From contig JANXBH010000013.1 in NCBI GenBank assembly GCA_025060695.1, positions 1 through 46,529 on the forward strand: DNA of 46,529 nt. The letters are read 5' to 3'. A program made the position numbers and the translations under genes. Positions 1 to 46,529 of the stretch are shown here, piece after piece (positions within the stretch are counted from its first letter, which is position 1; the number at the start of each line of letters is the position of its first letter). The DNA comes from Caldifarciminota bacterium. GTDB lineage: Bacteria; Hydrothermota; Hydrothermia; LBFQ01; DSFT01. A model generated the notes under the pieces. It was given only the letters and a program-made list of their open reading frames with translations, had not been told where the DNA came from and made no database searches.

Positions 1-395
1 TTTATTACTACTTTTCTATAACTCTTTACAAATAGTATGCCATCAGGACAATGTCCTAAGTAGTAATTCTCATAGCCTGGTAGTTCATCGTAGTATTCTA
101 CTTTGCTTTTGTCTATTCTTGAGCCTATTAGCTCGTAGTCTATTCTTGAGAAATTATCTTTTGTGTTTATTACATAGCTTATTCCTTTTTCTGTTATGTA
201 TGCAGTTAGGTTTCCATTTCTCGTATAGAATATGACTTCCTTTGCCTCTTTTCCTTCATCTGTAGCCACTTGCCCCTTGTTCGGTGTGAAGCCGTTTAGA
301 TTGTACACATAGGAGTTCATCCATTCTTTTACAACATCAGGATTATAATTATTCAAAGCGCCATCTGCAAATGATATTAAAAGGTTAACTATCAT
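1..395 (-). CDS. SBBP-type surface protein, N-terminal part (runs off the left edge)
   Basis: A minus-strand reading frame opens with ATG at 395 and stays open to base 1, giving 131 codons of a longer protein. The order of motifs, GFTPNKGQV, then EVIFYTRNGNLTAYIT, then DELPGYENYYLG, is what I know from the domain that precedes SBBP beta-propeller repeats in secreted surface proteins (DUF7948 from memory). The N-terminus is hydrophobic (MIVNLLISFA) but lacks basic residues, so a signal peptide is possible rather than clear. An upstream ATG at 400 is closed by a stop two codons later. A TAAAAT box lies 7 bases before the chosen start. Base composition looks somewhat less AT-rich than in the neighbours. 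The rest of the protein, including any propeller and sorting domain, is outside the window. Confidence 0.7.
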   Translation of the reverse strand, partial: MIVNLLISFADGALNNYNPDVVKEWMNSYVYNLNGFTPNKGQVATDEGKEAKEVIFYTRNGNLTAYITEKGISYVINTKDNFSRIDYELIGSRIDKSKVEYYDELPGYENYYLGHCPDGILFVKSYRKVVI

Positions 396-410
396 AACAT
401 AAATTTTACG
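396..410 (-). promoter_or_regulatory. Leaderless-type promoter of the surface-protein gene
   Basis: On the minus strand a TAAAAT hexamer (403-408) within CCGTAAAATTT ends 7 bases before the ATG at 395. It is a slightly divergent copy of the CTTTAAAATTT box found before most first genes here. No Shine-Dalgarno sequence is visible. Confidence 0.5.
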
Positions 411-425
411 GCACAATTTGTTTTT

Positions 426-1463
426 TTATATCTTTAGTGGTGTTGGGGTAAAAGTAAGAATGAAAAGAAAAATTGATAGTGTAGCATATAATTTATCTTT
501 TGGATTAAGTTTAGTATAGTCATTTAGGGGTTTTGGGTGGTTTATGCCAAGAATAAGAGCTAAAATTGCCCATATGAACCATCCACTCCAGTAAAAAATT
601 CCAAAAAATAATAAAACTATTAAAAATAGAAAAGAAATATATTTTTGATTTTTGCCAAATAAAGCATAGGCAATATGACCTCCATCAAGTTGACCTATAG
701 GAATTAAATTTAAATTAGTAACGAATAAACCTAACCAACCTGCAAATGCAATAGGATGAAGAATAATAGTTTTGTCCTCAGTATTTCCAAGAACTAAATA
801 ACTTATAGTTTTAAACAGAATACTTTCTCCAAGCATAATGCCCTCTTTCGCAGCAGATGCATCAACGACTTTTGAAAGTTTTAGACCTACTACTAAAACA
901 GCTATAGTTACAATTAAACCAAACCAAGGACCTGCTGCACCTATATGTAAAAGTGCTTTTCTATTAGGTATTGCGGACCTAATTTTTATTACCGCTCCCA
1001 TAGTTCCAATTAGTGGATTAGGAAATGGAATAAAATATGGTAATGTCGCATCAACCTTATATTTTTTAGATAAAATAAAATGTCCCATTTCATGAAAAAG
1101 TAGAATTGACATAATTGAAATAGAAAATGGAATACCCTTTATAATATCTCCAGAAAATGGATTAGCACCAGCTTGAATGGCACCCGCAATTAATGTAGAA
1201 ATTATTGTAAGAATAAACAAAATTAAATGTAATAAGTAGTTTTGTTTTTGAGGTTTTGGTATTTTTGTAATTTTTAGTATAAAGTTATTACTTTCTTCTT
1301 CTGAAACTTCAAGATAGTATCCATTTTTTATTAGTTCATCTTCTAATGCGGATATTCTATTTTCCACGTCGTATGGAATAGAAACATATGCTATAAAGCC
1401 ATGTTCCAATTCATCTATACTTGTAATAAATGTATATTTGCTTAGAATATAATAAGGGCTCAT
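426..1463 (-). CDS. Site-2 protease family membrane metalloprotease (M50)
   Basis: A 345-residue polytopic membrane protein with the two metal-site motifs of the site-2 protease family: HEMGH at about residues 124-128 and LDGGH at about 259-263, each inside a hydrophobic segment. Family members cut substrates within the membrane. The first 75 residues look soluble, followed by several membrane spans, and the catalytic core includes the FPNPLIGTMGA stretch seen in the cyanobacterial and plant-type S2P group. The substrate is unknown. Its ATG overlaps the TGA of the dehydrogenase gene upstream (ATGA), so it is translationally coupled as the last gene of the rpmA-rpsL-rpsG-led unit. No anti-sigma factor gene lies next to it that would suggest a RseP-like role. 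Confidence 0.85.
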   Translation of the reverse strand: MSPYYILSKYTFITSIDELEHGFIAYVSIPYDVENRISALEDELIKNGYYLEVSEEESNNFILKITKIPKPQKQNYLLHLILFILTIISTLIAGAIQAGANPFSGDIIKGIPFSISIMSILLFHEMGHFILSKKYKVDATLPYFIPFPNPLIGTMGAVIKIRSAIPNRKALLHIGAAGPWFGLIVTIAVLVVGLKLSKVVDASAAKEGIMLGESILFKTISYLVLGNTEDKTIILHPIAFAGWLGLFVTNLNLIPIGQLDGGHIAYALFGKNQKYISFLFLIVLLFFGIFYWSGWFIWAILALILGINHPKPLNDYTKLNPKDKLYATLSIFLFILTFTPTPLKI

Positions 1464-2482
1464 AATTCAATAACTACTTTTCCGAAAACTTCACCACTTT
1501 CAATCATACTATGAGCTTTTTTTATTTCTTCTATTGGAAGAACTTTATATACTATAGGTTTAAACACACCATTTTCAAAATATTTAATAATTTCAAAAAT
1601 GTCCGCTCTTTTTCCCATAGTAGAGCCGATGATTGATATTTGTCTATAGAATATATGTCTTAAATCAATTTCAGCCATATGTCCACTTGTTGCACCATAA
1701 GTAATAATTTTTCCACCATTTTTTACAATTTTTATTAAGTTATTAATATGCATTTTCCCTGTATGATCTAAAACCGCATCTATCTTACCAAATTTTTCCT
1801 TTATTACACTTGAGATATCCTGTTTCTTCCAATTTATTACAAAATCAGCACCAATTTCATATGCTCTTTGAATTTTTTCATCACTTCCTACAGTAGTAAT
1901 TATATATGCATTTAAAAGTTTTTTTGCAATTTGAATAGAGGATGAACCGACGCCGCTTCCTGCAGACATTATTAAAATTATACTATCCCTTTCTATCTGA
2001 CCTCTTCTAATTAGTGCATTATACGCGGTTAAAAATGTAAGTGGAAAACTTGCACTTTCTATAAAGTTTAAATTCTTTGGCTTTTTAAATACAAATTCTC
2101 TTCTTATATTTATATATTCTCTATATCCACCCCACACGTGCTCACCTAATATAGAATAATTCTTACAAAAGTTATCATTTCCACTCATACATTGATAACA
2201 TAAATTGCAAGATACCGCAGGAGACAAAACTACTTCATCTCCTATTTCAATATCAACTACATCACTACCCTTATCTACTACTACTCCGCTAATATCTGCA
2301 CCAAGTATATGCGGGAGATTTGGTCTAATGTTTATACCTTTCCTTATCCAAATATCTATATGATTAATTGATACTGCCTTTATTCTTACCAATACTTCAG
2401 AAGATGAAATTTTAGGCTCTTGAATATTTTTTAGCTCTAATACATCAATATCACCAAAATTATTTATAATAACAGCTTTCAC
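1460..2482 (-). CDS. Zinc-type alcohol dehydrogenase / quinone oxidoreductase family (MDR)
   Basis: A 340-residue medium-chain dehydrogenase/reductase. The N-terminal GroES-like domain carries [10 protein letters not shown] and a four-cysteine structural-zinc loop ([15 protein letters not shown]). The C-terminal Rossmann half has the nucleotide-binding stretch [16 protein letters not shown]. Zinc-dependent relatives oxidise alcohols and quinone-reductase-like relatives reduce enones; the substrate cannot be read from sequence. The start is GTG at 2482, overlapping the rpsG stop as GTGA. It sits between ribosomal protein genes and an S2P protease, so co-transcription with the ribosomal genes is likely, with no obvious functional link. 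Confidence 0.85.
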
Positions 2483-2946
2483 CAGCGATAGTGGGCAAAA
2501 ACTTTATTAGCTTCAGCCATTTTATGAGTGTTTTCCCTAATTTTTATAGCATTGCCTACTCCTTTTGAAGCATCTAATATTTCATTTGCTAACCTTTCTA
2601 CCATAGTCCTTTCTGAACGATTCCTTGCTGCTTGAATTATCCACTTAATTGCTAAGGAAATTTGTCTTTTTGGTTTTATTTCTACTGGCACTTGATAAGT
2701 AGCACCTCCAACTCTTCTTGCTCTTACTTCTATTTCAGGCTTTACATTCTCTATTGCTTTAAGAAATATTTGATAACCATCTTCTCCTGTCTTCTTTTGA
2801 CATAATTCTAATGAATTATATAGAATTTTTCTAGCTTTACTCTTTTTACCATCCCACATTAAATTATTTATAAATTTAGAAACTAATACTGAACCATATT
2901 TTGGATCAGGTTCTACTGGTCTTTCAGGTGCTCTTCTTCTTCTCAT
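2479..2946 (-). CDS. rpsG: 30S ribosomal protein S7
   Basis: A 155-residue protein of standard S7 length. It starts [10 protein letters not shown] and carries the family stretches [10 protein letters not shown] and [10 protein letters not shown]; the C-terminal tail ends [16 protein letters not shown]7 nucleates assembly of the 30S head on 16S rRNA and contacts tRNA in the E site. The ATG overlaps the rpsL stop (ATGA). fusA and tuf, which normally follow rpsL-rpsG in the str operon, are missing; an MDR dehydrogenase follows instead. Confidence 0.97.
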
Positions 2947-3329
2947 TTCTTCTTTTCCTCCTTTGGTTTTTTAGTGCCATATTTACTTCTACTATTTTTT
3001 CTTTTCTCTACTCCCGCAGCATCATAAACCCCTCTAACTATATGATATTTAACACCCGGTAAGTCCTTTACTCTTCCACCCCTAACAAGGACTACTGAAT
3101 GCTCCTGTAAATTATGTCCTTCTCCCGGAATATAAGCTATTACTTCTCTACCATTTGAAAGCCTTACTTTTGCGACTTTTCTTAGTGCGGAGTTCGGTTT
3201 TTTAGGTGTAGTAGTATATACTCTAATACATACTCCTCTTTTTTGTGGATTACCCTCTAAAGCAGGTGCTTTTGACCTTTTTCTTTTTGGTCTTCTTGGA
3301 TTTCTAACTAATTGGTTTACTGTTGGCAT
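2943..3329 (-). CDS. rpsL: 30S ribosomal protein S12
   Basis: S12 with the invariant stretches [29 protein letters not shown] and [13 protein letters not shown], including the decoding-centre PKKPNSA loop and the KDLPGV region where streptomycin-resistance changes occur. The frame can be read from ATG at 3341, but that codon is part of a GGAGG ribosome site five bases before ATG 3329. The 128-residue product starting MPTVNQLV is therefore the likely one. Its first 26 bases overlap the 3' end of rpmA in another frame. The C-terminal tail is lysine-rich, ending [11 protein letters not shown]. Confidence 0.96.
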
Positions 3330-3609
3330 ATTTTCCTCCATAATACAAGTTAAATTCCTCTACTGGATATACTGAGACAAAAACTTTTCCTTTTTTCCTT
3401 TCAAACTTAACCATTCCACTACTAAGCGCATATAAGGTATCATCCCCTCCCTTTTTTACATTATAACCCGCATGAATCTTCGTGCCTCTTTGTCTGACTA
3501 ATATATTTCCTGCATTTACATATTGCCCATCTCCTACTTTTACACCAAGATATTTAGGTCTACTATCTCTACCATTTTGTGTAGAACCTTGACCTTTATG
3601 TGTTGCCAT
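3304..3609 (-). CDS. rpmA: 50S ribosomal protein L27
   Basis: A 101-residue L27, recognised by [32 protein letters not shown] and [17 protein letters not shown]27 sits near the peptidyl-transferase centre. It starts MATHKGQG, so no N-terminal prepeptide of the Firmicutes kind is present. After the usual VSVYP end there is an extra tail of about 20 residues ([19 protein letters not shown]), whose coding sequence overlaps the rpsL start by 26 bases. rplU, its usual partner, is absent; pairing with rpsL-rpsG is unusual. A leaderless-type promoter box precedes it. Confidence 0.95.
3335..3339 (-). promoter_or_regulatory. Ribosome binding site deciding the rpsL start
   Basis: GGAGG on the minus strand, five bases before ATG 3329 and inside the rpmA coding sequence. 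It shows that the organism uses Shine-Dalgarno initiation inside operons and that the in-frame ATG at 3341 is not the start. Confidence 0.75.
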
Positions 3610-3626
3610 AGTCCGAAAATTTTAAA
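3610..3626 (-). promoter_or_regulatory. Leaderless-type promoter of rpmA-rpsL-rpsG
   Basis: GCTTTAAAATTTT on the minus strand, hexamer TAAAAT at 3619-3624, 9 bases before the rpmA ATG. It fills the 22-bp gap after the nnr stop, so the ribosomal unit can be transcribed independently of the lpxH-to-nnr operon upstream. Confidence 0.7.
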
Positions 3627-3631
3627 GCAAT

Positions 3632-5095
3632 TTATTTTATTTTCTTTATAAGTAATTCTATTCCTTTTGGAATATCACTTGGTTTAAATGTTAATTTATC
3701 AAAAAACTCGCAGCTTCTTGAATGTAAATAACTTGAAATAACTGCTGAGTATATAGGACTAACCTTTTGTGCCAAAAATCCTCCAATAAGGCCACTTAAA
3801 ATATCTCCACTTCCTCCTCTTGCTAACCTTTCATCTCCCCAAATGTTTAAAAATCTATAGTTATTTTGAACTATTACGCTTGGATTTCCTTTTAATAGTA
3901 GCACAGGTTTATATTTCTTTGAAAAGTTCATAGAAACTTCTATTCTTTTTCTGTCTATTTCTTTTGGCTCTTTACTTATAATAAAACTCATTTCTCCGGG
4001 ATGTGGAGTTATAATAGTCTTTTCATCTAATAGTTCAATCTTATCAGAAATTGCCCATATTCCATCTGCATCTATTATCTTTGGAATATTTAGATTCAAA
4101 ACCTCACTCATAAATTGTTTCGTATACTCGTTTCTTGAAATTCCGCTACCTACTACTAAACTATCAAAGTTAAGGTTTTTACTTAGCAAGTCCTCAAAAC
4201 TTCTTCTTGAAAAATATCCATTTTCATCTTCAATAGGAATTACTATACTTTCAGGGACTTTCCCCACTATATACGGGTAAATACTTTTTGGAATTGCACA
4301 ATATATTAAACCTACACCACTTGAAATTGCACCAAAAATATTTAATATTACCGCACCTACATAGTCCTTACTTCCACCAATAATTAAAACTCTTCCCTTA
4401 TCCTTCTTATTCTCATATCCAATATACTTTGGAAGTAAATTTATAACATCATCCTCTTCCAAGTACAAAAACCCCTTATTTTCTAAAAGCTTCTCTTCTA
4501 TTCCAATATCTACTATTTCTACTTTTCCACTATATATCTTACCCTCAAATAGAAAATGTCCAAGTTTTTCACTTGCAAATGTATAAGTAATATCACTTTT
4601 AAATGCTATATTTGAAATTGAACCATCGTCTGCACTTATTCCACTTGGTATATCAAGTGAAATTTTCTTTGCATTACTACTATTTACTATTTCAATACAT
4701 TTATAGTATTTTCCTTCCAATTTTCCCTTAAAGCCTATTCCAAATATTCCATCTACAACAACATCAGCATTTATACTAAATTTCTTTTCATTAAACATTT
4801 CAATTTCAATATCAAAAGCCTTAAGTAGTTCAAAGTTTATCCTTGCTTCATTAGTTTTAATATTTTCATCAAATATTATAACTTTGACATTCTTTTTATA
4901 TTTCTTTAGCCACCTTGCAACTACAAATCCATCTCCTCCATTATTTCCACTACCACAAAGGATTATGAAACTATTACCAAAACTTCTTATATTTTCCGCA
5001 ACTCCTTTTCCTGCATTTTCCATTAAAACAATCTGTGGTATTTTAGAACTATTATCTACTTCCTTCATTTCATAAGAAAATAAAACTCTTTTCAT
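3632..5095 (-). CDS. nnr: Bifunctional NAD(P)H-hydrate repair enzyme (epimerase + dehydratase)
   Basis: A 487-residue fusion of the two NAD(P)HX repair activities. The N-terminal YjeF_N epimerase domain (to about residue 210) has GSGNNGGDGFVVARWL at about 48-63. The C-terminal ADP/ATP-dependent dehydratase domain, of ribokinase-like fold, has VGSGIS, TPHPGEMS and ARGGSGDILSGLIGG around residue 430 with the catalytic aspartate of the GSGD motif. Together they recycle heat- or enzyme-damaged NAD(P)H hydrates. The ATG overlaps the stop of the biotin-carrier gene (ATGA). A weak promoter box is embedded in the last codons of that gene. Confidence 0.93.
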   Translation of the reverse strand: MKRVLFSYEMKEVDNSSKIPQIVLMENAGKGVAENIRSFGNSFIILCGSGNNGGDGFVVARWLKKYKKNVKVIIFDENIKTNEARINFELLKAFDIEIEMFNEKKFSINADVVVDGIFGIGFKGKLEGKYYKCIEIVNSSNAKKISLDIPSGISADDGSISNIAFKSDITYTFASEKLGHFLFEGKIYSGKVEIVDIGIEEKLLENKGFLYLEEDDVINLLPKYIGYENKKDKGRVLIIGGSKDYVGAVILNIFGAISSGVGLIYCAIPKSIYPYIVGKVPESIVIPIEDENGYFSRRSFEDLLSKNLNFDSLVVGSGISRNEYTKQFMSEVLNLNIPKIIDADGIWAISDKIELLDEKTIITPHPGEMSFIISKEPKEIDRKRIEVSMNFSKKYKPVLLLKGNPSVIVQNNYRFLNIWGDERLARGGSGDILSGLIGGFLAQKVSPIYSAVISSYLHSRSCEFFDKLTFKPSDIPKGIELLIKKIK

Positions 5096-5481
5096 ATTTT
5101 AAATTTTAATTTTAATAGTAGTTTTCCTTGACCTACTACTTCACCCTGCTTCACGTGTATTTTTTCTATAGTTGCATCCTTCGGTGCTGTGATAAGCATT
5201 TCCATTTTCATAGATTCTATACTAAGAAGCACATCTCCACTTTTTACTTCATCTCCTTCTTTTACTTTTATACTACTAATTTTTCCTGTAATAGGTGATA
5301 GAATTTCATCTCTATGTTCTATATTACTCTCTATTTCCTCATCTATCTTCTCTATAATGTAAATCCTTGAATTGTAAAATAAAACTATCTTATTACCAAC
5401 TTTTCTATATAAAACATCTAACTTTAGATTTGGATTTGGGCTTACTTCGTAAATATTCCCGTAGTTATCTCTTAGCTTCAT
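5092..5481 (-). CDS. Biotin carboxyl carrier-type protein
   Basis: A small biotinyl-domain protein. The C-terminal 75 residues form a biotinyl/lipoyl domain: LSPITGKISSIKVKEGDEV, then the biotinylation site ESMKMEM, then KQGEVVGQGKLLLKL. The N-terminal 55 residues are beta-rich and not recognised. I take ATG at 5481 (MKLRDNYGN) rather than the TTG at 5505, giving 129 residues and a 17-base overlap with lspA. Such subunits carry carboxybiotin in acyl-CoA or pyruvate carboxylases and in decarboxylases. No biotin carboxylase, carboxyltransferase or biotin ligase gene is in the window, so the partner enzyme is encoded elsewhere. Confidence 0.8.
   Translation of the reverse strand: MKLRDNYGNIYEVSPNPNLKLDVLYRKVGNKIVLFYNSRIYIIEKIDEEIESNIEHRDEILSPITGKISSIKVKEGDEVKSGDVLLSIESMKMEMLITAPKDATIEKIHVKQGEVVGQGKLLLKLKFKI
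5096..5110 (-). promoter_or_regulatory. Possible internal promoter of nnr
   Basis: The last codons of the biotin-carrier gene read ATTAAAATTTAAAAT on the minus strand. The TAAAAT hexamer at 5103-5108 sits 7 bases before the nnr ATG, the same spacing as at other starts. It could be chance, since the codons also encode Lys/Phe/Ile. Confidence 0.35.
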
Positions 5482-5938
5482 TTTTCTTTCTAAAGAAGCT
5501 GTCAAATAATAGAAGTGCTATTGCAATTGTAATAAAGCTGTCAGCTAAATTAAATATAAACCATCTTAAGTTTTCGTTTATTCCAATATCTATAAAATCA
5601 ACAACCATACCCCTAAAAACTCTATCAAATATATTTCCCAAAGCACCACCAATAATTAAAGTATATGCAAAGAAACTTAAATTACTTTTTTCTCTTATGG
5701 CAAGATAGATTACAAATATGGTAATAATAATAGCTAAGAAAAGATATGGGAAGCCTTCTCCAAAATGTAGCCCAAATGCAATTCCGGGATTATATACAAA
5801 TGTAAATCTTAAATACCCATTTATAATCTCTACAGGCTGATAGAGAGGTAAATAGTTTTCTACTAAGAACTTTGAAATTTGGTCAATCAATAGAACGACT
5901 AAGGGTATGAAGACTAAATATAAAATTTTACCTCTCAT
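5465..5938 (-). CDS. lspA: Lipoprotein signal peptidase (signal peptidase II)
   Basis: A 157-residue, four-span inner-membrane aspartyl protease that removes signal peptides from prolipoproteins. The family motifs are present: YNPGIAFG, GGALGNIFDRVFRGMVVDF and FNLADSFI, which place the catalytic aspartates at about D114 and D133. Its start overlaps the stop of the 231-residue membrane gene upstream (ATGA), so it is the fifth gene of the translationally coupled group that starts with the FN3/DUF6754 gene. At least one likely substrate, the LptC-like lipoprotein at 13111, is in the window. Confidence 0.95.
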   Translation of the reverse strand: MRGKILYLVFIPLVVLLIDQISKFLVENYLPLYQPVEIINGYLRFTFVYNPGIAFGLHFGEGFPYLFLAIIITIFVIYLAIREKSNLSFFAYTLIIGGALGNIFDRVFRGMVVDFIDIGINENLRWFIFNLADSFITIAIALLLFDSFFRKKNEAKR

Positions 5939-6630
5939 CTAATTATATTTAACCAATCGCTCAAAAGAAAGTAAAATCTACTAATTAAAAGTGAAAATCT
6001 TGCCATAATAGTATATCCAAAGCTTGCACCAAAAGTTATCATCATTATTATAATACCAAGCTTTGCTATACCTAACAAAACTCCTCTCTGTTCTGTTGAA
6101 AAATAAAAATATACCAATGTAGATATAACACCAAGTAAAATCACAAGTGGTCCAATAGTAAATAACAAGCTTGTAAGAAAATTCAAAGGACTGGATAGAT
6201 CAATCATGTACTCAGGAGAAAGTACTGGTAAAAATGTTGCTAAGGTTTGAGGAAATATAAAACCCTGAATGCTTGCAACAATACTAATACCTGAACCAAT
6301 ACCTACTACAAATGCTATAGGTATTCTTGAAAGCCACACAAGTGAAGGAACAATATATGTAAAAATCTCAAGTCTGATAAGTGTAAGTATTCCCAATAAT
6401 ATTGCAACTACTGTCATAGTTCTAATAAACACATGTTGACTTGGATCTAAACCCATCTGTATGGACGGCCATATTGCTTGGTTTAATGCTAAAATTACAC
6501 CAAAACCTGCGGAAATGCCTACAAATATATGTTCTGCAAACTTATAAATAGGATTATCTCCAAATACAAAAGATAAAATTGCAAGTGTTAAAAATGCAGC
6601 AATCCATATACCAATAACATCCAATATCAT
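5935..6630 (-). CDS. Polytopic membrane protein of the DUF6754-linked operon (231 aa)
   Basis: Not recognised as a named family. The 231-residue protein has about six hydrophobic segments, starting with IWIAAFLTLAILSFVF and ending with a segment near residue 200. Few charged residues lie between them, and no motif of a known transporter or enzyme is visible. It is the last of four membrane genes (8254-9375, 7466-8254, 6627-7469, this one) joined by overlapping stop and start codons, which suggests one membrane complex. An ATGA overlap also couples it to lspA. A conserved amphipathic loop, AEHIFVGISAGFG, follows the first span. Confidence 0.7.
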   Translation of the reverse strand: MILDVIGIWIAAFLTLAILSFVFGDNPIYKFAEHIFVGISAGFGVILALNQAIWPSIQMGLDPSQHVFIRTMTVVAILLGILTLIRLEIFTYIVPSLVWLSRIPIAFVVGIGSGISIVASIQGFIFPQTLATFLPVLSPEYMIDLSSPLNFLTSLLFTIGPLVILLGVISTLVYFYFSTEQRGVLLGIAKLGIIIMMITFGASFGYTIMARFSLLISRFYFLLSDWLNIIR

Positions 6631-7469
6631 CCTAATATCCTCCTTATTATAAAACCGACATTTCCAAGAAGTATAAACACTAAAATTACACTGTGGACCA
6701 CAACCTGCGATATCATAATAAGTGATGCAAGACCTTTACTCTTATTTAAGCTTTCATAATCAAAAGCACCTTTTAGTCCTCCTACAAGTCCAACAATTTG
6801 CTTTGCTTGATAATACGGAAAATATCCGGGTGCCATAACAGCAGTTACTGCAAAAGCCATCTTTACCCCATATCTTGCCTGAACTATCTGAACCCAAGAG
6901 TCTCCGGTTGCACCTGCCTCAAATCCAAAAAGCAAATTTATATCTTTATAGTTTAATACTGTATCGTCCTTTATTAGCTTTTTATATATTTCATAGCTAT
7001 CTATAGGCTTTCCATAATAGTCAGTAGGAAATACTTTTCTAAAATCCTCACTTAAACCAATCATTACGCCTAAAACTCCCGGTTTAAATCCAAGTATTAA
7101 ATAGTCTTTTCCGTATACTTTATTATATCTTTTTGCTACTTTCTCAATAGCATTAATTCCTACTATTAATCCCTCAAATTGCCAATGTGTCATAAGTAAT
7201 ACTTTTACATTTTTCTTAAATGATTGTTCTAATACAACTTCAAGGACAGGTTGAAGCTCAGGATATGCGGATGGACCATAATCTGTAGAAATTAGAATAA
7301 TATCGTCTTCTTTTAGTGATTCTACAGCATTATATGCTTCAATTACTTCTTTTGTTGGACTGGATGGAAGAGTAGGCTTTAAAAATAGTGGAAGAATTAT
7401 TGCGAATATTAAAACCGCATATATAATTCTTCTATCGATAAGTGCTAAGAAATCAAGTATGGCTCTCAT
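6627..7469 (-). CDS. Membrane-anchored soluble-domain protein of the DUF6754-linked operon (280 aa)
   Basis: Function unknown. One hydrophobic segment lies near the N-terminus (about residues 15-30) and one near the C-terminus (about 250-275), enclosing a soluble domain of roughly 210 residues. That domain has alternating strand and helix patterns: IILISTDYGPSAYPEL, KVLLMTHWQFEG, YLILGFKPG and LLFGFEAGATGDSW. The layout, two spans around an alpha/beta domain, parallels the C-terminal part of the DUF6754-type protein encoded two genes upstream, so the two could be distant relatives; I cannot align them by eye with confidence. Start and stop overlap the neighbours by ATGA. Confidence 0.65.
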   Translation of the reverse strand: MRAILDFLALIDRRIIYAVLIFAIILPLFLKPTLPSSPTKEVIEAYNAVESLKEDDIILISTDYGPSAYPELQPVLEVVLEQSFKKNVKVLLMTHWQFEGLIVGINAIEKVAKRYNKVYGKDYLILGFKPGVLGVMIGLSEDFRKVFPTDYYGKPIDSYEIYKKLIKDDTVLNYKDINLLFGFEAGATGDSWVQIVQARYGVKMAFAVTAVMAPGYFPYYQAKQIVGLVGGLKGAFDYESLNKSKGLASLIMISQVVVHSVILVFILLGNVGFIIRRILG

Positions 7470-8254
7470 CTTATATATCCCCTCTCTATACCAAAGATAA
7501 TTCTAAGTGAAAAAGCTATACTTCCAAGTGTAAGACCAAGTATAATCGCTCTTTGACCTGCTGTATTAGGATATTGCATGATCCAGTTAGAAAGTGAAGG
7601 TATAAATTGAGAAAGAAGTTCTGAATAGAAGAAAACACCAATTCCTAAGGATAGAAATAAAATTGCAAGAAAATATCTAAATATTGCATTAAATCCTGTA
7701 TATTTTGTTGCAATATATAAAAAATACGAACCTGCTACTATCATAAATACGAAGAAAAATGGAATAAAAATACTTCCTCCAAATGGAACTCTTCCCATCA
7801 TTACAATTGCTGCTGATATTAAAAGTAGAGATGACTCTAAATTTCTTGCTCTAAATGCTCTATAGGATGCGGATGCTATGAAAAATCCAAGAATTGAAAA
7901 CATAGTTGCATCAAGTGGAAGATATATATTTTGAAATAACCAGAGATAACTTGAATTTGAAATAAATGGTCCTCCATAAGCATACCAAGCCCAAATACCC
8001 CAAAATAGTGCTATAAAAAATGAAATAATTAAAATTAAGCTATATACTGCATCCTTATCTCTTCTTTTTATTTTTCTCCAATGATATAGAATTAAGCTAT
8101 CTATACCTAAAAGTAGTGCAAATCCCGAGATGATAATATACCATCTGGATGTTAGCTGTTCAATTTGTGTAAAAGGTTCTCTTGGAATAAAAAATAAAGC
8201 CATTATAAGAATACCGCTAATAAAGGTAACAATTACAGGAATTTGAGTTTGCAT
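7466..8254 (-). CDS. Polytopic membrane protein of the DUF6754-linked operon (262 aa)
   Basis: A hydrophobic 262-residue protein with about seven or eight predicted spans, for example VIVTFISGILIMALFFI, LILIISFFIALFWGIWAW and FFVFMIVAGSYFLYIA. No catalytic or transport motif was recognised. The gene has a strong ribosome site, AGGAGG at 8261-8266, six bases before its ATG, and overlaps the previous stop by one base (TAATG). Short, tightly linked and of a similar size to the 231-residue protein, it looks like a membrane scaffold or channel subunit of the complex suggested for this operon. That role is an inference. Confidence 0.65.
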   Translation of the reverse strand: MQTQIPVIVTFISGILIMALFFIPREPFTQIEQLTSRWYIIISGFALLLGIDSLILYHWRKIKRRDKDAVYSLILIISFFIALFWGIWAWYAYGGPFISNSSYLWLFQNIYLPLDATMFSILGFFIASASYRAFRARNLESSLLLISAAIVMMGRVPFGGSIFIPFFFVFMIVAGSYFLYIATKYTGFNAIFRYFLAILFLSLGIGVFFYSELLSQFIPSLSNWIMQYPNTAGQRAIILGLTLGSIAFSLRIIFGIERGYIR

Positions 8255-9375
8255 TATTCACCTCCTACCTTAAACAGATTAAAGTACAAATCCTTTAACT
8301 CAGTAAAAACACCAAAGCTTGAGGTTGTAGCAAGTATAGCACCAATTATTATAAATACGATAAGCAGGACTTTTGCTATATCTTCGGATTTTATAGTTCC
8401 AATTTCAGAAGGATTTTTACTTAAATATGCGGATGCTGCATATAGTTCTTCACCAATTAGGGTATAGTCGCAAGAGACTATGAAAAATGGAAGTTGTGTA
8501 ACCGCGGTAGTTCCTGCTATATTTATGGAACCTACATTATATGAAGTTTCTGCCATTAACAAGCTTTCAGCATAAAAATAACCCTGATAGAATGCTGCAC
8601 CCGGTTTTTCTCTTACAACTATACCATTAAAACCTGCTGCAAACCCGAACTGCTGAGTAGTCAAAAACATTATATTTTCTTCTTTATATAAATCTGGTCT
8701 TCCTGATTCAGTATAACCTTCCTTTACTGCTTCCCTTGATGCAAGCATTATAAGAGGGTCATTATTGGGAACTATTAAGTCTATACCATAGCCTGCTACC
8801 CTCTTCGCAACGTATTTTAATATTGCTATACCTCCGATAATGGCAGGGTCGCTTAGCGCTCCAATTCCTGTTGTATAAATTATGGGTCTTCCCATTTCGG
8901 TTGCTCTACCTACTGCATCGTCAATTGCTTCAAGTCCTGCAATCTTTCTAATATATGGCACATTCCCAAGTCTTGAAGAATAATAAAAGAAAAAGAACAA
9001 CCCACCAAAAATTATTAAAAATACAAGAACAGGAAGTTTCCTTATATCAAACCAAGGCTTTTTTTCTTGAATTTCTATTTTAACTAAAACTACATTTGAC
9101 CAATCCGTATCTGTATAAGTCGTATCATTTACATATGCTCTAACAAGATAGCTATAATTAACATTTGCTCTTACAAGTGTATCTATAAAATAATTCTCAT
9201 TAGTTTGACCTATTAACTCTGGTTCTTCTTTTGAAAAATTATCACTTGCTCTATATATTTCATACTTTAATATAGGGACTTTCGGATGTTTCCAATTTAA
9301 GATAACTTTGTTGTTTTCAACTTTAACTACTAAACTTTCTGCAGGTAAAGGCGTATTAAATACAACAAAGAGCAT
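8254..9375 (-). CDS. FN3-domain plus DUF6754-type membrane protein (373 aa)
   Basis: A short hydrophobic N-terminus (MLFVVFNTPLPAES) is followed by a fibronectin type III-like domain at about residues 15-105 (VILNWKHP, KYEIYRAS, YSYLVRAY). Next come a membrane span at about 113-132 and a soluble domain of about 200 residues rich in small residues (GRPIIYTTGIGALSDPA, IDLIVPNND, NIAGTTAVTQ), then a final span at about 338-358. I recall this arrangement as DUF6754, a family without known function. The predicted topology puts the FN3 domain outside and the larger domain in the cytoplasm. It is the first of four coupled membrane genes and lies 6 bases after lpxH. Confidence 0.7.
   Translation of the reverse strand: MLFVVFNTPLPAESLVVKVENNKVILNWKHPKVPILKYEIYRASDNFSKEEPELIGQTNENYFIDTLVRANVNYSYLVRAYVNDTTYTDTDWSNVVLVKIEIQEKKPWFDIRKLPVLVFLIIFGGLFFFFYYSSRLGNVPYIRKIAGLEAIDDAVGRATEMGRPIIYTTGIGALSDPAIIGGIAILKYVAKRVAGYGIDLIVPNNDPLIMLASREAVKEGYTESGRPDLYKEENIMFLTTQQFGFAAGFNGIVVREKPGAAFYQGYFYAESLLMAETSYNVGSINIAGTTAVTQLPFFIVSCDYTLIGEELYAASAYLSKNPSEIGTIKSEDIAKVLLIVFIIIGAILATTSSFGVFTELKDLYFNLFKVGGE
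8261..8266 (-). promoter_or_regulatory. Ribosome binding site of the 262-aa membrane gene
   Basis: AGGAGG on the minus strand, six bases before ATG 8254 and inside the 3' end of the FN3/DUF6754 gene. It is a textbook Shine-Dalgarno site, in contrast with the operon-leading genes, which have none. Confidence 0.7.
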
Positions 9376-9381
9376 AAGTGG

Positions 9382-10095
9382 TCATAAGTTTAAAGCATAT
9401 ACTATACTATCATCAATATTCAAAACCATTAGTTTATTGTCTTTAATGACTCCATATGTAAAATGATTTAACCAATCACCAATACATGCTACTTTTCTTC
9501 CATTTCTTTCTTCATATATTGGACTGTGTAAATGCCCAACTATTAAAATTTCTATATTTTTTATTTCGACATATTTCCATAACCATTCTGGAATACTTAA
9601 AGGATAAGAATTGTGTGCTTTCCTACTTACTTTAGATACAAATTTTGCAATTTTTATGCCTATGTCTGGATGTATTTGTTTAAATAGAAAAGTTAACAAT
9701 TTATTTCTAAGAATATCTCTAGTTTTTATCCTAAATTTTAAATCATCTCCATGTGCAATATATATCTTTCTACCATTAACAGGTAATTCATATGTCCCAA
9801 TAACTGTTTTTATATTTAGATTTTTGAAAAATTTTCCAATCCAGAGGTCATGATTTCCTGCTATATAAATTGTTTCTACATGTTTTGAAACTTCATATAG
9901 CTCTGCAAGCACACTAAAATAATTAGAAAAAATTACACTTTCATATTCAAACCAAAAGTCAAATAAATCTCCAATAATTATAAATTTCCCTGCACTTTTC
10001 TTTACTTTATCCATTAAAGCTTTATACTTTTGAAACTTTTCAGTTTCATCTTTGGAAAAGCCAAAGTGGGCATCAGAAAATAAATAAATATCCAA
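9382..10095 (-). CDS. lpxH: UDP-2,3-diacylglucosamine pyrophosphohydrolase, lipid A synthesis
   Basis: A 237-residue calcineurin-like phosphoesterase with the full metal-binding set: SDAHFG (7-12), GDLFDFWFEY, AGNHDLW, AHGDD and VGHLHSP. The FDFWFEY stretch is typical of LpxH, which hydrolyses UDP-2,3-diacylglucosamine to lipid X at the inner membrane face. The start is TTG at 10095: the codons read MDIYLFSDAHFG and a leaderless-type box lies 9 bases upstream. It heads the long minus-strand operon that continues through the DUF6754-type group, lspA, the biotin-carrier gene and nnr. LpxH implies an LPS-bearing outer membrane. Confidence 0.88.
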   Translation of the reverse strand: MDIYLFSDAHFGFSKDETEKFQKYKALMDKVKKSAGKFIIIGDLFDFWFEYESVIFSNYFSVLAELYEVSKHVETIYIAGNHDLWIGKFFKNLNIKTVIGTYELPVNGRKIYIAHGDDLKFRIKTRDILRNKLLTFLFKQIHPDIGIKIAKFVSKVSRKAHNSYPLSIPEWLWKYVEIKNIEILIVGHLHSPIYEERNGRKVACIGDWLNHFTYGVIKDNKLMVLNIDDSIVYALNL

Positions 10096-10137
10096 AAGAT
10101 GTAAATTTTAAAGTTTTTTAACCTTAAAATTTTCTTT
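10096..10137. promoter_or_regulatory. Divergent leaderless promoters, lpxH / metG
   Basis: A 42-bp space holds two back-to-back boxes. The minus-strand hexamer TAAAAT at 10105-10110 precedes the lpxH TTG by 9 bases. The plus-strand hexamer at 10125-10130 precedes the metG ATG by 7 bases. Fourteen bases separate the hexamers, so any -35 element of one promoter would overlap the other's -10 or its coding start. Confidence 0.7.
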
Positions 10138-12120
10138 ATGTATAGAAGAATTCTTATAACAAGTGCACTACCATATGCGAATGGACCACTACACATTGGG
10201 CACTTAGCTGGAGCTTATTTACCTGCAGATATATATACAAGATTTCAAAAATTAAAAAATAGAGATGCAATACATATATGCGGGACAGATGAGCATGGAG
10301 TAGCAATTACACTGTCAGCAAAGAAAGAAAACAAAACACCAAAAGCACTTGTAGATTATTATCATGAAAATATAAAAAATACATTTAGTAGAATTGGTAT
10401 ATATTTTGAAAACTTTTCAAGAACTACGAGGAAACTGCATTATGAACTTTCACAGTCATTTTTCTTATCTATTTACAATAAGGGTTATATTGAAAAAAGG
10501 AAAGTAAAGCAGTTTTATTGTGAGAATGATAAAATTTTTCTTCCGGACAGATATATTACAGGGACTTGTCCATATTGTAATTATGATAAAGCAAGAGGAG
10601 ACCAGTGTGAAAAGTGTGGAAAGTGGTTAGAGCCAACTGAACTAATAGAACCAAGATGCACTCTTTGTAATTCAGGACCAGTACTAAAAGATAGTTTTCA
10701 ATACTTCTTTAAGTTAAATGAATTTGAGGAAAGACTAAGGGAATATATAGCAAGTAAAAAGAATAAGTGGAAAGAGAATGTATTGAACTTTGTAGATAAT
10801 TGGCTAAGAGAGGGATTAAAGCCAAGAGCAATTACGAGGGACTTAGAATGGGGAGTGCCTGTACCACTTGAAGAAGCAAAGAACAAGGTTTTATATGTAT
10901 GGTTTGATGCACCAATAGGATATATCTCTTCTACTAAGGAATGGTCTAAAGATAATTGGGAAAAGTATTGGAAAGATAAAGATACTAAGATAGTTCACTT
11001 TATCGGTAAGGATAATATAGTCTTTCATTCAATTGTATGGCCTGCAATGTTAATGGCAGAAGGTTCATATAATTTACCTGATGAAATTCCTGCAAATGAA
11101 TTTTTGAATTTAATGGGAGATAAGATTTCAACAAGTAGGAATTGGGCACTTTGGTTAGATGAATTGCTTGATAGATTTGAGCCAGATTATATTAGATTTT
11201 TTATTGCTTATATTATGCCTGAGTATAAGGACAGCGACTTTAATTTACATGACTTTAAGGATAGAGTAAATAATGAGCTTATAAATAAATATGGAAATTT
11301 AATAAGTAGGACACTTAGCTTTATAGTAAACTTCTTTGAAAGCAAAATTCCAGATGTTGAACTAAGTGAAGAAAATATTAAGGATTTTAATGAAATTAAA
11401 AAATACATCTCTGAAGCTGAAAATTATATAGAAAATTTTGAATTTAGGAAAGCACTAAGTACAATTCTATCTGGGGTAGACTATATAAATGCATATATAG
11501 ATAGGCAAAAACCTTGGAATTTGATAAAGTATGACAAAGAACAAGTAAAAAGAGTAATATTTACAACTATTCAGCTTATTAGGTCCATTTCTATTTCCTT
11601 TGAACCATATATTCCGTTTTCTACAAAGAAAGTATTAGATGCAATTGGAGTTTTAAATTATAATTGGGATAGTGCAAAAGAAATAGATTATTCAATAAAA
11701 GGAAAAGGTATAAAAAACATAGGGAATTTATATAAAAAGATTGAGGACAAGGAAATACAAGAATTGTTAAGTATTTTACACTCAAGGGTATTAAAGGAGA
11801 AAAACTACATTACATATGAAGAGTTTTCAAAATTAGATATTAGAGTTGGAAAAGTAGTAAGTGCACAAAGAGTAGAAAAGTCAAGGAAATTATTGAAACT
11901 ATTAATAAGTCTTGGAAATGAAAAAAGACAGATTATAGCAGGTATAGGAGAAAGCTATACTCCTGAGAGTTTAATAAACAAGAATGTAATAGTTGTAGTA
12001 AATTTAGAGCCAAAGAAGATTATGGGTTTAGAGAGTAATGGTATGCTACTTGCAGCAGGAGAAAAGCCTATAATTTTAACAACAGATGGAGACGTTGAAG
12101 AAGGTAGTAAGGTAAAATAA
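10138..12120 (+). CDS. metG: Methionyl-tRNA synthetase with C-terminal tRNA-binding domain
   Basis: A 660-residue class I synthetase that charges tRNA-Met. The signature HIGH is at 19-22 (GPLHIGH). A double zinc knuckle with CPYC/CEKC and CTLC pairs lies around residues 140-180. The KMSKS equivalent reads KISTSRN near residue 330. An anticodon-binding helical domain follows, and residues from about 565 form an EMAP/Trbp111-type tRNA-binding domain (KLDIRVGKVVSAQRVEKSRKL, AGIGESYTPE, NLEPKKIMGLESNGMLLAA). It is the first gene of a plus-strand run and has no Shine-Dalgarno sequence, only the upstream CTTAAAATTT box. Confidence 0.97.
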   Translation: MYRRILITSALPYANGPLHIGHLAGAYLPADIYTRFQKLKNRDAIHICGTDEHGVAITLSAKKENKTPKALVDYYHENIKNTFSRIGIYFENFSRTTRKLHYELSQSFFLSIYNKGYIEKRKVKQFYCENDKIFLPDRYITGTCPYCNYDKARGDQCEKCGKWLEPTELIEPRCTLCNSGPVLKDSFQYFFKLNEFEERLREYIASKKNKWKENVLNFVDNWLREGLKPRAITRDLEWGVPVPLEEAKNKVLYVWFDAPIGYISSTKEWSKDNWEKYWKDKDTKIVHFIGKDNIVFHSIVWPAMLMAEGSYNLPDEIPANEFLNLMGDKISTSRNWALWLDELLDRFEPDYIRFFIAYIMPEYKDSDFNLHDFKDRVNNELINKYGNLISRTLSFIVNFFESKIPDVELSEENIKDFNEIKKYISEAENYIENFEFRKALSTILSGVDYINAYIDRQKPWNLIKYDKEQVKRVIFTTIQLIRSISISFEPYIPFSTKKVLDAIGVLNYNWDSAKEIDYSIKGKGIKNIGNLYKKIEDKEIQELLSILHSRVLKEKNYITYEEFSKLDIRVGKVVSAQRVEKSRKLLKLLISLGNEKRQIIAGIGESYTPESLINKNVIVVVNLEPKKIMGLESNGMLLAAGEKPIILTTDGDVEEGSKVK

Positions 12121-12123
12121 AAG

Positions 12124-12139
12124 CTTTAAAATTTTGATA
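12124..12139 (+). promoter_or_regulatory. Leaderless-type promoter of fabH
   Basis: GCTTTAAAATTTT with TAAAAT at 12127-12132, 7 bases before ATG 12140, right after the metG stop. An in-frame TTG at 12134 lies only two bases past the hexamer, so it is not the likely start. Confidence 0.65.
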
Positions 12140-13114
12140 ATGTATTCTAAAATATTATCTATTGGTTCGTATGTCCCAAAGAATATTTTAACGAATCAGG
12201 ATTTAGAAAAGATTGTAGAAACTTCTGATGAATGGATAACTGAAAGAAGTGGTATAAAGGAAAGAAGGATAGCAAGTAAAAATGAAACTTCTTCTGTTTT
12301 AGGATATTATTCATCTTTAAAAGCACTTGAGAGAGCGAATTTAAAACCCTCTGATATAGACTTAGTTATATGTGCTACTAATACTCCTGATATGCAATTC
12401 CCTGCTACAGGATGTTTAGTTGCAAGTCTTTTGAATATAAAAGTTCCATGCTTTGATTTAGAGGCTGGTTGTCCAGGAGTAATATATGCACTTGAAGTTG
12501 CAAGAGCTTTAATTGAAGCAGGTTTATATAGAAATATATTAGTTGTAACCAGTGAGACGTTAAGCAGGTATATGGATTGGAGTGATAGGACTACATGTGT
12601 GCTTTTTGGAGATGGAGCTAGTTCTTTTATTTTGACAAGAAGTGATGAGCCGGGTATTATTTCTTCGTATTTAATGGGAGATGGAAATTTAGGAGAGTTA
12701 TTGAAATTTCCTGCAGGTGGAAGTAGACAGCCCGCAAGTATCATAACTGTAAAAAATAGAGAGCATGGAGTAAAAATGCAAGGTAGGGAAGTTTTTAGAT
12801 ATGCTGTTGGTTATATGGCTGATGCATGTATAAAATCGTTAGATAAAGCAAATTTAACTCCTGACGATATAGATTGGTTAGTTCCTCATCAGGCTAATAT
12901 AAGAATTATTGATGCAACTGCAGAAAAATTAAACATACCAAAAGAAAAAGTATATGTAAATATTCAAAGGTATGGAAATACTTCAGTGGCTTCTATTGGA
13001 ATTGCATTAGATGAAATGATAGAGAGTAATTTATTGAAAAAGGGACAAAATGTTCTAATTGTTTCATTTGGTGCTGGTTTTACTTGGGGTGCTATGGTAT
13101 TTAGATATATATGA
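12140..13114 (+). CDS. fabH: 3-oxoacyl-ACP synthase III (KAS III)
   Basis: A 324-residue condensing enzyme that starts fatty acid synthesis by joining an acyl-CoA primer to malonyl-ACP. The catalytic triad can be placed: Cys at about 111 (EAGCPGVIYAL), His at about 250 (VPHQANIRI) and Asn at about 280 (YGNTSVAS). ERSGIKERR and FGDGASSF are further family stretches. ATG 12140 is chosen over the in-frame TTG at 12134 because it fits the promoter spacing. The gene is followed without a gap by an lptC-like gene (ATGA overlap), linking envelope lipid synthesis and LPS export. Confidence 0.93.
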   Translation: MYSKILSIGSYVPKNILTNQDLEKIVETSDEWITERSGIKERRIASKNETSSVLGYYSSLKALERANLKPSDIDLVICATNTPDMQFPATGCLVASLLNIKVPCFDLEAGCPGVIYALEVARALIEAGLYRNILVVTSETLSRYMDWSDRTTCVLFGDGASSFILTRSDEPGIISSYLMGDGNLGELLKFPAGGSRQPASIITVKNREHGVKMQGREVFRYAVGYMADACIKSLDKANLTPDDIDWLVPHQANIRIIDATAEKLNIPKEKVYVNIQRYGNTSVASIGIALDEMIESNLLKKGQNVLIVSFGAGFTWGAMVFRYI

Positions 13115-13623
13115 GATTTATAATTCTTATATTTTTCATAGCTTGCACTAAAAAGGTAGAAAATAAGTTAGATGAGAATATTATAAGCTATGTGCAAAAA
13201 GTTGATACAGGTAATATTTTTGAATACGAAAATAGTGAAAAAACTTGGGAGATAGAAGCTGATAAAATTGTTGACTTAAATAATATTTATGTAGTAAAGA
13301 ACTTTAAGATAAAGTTTTACGATAATGGACAAGTTTCCGCAATATTAACTGCTGACTCAGGTATAATGGAAAAAAGTACAAAAAATATGAAAGCTTTCGG
13401 GAATGTGGTTTTTCTATCAAGTGATAGTTCATTTTTAAAAACAGGAAGATTATATTGGCAGGATGCATATAGGAAAATTCATACTGATGATAGTGTATAT
13501 ATATACGACGCAAAGAACAAAAGGGAGTTATGGGGTATAGGTTTTGAAAGTGATGATAGATTTAAAAATATTAGGATATTGAAAAATGTTAGGGGAAGAG
13601 GAGAAGGAAAGGTTATTAAATGA
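13111..13623 (+). CDS. lptC: LptC-like LPS export lipoprotein
   Basis: A 170-residue protein with a short lipoprotein signal ending in the lipobox FFIAC (Cys12). A beta-rich repeat domain resembles LptC/OstA: WEIEADKIVDLNNIYVVKNF, KFYDNGQVSAILTADSG, MKAFGNVVFLSSDSSFLKT and LYWQDAYRKIHTDDSVYIYD. LptC is anchored in the inner membrane and passes LPS from the LptBFG transporter to LptA. Classical LptC has a transmembrane anchor, and lipid-anchored versions occur in other phyla. The start overlaps the fabH stop (ATGA). No other lpt gene is in the window. Confidence 0.72.
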   Translation: MRFIILIFFIACTKKVENKLDENIISYVQKVDTGNIFEYENSEKTWEIEADKIVDLNNIYVVKNFKIKFYDNGQVSAILTADSGIMEKSTKNMKAFGNVVFLSSDSSFLKTGRLYWQDAYRKIHTDDSVYIYDAKNKRELWGIGFESDDRFKNIRILKNVRGRGEGKVIK

Positions 13624-13849
13624 AGTAGCTAACCGTATAGTAAAAATGAGACTTTCTGATGTTGCAATATTTTTATTAGAAAGTTCAAAACCTATATCAT
13701 TTTTATCATCTCAATTTTTAATATTCTTAAGACCTTTTATTAGTGTATATTTTAGCCCCCAAACATATGACAAACTCATTGAGATTTTAAATGATAGAAA
13801 CAATATAGAGAAACTTATAAAACTTATAGAAGAAAAGGAGGGTAGGTAA
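13586..13849 (+). CDS. Small conserved-looking protein of unknown function (87 aa)
   Basis: Not recognised by name. The 87 residues read as mostly helical: a charged start (MLGEEEKERLLNEVANRIV), a more hydrophobic middle (SDVAIFLLESSKPISFLSSQ, FLRPFISVYF) and a charged end (RNNIEKLIKLIEEKEGR). The middle could associate with the membrane peripherally. The start overlaps the lptC-like gene by 38 bases in another frame, and the stop overlaps the next start (TAATG), so the gene is embedded in the fabH operon. I recall similar short proteins in other thermophilic bacteria but cannot name a family. Confidence 0.6.
   Translation: MLGEEEKERLLNEVANRIVKMRLSDVAIFLLESSKPISFLSSQFLIFLRPFISVYFSPQTYDKLIEILNDRNNIEKLIKLIEEKEGR
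13836..13841 (+). promoter_or_regulatory. Ribosome binding site of the 367-aa gene
   Basis: AGGAGG seven bases before ATG 13849, inside the 3' end of the 87-residue gene. It supports the start of the next gene, which would otherwise be uncertain. Confidence 0.65.
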
Positions 13850-14952
13850 TGCTGATATTTATCTTATCTCAAAGTGAGATACTATATAATATACAGATTA
13901 TATCAAGTTATGATAAAAATAAGGAGGTTTCTCTCAGAACGCCTTTTAGTATAAATAAAGCTTCAGTTGATAGAAGAGTTTACTATAGAATAGATACAAC
14001 TGTAAATAGTCTTGAGAATATTGATATTTTGATATTTGATAAAAAGACAAAGAAGGAAAAAATAATTCCTTTGCCTAAGTTTTTAGAACCAAAATACTTG
14101 GATATATCATTAGGTGAAACACTAAAGGTATCATTTAATTTCCTTGGCTTTCCCATTAGTGAGTTTGAATTTCCAAGGGTATATATAATATCTGACCAAG
14201 GAGAGAGTGAAGCTTTTTTATTACAGCAAGATCCATATAATAAGGAGGTTTTAGTACGTAAATTAGAACCTATTGATGAAATTGGAAATTATAAGCTAGC
14301 TCTTGTTATCAATCATCCAAGACAATTAATAGAGATTAGGATTTATAGAATATTGAACGTTGTTTATAAACCTATCTATAAACTTTTTGAAATGAGTTAT
14401 GGATTTTCAGGACAGGCTGCTTATTTATGCTTACAGATATTAAATAAACTACCTAATACAATTTCAGAAGAATATAATGTACTAATCTTAGATGCTTCTA
14501 ATATACCTATTAGTATGAAGTTGAGAAACTATGGCAATTATTCCTGTGGTATTTTTACACCTAATTCAGCAGGTAATTATACAGCAAAATTAGAAGGCAG
14601 ATATAAGGGTGTAATTTCTTCAAAAGTCGTAGAGTTTAATATTATTGATTCTATTAATTTTGAGATACCGATAAAATTTGTAGGATTTGAACTAAAGAAG
14701 AATAAGGGATTTATAAAACTTGAAAATATGAGCAATAGACCTATAGTATTGAGTATAGAAGCAGTTGAAGCACCACCCGAGATAAATTTTAATATATCAG
14801 GCTCTTATACAATATCAAAAAACACTATTATTCCATTTGAATATAAGTTTCTTAAGAAGGTCAAGAAGAATTCAAACCATTACATAAGAATTAAGTTTAG
14901 GGATGAAAACAATAGACCGTTCTTTTTGGATATTAAACTTTCAGTCTTGTAA
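13849..14952 (+). CDS. Beta-rich secreted or surface protein of unknown function (367 aa)
   Basis: No family recognised. The N-terminus is weakly hydrophobic (MLIFILSQSEILYNIQII), possibly a short signal peptide without an obvious cleavage site. The remainder is strand-rich with few helices and is repeatedly punctuated by segments such as FEFPRVYIISDQGESEAF, IGNYKLALVIN and AGNYTAKLEGRYKG, which look like Ig-like beta-sandwich modules. The C-terminal third reads like an accessory beta domain (FIKLENMSNRPIVLSIEA). It has a strong ribosome site and is the last gene before a 77-bp space, so it probably ends the fabH operon. An extracytoplasmic location is inferred from composition. Confidence 0.6.
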   Translation: MLIFILSQSEILYNIQIISSYDKNKEVSLRTPFSINKASVDRRVYYRIDTTVNSLENIDILIFDKKTKKEKIIPLPKFLEPKYLDISLGETLKVSFNFLGFPISEFEFPRVYIISDQGESEAFLLQQDPYNKEVLVRKLEPIDEIGNYKLALVINHPRQLIEIRIYRILNVVYKPIYKLFEMSYGFSGQAAYLCLQILNKLPNTISEEYNVLILDASNIPISMKLRNYGNYSCGIFTPNSAGNYTAKLEGRYKGVISSKVVEFNIIDSINFEIPIKFVGFELKKNKGFIKLENMSNRPIVLSIEAVEAPPEINFNISGSYTISKNTIIPFEYKFLKKVKKNSNHYIRIKFRDENNRPFFLDIKLSVL

Positions 14953-15010
14953 TAGTATAATTACCATTAAGAAAAGCTAACCGATTCCTAAAGTATACGT
15001 GGTTAAAGAA

Positions 15011-15029
15011 CTTTAAAATTATAATATAA
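15011..15029 (+). promoter_or_regulatory. Leaderless-type promoter of the zinc-ribbon protein gene
   Basis: ACTTTAAAATTA with TAAAAT at 15014-15019, 10 bases before ATG 15030. It ends a 77-bp intergenic space in which I see no other signal and no terminator hairpin. Confidence 0.6.
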
Positions 15030-16391
15030 ATGAAATCTGATTTTCAATCTGTTATTTTTAATGCTATAAAAACTAAGTTTACAGGGAGATTGATTTTTGT
15101 TAGACCTGAGGGTGGAGTAGTAAGGGTTCTATTCGTAGAGGGTAAAATCAAAGATGTTGATAGTACTTGGGGTTATGGTTCAAAAGAATTAGAAAGAATA
15201 AGAGAGTGGCAAGAGAGTAGTGTTATAACTAAGGAAATTAGCGAAAAAGAGTTAGAAAAATATAGAGTATTACCTGATATAGTATTTAAATTTACTTGTC
15301 CCGATTGTGGTCATGAAATTCCTATAGATGTAAATTTTTGTCCTGAGTGTGGTTATCAAATAAGAAATGTAAAAGTGTGTTTAAATTGTGGTTTTGAAAA
15401 TCCATCTGATGCTAAATTTTGTGAAAAATGTGGCAATAAATTTTATTTAGAACAGATTACGAAAAATATCAAGATATGTCCAAATTGTTCAAGTTCCATT
15501 CAAAAAGATGCAAAGTTTTGTCCTGAGTGTGGTCATTCATTTCTGAAAATATGTCCAAGATGTAAAAGTGAAAATCAACCTAATGTAAAATTCTGTGAAG
15601 AGTGTGGTTATGAGTTTAAATCTGATAAGCTAAAGTTTAGTAGAGTTTTAATACCAACTTTTATCTTGACTTTTTTCATTCTGATTTTAGGAGGTATATT
15701 TATGTTTTCTTCTGATACGAAAACAAAAGTATTACAAGCTCCTAATGTTATTCAGGAATTTGTAACTTTTAATAATGAAAAAGATACATCTAAAATTTCA
15801 AATCAAAAAACCGAACAAACTACTAAAATAACAAAAAAGGAAGAAGTAAAAAAGCAAATAGATACATCACAAATTATTGAACAAAAGATAGAGAAAAAAA
15901 TTGCATTTTTTAAGTGTGAAACTGAAAGCCTTTTATACTATGATTTAAAGATAAAGTCTGTAAGTTTTGATTTTTCAAAACCACAAAATTTACCATATTA
16001 TAAGCAAGGTCCTATAAGTTTAGACAAGTTTGATACATTGATTGTAGATTTTGAGTCTTTGGCTGGTCTTTTAAGAAGTAGAAATGCTATTTTACTTGTA
16101 GTAAGTAATGATAAATTATCGTATTTAGATACTCATTTTTTTACTCAAAATACGGAAAATTTTGAAGCATTCGTAAAAAATGGTTTTAACTTACCGTTTC
16201 CTAAGAGCTATGTAAGGTCGAAAGGAAGGATAGTTTTTAGTTCAAGCAAGCGAGATGAATATTACATTGTAGTTATAAATGAACCTTATTTAGAAAAGGA
16301 AACAAATAAACTGTATTTAAAAACAAAAACCTTGGTTTTTAATTTAAAAATAAAAATAAAAAGATGTTTTGAAAATAAAAATGTTCAGTGA
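15030..16391 (+). CDS. Membrane protein with N-terminal DUF4388-like domain and four zinc ribbons
   Basis: A 453-residue protein of unknown function with a clear domain order. Residues 1-60 resemble a DUF4388/PATAN-type domain (FTGRLIFVRPEGGVVRVLF). Four zinc ribbons follow, each CxxC-x10-12-CxxC, at about 90-108, 117-134, 150-167 and 175-192. A membrane span lies at about 206-227, then a low-complexity Lys/Thr/Glu linker and a beta-rich C-terminal domain that should be extracytoplasmic. The ribbons would be cytoplasmic. Relatives of such domains occur in bacterial signalling proteins, so an inside-out sensor or scaffold is conceivable. It is coupled to the next gene by a GTGA overlap. Confidence 0.7.
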   Translation: MKSDFQSVIFNAIKTKFTGRLIFVRPEGGVVRVLFVEGKIKDVDSTWGYGSKELERIREWQESSVITKEISEKELEKYRVLPDIVFKFTCPDCGHEIPIDVNFCPECGYQIRNVKVCLNCGFENPSDAKFCEKCGNKFYLEQITKNIKICPNCSSSIQKDAKFCPECGHSFLKICPRCKSENQPNVKFCEECGYEFKSDKLKFSRVLIPTFILTFFILILGGIFMFSSDTKTKVLQAPNVIQEFVTFNNEKDTSKISNQKTEQTTKITKKEEVKKQIDTSQIIEQKIEKKIAFFKCETESLLYYDLKIKSVSFDFSKPQNLPYYKQGPISLDKFDTLIVDFESLAGLLRSRNAILLVVSNDKLSYLDTHFFTQNTENFEAFVKNGFNLPFPKSYVRSKGRIVFSSSKRDEYYIVVINEPYLEKETNKLYLKTKTLVFNLKIKIKRCFENKNVQ

Positions 16392-16882
16392 AGCGCTTTA
16401 TAATTTTCACTATGGTATTTATTTTACTTTCATTAATTGAGGTTGAAGTGCATGGTCTTTTAAATGCAGGTGATGGATATATCGTGGTTCTTTCAGATAA
16501 AAAAAGTAAAAGCAAGTTCCTTACTATGACTATCGGTAAAACTGAAGGAGAAGCGATTATGATAGCAAAAGAAAGCATTATGACGCCAAGACCTCTTACT
16601 CATGAATTAGCATTTAATTTAGTTAAGAATCTTGATGGAGAAATAAGCCGTATTGAGATATATGACCTAAGAGATGGTGTATACTACGCTAAAATATACC
16701 TTACAAAAAAAACTTTTATTTTTAAAACACAAAAAGTTATAGATTCAAGACCAAGTGATGCTATAGCGCTTGCACTAAGGTTTAATGCAAAAATACTTGT
16801 AAATGAAAAACTTCTTGAAGAGATTAGAATTTCCCCTTTTGAGAAAATAGAAGAAAAGAGAAGAAGGTTTTTTGATATATAA
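16388..16882 (+). CDS. Bifunctional nuclease-domain protein (BFN/DUF151) with hydrophobic N-terminus
   Basis: Residues from about 18 onward match the BFN domain: IEVEVHGLL, MTPRPLTHELAFNL, YDLRDGVYYAKIYL and DSRPSDAIALALR. Members of this family have been reported to act as nucleases on DNA and RNA. The usual protein starts directly at the IEVEV strand, but here a hydrophobic segment (FIIFTMVFILLSL) precedes it. The start is GTG at 16388, overlapping the zinc-ribbon gene stop. Either the domain is membrane-tethered or secreted, or a shorter start is used, for instance the ATG nine codons in. It ends 3 bases from the convergent HhH-barrel gene. Confidence 0.8.
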   Translation: MKRFIIFTMVFILLSLIEVEVHGLLNAGDGYIVVLSDKKSKSKFLTMTIGKTEGEAIMIAKESIMTPRPLTHELAFNLVKNLDGEISRIEIYDLRDGVYYAKIYLTKKTFIFKTQKVIDSRPSDAIALALRFNAKILVNEKLLEEIRISPFEKIEEKRRRFFDI

Positions 16883-16885
16883 AAC

Positions 16886-18055
16886 CTAAAGTGAATACTT
16901 CAAAGTAAGAAAGAATAGATTATAGGAGTAAAAAATTCTTATGAATTTGTAGTCTAAGTTTATTGCAAATTGATAATTGTTGTTTTTATTTAGGCTAATA
17001 TAACAACCATGTAGGGGTATGTATTCATCGCAAATTGAACTAATGTTATTATACTGATAAATTGAAACGAATTTATAACCAATTTTGATAGCTCTTTCCT
17101 TAAATATACCAATCTTTAGACCTTCCTCGTTATTGAATTCAAACTTATAACTTGCCTTTGAAATTCTAAGTTCAAGTCTTGTTCCATCTGTAATGCTATA
17201 GTTTATAGAATGTGTTTGATAGTTATTTGAAAATTTAGAGTAAATTACAAGCGGAAGATATTTAAATCTTGAAGATATTGAAAATTTCTCATCTTTTCTT
17301 GAAAAATCCCATATATTTTCCTTTAAATTCTTATAAGTTAAACTAATGGATGCTATGTCATTTTTAAGGTAAAGTCTATATGCATAACCTATTAACTTAT
17401 TTGAAAATAGAAATTCCGCATGAAAGAAACCATATTTAAGTCCAATTAGACCATTTAAACTTCTATTTCCTAATGCTGACAAGTAGAAATTTTCAAAATT
17501 ATATCCAAAAAAGTAGTTTAGAGAACTATCTATGAAAATTTCAAAATTTCTATATGCTATTAAGAAACTTAATGCATTGTCAAAATAAGTATTTGTGTAA
17601 ATGTTATTTCTATAAAAAGTTGAAGATATTAAACCTAACCCCTTTGCAATTTTAAAATTACCAAAATATAAACTTTTATACCTAAAGATTGCTTTATTTC
17701 TGAGAACTTTTAACTCTAAGTCCCTATAAATAAAACTTGTTTTATATCTAATATCTAAGGAGCTATCGTACTTTGATGTAAATAAAAATGAGAACTTATA
17801 ACTCCTTTTAGTTTTTGGAATATAAACGAAGTTTTTTATAATCTCTCTTTCAAAACTACTTAAATTTAGACTATCTGCAAATTCATCAAAACTTCTATAA
17901 GGTCTTTGCTTTATTATCTTTTGAATATCTTCTTCTGTTAAAAATGGTAGTGAACTAATTTCACTATAACTTGCGCTATTTATATTAACTATTTGAAGAT
18001 TTAGACTATCCAAAGTGTATTCTGTAAAAATTAATAGCAATAATAGTTTTGGCAT
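16886..18055 (-). CDS. Secreted ComEA-like helix-hairpin-helix fused to an outer-membrane beta-barrel
   Basis: A 389-residue protein: a signal-peptide-like start (MPKLLLLLIFTEYTLDS), then a ComEA/competence-type helix-hairpin-helix region at about 23-65 (NINSASYSEISSLPFLTEED, RPYRSFDEFADSL). From about residue 83 a long strand-rich region has alternating aromatic and polar residues (SYKFSFLFTSKYDS, GFFHAEFLFSNKLIG) and ends ...FFLTLKYSL, with the terminal aromatic pattern of barrels. ComEA HhH domains bind DNA in the periplasm, so a DNA-linked outer-membrane role is a reasonable inference, not shown. The start lies 50 bases inside the NUDIX gene. Confidence 0.7.
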   Translation of the reverse strand: MPKLLLLLIFTEYTLDSLNLQIVNINSASYSEISSLPFLTEEDIQKIIKQRPYRSFDEFADSLNLSSFEREIIKNFVYIPKTKRSYKFSFLFTSKYDSSLDIRYKTSFIYRDLELKVLRNKAIFRYKSLYFGNFKIAKGLGLISSTFYRNNIYTNTYFDNALSFLIAYRNFEIFIDSSLNYFFGYNFENFYLSALGNRSLNGLIGLKYGFFHAEFLFSNKLIGYAYRLYLKNDIASISLTYKNLKENIWDFSRKDEKFSISSRFKYLPLVIYSKFSNNYQTHSINYSITDGTRLELRISKASYKFEFNNEEGLKIGIFKERAIKIGYKFVSIYQYNNISSICDEYIPLHGCYISLNKNNNYQFAINLDYKFIRIFYSYNLFFLTLKYSL

Positions 18056-18509
18056 CTTTTATTTGGTTATTTTTTACCATTTCATATGCTTTTTGAATAT
18101 CTATCCAAAGTACTTCAATATCTTCTTCCTCTTCTGGTTGATTTTCCACTATTTCAAAGTCATCTGTATAAAATAGGTGTATAATTTCAGAGCAATATCC
18201 GGGAGCTACGTAAAATTTAGTCAAAAAATCTAATTTATTTGCTTTAATACCTGCTTCCTCAATTAGTTCTCTCATTGCGGTATTATATGGTTCTTCATTT
18301 TCTTCAAGTGTTCCTGCAGGAATTTCTATAAGTTTTTCCCTTGCGGGATGTCTATATTGTCTTACAAAAAGAAAACTCTCCTTATGTTTTACAAGTATAG
18401 CAACCGCACCCGGATGATATACTACATCTCTATATAATTTTTTGTTATTTAATATAATTTCCTCACTTCTTACTTCAAAGACTTTCCCCTTGTAAATTAG
18501 CCTACTCAT
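18006..18509 (-). CDS. NUDIX hydrolase, ADP-ribose pyrophosphatase type
   Basis: A 167-residue NUDIX enzyme. The Nudix box runs from GTLEENEE to RELIEEAGI at about residues 66-88, fitting GX5EX7REUXEEXGU. It is preceded by HPGAVAILV and VRQYRHPAREKLIEIPAG, typical of ADP-ribose pyrophosphatases, which hydrolyse ADP-ribose to AMP and ribose-5-phosphate. The start overlaps the stop of the barrel gene upstream by 8 bases; the last 50 bases overlap the HhH-barrel gene. A housekeeping hydrolase between two outer-membrane barrel genes suggests simple co-transcription. Confidence 0.88.
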   Translation of the reverse strand: MSRLIYKGKVFEVRSEEIILNNKKLYRDVVYHPGAVAILVKHKESFLFVRQYRHPAREKLIEIPAGTLEENEEPYNTAMRELIEEAGIKANKLDFLTKFYVAPGYCSEIIHLFYTDDFEIVENQPEEEEDIEVLWIDIQKAYEMVKNNQIKDAKTIIAINFYRIHFG

Positions 18510-19215
18510 ATAAAACCTGAATTGTATTTATAAATCCATAATCAGACAGAAATCTCATTCCGTAGCCTATTTTATATCTTTTAAAATTTATATCCATAGC
18601 TATCATTGAACCTACTAAAATATCTAAATCCCTTGATAGCCTAAAATCTTCATATCTATTAGTATATATAGCATAAATATTTATGCCTTTTGCTATAGGT
18701 AATTTAAGTGTGAAATTGTATATAAACTTGTAGTCCAATTCGTATAAAATACCTAAATTCATGTTTTTATAGTTAGTTTCAATTCCAAAAACCACTGGCG
18801 TATTAAGACCTAAATAATTAGCCATTAATGTAAAATTTATATCTCTAAAACTCCTTCTATAAAATGTTCCTAAGCTCAAATTCAGAGTATTTTGAAAATA
18901 GTAAGTTTCATAGTGAATATTAAATACTACAAAATTTCTATATACGCAAAAGTTTATAAAGTTCAAATAAAATTCATCCAACACATTTCCAAACTCATCT
19001 GTTCTATACATTTTCCCCGAATTTAAGTAATTTACACTAAATCCGAATTTTTCATTAAAATTGTAGTGAAAATTGCCAAACTTAATATCCGCAATGTAAT
19101 TACTAACAGAGAGGGAAAATTTGCCTTTTGGAATATAAAATTTGTCGTAGATTTGTTCGTATAAAGAGTATCTAATAATAGGAGATTCAATAAGAAAAAA
19201 TAGGAGATTAGTCAT
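18502..19215 (-). CDS. Outer-membrane beta-barrel protein, PorV/PorQ-like (237 aa)
   Basis: A 237-residue strand-rich protein without recognised enzymatic motifs. The N-terminal ten residues are hydrophobic (MTNLLFFLIES) but atypical for a signal peptide. The rest alternates aromatic and polar residues (YIADIKFGNFHYNFNE, GFSVNYLNSG, LNLSLGTFYRR) and ends in KIGYGMRFLSDYGFINTIQV, like the final barrel strands of the PorV/PorQ group. Together with the HhH-barrel protein two genes downstream it suggests an outer-membrane module. The assignment rests on composition and strand pattern only. The start overlaps the 3-hydroxyacyl-CoA dehydrogenase stop by 8 bases. Confidence 0.55.
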   Translation of the reverse strand: MTNLLFFLIESPIIRYSLYEQIYDKFYIPKGKFSLSVSNYIADIKFGNFHYNFNEKFGFSVNYLNSGKMYRTDEFGNVLDEFYLNFINFCVYRNFVVFNIHYETYYFQNTLNLSLGTFYRRSFRDINFTLMANYLGLNTPVVFGIETNYKNMNLGILYELDYKFIYNFTLKLPIAKGINIYAIYTNRYEDFRLSRDLDILVGSMIAMDINFKRYKIGYGMRFLSDYGFINTIQVLYE

Positions 19216-20053
19216 AATTATAAAAGCCTTTTTTAGTTTTTCTACCTAAGTGCCCTGCTTCTACCATTTTTATTAATAGTGTGGCAGGTCTGTATTTTGG
19301 ATCTTTAAAGTTCTCATATAAAACATTTAGTATATCTAATACTACATCTAAACCTATTAAATCTGCAAGTTGAAGTGGTCCCATAGGATGATTCATACCA
19401 AGTTTCATAATGCTGTCAATACTTTCTTTATCCGCAATTCCTTCCTGTAAAGCAAAAATTGCCTCATTTATCATAGGCATTAAAACCCTATTTGATATAA
19501 AACCAGGAAAGTCCTTTACTACAACTGGTACTTTTTCTAAGGATTTTGAAATCTCTACAACTTTATTTACTACCTCATCATCAGTTAAAAATCCTCTTAC
19601 AACTTCTACAAGTTTCATTACTGGCACAGGATTAAAAAAGTGCATTCCAATGACTTTATTTGGTTTTTTCGTGGATTTAGATAACCTTGTAATAGATATA
19701 CTTGAAGTATTGCTTGCTAATATGCAGTTTTCATTTACAATTTTGTCAAGCTTTGAAAAAACTTCCCTTTTCACATCTTCTCTTTCTACTACCGCCTCTA
19801 CTACTAAGTCTACATCAGAAAATTCTTCTAAATTAGTGGTAGTTCTAATTCTACTTATTATAGCCTCTTTATCCTCCACCTTTAAAATACCTTTTTTAAT
19901 TTGCCTTTCTATATTTTCAGAAATAGTATTTATAGCTTTTTTAAGAATGTCGTCAGATAAGTCAGAAATTACTACGCTATATCCATATTGTGCAAAAACA
20001 TGTGCTATTCCACTTCCCATAGTTCCTGAACCAACAACACCAACCTTAATCAT
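19208..20053 (-). CDS. 3-hydroxybutyryl-CoA dehydrogenase family
   Basis: A 281-residue enzyme of standard length that oxidises (S)-3-hydroxyacyl-CoA with NAD(P), or the reverse. The N-terminal Rossmann motif GSGTMGSGIAHVFA (9-22) and the DLVVEAVVE, ASNTSSISITRLS and GMHFFNPVPVMKLVEVVRG stretches are diagnostic and include the catalytic histidine region. The C-terminal domain carries MNHPMGPLQLADLIGLDVVL. It could serve beta-oxidation-like, butyrate or phenylacetate (PaaH) metabolism; PaaA and PaaB homologues lie 14 kb away, but no adjacent gene settles the pathway. Its own promoter box overlaps the apbE-like gene's stop codon. Confidence 0.92.
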   Translation of the reverse strand: MIKVGVVGSGTMGSGIAHVFAQYGYSVVISDLSDDILKKAINTISENIERQIKKGILKVEDKEAIISRIRTTTNLEEFSDVDLVVEAVVEREDVKREVFSKLDKIVNENCILASNTSSISITRLSKSTKKPNKVIGMHFFNPVPVMKLVEVVRGFLTDDEVVNKVVEISKSLEKVPVVVKDFPGFISNRVLMPMINEAIFALQEGIADKESIDSIMKLGMNHPMGPLQLADLIGLDVVLDILNVLYENFKDPKYRPATLLIKMVEAGHLGRKTKKGFYNYD

Positions 20054-20067
20054 ACTGAAATTTTAAT
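20054..20067 (-). promoter_or_regulatory. Internal leaderless-type promoter of the dehydrogenase gene
   Basis: ATTAAAATTTC on the minus strand, hexamer TAAAAT at 20060-20065, six bases before ATG 20053. The hexamer contains the TAA stop codon of the upstream gene, so the 3' end of one gene doubles as the next promoter. Confidence 0.5.
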
Positions 20068-20770
20068 GTATCACAATTTCTATATGAAAATTCTTAAATT
20101 TCTCTTTTAAATATGGATTTACTATTATGCTGGTTGAGATTACATCACAGTCAACAGCATTTTCTCCAATTACAAGCACATCTAATTTTCTTTTTATAAC
20201 TTTTCCTATTTTAGGATTATAAATATGATAGCTATTATCAATAGGTCTAATAGATGAAGAAATTGAAAGTGATTTATTATATAGCTTAATCTCACCGAAA
20301 GTTTCACTATATAATTCAAAATTGTAGTTTCTAGAATAAATAGAACTGCTTCCAAAATCTATATAGAAAGTATCTAAGCCAAAGTCCAAAAGTATTTCTT
20401 TTATTTTATCAACTACGTATCCCTTTACTATACCACCTAAGTCAATTTTTAGTCCCTTTGGGAAAAACCACTTTCTCTTACTAATCCTTACTGGGTATAG
20501 ATTTCTTGATTTATAAAAAATGTTAAAAGTGCTATCAGTTATTATGAGATAATTTAGAGCTAAAGTGAGAATCTCGTCAGTTTCTTCTTCTAAAAATATA
20601 GTATCTCCGTTTCCTTCAAAGCCTTCGTAATACTTATACCATATTGAATTTAGATAGTTTGCATATTTAAATGCGGAATCAACTGCTACAATTGAAATAC
20701 TATCATTTTCAATTATCCCTATTTTTAGAATACTTCCCATTATAAATTGTGCTCTAACTAAGAATTCCAT
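20063..20770 (-). CDS. Divergent FAD:protein FMN transferase (ApbE-like)
   Basis: A 235-residue protein with a weak but ordered set of ApbE motifs: MGSILKIGI near the start, LKIDLGGIVKGYVVDKI at about 115-131, FYIDFGSSSI, then SSIRPIDNSYHIYNPKIGK and CDVISTSI near the end, matching the family's metal and FAD sites. ApbE proteins move FMN from FAD onto threonines of flavoproteins such as Rnf/Nqr subunits, in the periplasm. It is shorter than typical members (about 300) and lacks a clear signal or lipobox, so it may act in the cytoplasm or be degenerate. The start overlaps the bi-domain oxidoreductase by 13 bases. Confidence 0.7.
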   Translation of the reverse strand: MEFLVRAQFIMGSILKIGIIENDSISIVAVDSAFKYANYLNSIWYKYYEGFEGNGDTIFLEEETDEILTLALNYLIITDSTFNIFYKSRNLYPVRISKRKWFFPKGLKIDLGGIVKGYVVDKIKEILLDFGLDTFYIDFGSSSIYSRNYNFELYSETFGEIKLYNKSLSISSSIRPIDNSYHIYNPKIGKVIKRKLDVLVIGENAVDCDVISTSIIVNPYLKEKFKNFHIEIVIH

Positions 20771-22773
20771 ATTTTAAGAGTAAGAAGTGAAGAATAGTAT
20801 ATACTTTCAAAAGTCATGGGTCCTTCTTTTCCTTCAATTATCGATTTTACGAATAGTTCTATCATCTTCTCTTGTCCCTTATCTTGTTTCTTTAATTTAT
20901 AAATACTGCCATTTATATTCATTTCTTTAAAATCTTTCAAAATAAGACTAATTCCATCACTGTCTATTCTAATGATTTCCTTCTCTAAGGAGTTATTTCC
21001 TTCGGAGTGATAAATGATATTTGCAAGCCCATGGTTATATCTAAAACTTATGATAAAATTTTCGTTATCCAATATGGTAGAATAATAAGTGTTTGGTTTT
21101 CCTAATACATATACAATAAAATCTATAAAATGGCAACCTTCACCTACTAATCTTCCACCACCTATATTCAAATCCAATAACCAATGTTCTTTAAGTTTTC
21201 CTGCATTTACATGGTATTGAAATATAAACTTGTTTTTATCTTTTAAAAAATCTTCTATCTTTTTAGTAAACGAAGAAAATCTTCTGTTAAAACCAACCAA
21301 AAAGGGTACAGGATGTTTTTCATATAAACTTCTTATTTCTTCAAGCTCCTCCAATTTAATAGTTAGAGGTTTTTCCACATAAAACGCTTTATTATTTAAG
21401 ATTGCTTTTTTTGTAAGATATCCATGTAAATTATGAGGAGTTGAGATTATTACAAGATTTACATTTTCATCTTTAAATACTTCTTCATAGTCACATCCTG
21501 CATACTTGAAATTATATCTTTTTGCTAAATTTGCGGCATTTTCCGGTCTTGAAGTAATTAAATATAAAGGTGTTATTTCTTTATACTTTAAAAAATTCGG
21601 TAAAATCACATTTTGTGCATAACTTCCCACACCAATTATAGCAAGATTTAGTTTTGAAGATTTATTAAAATTCTTTATTATAACTACTTTATTTCTTTCG
21701 CTATGATTTTGATATTTAAATACTACTCCTAAGTAATTTTTTTCTTTTTTTAAAAATTCATATGCCTCTTGTGCTTTTTCAAATTCAAACTCATGAGTAA
21801 TTATTTCATCTAAATTTAGCTTTGGTAAAATTTCAATAAATGACTTTATGTTTCTATTTATTGTCCATTTAACGTATGACTCGGGATAGTCTATACCTTT
21901 TATCTCATAGTTTGGGTCATATCTTCCAGCACCATATGCTCTACTCATCTTTATTTCAAGTTCTTTGTAGTAAAACTCCTTATATGGAATATTTAGCTTT
22001 GACTGTCCAACCACTATTATTCTACCTTTTTCTCTTACTAAGTCTATTGCAAGTTTTATTGCACTTCCTGTTTTATCATTCGCACAAATAATTACTCCAT
22101 CAACTAAAGGTATATTTATTTTATCCCTCTTTAGATTATATACTTTTGCATATTTTCTTGCAAACTCTAATTTATAGTCAGAAATATCAATCCCTATAGT
22201 ATCTACATTCATTAAATTTAGTATTCTAACAACAATTTGTCCAATTAGTCCAAGACCGATTACTAAAAACCTTTCACCAATTTCAGGTTTTGATATCCTT
22301 ATGCTATTTAATGCTATTGCACCAATAGTTGAAAAACTTGCAAGCTTTAAATCTATACTATTTGGAATTTTAAATATTAAATTCTTAGGTATTAAATTAT
22401 ATTCCGCGTGTAATGCATATTCTCCACCTGCTCCAACTACGAAGTCTCCTTCATTTATCCCATCTATTCTGCTTTCTACAACTATGCCACTTATGCTATA
22501 ACCTAATGGTCCATATGAATCTATCTTATTTATAACTCTTTTGAATGTTTCAGATATACCAAGATTTTTAATGGACTTAATAACTAATTCAACTTGGTCT
22601 TTTCTTTCAAGTAGGATATTAAATAGATTCGTTCTAATTCTTGAAGTTTCAGTCCCTACACTTATTGCGGAATATAATGTCTTTACTATTGCAAAATTAT
22701 CTCTTATTTTTGGATATGGTGCTTCAATTAATATAGCTTTTGAAGCTTTATAATCTTGAACGAGAATTTTCAT
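20758..22773 (-). CDS. Bi-domain oxidoreductase: MDR dehydrogenase fused to Gfo/Idh/MocA domain
   Basis: A 671-residue fusion. Residues 1 to about 345 form a zinc-free-looking MDR dehydrogenase: ISVGTETSR, GYSISGIVVES, then the Rossmann stretch FLVIGLGLIGQIVVRIL. From about 375 to the end is a Gfo/Idh/MocA oxidoreductase: LAIIGVGSYAQNVILP, VIISTPHNLHGYLTKKAI, the catalytic-type EKPLT and NIGGGRLVGEGCHFIDF. NCBI calls this architecture bi-domain-containing oxidoreductase and it is common in surface-polysaccharide gene sets; the substrate is unknown. It heads the minus-strand operon that runs to the HhH-barrel gene and faces guaB across a 35-bp divergent promoter. Confidence 0.88.
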   Translation of the reverse strand: MKILVQDYKASKAILIEAPYPKIRDNFAIVKTLYSAISVGTETSRIRTNLFNILLERKDQVELVIKSIKNLGISETFKRVINKIDSYGPLGYSISGIVVESRIDGINEGDFVVGAGGEYALHAEYNLIPKNLIFKIPNSIDLKLASFSTIGAIALNSIRISKPEIGERFLVIGLGLIGQIVVRILNLMNVDTIGIDISDYKLEFARKYAKVYNLKRDKINIPLVDGVIICANDKTGSAIKLAIDLVREKGRIIVVGQSKLNIPYKEFYYKELEIKMSRAYGAGRYDPNYEIKGIDYPESYVKWTINRNIKSFIEILPKLNLDEIITHEFEFEKAQEAYEFLKKEKNYLGVVFKYQNHSERNKVVIIKNFNKSSKLNLAIIGVGSYAQNVILPNFLKYKEITPLYLITSRPENAANLAKRYNFKYAGCDYEEVFKDENVNLVIISTPHNLHGYLTKKAILNNKAFYVEKPLTIKLEELEEIRSLYEKHPVPFLVGFNRRFSSFTKKIEDFLKDKNKFIFQYHVNAGKLKEHWLLDLNIGGGRLVGEGCHFIDFIVYVLGKPNTYYSTILDNENFIISFRYNHGLANIIYHSEGNNSLEKEIIRIDSDGISLILKDFKEMNINGSIYKLKKQDKGQEKMIELFVKSIIEGKEGPMTFESIYYSSLLTLKIWNS

Positions 22774-22808
22774 ATTATATAATTTTATAGTATACTTTAA
22801 AATTTGGT
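22774..22808. promoter_or_regulatory. Divergent leaderless promoters, bi-domain oxidoreductase / guaB
   Basis: The shortest divergent space, 35 bp. Minus-strand TAAAAT at 22782-22787 (within CTATAAAATTA) lies 8 bases before ATG 22773. Plus-strand TAAAAT at 22798-22803 (within CTTTAAAATTT) lies 5 bases before ATG 22809. Only 10 bases separate the two hexamers. Confidence 0.7.
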
Positions 22809-24236
22809 ATGTTTAGAGAAACACTGACATTTGATGATGTTTTATTAGTTCCACAAAAAAGTGAAGTTCTTCCAAGTGAAGTAAGTGTAAAAACCATTTT
22901 TTGTAGGGGTATAACTTTAAATATTCCAGTGGTTTCCGCTGCGATGGATACAGTCACTGAGCATAAGATGGCTATAGCTATTGCAAAAGAGGGTGGTATA
23001 GGTGTAATTCATAGAAACTTATCAATAGAACAGCAGGCAAACGAGGTAAAAAAGGTAAAAAGATATGAAAGCTGGATAGTATATGAACCATATACACTTG
23101 GACCTGAAAATACAGTTTTGGACGCCAAGCAACTTATCTCTGAAAAAAATATTTCAGGAATACCTATTGTAGATGAAAGTAATAAGCTGTTAGGTGTTAT
23201 AACAAAAAAAGACCTTATGTTTGAAGAAAATGACGATAAGCCGTTGAAAGAAGTAATGAATAGAAACGTAATATACGCTTATTATCCTATTACTCCAGTT
23301 GAAGCAAAAGAAATAATGAAAAAGTATAAAATAGAGAAATTACCAGTAGTTGATAAAGAGCACAAATTAGTTGCACTAATAACCTTAAAGGATTTATTGA
23401 AGAAGGTTAAATTTCCAAATTCAAACTTGGATGAAAGTGGAAGACTAAGAGTAGCGTCTGCAGTAGGTATAAAAGATATAATTGAAAGGAGTGAGGTTTT
23501 GATTAATGCGGGCGTAGATGTAATTGTAATTGATACTGCGCATGCGCACTCTATTTATGTTATGAAAGCAATAGTAGAGTTTAGGAAAAAGTTTAAAGAT
23601 TTTCCTCTTGTTGTAGGTAATGTAGCTACTGCCGAGGCAGTAAAAGACTTGGTAGAACTAAACTTAGATGGAATTAAAGTTGGTATAGGTCCGGGTTCTA
23701 TATGCACTACAAGAATCATTGCTGGAGTTGGAGTACCTCAGCTAACAGCTATCTTGGAGTGTTCAAGTATAGCGAGGAAGTATAATGTACCAATAATAGC
23801 GGATGGGGGTATAAGATATTCAGGTGATATAGTAAAGGCATTGGCCTCGGGTGCAAGTTCAGTTATGATAGGTAATTTACTTGCAGGGACTGATGAAAGT
23901 CCAGGTGAAGTTGTATTTTTACATGGTAGAAAATATAAGTCCTATAGGGGTATGGGTTCACTTGGTGCTATGAGTTCTGATAGATATTTTCAGGAGAGAG
24001 ATAAATTTGTGCCTGAGGGTGTTGAAGGTATAGTTCCATATAGAGGCTCTGTTTCTGAGGTAATATTTCAATTAGTAGGTGGATTAAAATCAGGTATGGG
24101 TTACGTTGGTGCAAGAAACATTCAAGAGCTTTGGGAAAAAGCTAAATTTGTAAGGATAACTCATGCAAGTATAGTTGAAAGTCATCCTCATGACATTGTA
24201 ATTACTAAGGAAACTCCAAATTACAAGCAAAGTTAA
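22809..24236 (+). CDS. guaB: Inosine-5'-monophosphate dehydrogenase
   Basis: A 475-residue IMPDH, the NAD-dependent first step from IMP toward GMP. It starts in the canonical way ([19 protein letters not shown]). A pair of CBS domains is inserted at about 93-200, the substrate stretch is [12 protein letters not shown], and the catalytic cysteine is in [12 protein letters not shown] (about C299). The mobile flap region contains [10 protein letters not shown]. There is no Shine-Dalgarno sequence; the ATG lies 5 bases after the promoter hexamer, the shortest such spacing in the window. The stop abuts the GTG of the next gene with no gap. Confidence 0.97.
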
Positions 24237-25460
24237 GTGCTAAGTTTAATTATAAGTAGCATAATTTCATTTTTTATAGCTAAAGCCTTTTTTTACGCTT
24301 TTATTATTGGTTTTGTAAGTTCATACTATTTAAAATTGAGTTTTTTAAGAACTATGCTAATTATTATAATATCCTCTCTTACTTTTGAAAGTATATTTTA
24401 TCAGATTAAGGAATTTAGTCTAAATGAGTTTTATTTTCGTTTTCCCATATATTTGATATTGGGAATGGTTGGATATAAAATAGAAAATCCACTATTCTTT
24501 TCGTCGTTTTTTTATAGTTCATATCTACTAAAGATATTTTGGAATTTCGTAGTTATACCAATTATAATGTTATTTTTATATTTTCTCAATCTTAATATTT
24601 TACAAAAAATTCTTCTTTTTATAACTTTCTTTTTCTTTTCAATACCTTTTATTTCCTATGCTTTCAATTACTATCGCGACCCTAAAAGCCCGTATGAAGT
24701 ATTAAGTTCTATAAATGGAATACTTTTAGGTTATATTTTTCTAAAAAATACTTTAAGTTTTGTTATTTTTACGATTTTTTACATAGTCCTTTCCTTTTCT
24801 CCACATAAAAACATATTTAGTATATTTCCGAATTATTTTGCAAGGCTCTTTTTTTATTTGTTTAATGCACTTATGTTAGTAATACCAATTTATCTATTTT
24901 ATAATCCTCAATACATTTCTATATTAAAATATCCACTTCTCGCATTAGGTGTTATAAGTCTTCATATCTTGCAAATTCTAATTCCATTTATTCCTGGACA
25001 TTTTGTCCCATTTACAGCAGGCTATTTATTCGGAATTTGGGGTATTCTTGTAGACGGTATAGGTATGCTCCTTGGTTCCTTTGGCGCGTATTACTTATCT
25101 AAGATTTATGGTAGGAGTTTGGTTTTAAAATTTATAAAGGAAGAAGATTTAGAAAAATTTTCAAGATTTGTAAATGAAAGAGGTATTTTGGGGTTTTATT
25201 TATTGTACTTAATTCCGTTTACTCCAAAAGATGCACTTTGTTTTGTTGCGGGAATTATAGGTATAAAGAGTATTCACTTTTTGCTATTAGTTCTATTTAT
25301 AAGAATACCTGCGGATAGTGTTATAGTGTTAATGGGTGCAGGTTTTAAACATCTTGATCCAAAAATCTCGCTATATATTACACTTATTGGTTTTGCTTTT
25401 ATTCTTGCATATTTTATAATAAGTTCTATTTTGAAGTATTTAAGAAGAGTAAAAATATGA
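24237..25460 (+). CDS. Membrane protein with C-terminal VTT (DedA/TVP38-type) domain
   Basis: A 407-residue polytopic protein. The last 170 residues match the VTT (SNARE-associated, TVP38/DedA) domain: LIPFIPGHFVPFTAGYLFG, GMLLGSFGAYYLSKIYG and LYLIPFTPKDALCFVAGIIG, with the re-entrant helix pattern linked to lipid flipping or transport in this family. The first 230 residues add about six hydrophobic segments that I cannot assign; an internal loop with YRDPKSPYEVLSSING stands out. The start is GTG directly after the guaB stop. Position before a polyprenyl-phosphate-sugar-type glycosyltransferase fits an envelope lipid role. Confidence 0.7.
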   Translation: MLSLIISSIISFFIAKAFFYAFIIGFVSSYYLKLSFLRTMLIIIISSLTFESIFYQIKEFSLNEFYFRFPIYLILGMVGYKIENPLFFSSFFYSSYLLKIFWNFVVIPIIMLFLYFLNLNILQKILLFITFFFFSIPFISYAFNYYRDPKSPYEVLSSINGILLGYIFLKNTLSFVIFTIFYIVLSFSPHKNIFSIFPNYFARLFFYLFNALMLVIPIYLFYNPQYISILKYPLLALGVISLHILQILIPFIPGHFVPFTAGYLFGIWGILVDGIGMLLGSFGAYYLSKIYGRSLVLKFIKEEDLEKFSRFVNERGILGFYLLYLIPFTPKDALCFVAGIIGIKSIHFLLLVLFIRIPADSVIVLMGAGFKHLDPKISLYITLIGFAFILAYFIISSILKYLRRVKI

Positions 25461-26773
25461 AAATGCTATTTTTGGTTATATTTTCTATGTTGATATTGCC
25501 AAAAGTCTTTACAATAGGTATTTTTGTAGATGGTATGACATATGCAAGTATTTCAAGAAACTTATCAGAAGGTATTAGCAGTTTTTTTAAGCCAACTTAT
25601 ACTTTGACGATTTATAGAGAATTTTATGAACATCCTCCTCTTCAGTTTTATCTTGAAAGTTTATTTTTTAAACTGCTTGGTGATAAATTTTATACTGAGA
25701 GAATTTATTCTATATTAGTAGGATTTTTAAGTTTAACTTTACTTGCTTTTACTGTAAAGATTTTAAGTAGATTTGAAAAAGTTAATATTCCGCTATTTTC
25801 CGCATCATTCGTTCTTATTTTGATACCACTAACTTCTTGGATAATGTTAAATAATATGCTTGAAAATACCTTAGTTCTCTTTCTTATTCTATCTTTTGTA
25901 TTCCTCTTATTTTCTATTTACATAAACTCAGTCTTTGCTCTATTTTCTGGTATTTTTCTATTTCTTGCATTTTTTACAAAAGGTCCCGTTGCCCTATTCG
26001 TTATAATTTTTCCTATTTTATACTATAAGGAAATTAATTTTTCAAGGATGGTTATGATATACCTCCTATTAATGTTTGGTTTTTGTATTTTTCTTTTTAT
26101 TCCGGGAGTATTGGAATACTTAAGTATATACTTTAAGAATCAGGTTATAAGTAGTATTATAGGAAAAAGAGAAATAGTTGGCAATAGACTTGATCCTATA
26201 TTTAAGACAATTAGAGAGTTATTAATTCCATTCCTATTTTTGCTTATGTTATCAATATTTAAGAAATTTAGAATTACTATTTCAAAAATTTCCTTAAAAT
26301 TACTTTTACTTTCTCTCTTTGCAATTTTTCCTCTCACTATTAGTCCGAAACAGATGGACTGGTATGTCTATCCTTCTTTCCCATTCTTTTCACTTGCTAT
26401 TGCGTTTATATTTAAGGATACACTAAAATTCCTTGATGAACTACTTAAGAATAAGATATTAAGTTTTATATCTCTTATTATAGTTATTTTCTCTGTTTTT
26501 ATTATGATTCTGAACTATGGAAAACCAATAAAATATGAAGAATTTCACAATAGTTTCAGTGGAATTACGTTTAGTTCCCATAGAATAGTAGGAATTTGTC
26601 CAAAAGAGGAAATTAACAATTGGGAAATTATTGCACTTACTCAAAGATACTTAAAGTTTAGTATCTATGAAAATGTCGATAGTGTAGTATTTTCACATAA
26701 AAATTGTAATTTAAATTGTAAAATGAAAGTTGGCTCAGGAAATTACTTTATATGTTTTCAGAGATCTCAATGA
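25457..26773 (+). CDS. GT39/ArnT-type membrane glycosyltransferase
   Basis: A 438-residue protein with about ten membrane spans. The first extracytoplasmic loop contains the conserved acidic residue (IFVDGMTYASISRN, D25) and HPPLQFYLESL, the arrangement of GT-C enzymes of the PMT/ArnT group, which move a sugar from a polyprenyl-phosphate donor to a lipid or protein. Donor and acceptor cannot be deduced. The extracytoplasmic C-terminal tail after residue 370 has a set of cysteines (CPKEE, CNLNCK, YFICF). The start overlaps the VTT gene by ATGA, and the last 26 bases overlap the end of tpiA on the other strand. Confidence 0.78.
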   Translation: MKMLFLVIFSMLILPKVFTIGIFVDGMTYASISRNLSEGISSFFKPTYTLTIYREFYEHPPLQFYLESLFFKLLGDKFYTERIYSILVGFLSLTLLAFTVKILSRFEKVNIPLFSASFVLILIPLTSWIMLNNMLENTLVLFLILSFVFLLFSIYINSVFALFSGIFLFLAFFTKGPVALFVIIFPILYYKEINFSRMVMIYLLLMFGFCIFLFIPGVLEYLSIYFKNQVISSIIGKREIVGNRLDPIFKTIRELLIPFLFLLMLSIFKKFRITISKISLKLLLLSLFAIFPLTISPKQMDWYVYPSFPFFSLAIAFIFKDTLKFLDELLKNKILSFISLIIVIFSVFIMILNYGKPIKYEEFHNSFSGITFSSHRIVGICPKEEINNWEIIALTQRYLKFSIYENVDSVVFSHKNCNLNCKMKVGSGNYFICFQRSQ

Positions 26774-27455
26774 TTTTATTAAATGAGATGTAGTTCAAAC
26801 TTGCTCCACCAATAAGTAGTCCATCAATGTATTCTTGAGATAGCAGTTCATATGCATTTTTTTCATTTACACTTCCACCGTATAAAATTTTTACATTTAC
26901 TATATCTTTAATAAATTTGTGCATTTCATTTGCATCTTCAGGCTTAGCATTTATACCTGTTCCAATTGCCCATACTGGTTCATATGCAATAGCAATACTA
27001 TTAAAATTATCAATTCCTTCAATAGAAGAAAGTACTTGATTTTTAACAACTTCAAAATGATTGCCAATTTTTCTTTCCTCTAACGTTTCACCGACGCATA
27101 GAATTACTTTTAATCCATGTTTTATCGCGGATTTGAGTTTTTTATTTATAATAATATCATCTTCAAAGAAATACTTTCTTCGCTCACTATGACCGATTAA
27201 CACATAATCAAGTTTTGAACTTTTTACCATCATACAGGATATTTCTCCTGTGTATGCTCCGAAATCTTCATAAAAAATATTTTGAACTCCAACCTTTATA
27301 TTCTTTTCTGAAACTATTTCTTTTACTTTCAATGCATATAAACTTGGAGGAAATAGTATAATTTCATTCTTTTTTGACGAAGTTATATTTTCAGAGAGAA
27401 AAATTGCCTCTTCTAAAGATAAATTCATTTTCCAGTTTCCTGCGATTATTTTCAT
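26748..27455 (-). CDS. tpiA: Triosephosphate isomerase
   Basis: A 235-residue TIM, slightly shorter than the usual 250, interconverting dihydroxyacetone phosphate and glyceraldehyde 3-phosphate. The substrate motif AGNWKMN (N7, K9), the catalytic histidine in IGHSERRKYF, the catalytic glutamate in AYEPVWAIGTG and the phosphate-binding ILYGGSV and GLLIGGASLN are all present. It is a single-gene unit with its own leaderless-type box. No other glycolytic gene is nearby. It shares 26 bases at its 3' end with the convergent glycosyltransferase gene. Confidence 0.96.
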   Translation of the reverse strand: MKIIAGNWKMNLSLEEAIFLSENITSSKKNEIILFPPSLYALKVKEIVSEKNIKVGVQNIFYEDFGAYTGEISCMMVKSSKLDYVLIGHSERRKYFFEDDIIINKKLKSAIKHGLKVILCVGETLEERKIGNHFEVVKNQVLSSIEGIDNFNSIAIAYEPVWAIGTGINAKPEDANEMHKFIKDIVNVKILYGGSVNEKNAYELLSQEYIDGLLIGGASLNYISFNKIIEISENI

Positions 27456-27494
27456 AAACTAAATTTTAAAGTGGAAAACTTTAAAATTTTTAAT
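27456..27494. promoter_or_regulatory. Divergent leaderless promoters with 12-bp inverted repeat, tpiA / ribB
   Basis: A 39-bp space with a perfect inverted repeat: AAATTTTAAAGT at 27461-27472 and ACTTTAAAATTT at 27478-27489, five bases apart. Hexamers are at 27463-27468 (minus, 7 bases before the tpiA ATG) and 27482-27487 (plus, 7 bases before ATG 27495). A GTG at 27471 in frame with ribB falls between the boxes and is not the start. Confidence 0.75.
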
Positions 27495-28529
27495 ATGTTA
27501 ATAAGTATAGAAAATGCAATTTCAAGAGTAAAAAATGGTGAGATTTTAATTATAGTCGACGATGAAGATAGGGAAAATGAAGGAGATTTTTTTATACCTG
27601 CGGAGATAGTAAAACCTGAGCATATTAACTTCATGGCTAAAGTAGCTGGCGGTTTAGTTTGTGTTTCAATCAACTATGATAGATTTAATAGCTTAAATTT
27701 GAATATCTCTGTAAGCAATACTTCAAAATTTTCTACACCGTTTGGATATCCTATTGACTATAAAGATGTTAAAACTGGTTCTTCCGCATATGAAAGGGCA
27801 CTAACTGCAAGAATGGTTTGTGATGAGACTAAAAATGAGAATGATTTTATAAAACCAGGTCATTTGTATACATTAAGGGCAAGAAAAGGGGGAGTATTAG
27901 AGAGAGTAGGTCATACTGAAGCAAGTGTTGATATGGCGAGAATATCCGGATTCTATCCTGCTGGTGTAATTTGTGAAATTATGGATGAAAATGGCGAAAT
28001 GGCAAGAATGCCAAAACTTATGGAAATAGCAAACAAATACAATTTAGGAATAATAACTATTACAGATTTAATTTCATATAGACTTAATAGAGAAAAAATA
28101 GTTTTTAGAATAAATGAGAAGAAAGAAGTAGAAACCGAGTATGGAGTATTTAATCTATACGAATATAGAGATATTTACAATAAAGTTCACTATGTTTTTG
28201 AGAAGGAAACCGATAATAGCATAAAATATGTAAGGGTGCATAAGATTAATATTTTTTCTGATGTGCTTGGTATAAAAAATAATATAGACTATGAAAAGAA
28301 AAAAGTTGCTTTTGATATTATTTCTCAAAGGGGTGGAGCATTTATTTATTTAGATGTAGTTAATGGTGAAGTTAGAAGTGAAAGGGTATTTAAAAATTAT
28401 GGAATTGGAGCTCAAATTATTAGAGATTTAGGGTATGAAAAAATAGTCGTTATTACTCCAAATCCTATGGATTACAAGTGTATTGAGGCTTTTGGTATAG
28501 AGATAGTTGACTATATTTATAAGAGTTGA
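27495..28529 (+). CDS. ribB: 3,4-dihydroxy-2-butanone 4-phosphate synthase with degenerate GTP cyclohydrolase II-like tail
   Basis: A 344-residue protein starting MLISIENAISRVKNGE. The N-terminal 205 residues are a full DHBP synthase, which makes the four-carbon precursor of riboflavin from ribulose 5-phosphate: VDDEDRENEGDFFIPAE at 21-37 and GHTEASVDMARIS plus GVICEIMDENGEMARMP later. The remaining 140 residues align by position with the GTP cyclohydrolase II half of RibBA (VRVHKINIFSDVLG, NYGIGAQIIRDLG), but the three zinc cysteines, the CDCG stretch and the QEGRGIGL motif are gone. That half should be inactive as a cyclohydrolase. Confidence 0.88.
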   Translation: MLISIENAISRVKNGEILIIVDDEDRENEGDFFIPAEIVKPEHINFMAKVAGGLVCVSINYDRFNSLNLNISVSNTSKFSTPFGYPIDYKDVKTGSSAYERALTARMVCDETKNENDFIKPGHLYTLRARKGGVLERVGHTEASVDMARISGFYPAGVICEIMDENGEMARMPKLMEIANKYNLGIITITDLISYRLNREKIVFRINEKKEVETEYGVFNLYEYRDIYNKVHYVFEKETDNSIKYVRVHKINIFSDVLGIKNNIDYEKKKVAFDIISQRGGAFIYLDVVNGEVRSERVFKNYGIGAQIIRDLGYEKIVVITPNPMDYKCIEAFGIEIVDYIYKS

Positions 28530-29665
28530 AAAAGGTATATATAAAGGCATTTCCTGAGTATTCTATAGTTTATGACGATTTATTAGTCTCAAGAGAAGGA
28601 GGACCTGGACCTGGTGATGTTGTAAAGGTGTTTCATAAAAATGGAAAATTTATAGGTAGTGGATTTTATAATCCTCATTCTAAAATTGGTATTAGAATAT
28701 TCTCATTTGAGGACGAGGATTTTGATTATTCATATATAAAAAAGTCGCTTATAAGGGCATACAATTATAGAAAAAATCTTGGTTTTGAAAACTCATATAG
28801 AATGATATATTCTGAAGTTGATAATATGCCTGGACTAATTGTAGATAAATATGGTGATGGTTTCGTTTTTCAAGTGTTTTCCATTGGAATAGAGATAAGA
28901 AAAAATCTAATAATTCAAGCATTAAAAGAGCTATTTGACCCAATTTTTATTTATGAAAAAAGCACAGGTCATTTAAGAAAGATGGAAAATTTACCTTATA
29001 TAAGCAAGTTGGTTTATGGAGAAATACCAAAGGATTATACTATAAAGATAAACGATATAAAATTTAAATTCTTTGTAGGTCAAAAAACTTCATTATTTTT
29101 AGACCAATCTGAGAATTACTTAAAACTTTTAAAATATGCAAAAGATGGATTTAAAATACTGGATGCATTTTGCTATGTCGGAGGATTTGGTTTGCATTTT
29201 TTAAAAAATTATAATGTAGAGGTAGTTTTTTTAGATATTTCAGAAACCTCATTAGATATATTGAGAGAAAATTTAAGGCTAAATGGTATTGAAAAAGGAT
29301 ATCAAATAGTAAATGCGGACATTTTTGATTATTTAAAAAATGCTAAGGAAAAATTCGATTTTATAATTTTAGACCCTCCTGCTTTTACAAGAAGTAAGCA
29401 AAAATTAGAAAATGCACTAAGGGCATACGATAGACTACATAGATTGGCTATAAGTCTCTTGAAGGAAGATGGATTTTTAGCTACATTTAGCTGTTCATTT
29501 TATGTATCTCAAGAGCATCTGTTAGAAAGTATTAAGAAAGTTTCTAAAAATACAAATTTTGTTGTTTTAGAAAAATTATATCAATCGAAGGATCATCCTT
29601 GGACTTTGAAGTTTGCAGAAAGTTTATATTTAAAGGGATTTTTATTAAAGAGATTTTTCCACTAA
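28526..29665 (+). CDS. RlmI-like class I SAM methyltransferase with N-terminal PUA domain
   Basis: A 379-residue protein of the RlmI/RlmK-type 23S rRNA m5C methyltransferase family. An N-terminal PUA domain (GPGDVVKVFHKNGKFIGSGF) is followed by an EEHEE-like linker domain (NMPGLIVDKYGDGFVFQ) and the SAM-binding domain: VGQKTSLFLDQSEN, LDAFCYVGGFGLH, VVFLDIS and the catalytic FIILDPPAFTRSK. The cytosine target is inferred from the family. The start is TTG at 28526, overlapping the ribB stop (TTGA). The last 21 bases overlap folD on the other strand. Confidence 0.85.
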   Translation: MKKVYIKAFPEYSIVYDDLLVSREGGPGPGDVVKVFHKNGKFIGSGFYNPHSKIGIRIFSFEDEDFDYSYIKKSLIRAYNYRKNLGFENSYRMIYSEVDNMPGLIVDKYGDGFVFQVFSIGIEIRKNLIIQALKELFDPIFIYEKSTGHLRKMENLPYISKLVYGEIPKDYTIKINDIKFKFFVGQKTSLFLDQSENYLKLLKYAKDGFKILDAFCYVGGFGLHFLKNYNVEVVFLDISETSLDILRENLRLNGIEKGYQIVNADIFDYLKNAKEKFDFIILDPPAFTRSKQKLENALRAYDRLHRLAISLLKEDGFLATFSCSFYVSQEHLLESIKKVSKNTNFVVLEKLYQSKDHPWTLKFAESLYLKGFLLKRFFH

Positions 29666-30457
29666 TTTAAAGCAATTTTCTATAGTTATAGCGGTGGTAA
29701 TAGGTCCAATTCCTCCTGGGACAGGTGTAATTGCACTTACTATATTTTTCACATCTTCAAAATCTACATCTCCTACAACTTTATTGTCTATACAGTTTAT
29801 TCCAATATCTATAACAATTGCTCCTTTTTTCAGGTGTTCTGCTTTTATATAGTTTGGTTTTCCAATTGCACATATAAGAATATCCGCGTTTTTAGTCATG
29901 TCCTTTAGGTCTTTAGTCTTTGAGTGGCATATAGTAATAGTTGCATTTTTGTTCAATAATAATAGCGATAAAGGCTTCCCTACAGTTATACTTCTTCCAA
30001 CTACTACTACATTTTTTCCTTCAACTTCAATATTATAGTAATCTAATAGTTCAACTACTGCCCTTGCGGTGCTTGGAACTATACACTCCTTATTATATAA
30101 AATCCTCCCTAAGTTATATGGATTTAAACCTTCTATATCCTTTCTGGGACTTATTCTTGAAAATACTTTAAACTGGTCTATGTGATTCGGTAAGGGCATT
30201 TCAATAAAAATGCCATTTATGTCTAATCTAAGGTTTAGTTCGTCAATAACTTTCAAAAATTCTTCCTCACTGATATTTTCATTTAAGTCTATAATTTCAT
30301 AGTTTATATTAAATTGGGAAAACTTCTTTATCTTGGATTGAATATATAAAATAGTGGATTGCTCTTTTGTTAAAATAACTACTGCAATTTTTACAGGTAT
30401 TTGATTTATCCTGCTATAAATTAATTCTGCTACCGGTTTTCCATTTAACAATTTCAT
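29645..30457 (-). CDS. folD: Bifunctional methylenetetrahydrofolate dehydrogenase / cyclohydrolase
   Basis: A 270-residue FolD, which interconverts methylene- and formyl-tetrahydrofolate using NAD(P). Y and K of the catalytic YIQSKIKKF stretch lie at about 53 and 57. The dehydrogenase part has VVVVGRSITVGKPLSLLLL and ITICHSKTKDL, and the C-terminal signature TPVPGGIGPITTAITIENC is intact. Members average about 285 residues, so this is a compact version. It is a single-gene unit with its own promoter box, and its 3' end overlaps the RlmI-like gene by 21 bases. Confidence 0.95.
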   Translation of the reverse strand: MKLLNGKPVAELIYSRINQIPVKIAVVILTKEQSTILYIQSKIKKFSQFNINYEIIDLNENISEEEFLKVIDELNLRLDINGIFIEMPLPNHIDQFKVFSRISPRKDIEGLNPYNLGRILYNKECIVPSTARAVVELLDYYNIEVEGKNVVVVGRSITVGKPLSLLLLNKNATITICHSKTKDLKDMTKNADILICAIGKPNYIKAEHLKKGAIVIDIGINCIDNKVVGDVDFEDVKNIVSAITPVPGGIGPITTAITIENCFKLVEKSL

Positions 30458-30500
30458 ATGCCAAAATTTTAATCTATGCTTTAACTTTAAAATTTTTCAT
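30458..30500. promoter_or_regulatory. Divergent leaderless promoters, folD / SIMPL-like gene
   Basis: A 43-bp space with minus-strand TAAAAT at 30466-30471 (8 bases before the folD ATG) and plus-strand TAAAAT at 30488-30493 (7 bases before ATG 30501). Sixteen bases separate the hexamers. No Shine-Dalgarno sequence precedes either gene. Confidence 0.7.
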
Positions 30501-31139
30501 ATGTTATTTATTATATCTGAAGTTAGTGCTTTTTCGATAACTCTTCCATTTGAGATATATGGAAAGGCTGAACCAGATGTTTTTATTATGAATATAAGTG
30601 CAAGTATACAAGCGGAAAGTGAGGAAAGAGCAATTTATAAATTAGGAGATATTGATAGTGAAATAAGGAAAAATAATATATCTTACAAAGATGGAAGTTA
30701 TTATGTTTATAAAAATTGCTATTGGTCTCAAGATAGAGAAATTTGTAGTGGTTATAGAGCTATTATAAATTATATCTTTGAACTGAAAGACGAAGATGAA
30801 CAGAAACAAATAATTTCAATCTTTAGCAAAATAAAGAAGAAAAATGTAAGTTTTGATTATTCTATAAATAGTGTAAGATGGGATGCATCCGAGAGAAAAT
30901 TAGATAGCATAAAAAATACCTTAAAAATTAAGGCTATAAGAAATTCAGAGATAATTGTAAAGGAAGTAGAAAAGGAAATTAAGAAAAGTTGTAAACTTTT
31001 AGAAGTAAATATAAAACCTATGCACGACTACTATTTTCCTATTATTACATCTGAAGCGAAAGGAGGTAATGTTCCTGAACCTAAGAAAGAGTCAATGCAT
31101 ATAAGGATTGATGGAGAACTAAAAATAAGCTGTCAATAA
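30501..31139 (+). CDS. SIMPL-like (DUF541) envelope protein
   Basis: A 212-residue protein. After a weakly hydrophobic start (MLFIISEVSAFSITLPFEIYG) come stretches resembling the SIMPL domain: GKAEPDVFIMNISASIQAES, then a central strand region, then SVRWDASERKLDSIKNTL and VKEVEKEIKKSCKLLEVNIK, the long helix typical of the family. SIMPL proteins are usually periplasmic or outer-membrane associated and function in stress or envelope processes that remain poorly defined. The N-terminus may be a short signal peptide. The stop abuts the mutS stop on the other strand with no base between. Assignment is from motif order only. Confidence 0.55.
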   Translation: MLFIISEVSAFSITLPFEIYGKAEPDVFIMNISASIQAESEERAIYKLGDIDSEIRKNNISYKDGSYYVYKNCYWSQDREICSGYRAIINYIFELKDEDEQKQIISIFSKIKKKNVSFDYSINSVRWDASERKLDSIKNTLKIKAIRNSEIIVKEVEKEIKKSCKLLEVNIKPMHDYYFPIITSEAKGGNVPEPKKESMHIRIDGELKISCQ

Positions 31140-33596
31140 TTAGGTTTTCTTAAAAATCTTATATAGAATTTCTAAAGCTTGTTTTGGTGTAATTTCATCG
31201 GGATTTATATCTAATTCAATATGATAGTTTTCTAATTTTGAATTTAATAGAAGCTCACTTGCTCTATTTATTACCCACTCAGGAATGCCTGCAAGTTTTG
31301 CTACATATATGCCATAACTTCTATCGGAGCTGCCCCTTATTACTTTTCTTGTAAATATAGGATTGCCATCTATTTCTTTAACTTCCATACAATAATTTTT
31401 AATACCCTTAACTTCTTTTTCTAACTTTACAAGCTCGTAATAATGCGTAGCAAAGATTGTTTTAGATTTTATGTAGTTTTGAATATACTCAATAATTGCT
31501 CTTGCTATGGAAATGCCATCGTATGTAGATGTTCCCCTTCCAACTTCATCTAATATTATAAAACTATTACTTGTAGCATTATTTAAAATATATGCGGTTT
31601 CTATCATTTCTGCCATAAATGTAGAAATACCCGAACTTATATCATCACTTGCACCAACTCTACTAAAAATTCTGTCTACAATATGTATATTTGCTTTCCT
31701 TGCAGGGACGAAAAAACCTGCATGTGCCATAAGAACTATTATAGCATTTTGTCTTAAAAATGTAGATTTACCTGACATATTCGGACCTGTAAGAATAATT
31801 GCATTGTTTTCATTATCCAAATATAAACTATTTGGTACAAATTCTTTATTTAAAGCTTCTATTACAGGATGTCTTCCTTCAACTATCTCCACTATTCCAT
31901 CATCATTAAACTGAGGTCTAATATAATTATTTTCAATAGATATTCTTGCTATTGCACAATTTAAGTCTATTTCTCCGAGATATTCAAAAAATAATCTAAT
32001 TTCTCTTGATCTTGATAGAACTTTCTTTCTCAATTCATTTAATATTTCTTTCTCTAAGTTTAATATCTTTTCTTTTGCATATAAAATGTCTTTTTCTATT
32101 TCAACTAATTTTTTGTTTTTAAATCTAAGCGTGTTTACTAATGTTTGAACGCCTTCCCAGTCGCTTGGTACCTTATCTTTGTGAGATTTAGTAATTTCAA
32201 TGTAATATCCGTAAACTTCATTATATCCAATTCTTAGTGTGGGTATTTTAGTTCTTTCTTTTTCTGTTGTTTCTATTTCGGAAATAAGCTTTTCACTTTC
32301 AATTAGTAATTTTCTTAATTTGTCTATTTCGGGATTTATACCTTCTCTTATAGTATTTCCTTCTGATATGCTATATGGAGGATTATCTGATAATGTTCTT
32401 AAAATTTCATTTGCAATCTCATTTAAAGTATTAATATTTTTAAAAAATTCCATAAACGGCTCTAAGTTTCCTAAAATGTTGTAAATATCGTTCCAATTTT
32501 TTATAGAAAGTGCAAATTTAAAAAGTTCAATAGGAGTTATTCTATTTACTGAAATTTTTCCAAGTTTTCTCTCTGGGTCTCCGATAAGTTCTAATATTTT
32601 TTGAGTTTCTTTTAATTTTTCTTTAAGTACTATTAAAGCTTCTATTCTGTTTAGTCTTTTATTTATCTTCTCTAATGAGGTATATGGATTAGTTAATGCT
32701 TTTTTTAGTGCTCTTGAGCCTATGGGTGTTTTTGTCTTATTTAGTACATTGAACAAACTTTTTCCTCTTGCATCCGCTCTAATACTTTCAAATATCTCTA
32801 AGTTTCTTAATGTTTGCTTATCTATATTTAAATGAATACCTAAATTCCCAACTTTTATAACTTTTATATGACTTAGTGCATTTGGCTTGTTTTGTTTTAA
32901 ATATTTAATTAAAACTCCAAGACTTCTAATTGCAAGACTTGGAACTTTCATTCCAAAATATGCGCTTGGTTCTTTATTGAAGAAATCTCTAAAAATTTCA
33001 CTATTAGTCAAATAGTCATATTCCGACTGAGGAAATCTTACTATATGAATGTCTTCTAAATTTAACTCATAATTCTCTGGAATTAGTAATTCCCTTATAT
33101 CTATTTTCCCAATAAATTCTAAAATCTTAGTTATGTTATCTTCATATACTATAAGCTCTCCAGTTGAGATATCAAGAAGCACTAATCCTGCGTTTTGATG
33201 AGATTTATATAAACTTCCTATATAGTTATTTTCACTTTCACTTAAAAAGTCCTCATCTATAATTGTGCCAGGTGTTAAAACTTCTACTACTTCCCTTTTC
33301 ATTAAGTTTTTACTTTCCATCTCATCCATCTGTTCCGCAATAGCAATTTTTAAACCAAAACCGAGGAGTTTTTTTATATATACATTAGCTGACTTTACTG
33401 GAATGCCACACATTGGAACTCTTAAGTCTTTTCCCATAGGTTTACTCGTTAAAGTAAGATTTAATAATTTAGAAGCCTTATATGCATCTTCTAAGAACAT
33501 TTCGTAAAAATCACCAAGTCTGAAAAGTAATATTGCATCACTATGTTTTTCTTTTAGTTTCTTGTATTGATTGAAAATAGGTGAAACTTTGGTCAT
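31140..33596 (-). CDS. mutS: DNA mismatch repair protein MutS
   Basis: An 818-residue MutS1. The mismatch-reading Phe-X-Glu motif is in RLGDFYEMF (F30, E32). Connector, core and clamp domains follow, and the C-terminal ATPase has Walker A (TGPNMSGKSTFL) and Walker B (FIILDEVGRGTSTYDGIS) with the helix-turn-helix dimerisation end. It is the last gene of a unit led by paaA, joined to the DUF1122-like gene by TAATG. No mutL is in the window. The gene order is odd for mutS, which usually sits with mutL or recA. Confidence 0.97.
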   Translation of the reverse strand: MTKVSPIFNQYKKLKEKHSDAILLFRLGDFYEMFLEDAYKASKLLNLTLTSKPMGKDLRVPMCGIPVKSANVYIKKLLGFGLKIAIAEQMDEMESKNLMKREVVEVLTPGTIIDEDFLSESENNYIGSLYKSHQNAGLVLLDISTGELIVYEDNITKILEFIGKIDIRELLIPENYELNLEDIHIVRFPQSEYDYLTNSEIFRDFFNKEPSAYFGMKVPSLAIRSLGVLIKYLKQNKPNALSHIKVIKVGNLGIHLNIDKQTLRNLEIFESIRADARGKSLFNVLNKTKTPIGSRALKKALTNPYTSLEKINKRLNRIEALIVLKEKLKETQKILELIGDPERKLGKISVNRITPIELFKFALSIKNWNDIYNILGNLEPFMEFFKNINTLNEIANEILRTLSDNPPYSISEGNTIREGINPEIDKLRKLLIESEKLISEIETTEKERTKIPTLRIGYNEVYGYYIEITKSHKDKVPSDWEGVQTLVNTLRFKNKKLVEIEKDILYAKEKILNLEKEILNELRKKVLSRSREIRLFFEYLGEIDLNCAIARISIENNYIRPQFNDDGIVEIVEGRHPVIEALNKEFVPNSLYLDNENNAIILTGPNMSGKSTFLRQNAIIVLMAHAGFFVPARKANIHIVDRIFSRVGASDDISSGISTFMAEMIETAYILNNATSNSFIILDEVGRGTSTYDGISIARAIIEYIQNYIKSKTIFATHYYELVKLEKEVKGIKNYCMEVKEIDGNPIFTRKVIRGSSDRSYGIYVAKLAGIPEWVINRASELLLNSKLENYHIELDINPDEITPKQALEILYKIFKKT

Positions 33597-34042
33597 TAAA
33601 GTTTTTCCGCTTGAAGTTTATATGAACCTTCTTTATATCCCTCAGGTATATACCAGTTTTTAAAATTTCTATATCCATTCCTTAAAAACATCTTACCTAA
33701 CCAAGTATTTTCTGGTTCAGTTGACAATAAAACTTTATACATATGAAAGTCGTAATTTATCATTACATGTGAATTTTTTGGCATTATTAGCAAAAATGGT
33801 TCTAAAAACTTTTCAATTAGTTCATAGTCGTATTTTTCATTATATGCAATTTCAAGCCAAGGTCTATAGTAATCCCTTCCATAAAATATTTTTCCATACA
33901 GAAAAAACTTCTCTATAAGATTTTCTTTTTTATATAGTGAAAATACAAAGTTCATCTCTTCCTTAAATCTACCTCTTTTAAAAACTACAAGTTTTATATA
34001 GTAATCTTTATATTGATATTCGTCAATTTTCCTTATATCCAC
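33596..34042 (-). CDS. DUF1122-like protein, possible GNAT-fold acetyltransferase relative
   Basis: A 148-residue protein. The C-terminal part, SHVMINYDF, TWLGKMFLRNGYRNFKNWY and PEGYKEGSYKLQAEK, resembles what I remember of DUF1122, a mostly archaeal family with a GNAT-like fold; I have no catalytic evidence. YYRPWLEIAYNE is another likely family stretch. The start is GTG at 34042, overlapping the paaB end by 20 bases. Position between paaB and mutS means co-transcription with the epoxidase-type genes; I recall DUF1122 genes near PaaA-type genes in archaea but could not check this. Confidence 0.5.
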   Translation of the reverse strand: MDIRKIDEYQYKDYYIKLVVFKRGRFKEEMNFVFSLYKKENLIEKFFLYGKIFYGRDYYRPWLEIAYNEKYDYELIEKFLEPFLLIMPKNSHVMINYDFHMYKVLLSTEPENTWLGKMFLRNGYRNFKNWYIPEGYKEGSYKLQAEKL

Positions 34043-34325
34043 CTGATAGCTTTTCTTTTAGTTTTTTTCTCATCTCTAAGTTTCTTCTATAATAATCACC
34101 AAGTCTATAATTTCTGTCAGTAATTGGTCCGGGTGGTATATTTAAAGCTTCATTTGAATATATATGTTCCCTATCCACTATCCAAAATTCCAAAACATCT
34201 CCTCTTCTTCCAAATGTTTCTTTTACTAGTATTATAGCAGTTTCTATGTCAGGTGCTTCTAAACTTGATATATGGATCATAGGGCCACCGTTTTCTCTTC
34301 TCGCAAAAACTTCAAAAACCTTCAT
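34023..34325 (-). CDS. paaB: PaaB-type small subunit of a phenylacetyl-CoA epoxidase-like complex
   Basis: A 100-residue protein matching PaaB: MKVFEVFARRENGGPMIHISS, then ETAIILVKETFGRRGD and FWIVDREHIYSNEALNIPPG. PaaB is the small non-catalytic subunit of the PaaABCE complex that oxygenates phenylacetyl-CoA. The length and motifs are standard. The start overlaps the paaA stop (ATGA). The gene is not accompanied by paaC, paaD or paaE. Confidence 0.85.
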   Translation of the reverse strand: MKVFEVFARRENGGPMIHISSLEAPDIETAIILVKETFGRRGDVLEFWIVDREHIYSNEALNIPPGPITDRNYRLGDYYRRNLEMRKKLKEKLSGGYKEN

Positions 34326-35233
34326 GCTAATAGTTCTCTTATTATTGAAGTTTTCTTATAGTAATGTTCTCTTAGTAGTAATCTGGGTTTTGTTTTTGGA
34401 CCATCATTATTTAAAATCTTATTAAATTCATCCCAACGTAAATCTCCCGTTATCCATTTTCCTGTTTTCTCATCATAATGTAAATCAGGGTCTGGTATTT
34501 CAAGTCCTATTTCTCTTATCAAGGGGACATATCTACTTAAGTATTCCTGTCTTAGTTCATCATTAGTTTTAATTTTAATTTTCCATTTCATGGCTGTTTG
34601 AGTATTAGTAGATGCTTCGTCAGGTGGTCCAAAAAAGTGCATTATAGGAAACCACCATCTATTTAGTGCGTCTTGTAGCATTTCTCTTTGCTTTTTAGTC
34701 CCACTTGCAAGTTCTAAAACTATTTCTTCACCATATTTCAAGTGTACTGCCTCTTCCCAACATATTCTTTTCATTATTCTTGCATATGGAGCATACGAAC
34801 ACTGAGTTAAAGCACCTTGTGTAACAAGTGCAGCACCGTCTACAAGCCAAGCAATTATTGCAACATCAGCCCAATTTTCCGCAGGATAATGAAATACATT
34901 GTGAAATTTTGCCTTTCCTGAAATTAGTTCTTCTAACATTTGTTCTCTTGTCATACCACTTAGGTCTTCTGCTACTCTATATATCATCTGTGCATGACCT
35001 ACTTCATCCTGAACTTTTGAAACAAGCTGTAATTTTCTTTTAATGCTTGGTGCTTTTGGAATCCATTCACCCTCTGGCAAAGCACCCATTAACTCGCTAT
35101 TTGCATGCATCTTTATAAGTCTTATAAGTTGTTTTCTATACTCATCTGGCATCCAGTCAGTAGCTTCTATAAAATCCCCTCTATTTATTTTCTCCTCAAA
35201 CTCCAAAAGTTTTTCTTCAATCTGCTCTCTCAT
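34322..35233 (-). CDS. paaA: PaaA-type catalytic subunit of a phenylacetyl-CoA epoxidase-like complex
   Basis: A 303-residue ferritin-like diiron protein of the PaaA family. The EXXH metal motifs are visible as DEVGHAQ (E77, H80) and EEAVHLKYGEE (E161, H164), with ENWADVAIIAWLVDGAA and WWFPIMHFFGPPDE between and after. In the known pathway PaaA with PaaC and the reductase PaaE turns phenylacetyl-CoA into its 1,2-epoxide using O2. Here only paaB follows, then DUF1122-like and mutS genes. The substrate may therefore differ. It is preceded by a leaderless-type promoter box. Confidence 0.88.
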   Translation of the reverse strand: MREQIEEKLLEFEEKINRGDFIEATDWMPDEYRKQLIRLIKMHANSELMGALPEGEWIPKAPSIKRKLQLVSKVQDEVGHAQMIYRVAEDLSGMTREQMLEELISGKAKFHNVFHYPAENWADVAIIAWLVDGAALVTQGALTQCSYAPYARIMKRICWEEAVHLKYGEEIVLELASGTKKQREMLQDALNRWWFPIMHFFGPPDEASTNTQTAMKWKIKIKTNDELRQEYLSRYVPLIREIGLEIPDPDLHYDEKTGKWITGDLRWDEFNKILNNDGPKTKPRLLLREHYYKKTSIIRELLA

Positions 35234-35249
35234 AATTAAAATTTTAAAG
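35234..35249 (-). promoter_or_regulatory. Leaderless-type promoter of paaA-paaB-DUF1122-mutS
   Basis: GCTTTAAAATTTT on the minus strand, hexamer TAAAAT at 35241-35246, 7 bases before ATG 35233 and partly inside the 3' end of the Wzz-like gene (stop at 35244). It separates the paaA unit from the recJ/Wzz unit upstream. Confidence 0.65.
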
Positions 35250-36716
35250 CATTTTTATAAGAAATAATTTCTCTTTGTTTTTAGCATCTTTTACCAATTT
35301 TATAAGTTCTTCTTGACCCATGTTTTTATCTAAAACAACTACGTAAATATCGGCTTCATCTGGACTGGTAGTTTCAAAACCGTCAATTTTTACATTTGAT
35401 GAGATTTTTTCTATATTATTTAAAGCAATATACGATTTTAGTCCTGAAATGGTATAGAAAACTTTTGCATTATTATCAGTTAATATCATTTTTAATTTTA
35501 ATGGAGTTATTATTTTTCTGTCTATTCTATCTGCAATTATAACTGCTATCGTTGCAAAAATGAGTCCTAAAAACGTAGATATTACTAAAATTATGCCTTT
35601 TTTAGGCCATTTTGGTTTTGGTGGTATTCTTGCTTCACTTAGAATTTTTGCGACTGATACAGTTTTTGCCTCTACTAATTTGGTTTGTTCTAATAAACTT
35701 CTTAAACTATTTCTTTGAGAAACTGCAGAGTTATAAATACTCCCTATTTCCTCAAGAGCTAATGATTTTGATGTATATTGCCTTGAAACTTTTTCTAAGT
35801 TTTCTATATTTCTACTTGATTGGTCTGCAAAATATCTTTCTACTATTTTTGCCATTGCTTCACTTCCAAGTCCGAAATCTAACATATATGGGACTAAAGC
35901 AATAGTATCTGCTTTTAATACTTTAATAATTTCTTTTAATGAATCTGCCATTTTAGATGCTTGCTCATAAAATGGCTCAAGTCTTTCCCTCGTCTCTCTT
36001 GCTAATCTCTTTTCCTCGTCAAGTGAATAGTCTATATATGCTTGTGCTATTCTATTTGCTATACGTTTTGCATAATAAGCATCTTCATCTTCTACTGTAA
36101 TTCTTATTAAATCACTTATTCCAATTTGATTAATCTTCACTTTATCTTTCATCCACTTATCAATTGTTAGTGGAAAGTTTTTATAGATAATCTCACCTTT
36201 TATTGGTTTTTCAAAATTCTTTAATTTTGATAATGAGAAAGAGAATAAAATGCAATTTATTTCTTGTCTATATGTTCCCTTACACATAAGAGTATCTTTT
36301 CTATATACAAATATACTTTCAGGTTTTAGCACTACTTTAAAGGTTGTCTTTTTCATTATTGTATCAATGATAGTCTTTCTTTCTATTACTTCTACATATT
36401 TTTTGGGCAATTTAAATTCTAAATTAACTCCATTATTTTTTAAAATATTTGGTGTAATTACTTTTATTAACTCTACTTGGCTTGCCATTCTATCAACTGG
36501 TGTAGATGGAACTAGTCTTTGTTGCAATAAATCCGCTACCCAAGTAGGCACACTTTCGTATACATTAGCTTTTACTACTGACGTTGGATTGTATATAGGT
36601 TTTGTAATGATAATATAAATTATTGCTGAAACTACAAATAGGGCAACAACAATAATAAAGAGCTCTTTCCTTAAATAAATACTAACAAAAATATCCCATA
36701 TTGAAATATTCTTCAT
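35244..36716 (-). CDS. Wzz/GNVR-type polysaccharide co-polymerase with cytoplasmic tail
   Basis: A 490-residue inner-membrane protein with the Wzz layout: a cytoplasmic start (KNISIWDIFVSIYLRKE), a span at about 17-38, a large coiled-coil-rich periplasmic domain (about 40-370), a proline-rich PPKPKWPKKG before the second span at about 376-395, and a cytoplasmic tail of about 95 residues. Such proteins set chain length in O-antigen, capsule or exopolysaccharide export. Many have a BY-kinase fused here; the short tail (YVVVLDKNMGQEELIK) is too small and lacks Walker motifs. It is coupled to recJ by TAATG and has its own promoter box. Confidence 0.78.
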   Translation of the reverse strand: MKNISIWDIFVSIYLRKELFIIVVALFVVSAIIYIIITKPIYNPTSVVKANVYESVPTWVADLLQQRLVPSTPVDRMASQVELIKVITPNILKNNGVNLEFKLPKKYVEVIERKTIIDTIMKKTTFKVVLKPESIFVYRKDTLMCKGTYRQEINCILFSFSLSKLKNFEKPIKGEIIYKNFPLTIDKWMKDKVKINQIGISDLIRITVEDEDAYYAKRIANRIAQAYIDYSLDEEKRLARETRERLEPFYEQASKMADSLKEIIKVLKADTIALVPYMLDFGLGSEAMAKIVERYFADQSSRNIENLEKVSRQYTSKSLALEEIGSIYNSAVSQRNSLRSLLEQTKLVEAKTVSVAKILSEARIPPKPKWPKKGIILVISTFLGLIFATIAVIIADRIDRKIITPLKLKMILTDNNAKVFYTISGLKSYIALNNIEKISSNVKIDGFETTSPDEADIYVVVLDKNMGQEELIKLVKDAKNKEKLFLIKML

Positions 36717-38341
36717 TACTTTATAAATTTTAAAGCAGATATGTTCAAACTGTCCTTATTAAGAAAATTATCACTAAATTGAAATATTAAATCAACAATA
36801 TCTCCGGCTTTCAGATTTAGCCATTCTTCATTTATATTGCTTATTTTTGACTTTAAGGTTAATTTCCCATTTGAAAATAGAATTTCCATATTATTTTTGC
36901 TTTTGTTTACAGAAATAACTTTTAAATTTTTGTGCAAAAATCTAAAATGTTCATTTCCAATACCAAAAGGTGATAGCTTTATATAGTCTAAAATAAAATT
37001 TCTGTTTATATCTTCGGCTTTAATTTCAGTCTCATAGTCATAAACTCTTTTTAATTGTTCTTCCTTTATCTCATTTTTTGCAATTTTCTCTATCTCATTT
37101 TTAAAAAGTTCTATATTTTCGGTTTTTATAGTAAATCCACCTGCCATTTTGTGCCCCCCAAATTCTTCCAACAAATGCGATAATTTTGATAGTGCTTTTT
37201 GAATATGAAAACCTTCTATACTTCTACAGCTACCTTTTGATATTTCTCCAAGTTTTGAAATAACAATTACTGGTCTATAGAATATTTCCGCTATTTTGCT
37301 TGCAACGATACCAATTACTCCTTCATGCCAACCCCAATCACTAAGAACTAAAACGTATCTATCTAAATTTTCTATTGCTTGTTTAATTGCTCCTTTCATA
37401 ATTTTCTTTTGCTCCATTTGCCTATTTAAATTTAGTTTATTTAGTAAATTTGAAATCCTCAATACTTCTTCTCCGTCTTTAGAAATTAGAAGTTTAAATG
37501 CATAATCAGGAGTTGCCATTCTACCTGCTGCATTTATTCTTGGTGCAATAATAAAGGAAATATGCCATGGTAAAATTTTACCGTTTATCCCTGATATATA
37601 TTTAATAGCCTTTATACCTGCCTTTTTACTCTTATTTAAGACTATAATTCCATATTTCGTGAGTATTCTATTTTCATAAACTAAATCTCCCATATCCGCT
37701 ATTGTGCCAATAGCTACAAGGTCTAAGTCCCACAGTAGTAAATTCATACTTTTATTAAACTTCTTATATAAAGCACTAACTAACTTATATACTACTCCAA
37801 CCCCTGTAAGATAGACTAATTTATGACTTTTACCTATTTTAGGATGGACTATGGAGCTTGCTTTTGGTAATATATCCAATGGTTCATGGTGATCAGTTAT
37901 AATTACTTCAATGCCTTCATCTATTGCTTTTTTTACCTCTTCTATTGCTGTTATGCCGCAATCAACCGTTATAATTAATCCTACCCCTTCTCTCTTTGCT
38001 AATTCAATTGATTTTTCTGAAAAACCATATCCTTCCATAAATCTATCTGGAATATAGGGTATTATCTTACTTTCATCGTATATATGAGATAATGTTCTAT
38101 ATAATAGTGCAAGTGATGTAATACCATCCGCATCATAATCTCCATGTATTAGAATTTTGTTTCTATTTCTTATATGTTTTTCTATAATTTCAACACTTTC
38201 CCTAATACCTTCAATATTTAGTGGATCTTCTAAGTCCATTACTGTTGCATTTAACATGTAGTCTAAATATTCCTCGCTTATTCCTCTTTTTCTAAGAACT
38301 TCTAATATAATTTCATTCCGAATAGTCTCTATATTCTTCAT
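36716..38341 (-). CDS. recJ: Single-strand-specific exonuclease RecJ
   Basis: A 541-residue DHH-family 5'-3' exonuclease. Motifs in order: LIHGDYDADGITSLALL, LIITVDCGITA, the DHH triad in VIITDHHE, IADMGDLV, APRINAAGRMA, and DHHA1 with FGGHKMAGGFTI, then an OB-like C-terminal domain. RecJ acts in recombination and in base-excision and mismatch repair. I use ATG 38341 (MKNIETIRNE), which follows GAGGAG very closely; a TTG at 38350 is the alternative. Its 5' end overlaps the NTR-like gene by 29 bases. The 3' end contains the Wzz promoter. Confidence 0.93.
   Translation of the reverse strand: MKNIETIRNEIILEVLRKRGISEEYLDYMLNATVMDLEDPLNIEGIRESVEIIEKHIRNRNKILIHGDYDADGITSLALLYRTLSHIYDESKIIPYIPDRFMEGYGFSEKSIELAKREGVGLIITVDCGITAIEEVKKAIDEGIEVIITDHHEPLDILPKASSIVHPKIGKSHKLVYLTGVGVVYKLVSALYKKFNKSMNLLLWDLDLVAIGTIADMGDLVYENRILTKYGIIVLNKSKKAGIKAIKYISGINGKILPWHISFIIAPRINAAGRMATPDYAFKLLISKDGEEVLRISNLLNKLNLNRQMEQKKIMKGAIKQAIENLDRYVLVLSDWGWHEGVIGIVASKIAEIFYRPVIVISKLGEISKGSCRSIEGFHIQKALSKLSHLLEEFGGHKMAGGFTIKTENIELFKNEIEKIAKNEIKEEQLKRVYDYETEIKAEDINRNFILDYIKLSPFGIGNEHFRFLHKNLKVISVNKSKNNMEILFSNGKLTLKSKISNINEEWLNLKAGDIVDLIFQFSDNFLNKDSLNISALKFIK
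36717..36735 (-). promoter_or_regulatory. Leaderless-type promoter of the Wzz-like gene, inside recJ
   Basis: The last codons of recJ (Ala-Leu-Lys-Phe-Ile-Lys) read GCTTTAAAATTTATAAAG on the minus strand. The hexamer TAAAAT is at 36727-36732, 10 bases before ATG 36716. Promoter and coding sequence overlap completely. Confidence 0.55.
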
Positions 38342-38636
38342 ACTCCTCAATATAGCTATTGCCCATGCATTTGTTCGTTATAAAGTAGTTATCTTTCTTT
38401 TTTAGAAAAAACCTATATAGCTTATTTTTTTCAAAGTTATATGCACATTCTTTATCATTTTTTATGATTATTATACTATCATTTATCTGCTTTATTGGAT
38501 TTATTACTCTTGAGACTATTTCATCTTCCTTTATATCTATAACTAATCCTTCAAAGGAAGCATCAGCATTTTCAATAGCTTTAATATATGTCAAAGGCTC
38601 ACATTTACAGTTTTCTATTAATATTAAAAGAAACAT
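38313..38636 (-). CDS. Small secreted TIMP/NTR-like protein
   Basis: A 107-residue protein with a short hydrophobic start (MFLLILIEN) directly followed by CKCEP. The spacing of later elements, IENADASFEGLVIDI, then NDKECAYNFEKNKLYRFFL and TNKCMGNS, fits the tissue-inhibitor-of-metalloproteinase/netrin (NTR) pattern of CxC, ADxxFxGxV and paired distal cysteines, which occurs in bacterial lipoproteins too. Four cysteines could form two disulfides. The first Cys may be lipidated, though the lipobox is poor. ATG 38636 is chosen because it fits the promoter spacing. It is the first gene of the recJ unit. Confidence 0.55.
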   Translation of the reverse strand: MFLLILIENCKCEPLTYIKAIENADASFEGLVIDIKEDEIVSRVINPIKQINDSIIIIKNDKECAYNFEKNKLYRFFLKKKDNYFITNKCMGNSYIEEYEEYRDYSE

Positions 38637-38679
38637 AGTATGCAAATTTTAAAGTTTTAATTAACTTTAAAATTTCAAA
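38637..38679. promoter_or_regulatory. Divergent leaderless promoters with 13-bp inverted repeat, NTR-like gene / GT9 gene
   Basis: A 43-bp space with AAATTTTAAAGTT (38644-38656) and AACTTTAAAATTT (38663-38675) as perfect inverted arms, six bases apart. Hexamers are at 38646-38651 (minus, 9 bases before ATG 38636) and 38668-38673 (plus, 6 bases before the GTA at 38680 that occupies the expected start). Confidence 0.72.
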
Positions 38680-39588
38680 GTAAAAAAGGTTTTAATTATT
38701 AGACTTGGACAACTTGGAGATGTTGTCCTAACAACAAGTGTAATTGAAGCACTTTATCATAGAAACTATGAAATTCACTATTTAACAAGAAGACCATTTA
38801 ATGAAATATTCATAGATGATTATCGTATAAGAAAGATATTTATTGAAAAAGAAACAAGTATTTTTGAGTTATTTAAAGAGAAGTACGATTTGGTCTTGGA
38901 TTTACATTCAAAATTAAAAACGATAATTTTATCTAAACTTATAAATCCATTAAATTCAAAAACTTACGATAAAAGAATATTACAAAGGAGATTAACACTT
39001 TATTTTAAAAAGCCAATTAATAAAAAGAGAATATACGAAATGTACAATGAAACCATAAACGCATACGAAAGACCAAAGCTAATAGTAAAAGGAGAACCAA
39101 TAGTAGATGGAGACTACATAGTAATAAATCCAACGGCAAGATATCCATCAAGAATATATAGGCATTACGATAAACTTGATAAACTTTTAGATAAATTAAG
39201 TCTTAAAAAAGTATACATAGGGACAAATGATGACTTACATTTTTTAAAAGGTACTAAATTTAACGGAATAAATCTCATTGGTAAAACTAGTATAAGGGAA
39301 ATGTTAATAATTGTAAAGTATGCAAAGCTTTTTATCGGAAATGATAGTGGTATAGCACATATAGCAAGTGCATTTAATATTCCAAGTATTGTATTTTTCG
39401 GACCAACAATTTTAAGTTTTGGTTTTGAACCATTTTCGGATAAATATAAAGTCTTTGAAGTTAAATACCTACCTTGTCGTCCATGTTCATTACATGGTGA
39501 AAAGCCATGCAAAAGAAAAGATTATGCATGTTTAAGTTGGATAGAACCTGAACTTGTCCTTGATGAAATTCTACAAATGCTTAATTAA
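38680..39588 (+). CDS. Glycosyltransferase family 9 (heptosyltransferase-like), non-standard start
   Basis: A 302-residue GT9 enzyme of the LPS core or surface glycan type. The N-terminal stretch KKVLIIRLGQLGDVVLTTS is intact, as is the nucleotide-sugar site LFIGNDSGIAHIASAFNIPS plus FFGPTILSFGFEP; a cysteine-rich tail (PCRPCSLHGEKPC) is typical of the family. The open frame runs from 38671 after a stop at 38668 but contains no ATG, GTG or TTG before the TTG at 38890, which would delete the whole first domain. The codon at the position expected from the promoter and from homologues (before KKVLIIR) is GTA at 38680. I use it as the start. Confidence 0.78.
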   Translation, partial: VKKVLIIRLGQLGDVVLTTSVIEALYHRNYEIHYLTRRPFNEIFIDDYRIRKIFIEKETSIFELFKEKYDLVLDLHSKLKTIILSKLINPLNSKTYDKRILQRRLTLYFKKPINKKRIYEMYNETINAYERPKLIVKGEPIVDGDYIVINPTARYPSRIYRHYDKLDKLLDKLSLKKVYIGTNDDLHFLKGTKFNGINLIGKTSIREMLIIVKYAKLFIGNDSGIAHIASAFNIPSIVFFGPTILSFGFEPFSDKYKVFEVKYLPCRPCSLHGEKPCKRKDYACLSWIEPELVLDEILQMLN

Positions 39589-39785
39589 TTTGCTATATTA
39601 TTTTAAAGTTTTAAATTTAATCTATTCATTTTTAATAATTTATCTAATAAGACAATTTAAAATTTGCTTATTTTGTCAAAATAGTTTAGAATTTTGTATT
39701 CATTGAAATACAAGTGTTATAATAATTCGTCATATTAAAGTTGTATTTTTTAAATTATCTACTTGAATAAAAGTGGCTTAACCTT
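39589..39785. other. AT-rich intergenic region with a small inverted repeat
   Basis: The longest gene-free stretch before the CRISPR array, about 200 bp. It holds scattered TTTAAA-type sequences and one inverted repeat, TTGTATT (39694-39700) and AATACAA (39707-39713), six bases apart. The repeat lacks a following T-run, so it is more like an operator or chance repeat than a terminator. No DnaA-box cluster, tRNA or ORF was seen. Confidence 0.4.
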
Positions 39786-39797
39786 TAAAATTTGGGA
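39783..39797 (+). promoter_or_regulatory. Leaderless-type promoter of murB-ftsA-ftsZ
   Basis: CCTTTAAAATTT with TAAAAT at 39786-39791, 6 bases before ATG 39798. TTGAAT lies exactly 17 bases before the hexamer (39763-39768), the only convincing -35-like match I found beside a box. Confidence 0.68.
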
Positions 39798-40649
39798 ATG
39801 ATTTTTCAAGGAGAATTGATTAAAAACCATACTACTATTAAAATTGGCGGTTATGTAAAGTATTTTTCACAACCAAAAACACTCGACGAACTTATTTATA
39901 TTGTCAAATTGGCAAGGGATAAAGACTTAAAAATAATTCCTATTTCAAATGGTTCAGATATTATATTTGCTGACTATGATTTAGATATAGTAGTGATAAA
40001 ACTTGATAAATTAAAAGGTATAGAGGTTTACGACGACTTAGTAGAAATTATGGTTGGAGAAGGATTGCCAAGAGTTGCGATATATTTAGAAGATTTAGGT
40101 TTGAGTGGTTTTGAGTATTTATATGGTATTCCAGGTAAAATTGGCGGTGCTATAAGTAAAAACGCAGGGGCATATGGTATGGAAATTAAGGATTTGCTCT
40201 TAAAAGCTTATATAGTTAGTTGGGATGGTGAACTAATAGAATTAGGAAAGGATAAATTAAATTTAAGATATAGAGACTCGGATGTGCTAAAATACGGTGT
40301 TTTATATAAAGCTCTATTCAAGCTAAGAAAAGATAGTCCTGAAAGTATTAAATTAAGAAGAGAAAGTTTATCTGAAAGAAGAAAGCTAACTCAACCTTAT
40401 GGTGTTTTTACCGCAGGTTGTATGTTTAAAAATCCTAATGGCTATAGTGCGGGAAGGTTAATTGAAAGTGTTGGACTTAAGGGTTATAAAATAGGTGATG
40501 TAGTTATTTCGAATAAACACGCAAATTTCTTTATAAATTTAGGAGATGGAAAGTTTGATGATGTAATGAAGCTTATGGATATGGCAAAAGAGCGAGTGTA
40601 TGAAAATTATGGAATATTATTAGAGGAGGAGGTTGTAATAGTAAGATGA
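39798..40649 (+). CDS. murB: UDP-N-acetylenolpyruvoylglucosamine reductase
   Basis: A 283-residue MurB, which reduces UDP-GlcNAc-enolpyruvate to UDP-MurNAc with NADPH and FAD in peptidoglycan synthesis. FAD-binding stretches are IKIGGYVKYF, YGIPGKIGGAISKNAGAYG and NLRYRDS. The active-site loop reads TAGCMFKNPNG: the position of the proton-donating serine in the Escherichia coli enzyme (GSFFKNP) is a cysteine here. The catalytic glutamate lies in ILLEEEVVIV. ATG 39798 is preferred over TTG 39792 because of promoter spacing. The stop overlaps ftsA (ATGA), so no ftsQ intervenes. Confidence 0.93.
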   Translation: MIFQGELIKNHTTIKIGGYVKYFSQPKTLDELIYIVKLARDKDLKIIPISNGSDIIFADYDLDIVVIKLDKLKGIEVYDDLVEIMVGEGLPRVAIYLEDLGLSGFEYLYGIPGKIGGAISKNAGAYGMEIKDLLLKAYIVSWDGELIELGKDKLNLRYRDSDVLKYGVLYKALFKLRKDSPESIKLRRESLSERRKLTQPYGVFTAGCMFKNPNGYSAGRLIESVGLKGYKIGDVVISNKHANFFINLGDGKFDDVMKLMDMAKERVYENYGILLEEEVVIVR

Positions 40650-41875
40650 AAGACTATGTAGTTGCTATAGATTTAGGTTCAGCAACTATAAAAGCAGGTT
40701 TAGGTCATAAGTCTCATAATGGTATAGAAATTGTGGCAATATACGAGACTCCTTCGTATGGTATAAAACGCGGTATGATAAATAATACTCAAAAGGTTTC
40801 TGAAAGTATAAAAAAAGCAGTTGAGGGTTTAAGCAAATTAACTGATATTGAAAAGTTTGAATACTTTCCAGTTGTTGTAGGAGTAAATGGAAAAAATATA
40901 TTCACAGCAAAAAGTTCAAAAGGAATGATATCCACGAGGGTCAATAAACCTATAGACGACAATGATATTAAGAGGGTTATTGAGCAAGCGAAGATTGGAG
41001 CGGTAATACCAAATGAGCACGAAATACTATACGTTCATCCAAATGTCTTTCATGTGGATAGTCTTAAAAATATTAAAAATCCAATTGGTATGTATGCTCG
41101 TAGGTTAGAAGTTGAAGCATATGTAGTAAGTGTAGAATCATTGATATTAAAGAATATAAGAGCTATATTAAATAATGCAGGTATAAGTAATGCGGACATA
41201 TACTTAAATGTCATTGCACAAAAATATGGTATATTAGATGAGGAGGATACTGATAGTCTAATTATTGTTGATATTGGAAAGCATCTTACAACGCTTAGCC
41301 TTTGGGATAGTAATGGTTTAGACTACGTTACGGTTTATGAACAGGGTATAGTAGATATTCTCAGTGAAATTTCAAAAGAAGTGATGATACCGAGTGGAAC
41401 TTGTGAAAGTATTTTAAAAAGCATTATCATAAATAGTGTATACGACATAGATTACGAAGATCAGGAAATTGAAATTAATGATAGTAGAAGATCTCAAACT
41501 TTAAAGGTTAGTTCACGTTTAGTTTATAATATTATTGAAAGTGTTGTTTCTAAGATATTTTCAAGGATTTATGCAGATATTGAAAAGACTGGATTTTTGA
41601 AAAGATTTTCTACTCCAAGTCTTTATATATCAGGAGGCATCGCAGAAATTAAAGGTATTGAAGTATTAGCAGAAAACATTTTCAATCTTCCAGTTTATAT
41701 TGCAAAGGTATCCTTAAAAGTAAATAATCAGTCATATTTAGGTCCAAGATATATAACTCTTGCAGGTTTAATCAAGTTGTATTTTGATTCTCCGGGAAAT
41801 GAAATTAAGAAAAATAACAAGAATAAGAGTTTTATTGATGTTATTATTACTAAGTTAAGGGAAATGTTAGAGTAG
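40646..41875 (+). CDS. ftsA: Cell division protein FtsA
   Basis: A 409-residue actin-fold ATPase that tethers FtsZ to the membrane. Phosphate-binding motifs are AIDLGSATIKAGLG at 7-20 and LIIVDIGKHLTTLSLW in the second half, with the adenosine motif in YISGGIAEIKGIE. The 1C subdomain unique to FtsA lies at about 85-165 (FYPVVVGVNG onward). The C-terminus ends in an amphipathic-looking IDVIITKLREMLE, like the FtsA membrane-targeting helix. It overlaps murB and is followed by ftsZ ten bases later with a strong ribosome site. Confidence 0.93.
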   Translation: MKDYVVAIDLGSATIKAGLGHKSHNGIEIVAIYETPSYGIKRGMINNTQKVSESIKKAVEGLSKLTDIEKFEYFPVVVGVNGKNIFTAKSSKGMISTRVNKPIDDNDIKRVIEQAKIGAVIPNEHEILYVHPNVFHVDSLKNIKNPIGMYARRLEVEAYVVSVESLILKNIRAILNNAGISNADIYLNVIAQKYGILDEEDTDSLIIVDIGKHLTTLSLWDSNGLDYVTVYEQGIVDILSEISKEVMIPSGTCESILKSIIINSVYDIDYEDQEIEINDSRRSQTLKVSSRLVYNIIESVVSKIFSRIYADIEKTGFLKRFSTPSLYISGGIAEIKGIEVLAENIFNLPVYIAKVSLKVNNQSYLGPRYITLAGLIKLYFDSPGNEIKKNNKNKSFIDVIITKLREMLE

Positions 41876-41879
41876 GAGG
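41874..41879 (+). promoter_or_regulatory. Ribosome binding site of ftsZ
   Basis: AGGAGG six bases before ATG 41886, overlapping the ftsA stop codon region. A clear Shine-Dalgarno site for an internal operon gene, against the leaderless pattern of first genes. Confidence 0.8.
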
Positions 41880-41885
41880 TAGGTT

Positions 41886-42977
41886 ATGCTTAGAGAAGAT
41901 TATCCTGAGATATACTACATGGATGATAACCAAAGTGCAAAGATAGCAGTCATAGGTGTTGGTGGTGGAGGGACGAATGCACTGAACTACATGATAAAGA
42001 AGGGTATAGATAACGTCATTACTATTGCTGCAAATACGGATATTCAGCATCTTGAGAACTCGTATGCGGAATATAAACTTACACTTGGTAAGAGTGTTTC
42101 AAAAGGTAGAGGGGCTGGTTCTAATCCAGAAGTAGGTAGAAGGTCTGCTGAGGAAAGTGTAGATGAAATTAGGCAGCTCATTAGAGATGTAGATGTAGTT
42201 ATTATTTCCGCAGGTATGGGTGGTGGAACAGGGACTGGTGCTTCTCCTGTAATAGCAAGAGTAGCAAGGGAAATGGAAAAATTAGTTATTGCAGTCGTTA
42301 CTAAGCCTTTTTCAAGCGAAGGTCAAAATAAATTGAAAAAAGCTCAAGTAGGTATAAGGGAACTTGCTCAAAATGTTGATTCAATTATTGTAATAGCGAA
42401 TGATGAAATAATAAAGAAAAAAGAACTGAAATTTCATCAAGCTTTATCACTTGCGGATGAGGTTTTATATAAAACAGTAAAAGCAATAGTTGATATTATA
42501 ATTAAACCAAGTTATATAAATGTGGACCTTGAGGATGTGAGAACTGTTCTAAAGAATGGAGGATATGCTATTGTTTCAGAAGGTGTTGGAAGAGGTGAAA
42601 GGAGAGCGGAAGAAGCATTGAAAAAAGCACTTGAAAATCCTCTAATTGATAATGTAAAGAGCATTCAGGGTGCAAAAGGTATATTAGTGAATATTCACTC
42701 AAGTCCTGAAAGTAGTGAATATTCAATAAGAACTGATGAGGTAAGTCAAATTTTAACAGGTATAAACAATGCTGCGTCAAGAGGAAGAAGCGATGTAGAA
42801 ATAATTCTTGGTCTTACTTTCGACGATAGCTTAAATGACGAAATAAGAATTATTCTTATTGCAGCAGGTATGGAGACATTGGTAAAATCAAATTATCAAA
42901 ACCAAAGAAGTGATTTAAACATTATTAGATACAGGCCTACATCTTCAATTTATATAGAAGATGTAGAGGAAGCTTAG
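41886..42977 (+). CDS. ftsZ: Cell division GTPase FtsZ
   Basis: A 363-residue tubulin-like GTPase that forms the division ring. The GTP site is complete: VIGVGGGGTNALN, AANTDIQHL, the tubulin signature GMGGGTGTGASPV, and TKPFSSEG; the T7 loop is NVDLEDVRTVL with the catalytic aspartates. After residue 340 the protein ends NIIRYRPTSSIYIEDVEEA. I do not see the usual C-terminal peptide (acidic-hydrophobic-P-x-F-h-R/K) that binds FtsA and ZipA, and the linker is short. The stop lies one base from the convergent topA stop. Confidence 0.96.
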   Translation: MLREDYPEIYYMDDNQSAKIAVIGVGGGGTNALNYMIKKGIDNVITIAANTDIQHLENSYAEYKLTLGKSVSKGRGAGSNPEVGRRSAEESVDEIRQLIRDVDVVIISAGMGGGTGTGASPVIARVAREMEKLVIAVVTKPFSSEGQNKLKKAQVGIRELAQNVDSIIVIANDEIIKKKELKFHQALSLADEVLYKTVKAIVDIIIKPSYINVDLEDVRTVLKNGGYAIVSEGVGRGERRAEEALKKALENPLIDNVKSIQGAKGILVNIHSSPESSEYSIRTDEVSQILTGINNAASRGRSDVEIILGLTFDDSLNDEIRIILIAAGMETLVKSNYQNQRSDLNIIRYRPTSSIYIEDVEEA

Positions 42978-42978
42978 T

Positions 42979-44958
42979 TTACTTTTTGTTTTCTAGTGCT
43001 TTCTTAATAAACTTTTGTGCATGAATAAAGCTTTCGTATGCCTTTTTTGGAACTTTTATACCTTTTTCACTTAGTTTGTTTAAAAGTTCAATTTGCTTTG
43101 GTGTAGGTTTAGAATGTTGTTTTAACCATTTTTCTAATTTCTTTTGACTTTTAAGTATTTCATCTTCTATTTTGATGTTTAGCTTTTTTGATAGTTCCAT
43201 AGCTAATTCTATTTGTTTTTTGGTTGGTGGTTTGTAGTTGTCTATCCATTTTGAAAGTTTATTTTTATCTTTTTTTATTTCTTCTTTTAGCTCAATATTT
43301 AGTTCTTTTGATAATTTTTCTGCAAGCTCTAATTGTTTTAAACTTGGTTTTGTATCTTGTAGTTTTTCATTAGCATCTTTTAACTTTTCATAAATCTCAC
43401 TTGCAACCACTTTCCAATCTAACTTACCTTCTTCAACAAGGTCCAAGTTTTCTTCCATCTTTGCAGTAAATTCGTAGTCAATTACCCAACTATATTCTGA
43501 ATTTAGCCAGTCTATTAATTTTTCTCCAAGTTCAGTTGGATAAAATACTCCATTTTTTAGTTTTACATATTTTCTTTGTTTTAATGTTTTAATAATTTGT
43601 GCATAAGTTGAAGGTCTTCCAATTCCAAGTTTTTCAAGCATTTTAACAAGTGTGCTTTCTGTATATCTTGGTGGTGGTTGAGTTTCTTTTTCTAATAGTT
43701 CTATATTTAGTTTTTCTAACTTTTCATTTTTTTCTAACTTAGGTAGTATTTCCATTTCAGGTAATTCATATAGTTTTCTCCATCCATCAAATACTAAATA
43801 TTTTCCTTCAGCTATTAGCTCATATTCACCTGCCTTTATAATAACCTTAGTCCTTTTCCATATCGCGCTCTCCATCTGACTTGCTATTGTTCTTTTCCAT
43901 ATTAGTTCGTATATCTTTAGTGTTTTTCCAGTTAGCTCTAGTGATTGTGGTTCTCTATTTTTGCTAATAATTGAAGGTCTGATAGCTTCATGTGCTTCTT
44001 GTGAAAACTTTTTACTTCTGAAAGTTCTAATTTTCTTATATAGATATTCTTCTCCTAATGATTGTTTTATGTAGTTTCTTAATTTTTTTACTACTTCTTC
44101 ACTTATTTTTACACTGTCAGTTCTATGATAAGTAATATATCCATTTTCGTATAACCATTGGGCTATTTTCATCGTTTCCTCGGGACTAATTTTTAAAATT
44201 TTGCTTGCATCTTGTTGTAGTGTTGAGGTTCTGTGCGGTTCAGGTGGTGCCTCTGCTTGCTCAGTTTCTTTTATTTCATATACTATATGTTCAGCTTCCT
44301 TAATTTCTTGAAGTATTTTTAAAGCATCTTCTTTTTGTTTTATGCTTTTTGGTAATTTAGCTATAAACTCTATGTTGTCTTTTTTATATAAAACTTGAAT
44401 TTGATAATATTTTTCAGGTTTAAACTCTCTTATTTCTCTTTCTCTTTCAACTATTAATCTTAGTGTGGGGCTTTGAACTCTACCTACTGATAGTTTTCCT
44501 CCAATTTTTTTACTTGCAAGTGGAGAAAGTAAATAACCAATTATTCTGTCAATAACTCTTCTTGAAAATTGAGCATGAACTCTATTTAAATCTATGTTTC
44601 TTGGATTTTCTAATGCTTTTTTTATTTCTTCTTTTATTATTGCATGGACTTCTATTCTCTTGTAATTTTTCGGCTTTATTCTCTCTACTACATGGTATGC
44701 TATAGCTTCTCCTTCTCTGTCTGGGTCAGTTGATATGTAGGTAATTTCTGCTTTTTGGGAGATTGACTTTAATTCTTTTATAACCTTTTGTTTTCCTTTT
44801 ATTGGAATAAAAAACATTTTAAAGTCTTCTAAATCTATGCCCATTTTATCTTCAGGTAAATCAACTATATGCCCAAGTGTAGATTTTACATAAAATCCTT
44901 TTACAAGCTTACTAATAGTTTTAGCTTTTGTAGGACTTTCAACTATTATAAGTTTCAT
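42979..44958 (-). CDS. topA: DNA topoisomerase I with three C-terminal tandem repeats
   Basis: A 659-residue type IA topoisomerase relaxing negative supercoils. Toprim motifs are IIVESPTKAKTI and YISTDPDREGEAIA; the catalytic tyrosine is Y277 in NGYITYHRTDS; SVGRVQSPTLRLI and LGIGRPSTYA are intact. The zinc fingers that usually follow are missing: no CxxC pair is seen. Instead residues 537-659 form three tandem repeats of about 40 residues, starting KPSLKQLELAEKLS, PPTKKQIELAMELS and KPTPKQIELLNKLS. Such helical repeats probably bind DNA. No Shine-Dalgarno sequence; a promoter box is 12 bases upstream. Confidence 0.95.
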   Translation of the reverse strand: MKLIIVESPTKAKTISKLVKGFYVKSTLGHIVDLPEDKMGIDLEDFKMFFIPIKGKQKVIKELKSISQKAEITYISTDPDREGEAIAYHVVERIKPKNYKRIEVHAIIKEEIKKALENPRNIDLNRVHAQFSRRVIDRIIGYLLSPLASKKIGGKLSVGRVQSPTLRLIVEREREIREFKPEKYYQIQVLYKKDNIEFIAKLPKSIKQKEDALKILQEIKEAEHIVYEIKETEQAEAPPEPHRTSTLQQDASKILKISPEETMKIAQWLYENGYITYHRTDSVKISEEVVKKLRNYIKQSLGEEYLYKKIRTFRSKKFSQEAHEAIRPSIISKNREPQSLELTGKTLKIYELIWKRTIASQMESAIWKRTKVIIKAGEYELIAEGKYLVFDGWRKLYELPEMEILPKLEKNEKLEKLNIELLEKETQPPPRYTESTLVKMLEKLGIGRPSTYAQIIKTLKQRKYVKLKNGVFYPTELGEKLIDWLNSEYSWVIDYEFTAKMEENLDLVEEGKLDWKVVASEIYEKLKDANEKLQDTKPSLKQLELAEKLSKELNIELKEEIKKDKNKLSKWIDNYKPPTKKQIELAMELSKKLNIKIEDEILKSQKKLEKWLKQHSKPTPKQIELLNKLSEKGIKVPKKAYESFIHAQKFIKKALENKK

Positions 44959-44979
44959 AATGTTCTTAAAATTTTAAAG
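44959..44979 (-). promoter_or_regulatory. Leaderless-type promoter of topA
   Basis: GCTTTAAAATTTTAAG on the minus strand, hexamer TAAAAT at 44971-44976, 12 bases before ATG 44958. This is the longest hexamer-to-start spacing in the window, so a leader of a few bases is possible. Confidence 0.6.
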
Positions 44980-45071
44980 CTAATATAAGTCTTATAAAAT
45001 CAACCACTTGGGACTATTTCTATCTTTGCAAAAGTAATGGAAATAACTTTGTTTGTTTCAATTTCTTGGAA

Positions 45072-46529
45072 GTTTCAATCCCTCATAGGGACGATAAAAA
45101 CACTATAGTCGGCATTCCCATTACCCCTACTGAATGGAGGTTTCAATCCCTCATAGGGACGATAAAAACATTAGAGGCAAATTAAACAAAAATTATGACA
45201 TTGGAAGTTTCAATCCCTCATAGGGACGATAAAAACAAAAGAATGAAATTATTAATGCTATAGCTGATTATATGTTTCAATCCCTCATAGGGACGATAAA
45301 AACTAGAAATAAAAGTGCCCAATTGGTATTTAGCTAGTAAGTTTCAATCCCTCATAGGGACGATAAAAACATAATAGTGGACATCATCTATGGATTGCAA
45401 AGACTATTGTTTCAATCCCTCATAGGGACGATAAAAACAATTGGAGTAAACTTCACTTTAAAGCGGAAAGCAAGGAGTTTCAATCCCTCATAGGGACGAT
45501 AAAAACTTTTTGGATGGGATAAAACAAATGAAACTCATACAAAAGTTTCAATCCCTCATAGGGACGATAAAAACCCAACACAGTTAATTTACCGATTAAT
45601 CCCTCCGAATGGCGTTTCAATCCCTCATAGGGACGATAAAAACATTATTGACTTAATTGAAAATAGCTCTGAATTAGCCGTGTTTCAATCCCTCATAGGG
45701 ACGATAAAAACAAACCACAATCTGTGATAAACATACAATCAACGTAAGTTTCAATCCCTCATAGGGACGATAAAAACTTTGATATTTCATCGCAAAATCA
45801 TTCATATTAAAATGTTTCAATCCCTCATAGGGACGATAAAAACTTTTGTATTGGTTGGGTATTTTCCACAATACCTTCAGTTTCAATCCCTCATAGGGAC
45901 GATAAAAACTAAACCAAGTGGAATGGTCAAAAGTTCTCCAGACTCTTTGTTTCAATCCCTCATAGGGACGATAAAAACATTTCTTTTACAAGCTTTTTGA
46001 TAATTTTCTTTTCGCGTTTCAATCCCTCATAGGGACGATAAAAACTTTTATCATACATCATTGTCAACCATAAATTACTTCCAGTTTCAATCCCTCATAG
46101 GGACGATAAAAACCAACTGAAAAATTTATCCCCCCGAACCACTGAAAATTCGTTTCAATCCCTCATAGGGACGATAAAAACAGTTTTTTCGCCATTGTAT
46201 TTTCAATCATTTCGTATATGTTTCAATCCCTCATAGGGACGATAAAAACATACTATTTCTTTTGATGAATTTAGGAAACTATTTAAGTTTCAATCCCTCA
46301 TAGGGACGATAAAAACAAAAAGCGGGAAGAAAATATTTTATTAACATTAACATGTTTCAATCCCTCATAGGGACGATAAAAACATTTTTATTTGTCTGAC
46401 AGATTTGATCAAGAAATAAAGTTTCAATCCCTCATAGGGACGATAAAAACAACAAAAAATAATAGAAAAACTAAAAGCAAAAGGGCGTTTCAATCCCTCA
46501 TAGGGACGATAAAAACTTGATAGAAAAAG
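45072..46529 (-). CRISPR. CRISPR array, 22 identical 30-bp repeats, open at the right edge
   Basis: Twenty-two perfect copies of a 30-bp repeat (first 45072-45101, last complete 46487-46516) alternate with 21 full spacers of 36-39 bases; a partial spacer fills 46517-46529. On the plus strand the repeat begins GTTTCAATCCCTCATAG and ends GGACGATAAAAAC. On the minus strand it ends in GGGATTGAAAC, the ATTGAAAC handle found in many type I-B and type III crRNAs, with a TCCCT-ATG-AGGGA hairpin inside. I therefore read it as transcribed right to left, with the leader beyond the window; strand is an inference. No cas gene is in view, so the type is open. No spacer was seen to match elsewhere in the window by eye. 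Confidence 0.97.

Follow-up and report, generated by a model that had tools for sequence, protein, structure and literature searches.

Analysis of the window, that is the whole 46,529-nucleotide stretch of contig JANXBH010000013.1 from a Caldifarciminota bacterium, revealed four open reading frames on the minus strand at positions 5935-9375 that code for proteins of 373, 262, 280, and 231 aa, referred to here as A, B, C, and D. The A gene (8254-9375, minus strand) codes for an FN3-like N-terminus, a transmembrane span at residues ~114-132, an alpha/beta domain of the DUF6754 type, and a further span at ~333-351. It is followed on the same strand by B (7466-8254), a polytopic membrane protein with ~7 predicted spans; C (6627-7469), in which a span stands on either side of a Rossmann-like alpha/beta domain; and D (5935-6630), a polytopic membrane protein with ~6 predicted spans, the spans having been counted by a simple hydropathy scan. 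The A/B junction is a 1-nt overlap (TAATG) and the B/C and C/D junctions are 4-nt overlaps (ATGA). The original prediction of four coupled membrane genes was therefore borne out in its coordinates, lengths, overlaps, and DUF6754 match.

The flanking genes named in that prediction, lpxH and lspA, were also identified. D overlaps lspA by 4 nt, the product of which matched Peptidase_A8 (E 9e-37), and A is separated by a 6-base gap from a gene coding for an LpxH-like metallophosphoesterase, confirmed as a neighbor of the quartet in the window. This setting is local, with lspA adjoining the quartet in only six loci and the LpxH-like gene doing so only within the same genus, and it thus says little about function. 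A functional tie to lpxH, lspA, BCCP, or other local neighbors was rejected as the neighbors differ from genus to genus.

Families, folds, and predicted topology of A to D

Protein A matched DUF6754 (PF20539) with 340.5 bits (E 6.3e-102) against a Pfam gathering score of 27 bits; DUF6754 is a domain label to which Pfam attaches no function. The N-terminus of A scored below the cut-off of 25 bits for fn3 (19 bits, E 0.0017) and matched a solved FN3-like protein (E 9e-4), and it was modelled as a beta sandwich with a pLDDT of ~80-89. The model of A was good for this FN3 part alone, the pLDDT of the cytosolic domain being mostly <40 and its fold unreadable. The N-terminal region varies among members, with fn3 recognized in 3 of the 42 members belonging to other phyla, the region absent in some, and total lengths ranging from 258 to 943 aa. 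In contrast, the cytosolic domain is highly conserved and includes charged residues that are invariant across more than 100 homologs (R143, R157, E160, R255, E270, E276, D303, E310, D332, and K335). Positive-inside counts over 120 homologs rose from 1.7 Lys/Arg before the first of the two spans to 3.6 behind it; the conserved DUF6754 domain is predicted to face the cytosol and the FN3-like N-terminus to lie outside.

Proteins B, C, and D had no family in Pfam or NCBIfam. The 114 homologs of B were almost always encoded directly after A, shared the motif IASAxYRAFRAR, and included shorter forms of ~205 aa elsewhere. The 104 homologs of D were encoded directly after C and carried a conserved C-terminal motif (FGASFGYTxMARxSLLIGR), and a PDB search with D was without a match. 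Both B and D contain many invariant residues. For C, 108 homologs were identified, and E71, D122, Q224, Y238, and E239 were invariant in more than 100 of them. Positive-inside counts over 107 homologs of C (2.6 Lys/Arg before the first span, 1.3 after it, and 3.5 after the last) point to an extracytoplasmic position for its Rossmann-like domain.

Structures were predicted from three sequences per protein, taken from the window and from two further loci (L032 and L033). The AlphaFold2 model of C (mean pLDDT 64.7, pTM 0.60) displayed a Rossmann-like domain between long helices, and its best match among solved structures was to a general Rossmann-like fold with a Z of 8.4, which is the background level for models without a clear match. 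In the fold comparison with solved transporter and secretion subunits, C alone gave a usable model and its matches were at the same background level. Searches of A to D against Pfam and NCBIfam matched no known transporter or secretion system, in agreement with the original prediction, and neither a cofactor motif nor a known enzyme family was recognized by sequence.

A further suggestion, that A and C are paralogs with the same layout of a soluble domain framed by spans, failed. Profile-profile comparison with hhalign gave a probability of 1.7% with alignments of 36 and 44 sequences and 1.1% with more than 100 sequences each, and the predicted topologies place the soluble domain of A in the cytosol and that of C outside. 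Homology between B and D was likewise unsupported by profile-profile comparison.

Conservation of the quartet and its association with S, E, and F

Genomic regions were fetched from the phylum of the window, candidate division WOR-3/Caldifarciminota (40 regions), and from other lineages (60 regions), and all open reading frames were searched with iterated profiles. A total of 101 complete ordered ABCD quartets were identified in 85 of the 101 loci sampled, spread over the window's phylum and many other bacterial lineages, and the order was strict over deep divergence (30-50% identity). The B and C genes overlapped in 65 and the C and D genes in 60 of the 101 quartets, with a median gap of -4 nt for both. 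An exception to the full order was family f2, where A and B alone were adjacent and C was located elsewhere in the genome. Several loci contained two or three quartets in tandem (e.g., L034, L035, L038, L050, L074, L079, L086, and L105), and such copies had diverged about equally in all four proteins. Between-quartet distances in one protein also correlated with those in the others (Mantel r 0.65-0.82, compared to a permutation maximum of 0.24) and together these two results indicate that quartets duplicate and evolve as units.

PF20539 was carried by 140 of the 147 phylum genomes, with one to seven copies per genome, and by 63 of the 243 genomes sampled outside the phylum, whereas all 14 well-known control genomes lacked it. 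Genus g67, represented by two genomes that are 94-95% complete, was devoid of A, C, E, and F alike, a pattern suggestive of loss of the entire system. A mobile origin was rejected, with no relative found in viral contigs or plasmids, as was a defense system, for which a PADLOC search gave no match. Omp85 was encoded in 374 of 390 genomes, and as the sample was almost all diderm, a test of a tie to the outer membrane had little power; two genomes of genus g139 that carry a divergent A were without Omp85.

Three further genes, S, E, and F, were repeatedly encountered upstream of A, both in many lineages outside the phylum and in two of its own loci (L035 and L050). The quartet shared its locus with E in 21 cases, with F in 24, and with S in 25 besides the window, and the S-E-F-A-B-C-D adjacency was found in ~20 loci. 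In the window, S (13586-13849, plus strand) belongs to a different gene run, preceded by an lptC-like gene and followed by a gene for an unknown, probably exported protein. It codes for a small helical protein of 87 aa (HMM E 2.8e-34, aligned with 23 homologs) that matched no family. Its homologs, of ~90-150 aa in other loci, precede E-F-A-B-C-D in other phyla. F and E were identified on other contigs of the same genome (C77, E 6e-153 and C9, E 2e-287, respectively), such that the source genome carries all seven genes.

E is a protein of ~600 aa, the own-genome copy of which matched Pfam MutL (PF13941; 445 bits, E 3e-133). The phosphate-1, phosphate-2, and adenosine motifs of ASKHA proteins (DCGSTTTK, GVDIGGATTD, and GSGGVLSH, respectively) are present in the own-genome copy and kept in the alignment, and E is thus a putative GlmL/MutL-like ASKHA ATPase, with the activity suggested by the motifs. 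Its best NCBIfam matches were GlmL and ornithine Or-4 and the named proteins closest to it are accessory factors for B12-dependent mutases. However, it scored below all three NCBIfam cut-offs, with 248 vs. 475 bits (NF040745), 244 vs. 600 bits, and 185 vs. 204 bits, and methylaspartate mutase E (PF06368) was above its cut-off in none of the 147 phylum genomes, where E is near-universal. F (~370-374 aa) forms its own family with a conserved middle domain and displayed weak barrel-sandwich matches in its first half and a weak C-terminal KOW match, all below cut-off. RnfC_N was matched in one F homolog with 17.5 bits against a cut-off of 25.6 and the own-genome F matched neither RnfC_N nor NQRA_N; membership of F in the Rnf/Nqr ion pumps is thus unsupported.

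The three partners are tied to the quartet by co-occurrence as well as by position. Among the 243 genomes outside the phylum, 60 encoded both A and F, 3 encoded A only, none F only, and 180 neither (phi 0.968, with one F match at 4e-4 taken as noise); as these genomes are partly non-independent, co-occurrence p-values are not to be taken literally. In the same set, with an E-value below 1e-100 for E, 55 genomes encoded both A and E, 8 A only, and 1 E only (phi 0.903). In these eight A-only genomes E was missing or only GlmL-like, and E may be dispensable in some carriers. Of the 147 genomes of the phylum, 140 encoded A and 139 encoded F. Genomes with one to seven quartets usually coded for one E and one F, as exemplified by G083 and G088, each of which has seven A genes but a single F and a single E. 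This one-to-many ratio is what would be expected of a shared ATP module that acts on a number of membrane units, and it speaks for an actuator or assembly factor used in common.

A probable seven-part system and its rival explanations

The S-E-F-A-B-C-D association is strongly supported and the seven genes in all likelihood form one functional system. A, B, C, and D probably constitute a physical complex. The core of the original prediction, subunits of an undescribed membrane complex, is supported by the kept gene order across phyla, the co-evolution, the duplication as a unit, and the absence of hits to transporter or secretion families, but it was too narrowly drawn in that the four genes are an incomplete unit without S, E, and F. 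The best explanation, with about an even chance of being right, is a membrane part made of ABCD that is served by a shared S-E-F ATPase/adaptor module. That E and F provide ATP-linked actuation or assembly of ABCD has prospects a little short of even.

According to this explanation, A, B, C, and D would assemble as one inner membrane complex with B and D as its membrane core, the conserved domain of A facing the cytosol, and the Rossmann-like domain of C and the variable N-terminus of A facing out. E would, less certainly, bind or hydrolyze ATP and together with the adaptor F may drive, reset, or assemble the complex via the cytosolic domain of A. A conformational change could then pass across the membrane from A to C, and the outer face, made up of C and the variable head of A, would act on something in the envelope. 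One E and F pair would serve several quartets with different outer parts. We tentatively extend this to a machine of seven to eight proteins, as yet undescribed, that spans the membrane and is driven by ATP, in which a shared cytosolic E-F-S powers the one to seven quartets per cell. It is similarly tentative that, in such a machine, the quartets differ in their outer parts and hence in their targets, and that it is carried by a large share of bacterial lineages while being absent from the 14 control genomes.

The main rivals are a signaling complex and a membrane-bound enzyme. In a signaling complex, the N-terminus of A together with C would sense the state of the envelope and the cytosolic domain of A would relay this to S, E, and F or to DUF4388 partners, with E as a nucleotide switch and not a motor. 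The pairing of a variable N-terminus with a highly conserved cytosolic domain in A is consistent with such a role, as are the DUF4388 genes found near the quartet in 11 loci and the cassette of DUF4388 and roadblock-like genes that immediately follows D in L036, L037, and L047 and lies 0.7 kb beyond it in L050. However, most loci had no DUF4388 gene, the flanking families included no recurrent kinase, cyclase, or response regulator gene, and two polytopic subunits (B and D) with many invariant residues exceed the needs of a sensor, making a signaling complex unlikely.

An enzyme is also improbable. Its substrate, lipid-linked or part of the envelope, would be converted by the cytosolic domain of A, the outer domain of C, or both, and E would have the reactivating role that GlmL/EutA-type proteins play toward B12 enzymes. 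The many invariant charged residues in A, the five invariant residues in C, and the kinship of E with mutase accessory proteins speak for such an enzyme, but the absence of a cofactor motif and of a known enzyme family by sequence, together with a fold search at background Rossmann level, speaks against it.

An ordinary operon, i.e., unrelated membrane proteins kept together for their expression that form no complex, could account for the separation of C from A-B in family f2 but is very improbable given the strict gene order at 30-50% identity, the duplication of the unit, its co-evolution, the joint loss, and the near one-to-one co-occurrence with the unlinked F. Finally, E as a GlmL chaperone of a B12-dependent aminomutase with an incidental link to ABCD, as its membership of Pfam MutL and its closest families in NCBIfam might suggest, is strongly disfavored by the sub-cut-off scores, by the lack of methylaspartate mutase E above cut-off in all 147 phylum genomes, and by the position of E beside F-A-B-C-D in ~20 loci.

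The seven genes, which travel as a set, are near-universal in one phylum, and recur in about one quarter of the other genomes sampled, likely do something important, and among the membrane parts A alone has even a domain-of-unknown-function label.

Comparison with known systems

A is a clear member of DUF6754 (PF20539), and an earlier tie of this family to B, C, D, S, E, or F was not found. The literature search retrieved no paper naming DUF6754, PF20539, PF13941, or IPR046642, and broader searches were likewise without a relevant result, although an earlier description may have been missed. E shares the ASKHA ATPase domain of GlmL/MutL (PF13941; NF040745, NF040744, and TIGR01319) over most of its length but differs in its size of ~600 compared to 450-460 aa, in falling below every NCBIfam cut-off, and in having a membrane quartet as its partner instead of an aminomutase. 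F matched the RnfC N-terminal domain, biotin/lipoyl carriers, and NusG/Spt5 KOW domains weakly and below cut-off, in keeping with a family of its own.

Cytosolic ASKHA proteins are joined to inner membrane subunits in PilM-PilN-PilO, GspL, and MreB-MreC-MreD. The present system resembles these in plan only, with an ASKHA protein accompanied by polytopic and singly anchored membrane proteins, while neither Pfam nor NCBIfam links A to D to those families or to any curated transporter or secretion family. No described system was matched, and seven "hypothetical proteins" become one testable unit for which an ATPase candidate can be named, a topology is predicted, and carriers as well as natural losses (genus g67) are listed.

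A possible eighth component upstream of S

In other phyla, a small gene of approximately 150 aa, termed T, often lay directly 5' of the gene for the small helical protein S, as at loci L076, L087, L090, L094, L095, L100, L102, L105, L117, and L118. The T protein had no Pfam match; its two hydrophobic spans preceded a domain that appeared PH-like by eye. T was absent from those loci that were read in the phylum of the window (candidate division WOR-3/Caldifarciminota) and is possibly an eighth component of the S-E-F-A-B-C-D system.

Genes flanking the system

In the window, S overlapped by 1 base, and was thereby coupled to, the gene for a 367 aa probable exported protein (13849-14952, +) that belonged to no Pfam family. 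Next came a 453 aa protein (15030-16391, +) with several zinc ribbons and one hydrophobic span. The start of the latter, preceding the span, resembled DUF4388 by eye and had no Pfam match. Four of the phylum's loci (L036:9364-12221, L037:12422-15267, L047:12140-15108, and L050:86-3158) carried, downstream of the membrane-protein gene D, a five-gene cassette for a DUF4388 protein, two proteins that were roadblock-like or unknown, and two small membrane proteins. Near the membrane-protein genes A-D, the window also contained a biotin carboxyl carrier-like protein (5092-5505, -; Biotin_lipoyl E 7e-18, ESMKMEM motif), the gene for which overlapped the end of lspA and was transcribed in the same direction as A-D.

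Additional copies and loss of the system

At locus L132 (genome G267, contig C38), an A-B-C-D quartet was followed by three additional C genes in tandem, none of them accompanied by A, B, or D. Second copies of A (the DUF6754 gene), each with one in-frame TGA, were identified in G388 (contig C3, 6234-6926) and G252 (contig C102, 6718-7410); the TGA may reflect a pseudogene, an error, or recoding. Finally, A, C, the GlmL/MutL-like ATPase gene E, and the barrel-sandwich/KOW-like gene F were all missing from both G126 and G127 (94-95% completeness) of genus g67 in the same phylum, a pattern that looks as if the entire system had been lost naturally.

Follow-up and report, generated by a model that had tools for sequence, protein, structure and literature searches.

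A near-invariant -10-like box just ahead of start codons suggests leaderless transcription units in a WOR-3 (Caldifarciminota) lineage

The window analysed here is a stretch of 46,529 nucleotides (contig JANXBH010000013.1) from candidate division WOR-3, or Caldifarciminota, a lineage of uncultured bacteria; the genome it belongs to has a GC content of 28.8%, and its non-coding DNA one of 18.9%. Among its genes are rpmA, metG, fabH, guaB, tpiA, ribB, folD, murB and topA, and directly ahead of each lies a box with the consensus RCTTTAAAATTT, which has 12 nearly fixed positions and contains the hexamer TAAAAT. The 11-mer core, CTTTAAAATTT, occurs in 13 exact copies in the window, each 3–10 nt ahead of a start position. 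The boxes and one further element are as follows.

401–411, minus strand: box CCGTAAAATTT, 5 nt ahead of the start at 395; the gene extends past the window end
3617–3627, minus strand: exact box, 7 nt ahead of rpmA (L27)
10103–10113, minus strand: exact box, 7 nt ahead of an lpxH-like gene with a TTG start
10122–10132, plus strand: box CCTTAAAATTT, 5 nt ahead of metG; divergent pair with 10103–10113, gap 8 bp
12124–12134, plus strand: exact box, 5 nt ahead of fabH
15011–15021, plus strand: box CTTTAAAATTA, 8 nt ahead of gene 15030
16396–16406, plus strand: box CTTTATAATTT, 5 nt ahead of gene 16412
20058–20068, minus strand: box CATTAAAATTT, 4 nt ahead of gene 20053 (3-hydroxybutyryl-CoA dehydrogenase)
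22780–22790, minus strand: box CTATAAAATTA, 6 nt ahead of gene 22773
22795–22805, plus strand: exact box, 3 nt ahead of guaB; divergent pair with 22780–22790, gap 4 bp
27461–27471, minus strand: exact box, 5 nt ahead of tpiA
27479–27489, plus strand: exact box, 5 nt ahead of ribB; divergent pair with 27461–27471, gap 7 bp
30464–30474, minus strand: box GATTAAAATTT, 6 nt ahead of folD
30485–30495, plus strand: exact box, 5 nt ahead of gene 30501; divergent pair with 30464–30474, gap 10 bp
35239–35249, minus strand: exact box, 5 nt ahead of a paaA-like gene; overlaps the end of the upstream gene
36725–36735, minus strand: exact box, 8 nt ahead of Wzz/GNVR-type gene 36716; within the 3′ end of the upstream gene
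38644–38654, minus strand: exact box, 7 nt ahead of gene 38636
38665–38675, plus strand: exact box, 4 nt ahead of a glycosyltransferase family 9 frame (38680, GTA); divergent pair with 38644–38654, gap 10 bp
39763–39768, plus strand: -35-like TTGAAT, 17 bp upstream of the TAAAAT of the murB box
39783–39793, plus strand: exact box, 4 nt ahead of murB
44969–44979, minus strand: exact box, 10 nt ahead of topA

The initial annotation had listed 18 start codons preceded by TAAAAT, with topA as a further fit, and at all 19 places the box is indeed present in the correct orientation, 3–10 nt from the start when measured from the 11-mer and 5–12 nt when measured from the end of TAAAAT, with no Shine-Dalgarno site at any of them; 13 are exact and the remaining ones have one or two mismatches. 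All 13 exact copies in the window coincide with sites in that list, and the one box beyond it is CTTTATAATTT, followed by an ATG at 16412. The internal genes 8254 (minus strand) and ftsZ (41886, plus strand) have AGGAGG, in keeping with the Shine-Dalgarno sites ascribed to them. Two of the original statements hold only in part: position 38680 has an exact box 4 nt ahead, but the codon there is GTA rather than a standard start codon, although a heptosyltransferase-like frame opens at it; and the -35 element before murB is present but not unique, since roughly 2–4% of promoters have one.

The own-genome statistics cover 1.36 Mb, all but about 137 kb of the sequence, and are based on 1,255 home-made gene calls, as a result of which some start codons are wrong; of G001, the analysis takes in only a minor part. 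"Divergent first genes" are those whose upstream neighbour lies on the opposite strand (n = 344). There are 352 exact copies of CTTTAAAATTT genome-wide, and for the 313 exact boxes in the 1.36 Mb the distance to the start peaks at 4–8 nt. A box with at most one mismatch lies within 28 nt of 232 of the 344 divergent first genes, where about 1 would be expected, and one of at least 11 bits lies within 10 nt of 222 of them. Near-box genes number approximately 371 of 1,255, and in most of them TAAAAT ends 6–10 nt ahead of the start; a minority of boxes lie 11–80 nt upstream, and for 74 of the 344 divergent first genes the nearest 80 nt or so contain nothing recognisable as a box. Divergent promoters are packed back-to-back, with 0–13 bp between boxes. 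This paired-box pattern matched only three viral contigs, which contain few other boxes and thus provide no basis for a host–virus link.

Protein-coding genes are not the only ones preceded by the box, which is also found 5–15 nt ahead of 30 tRNA units, 26 nt ahead of tmRNA and 64 nt ahead of 16S rRNA, and it is therefore a transcription element. An archaeal-type TATA box does not fit, as it would lie about 22–27 nt upstream of the transcription start, and the 5–15 nt separating the box from mature tRNA 5′ ends would then place that start inside the tRNAs. There is no generally conserved -35 element, positions beyond -16 never exceeding 0.1 bit of information, and no TGn extension (T at -15, G at -14), these positions being occupied by C (0.91) and T (0.84), respectively. 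Where a -35 does occur, its spacing is that of a sigma-70 promoter: exact TTGAAA with a 17–18 bp spacer is found at 13 of 519 promoters (2.3 expected), and TTGAAA-like elements at 17–18 bp precede 16S rRNA, tmRNA, some tRNAs and HU. In G002, a relative from a second genus with 50% GC, TTG at a spacer of 16–18 stands at 20 of 171 promoters versus about 5 expected, and all nine tRNA genes analysed have the box or a variant just upstream. A first scan of named genomes with a whole RpoD had found nothing.

Which sigma factor reads such an element has to be considered, as three sigma-70-family factors are encoded, including an ECF and a third sigma factor. RpoD is intact, and the -35-contacting residues of its region 4.2 are kept, so a loss of -35 recognition by RpoD finds no support. 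In place of Thr, its residue 440 is Ile in this genome and Met in the genus's other one, which, together with an upstream CTT that differs from the known TGn extension, could be taken to mean that the box is a -10 element read by some other specificity subunit, whether the ECF factor, the third of the set or one of unknown type. We consider this very unlikely, given that rRNA, tRNA and most first genes depend on the box, a range to be expected for the housekeeping factor, that TAAAAT with TTGAAA at 17–18 bp is the signature of a group 1 sigma-70, and that G002 has the same box with Thr440 kept. Slightly less credence still is due to the idea that a global transcription factor uses the box as its operator, one that overlaps the promoters without being their core: near-invariance over 12 bp is unusual for a -10 element, and the inner TTTAAA is palindromic, but nothing around the box looks like another promoter core, it stands at housekeeping genes of all kinds, tRNA and rRNA included, and it is directional, with its -10 hexamer in register with the -35 where one is present.

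The relation of the box to ribosome binding is one of exclusion. In the own genome, Shine-Dalgarno sites occur in 2 of the 371 genes with a box within 10 nt and in 31% of operon-internal genes without one, and the anti-Shine-Dalgarno CCTCCT is intact in the 16S; in G002 they occur in 1 of 71 near-box genes versus 55 of 115 comparison genes. The proposed split of translation between two start modes is likewise supported. Some genes with a distant box (e.g., groES-like and acyl-carrier-protein-like genes) have Shine-Dalgarno leaders, and in G002 4 of 7 with the box 11–30 nt upstream have a Shine-Dalgarno site. A riboswitch search over about 830 kb yielded none among its matches, which is in line with missing leaders but is not proof of them. 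The exclusion, and a distance like that of a Shine-Dalgarno site, might suggest that the box acts instead in translation, as an AT-rich element that binds ribosomes in place of Shine-Dalgarno. This is highly improbable: the box also precedes RNA genes, it marks 67% of divergent first genes versus about 10% of genes at most 15 nt behind a same-strand neighbour, distant boxes coexist with Shine-Dalgarno sites, and a -35 at 17–18 bp would be senseless.

The box matrix holds 15.0 bits, where 12.6 would be enough to single out 500 sites in a genome of this size. Non-coding DNA contains 400 sites of at least 13 bits, compared to a mean of 1.5 with column-permuted matrices and 7.5 in first-order Markov sequence of equal composition, contrary to the possibility, raised at the outset, that the motif is equally common at random. 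A reversed-genome control also gave signal and was discarded because TTTAAAATTT is identical when read backwards. The same motif was recovered de novo in G002, in the same place and with flat flanking composition, and AT-richness is therefore not the cause of the box. AT-rich 11-mers are common in such intergenic DNA, and two-mismatch matches in the window are only mildly enriched (198 vs 161), but an origin of the pattern in AT-rich composition is refuted by the permuted matrices and Markov sequence, by G002 and by the start that follows every exact window copy.

Taken with the -35 subset, the RNA-gene boxes, the Shine-Dalgarno exclusion and the relative with 50% GC support the original proposal that TAAAAT is a -10 hexamer with the start codon at or near the transcription start. 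Very probably, then, the box is a -10 element read by RpoD, normally without a -35, that gives rise to leaderless mRNAs. RCTTTAAAATTT would be a -10 element extended on both sides, from -16 to -5 with TAAAAT at -12 to -7, and would serve as the main promoter. The box best fits a -10 without a -35 partner, and transcription and translation should therefore start at the same place: transcription would begin some 6–8 nt past TAAAAT, so that the start codon would lie at or a few nt from the mRNA 5′ end in about 370 of 1,255 genes. Such mRNAs, with neither leader nor Shine-Dalgarno site, would be translated by leaderless initiation at the 5′-terminal start codon, and downstream operon genes would use ordinary Shine-Dalgarno initiation or none that is visible. 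A few units (16S rRNA, tmRNA, some tRNAs, HU) would add the TTGAAA-type -35, and some box promoters further upstream would yield a short leader that includes a Shine-Dalgarno site. We strongly infer the leaderlessness of box genes; against it, a box-to-start distance of 7–10 nt would leave leaders of 1–4 nt rather than none, and the 74 divergent first genes lacking a recognisable box also count against the overall reading. The leaderless spacing is an order-wide trait and the fixed box a family-level one. More tentatively, and as a possibility rather than an expectation, a whole bacterial order may largely do without 5′ leaders, one 12-bp word setting where transcription and translation alike begin; in one family the word might be self-sufficient, carrying more information than is needed genome-wide, which would be why divergent promoters can pack 0–13 bp apart, and leaderless UUG, even CUG, AUA and AUU, might be accepted.

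Documented cases of leaderless initiation come mainly from actinobacteria and Deinococcus-Thermus. A lineage of uncultured bacteria in which it would be the sequence-readable default for transcription units offers a natural test of the minimal bacterial promoter and of whether this mode of initiation is, as has been claimed, ancestral. The box would predict start sites almost to the base throughout the lineage, flag start codons missed by gene callers and give reporter assays and metatranscriptomes a precise prediction to test.

Leaderless -10 promoters as such are already known from Deinococcus and mycobacteria. In Deinococcus-Thermus, a -10 element 6–7 bp before the start codon marks about one third of genes, which are leaderless and lack Shine-Dalgarno sites; the motif, TANNNT and mostly TACACT, has three fixed bases, functions without a -35 and is bound by RpoD (PMC12340547). 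In the WOR-3 lineage, too, many genes have the hexamer about 6–10 nt ahead of the start and lack Shine-Dalgarno sites, and TANNNT fits TAAAAT, TAAACT and TATAAT here, but the WOR-3 consensus is far narrower, its nearly fixed positions including CTT on the upstream side of the hexamer and TT on the downstream side, belongs to another phylum and, unlike in that report, is also shown at tRNA, tmRNA and rRNA genes. In the extended -10 promoters of E. coli (TGn/-10), as here, bases upstream of the hexamer may make up for an absent -35, and pure forms without any -35 or activator were, as quoted by one review, not clearly known (PMC2613000); the WOR-3 extension is instead CTT at -15 to -13, and it belongs to the promoter type that a whole genome uses as its standard rather than to a minority class. 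What is new is the lineage, the near-invariant single-element form, the tight back-to-back pairs and the candidate CTG, ATA and ATT starts. TA-led genes (Zheng 2011, PMC3160421) and mycobacterial leaderless mRNAs (PMC3898074, PMC4633059) likewise have a -10-like signal that is read as leaderless and lies about 10 bp upstream of the point where translation begins. Only ATG and GTG function at the leaderless position in mycobacteria, where TTG and CTG fail (PMC4633059), whereas TTG is the second commonest start after the box here (57 of 377), alongside the CTG, ATA and ATT candidates.

The genome to which the window belongs comprises 77 contigs (1.497 Mb in total); most of this sequence was joined with the window (contig C4) to give 1.36 Mb, and on this sequence 1,265 genes were predicted with a home-made codon-usage caller. 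Its G+C content is 28.8% overall versus 18.9% in non-coding DNA. The initial annotation had read a near-invariant box ahead of operon starts as a -10 element for leaderless transcription; all 19 start-proximal sites that it listed carry the box, and the 13 exact copies of CTTTAAAATTT in the window all fall within that list. Genome-wide there are 352 exact copies versus 88 of the reversed word; since TTTAAAATTT is a mirror palindrome, some of the signal is present in this control too. The consensus of the 374 sites that differ from the box by no more than one base is (A/G)-C-T-T-T-A-A-A-A-T-T-T-(T), in which TAAAAT and the next TT are conserved at 0.94–1.00 and the C at 0.91, and 5′ of the purine no position exceeds 0.1 bit. 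The matrix contains 15.0 bits across 14 positions, and about 12.6 bits are enough to mark 500 sites on both strands of 1.5 Mb. At 13 bits or more, 400 non-coding sites were found, far above the random level given by 60 column-permuted matrices (mean 1.5, maximum 5) or by Markov sequence (7.5).

The box is a mark of transcription units rather than of genes. With at most one mismatch and within 28 nt, it precedes 232 of 344 genes whose upstream neighbour lies on the opposite strand, where shuffles predict about one; behind a same-strand neighbour it is found in 66 of 107 genes at 16–40 nt and in 67 of 656 at 15 nt or less. ARAGORN finds 42 tRNA/tmRNA genes, and the box (at most one mismatch) lies 5–15 nt 5′ of the mature end in 30 tRNA units and 26 nt ahead of tmRNA; three single tRNAs and the tRNA-Ala that follows 16S depart from this pattern, and the seven remaining tRNA genes are downstream members of tRNA clusters. 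An exact box stands 64 nt upstream of the 16S gene. The box is thus a transcription signal, not a translation signal, and since it can lie only 5 nt from a tRNA and 3–4 nt from start codons (usually 4–8 nt from the end of the 11-mer, or 6–10 nt from that of TAAAAT), transcription must start within a few nucleotides of it. That closeness excludes its being a -35 element or an archaeal TATA box.

Its register, fixed by exact TTGAAA at spacer 17–18 (13 cases among 519 strong boxes versus 1.1 per spacer elsewhere; Poisson P ~8e-7), identifies the box as a -10 element of the sigma-70 type. The -35 is an optional addition at a few percent of promoters: the one noticed before murB in the window stands, but it is not limited to murB, with TTGA at this spacing also at 16S rRNA, tmRNA, tRNA-Met, tRNA-Arg, an HU-like gene, a promoter upstream of rpsM and a UMP-kinase-like gene. 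The genome encodes three sigma-70-family factors. Region 4.2 of RpoD retains, here and in three compared genomes (G001, same genus; G002, another genus of the family; G003), the -35-contacting residues, which align with E. coli R584, E585, R588 and Q589. At residue 440 (E. coli numbering), the one that reads base -12, this genome has Ile (L114:298-1923 (-)), G001 has Met, and both G002 and G003 have Thr. The E. coli substitution T440I acts as a suppressor of a T-to-C change at position -12 (PMC2613000). This substitution is a lead only, and as the cause of the box it is ruled out because G002 keeps Thr and uses the box too.

Divergent box pairs within 120 bp number 116, most of them with 0–13 bp between boxes, and no convergent pairs occur in the 1.36 Mb. 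In 10 pairs the 11-mers abut with a gap of 0 (a perfect 22-bp palindrome of the type AAATTTTAAAGCTTTAAAATTT), in 21 they are 5–6 bp apart, and divergent intergenic regions have a median length of 55.5 bp. At such gaps a -35 would have to lie within the opposite box or past it, and therefore most divergent promoters presumably could not have one; nor, we infer, could two polymerases bind together.

Divergent box pairs in the window (position of each box)
10103/10122
22780/22795
27461/27479
30464/30485
38644/38665

The proposed split between two start modes, with near-box genes devoid of a Shine-Dalgarno sequence, is supported across the 1.36 Mb: GGAG/GAGG precedes 2 of 371 genes with a box within 10 nt (0 of 222 divergent first genes) and 182 of 582 operon-internal genes without a box (Fisher P of order 1e-35, from row totals slightly different from these). 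With the box 20–39 nt upstream the share is mostly 20–33%, and some leadered box genes, such as groES-like and acyl-carrier-protein-like ones, have strong sites. The anti-Shine-Dalgarno CCTCCT is intact, and IF1-, IF3- and S1-like proteins are encoded. A search of ~830 kb of the genome returned no riboswitches or other leader RNA families above Rfam thresholds, as would be expected if 5′ leaders are lacking.

Codons after the box are ATG (282), TTG (57) and GTG (38), and in eleven cases the expected protein is opened by another codon. Gene names outside the window were read from N-termini.

Candidate non-standard starts
CTG: polA, lepB, lnt-like, lptF-like
ATA: four cases
ATT: two cases
GTA: window 38680, in 38665-39588 (+), heptosyltransferase-like (Glyco_transf_9)

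Positions of the ten candidate CTG, ATT or ATA starts at a predicted mRNA 5′ end (contig:position, strand; polA, lepB, lnt-like, lptF-like, murJ-like, IMPase-like, coaX-like and other genes)
C11:58674+
C66:39395+
C66:45088-
C55:93450+
C3:45652-
C55:23641-
C66:63226-
C13:8755+
C11:96020-
C11:102819-

An exact box lies 4 nt ahead of the GTA and the next ATG/GTG/TTG is at 38890, so either leaderless initiation uses a non-standard codon here or the assembly is wrong. All eleven are candidates, as near-cognate codons are frequent in short stretches and errors in a metagenome-assembled genome (MAG) are possible; in G001, polA starts with ATG at almost the same position. In mycobacteria neither TTG nor CTG is accepted at the leaderless position (PMC4633059).

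RpoD-based loci place the genome within candidate division WOR-3 (Caldifarciminota; Hydrothermia-type). In G002, which includes JALSOK010000027.1, a contig of a WOR-3 MAG, de novo motif search in 228 kb at 50% GC returned the same box. There it lies within 10 nt of 71 of 193 genes, one of which has a Shine-Dalgarno sequence, and 11–30 nt from seven, four of which have one, as do 55 of 115 boxless genes; TTG is enriched at spacer 16–18 (20/171), and flanking composition is flat. Leaderless spacing was scored as TAWAATN{5,9}ATG versus TAWAAT with N{15,19}ATG, giving 442/169 in G002 and, for three members of the sister family, 416/97, 302/59 and 327/65; the exact box is not enriched in that family. 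Leaderless spacing is therefore order-wide, and the fixed CTT...TT box is a family feature. Most of the remaining families in the class and phylum have ratios of ~1.0–1.4, G016 being among the exceptions, and in a few cases among a few named WOR-3 loci TATAAT stands just ahead of ATG.

The closest precedent is Deinococcus-Thermus, where it was experimentally tested (PMC12340547), and 953 bacterial genomes have been surveyed (Zheng 2011, PMC3160421). Open-licence papers yielded nothing on WOR-3 or Hydrothermae together with "leaderless"; as far as we found, the mechanism was already known, and its extreme single-box form and this lineage were not. Separately, a CRISPR array of 22 repeats (CRISPR-DR2 type) occupies 45072-46529 (+), reaching the window end, and its repeat family also occurs in contigs C2 and C77.
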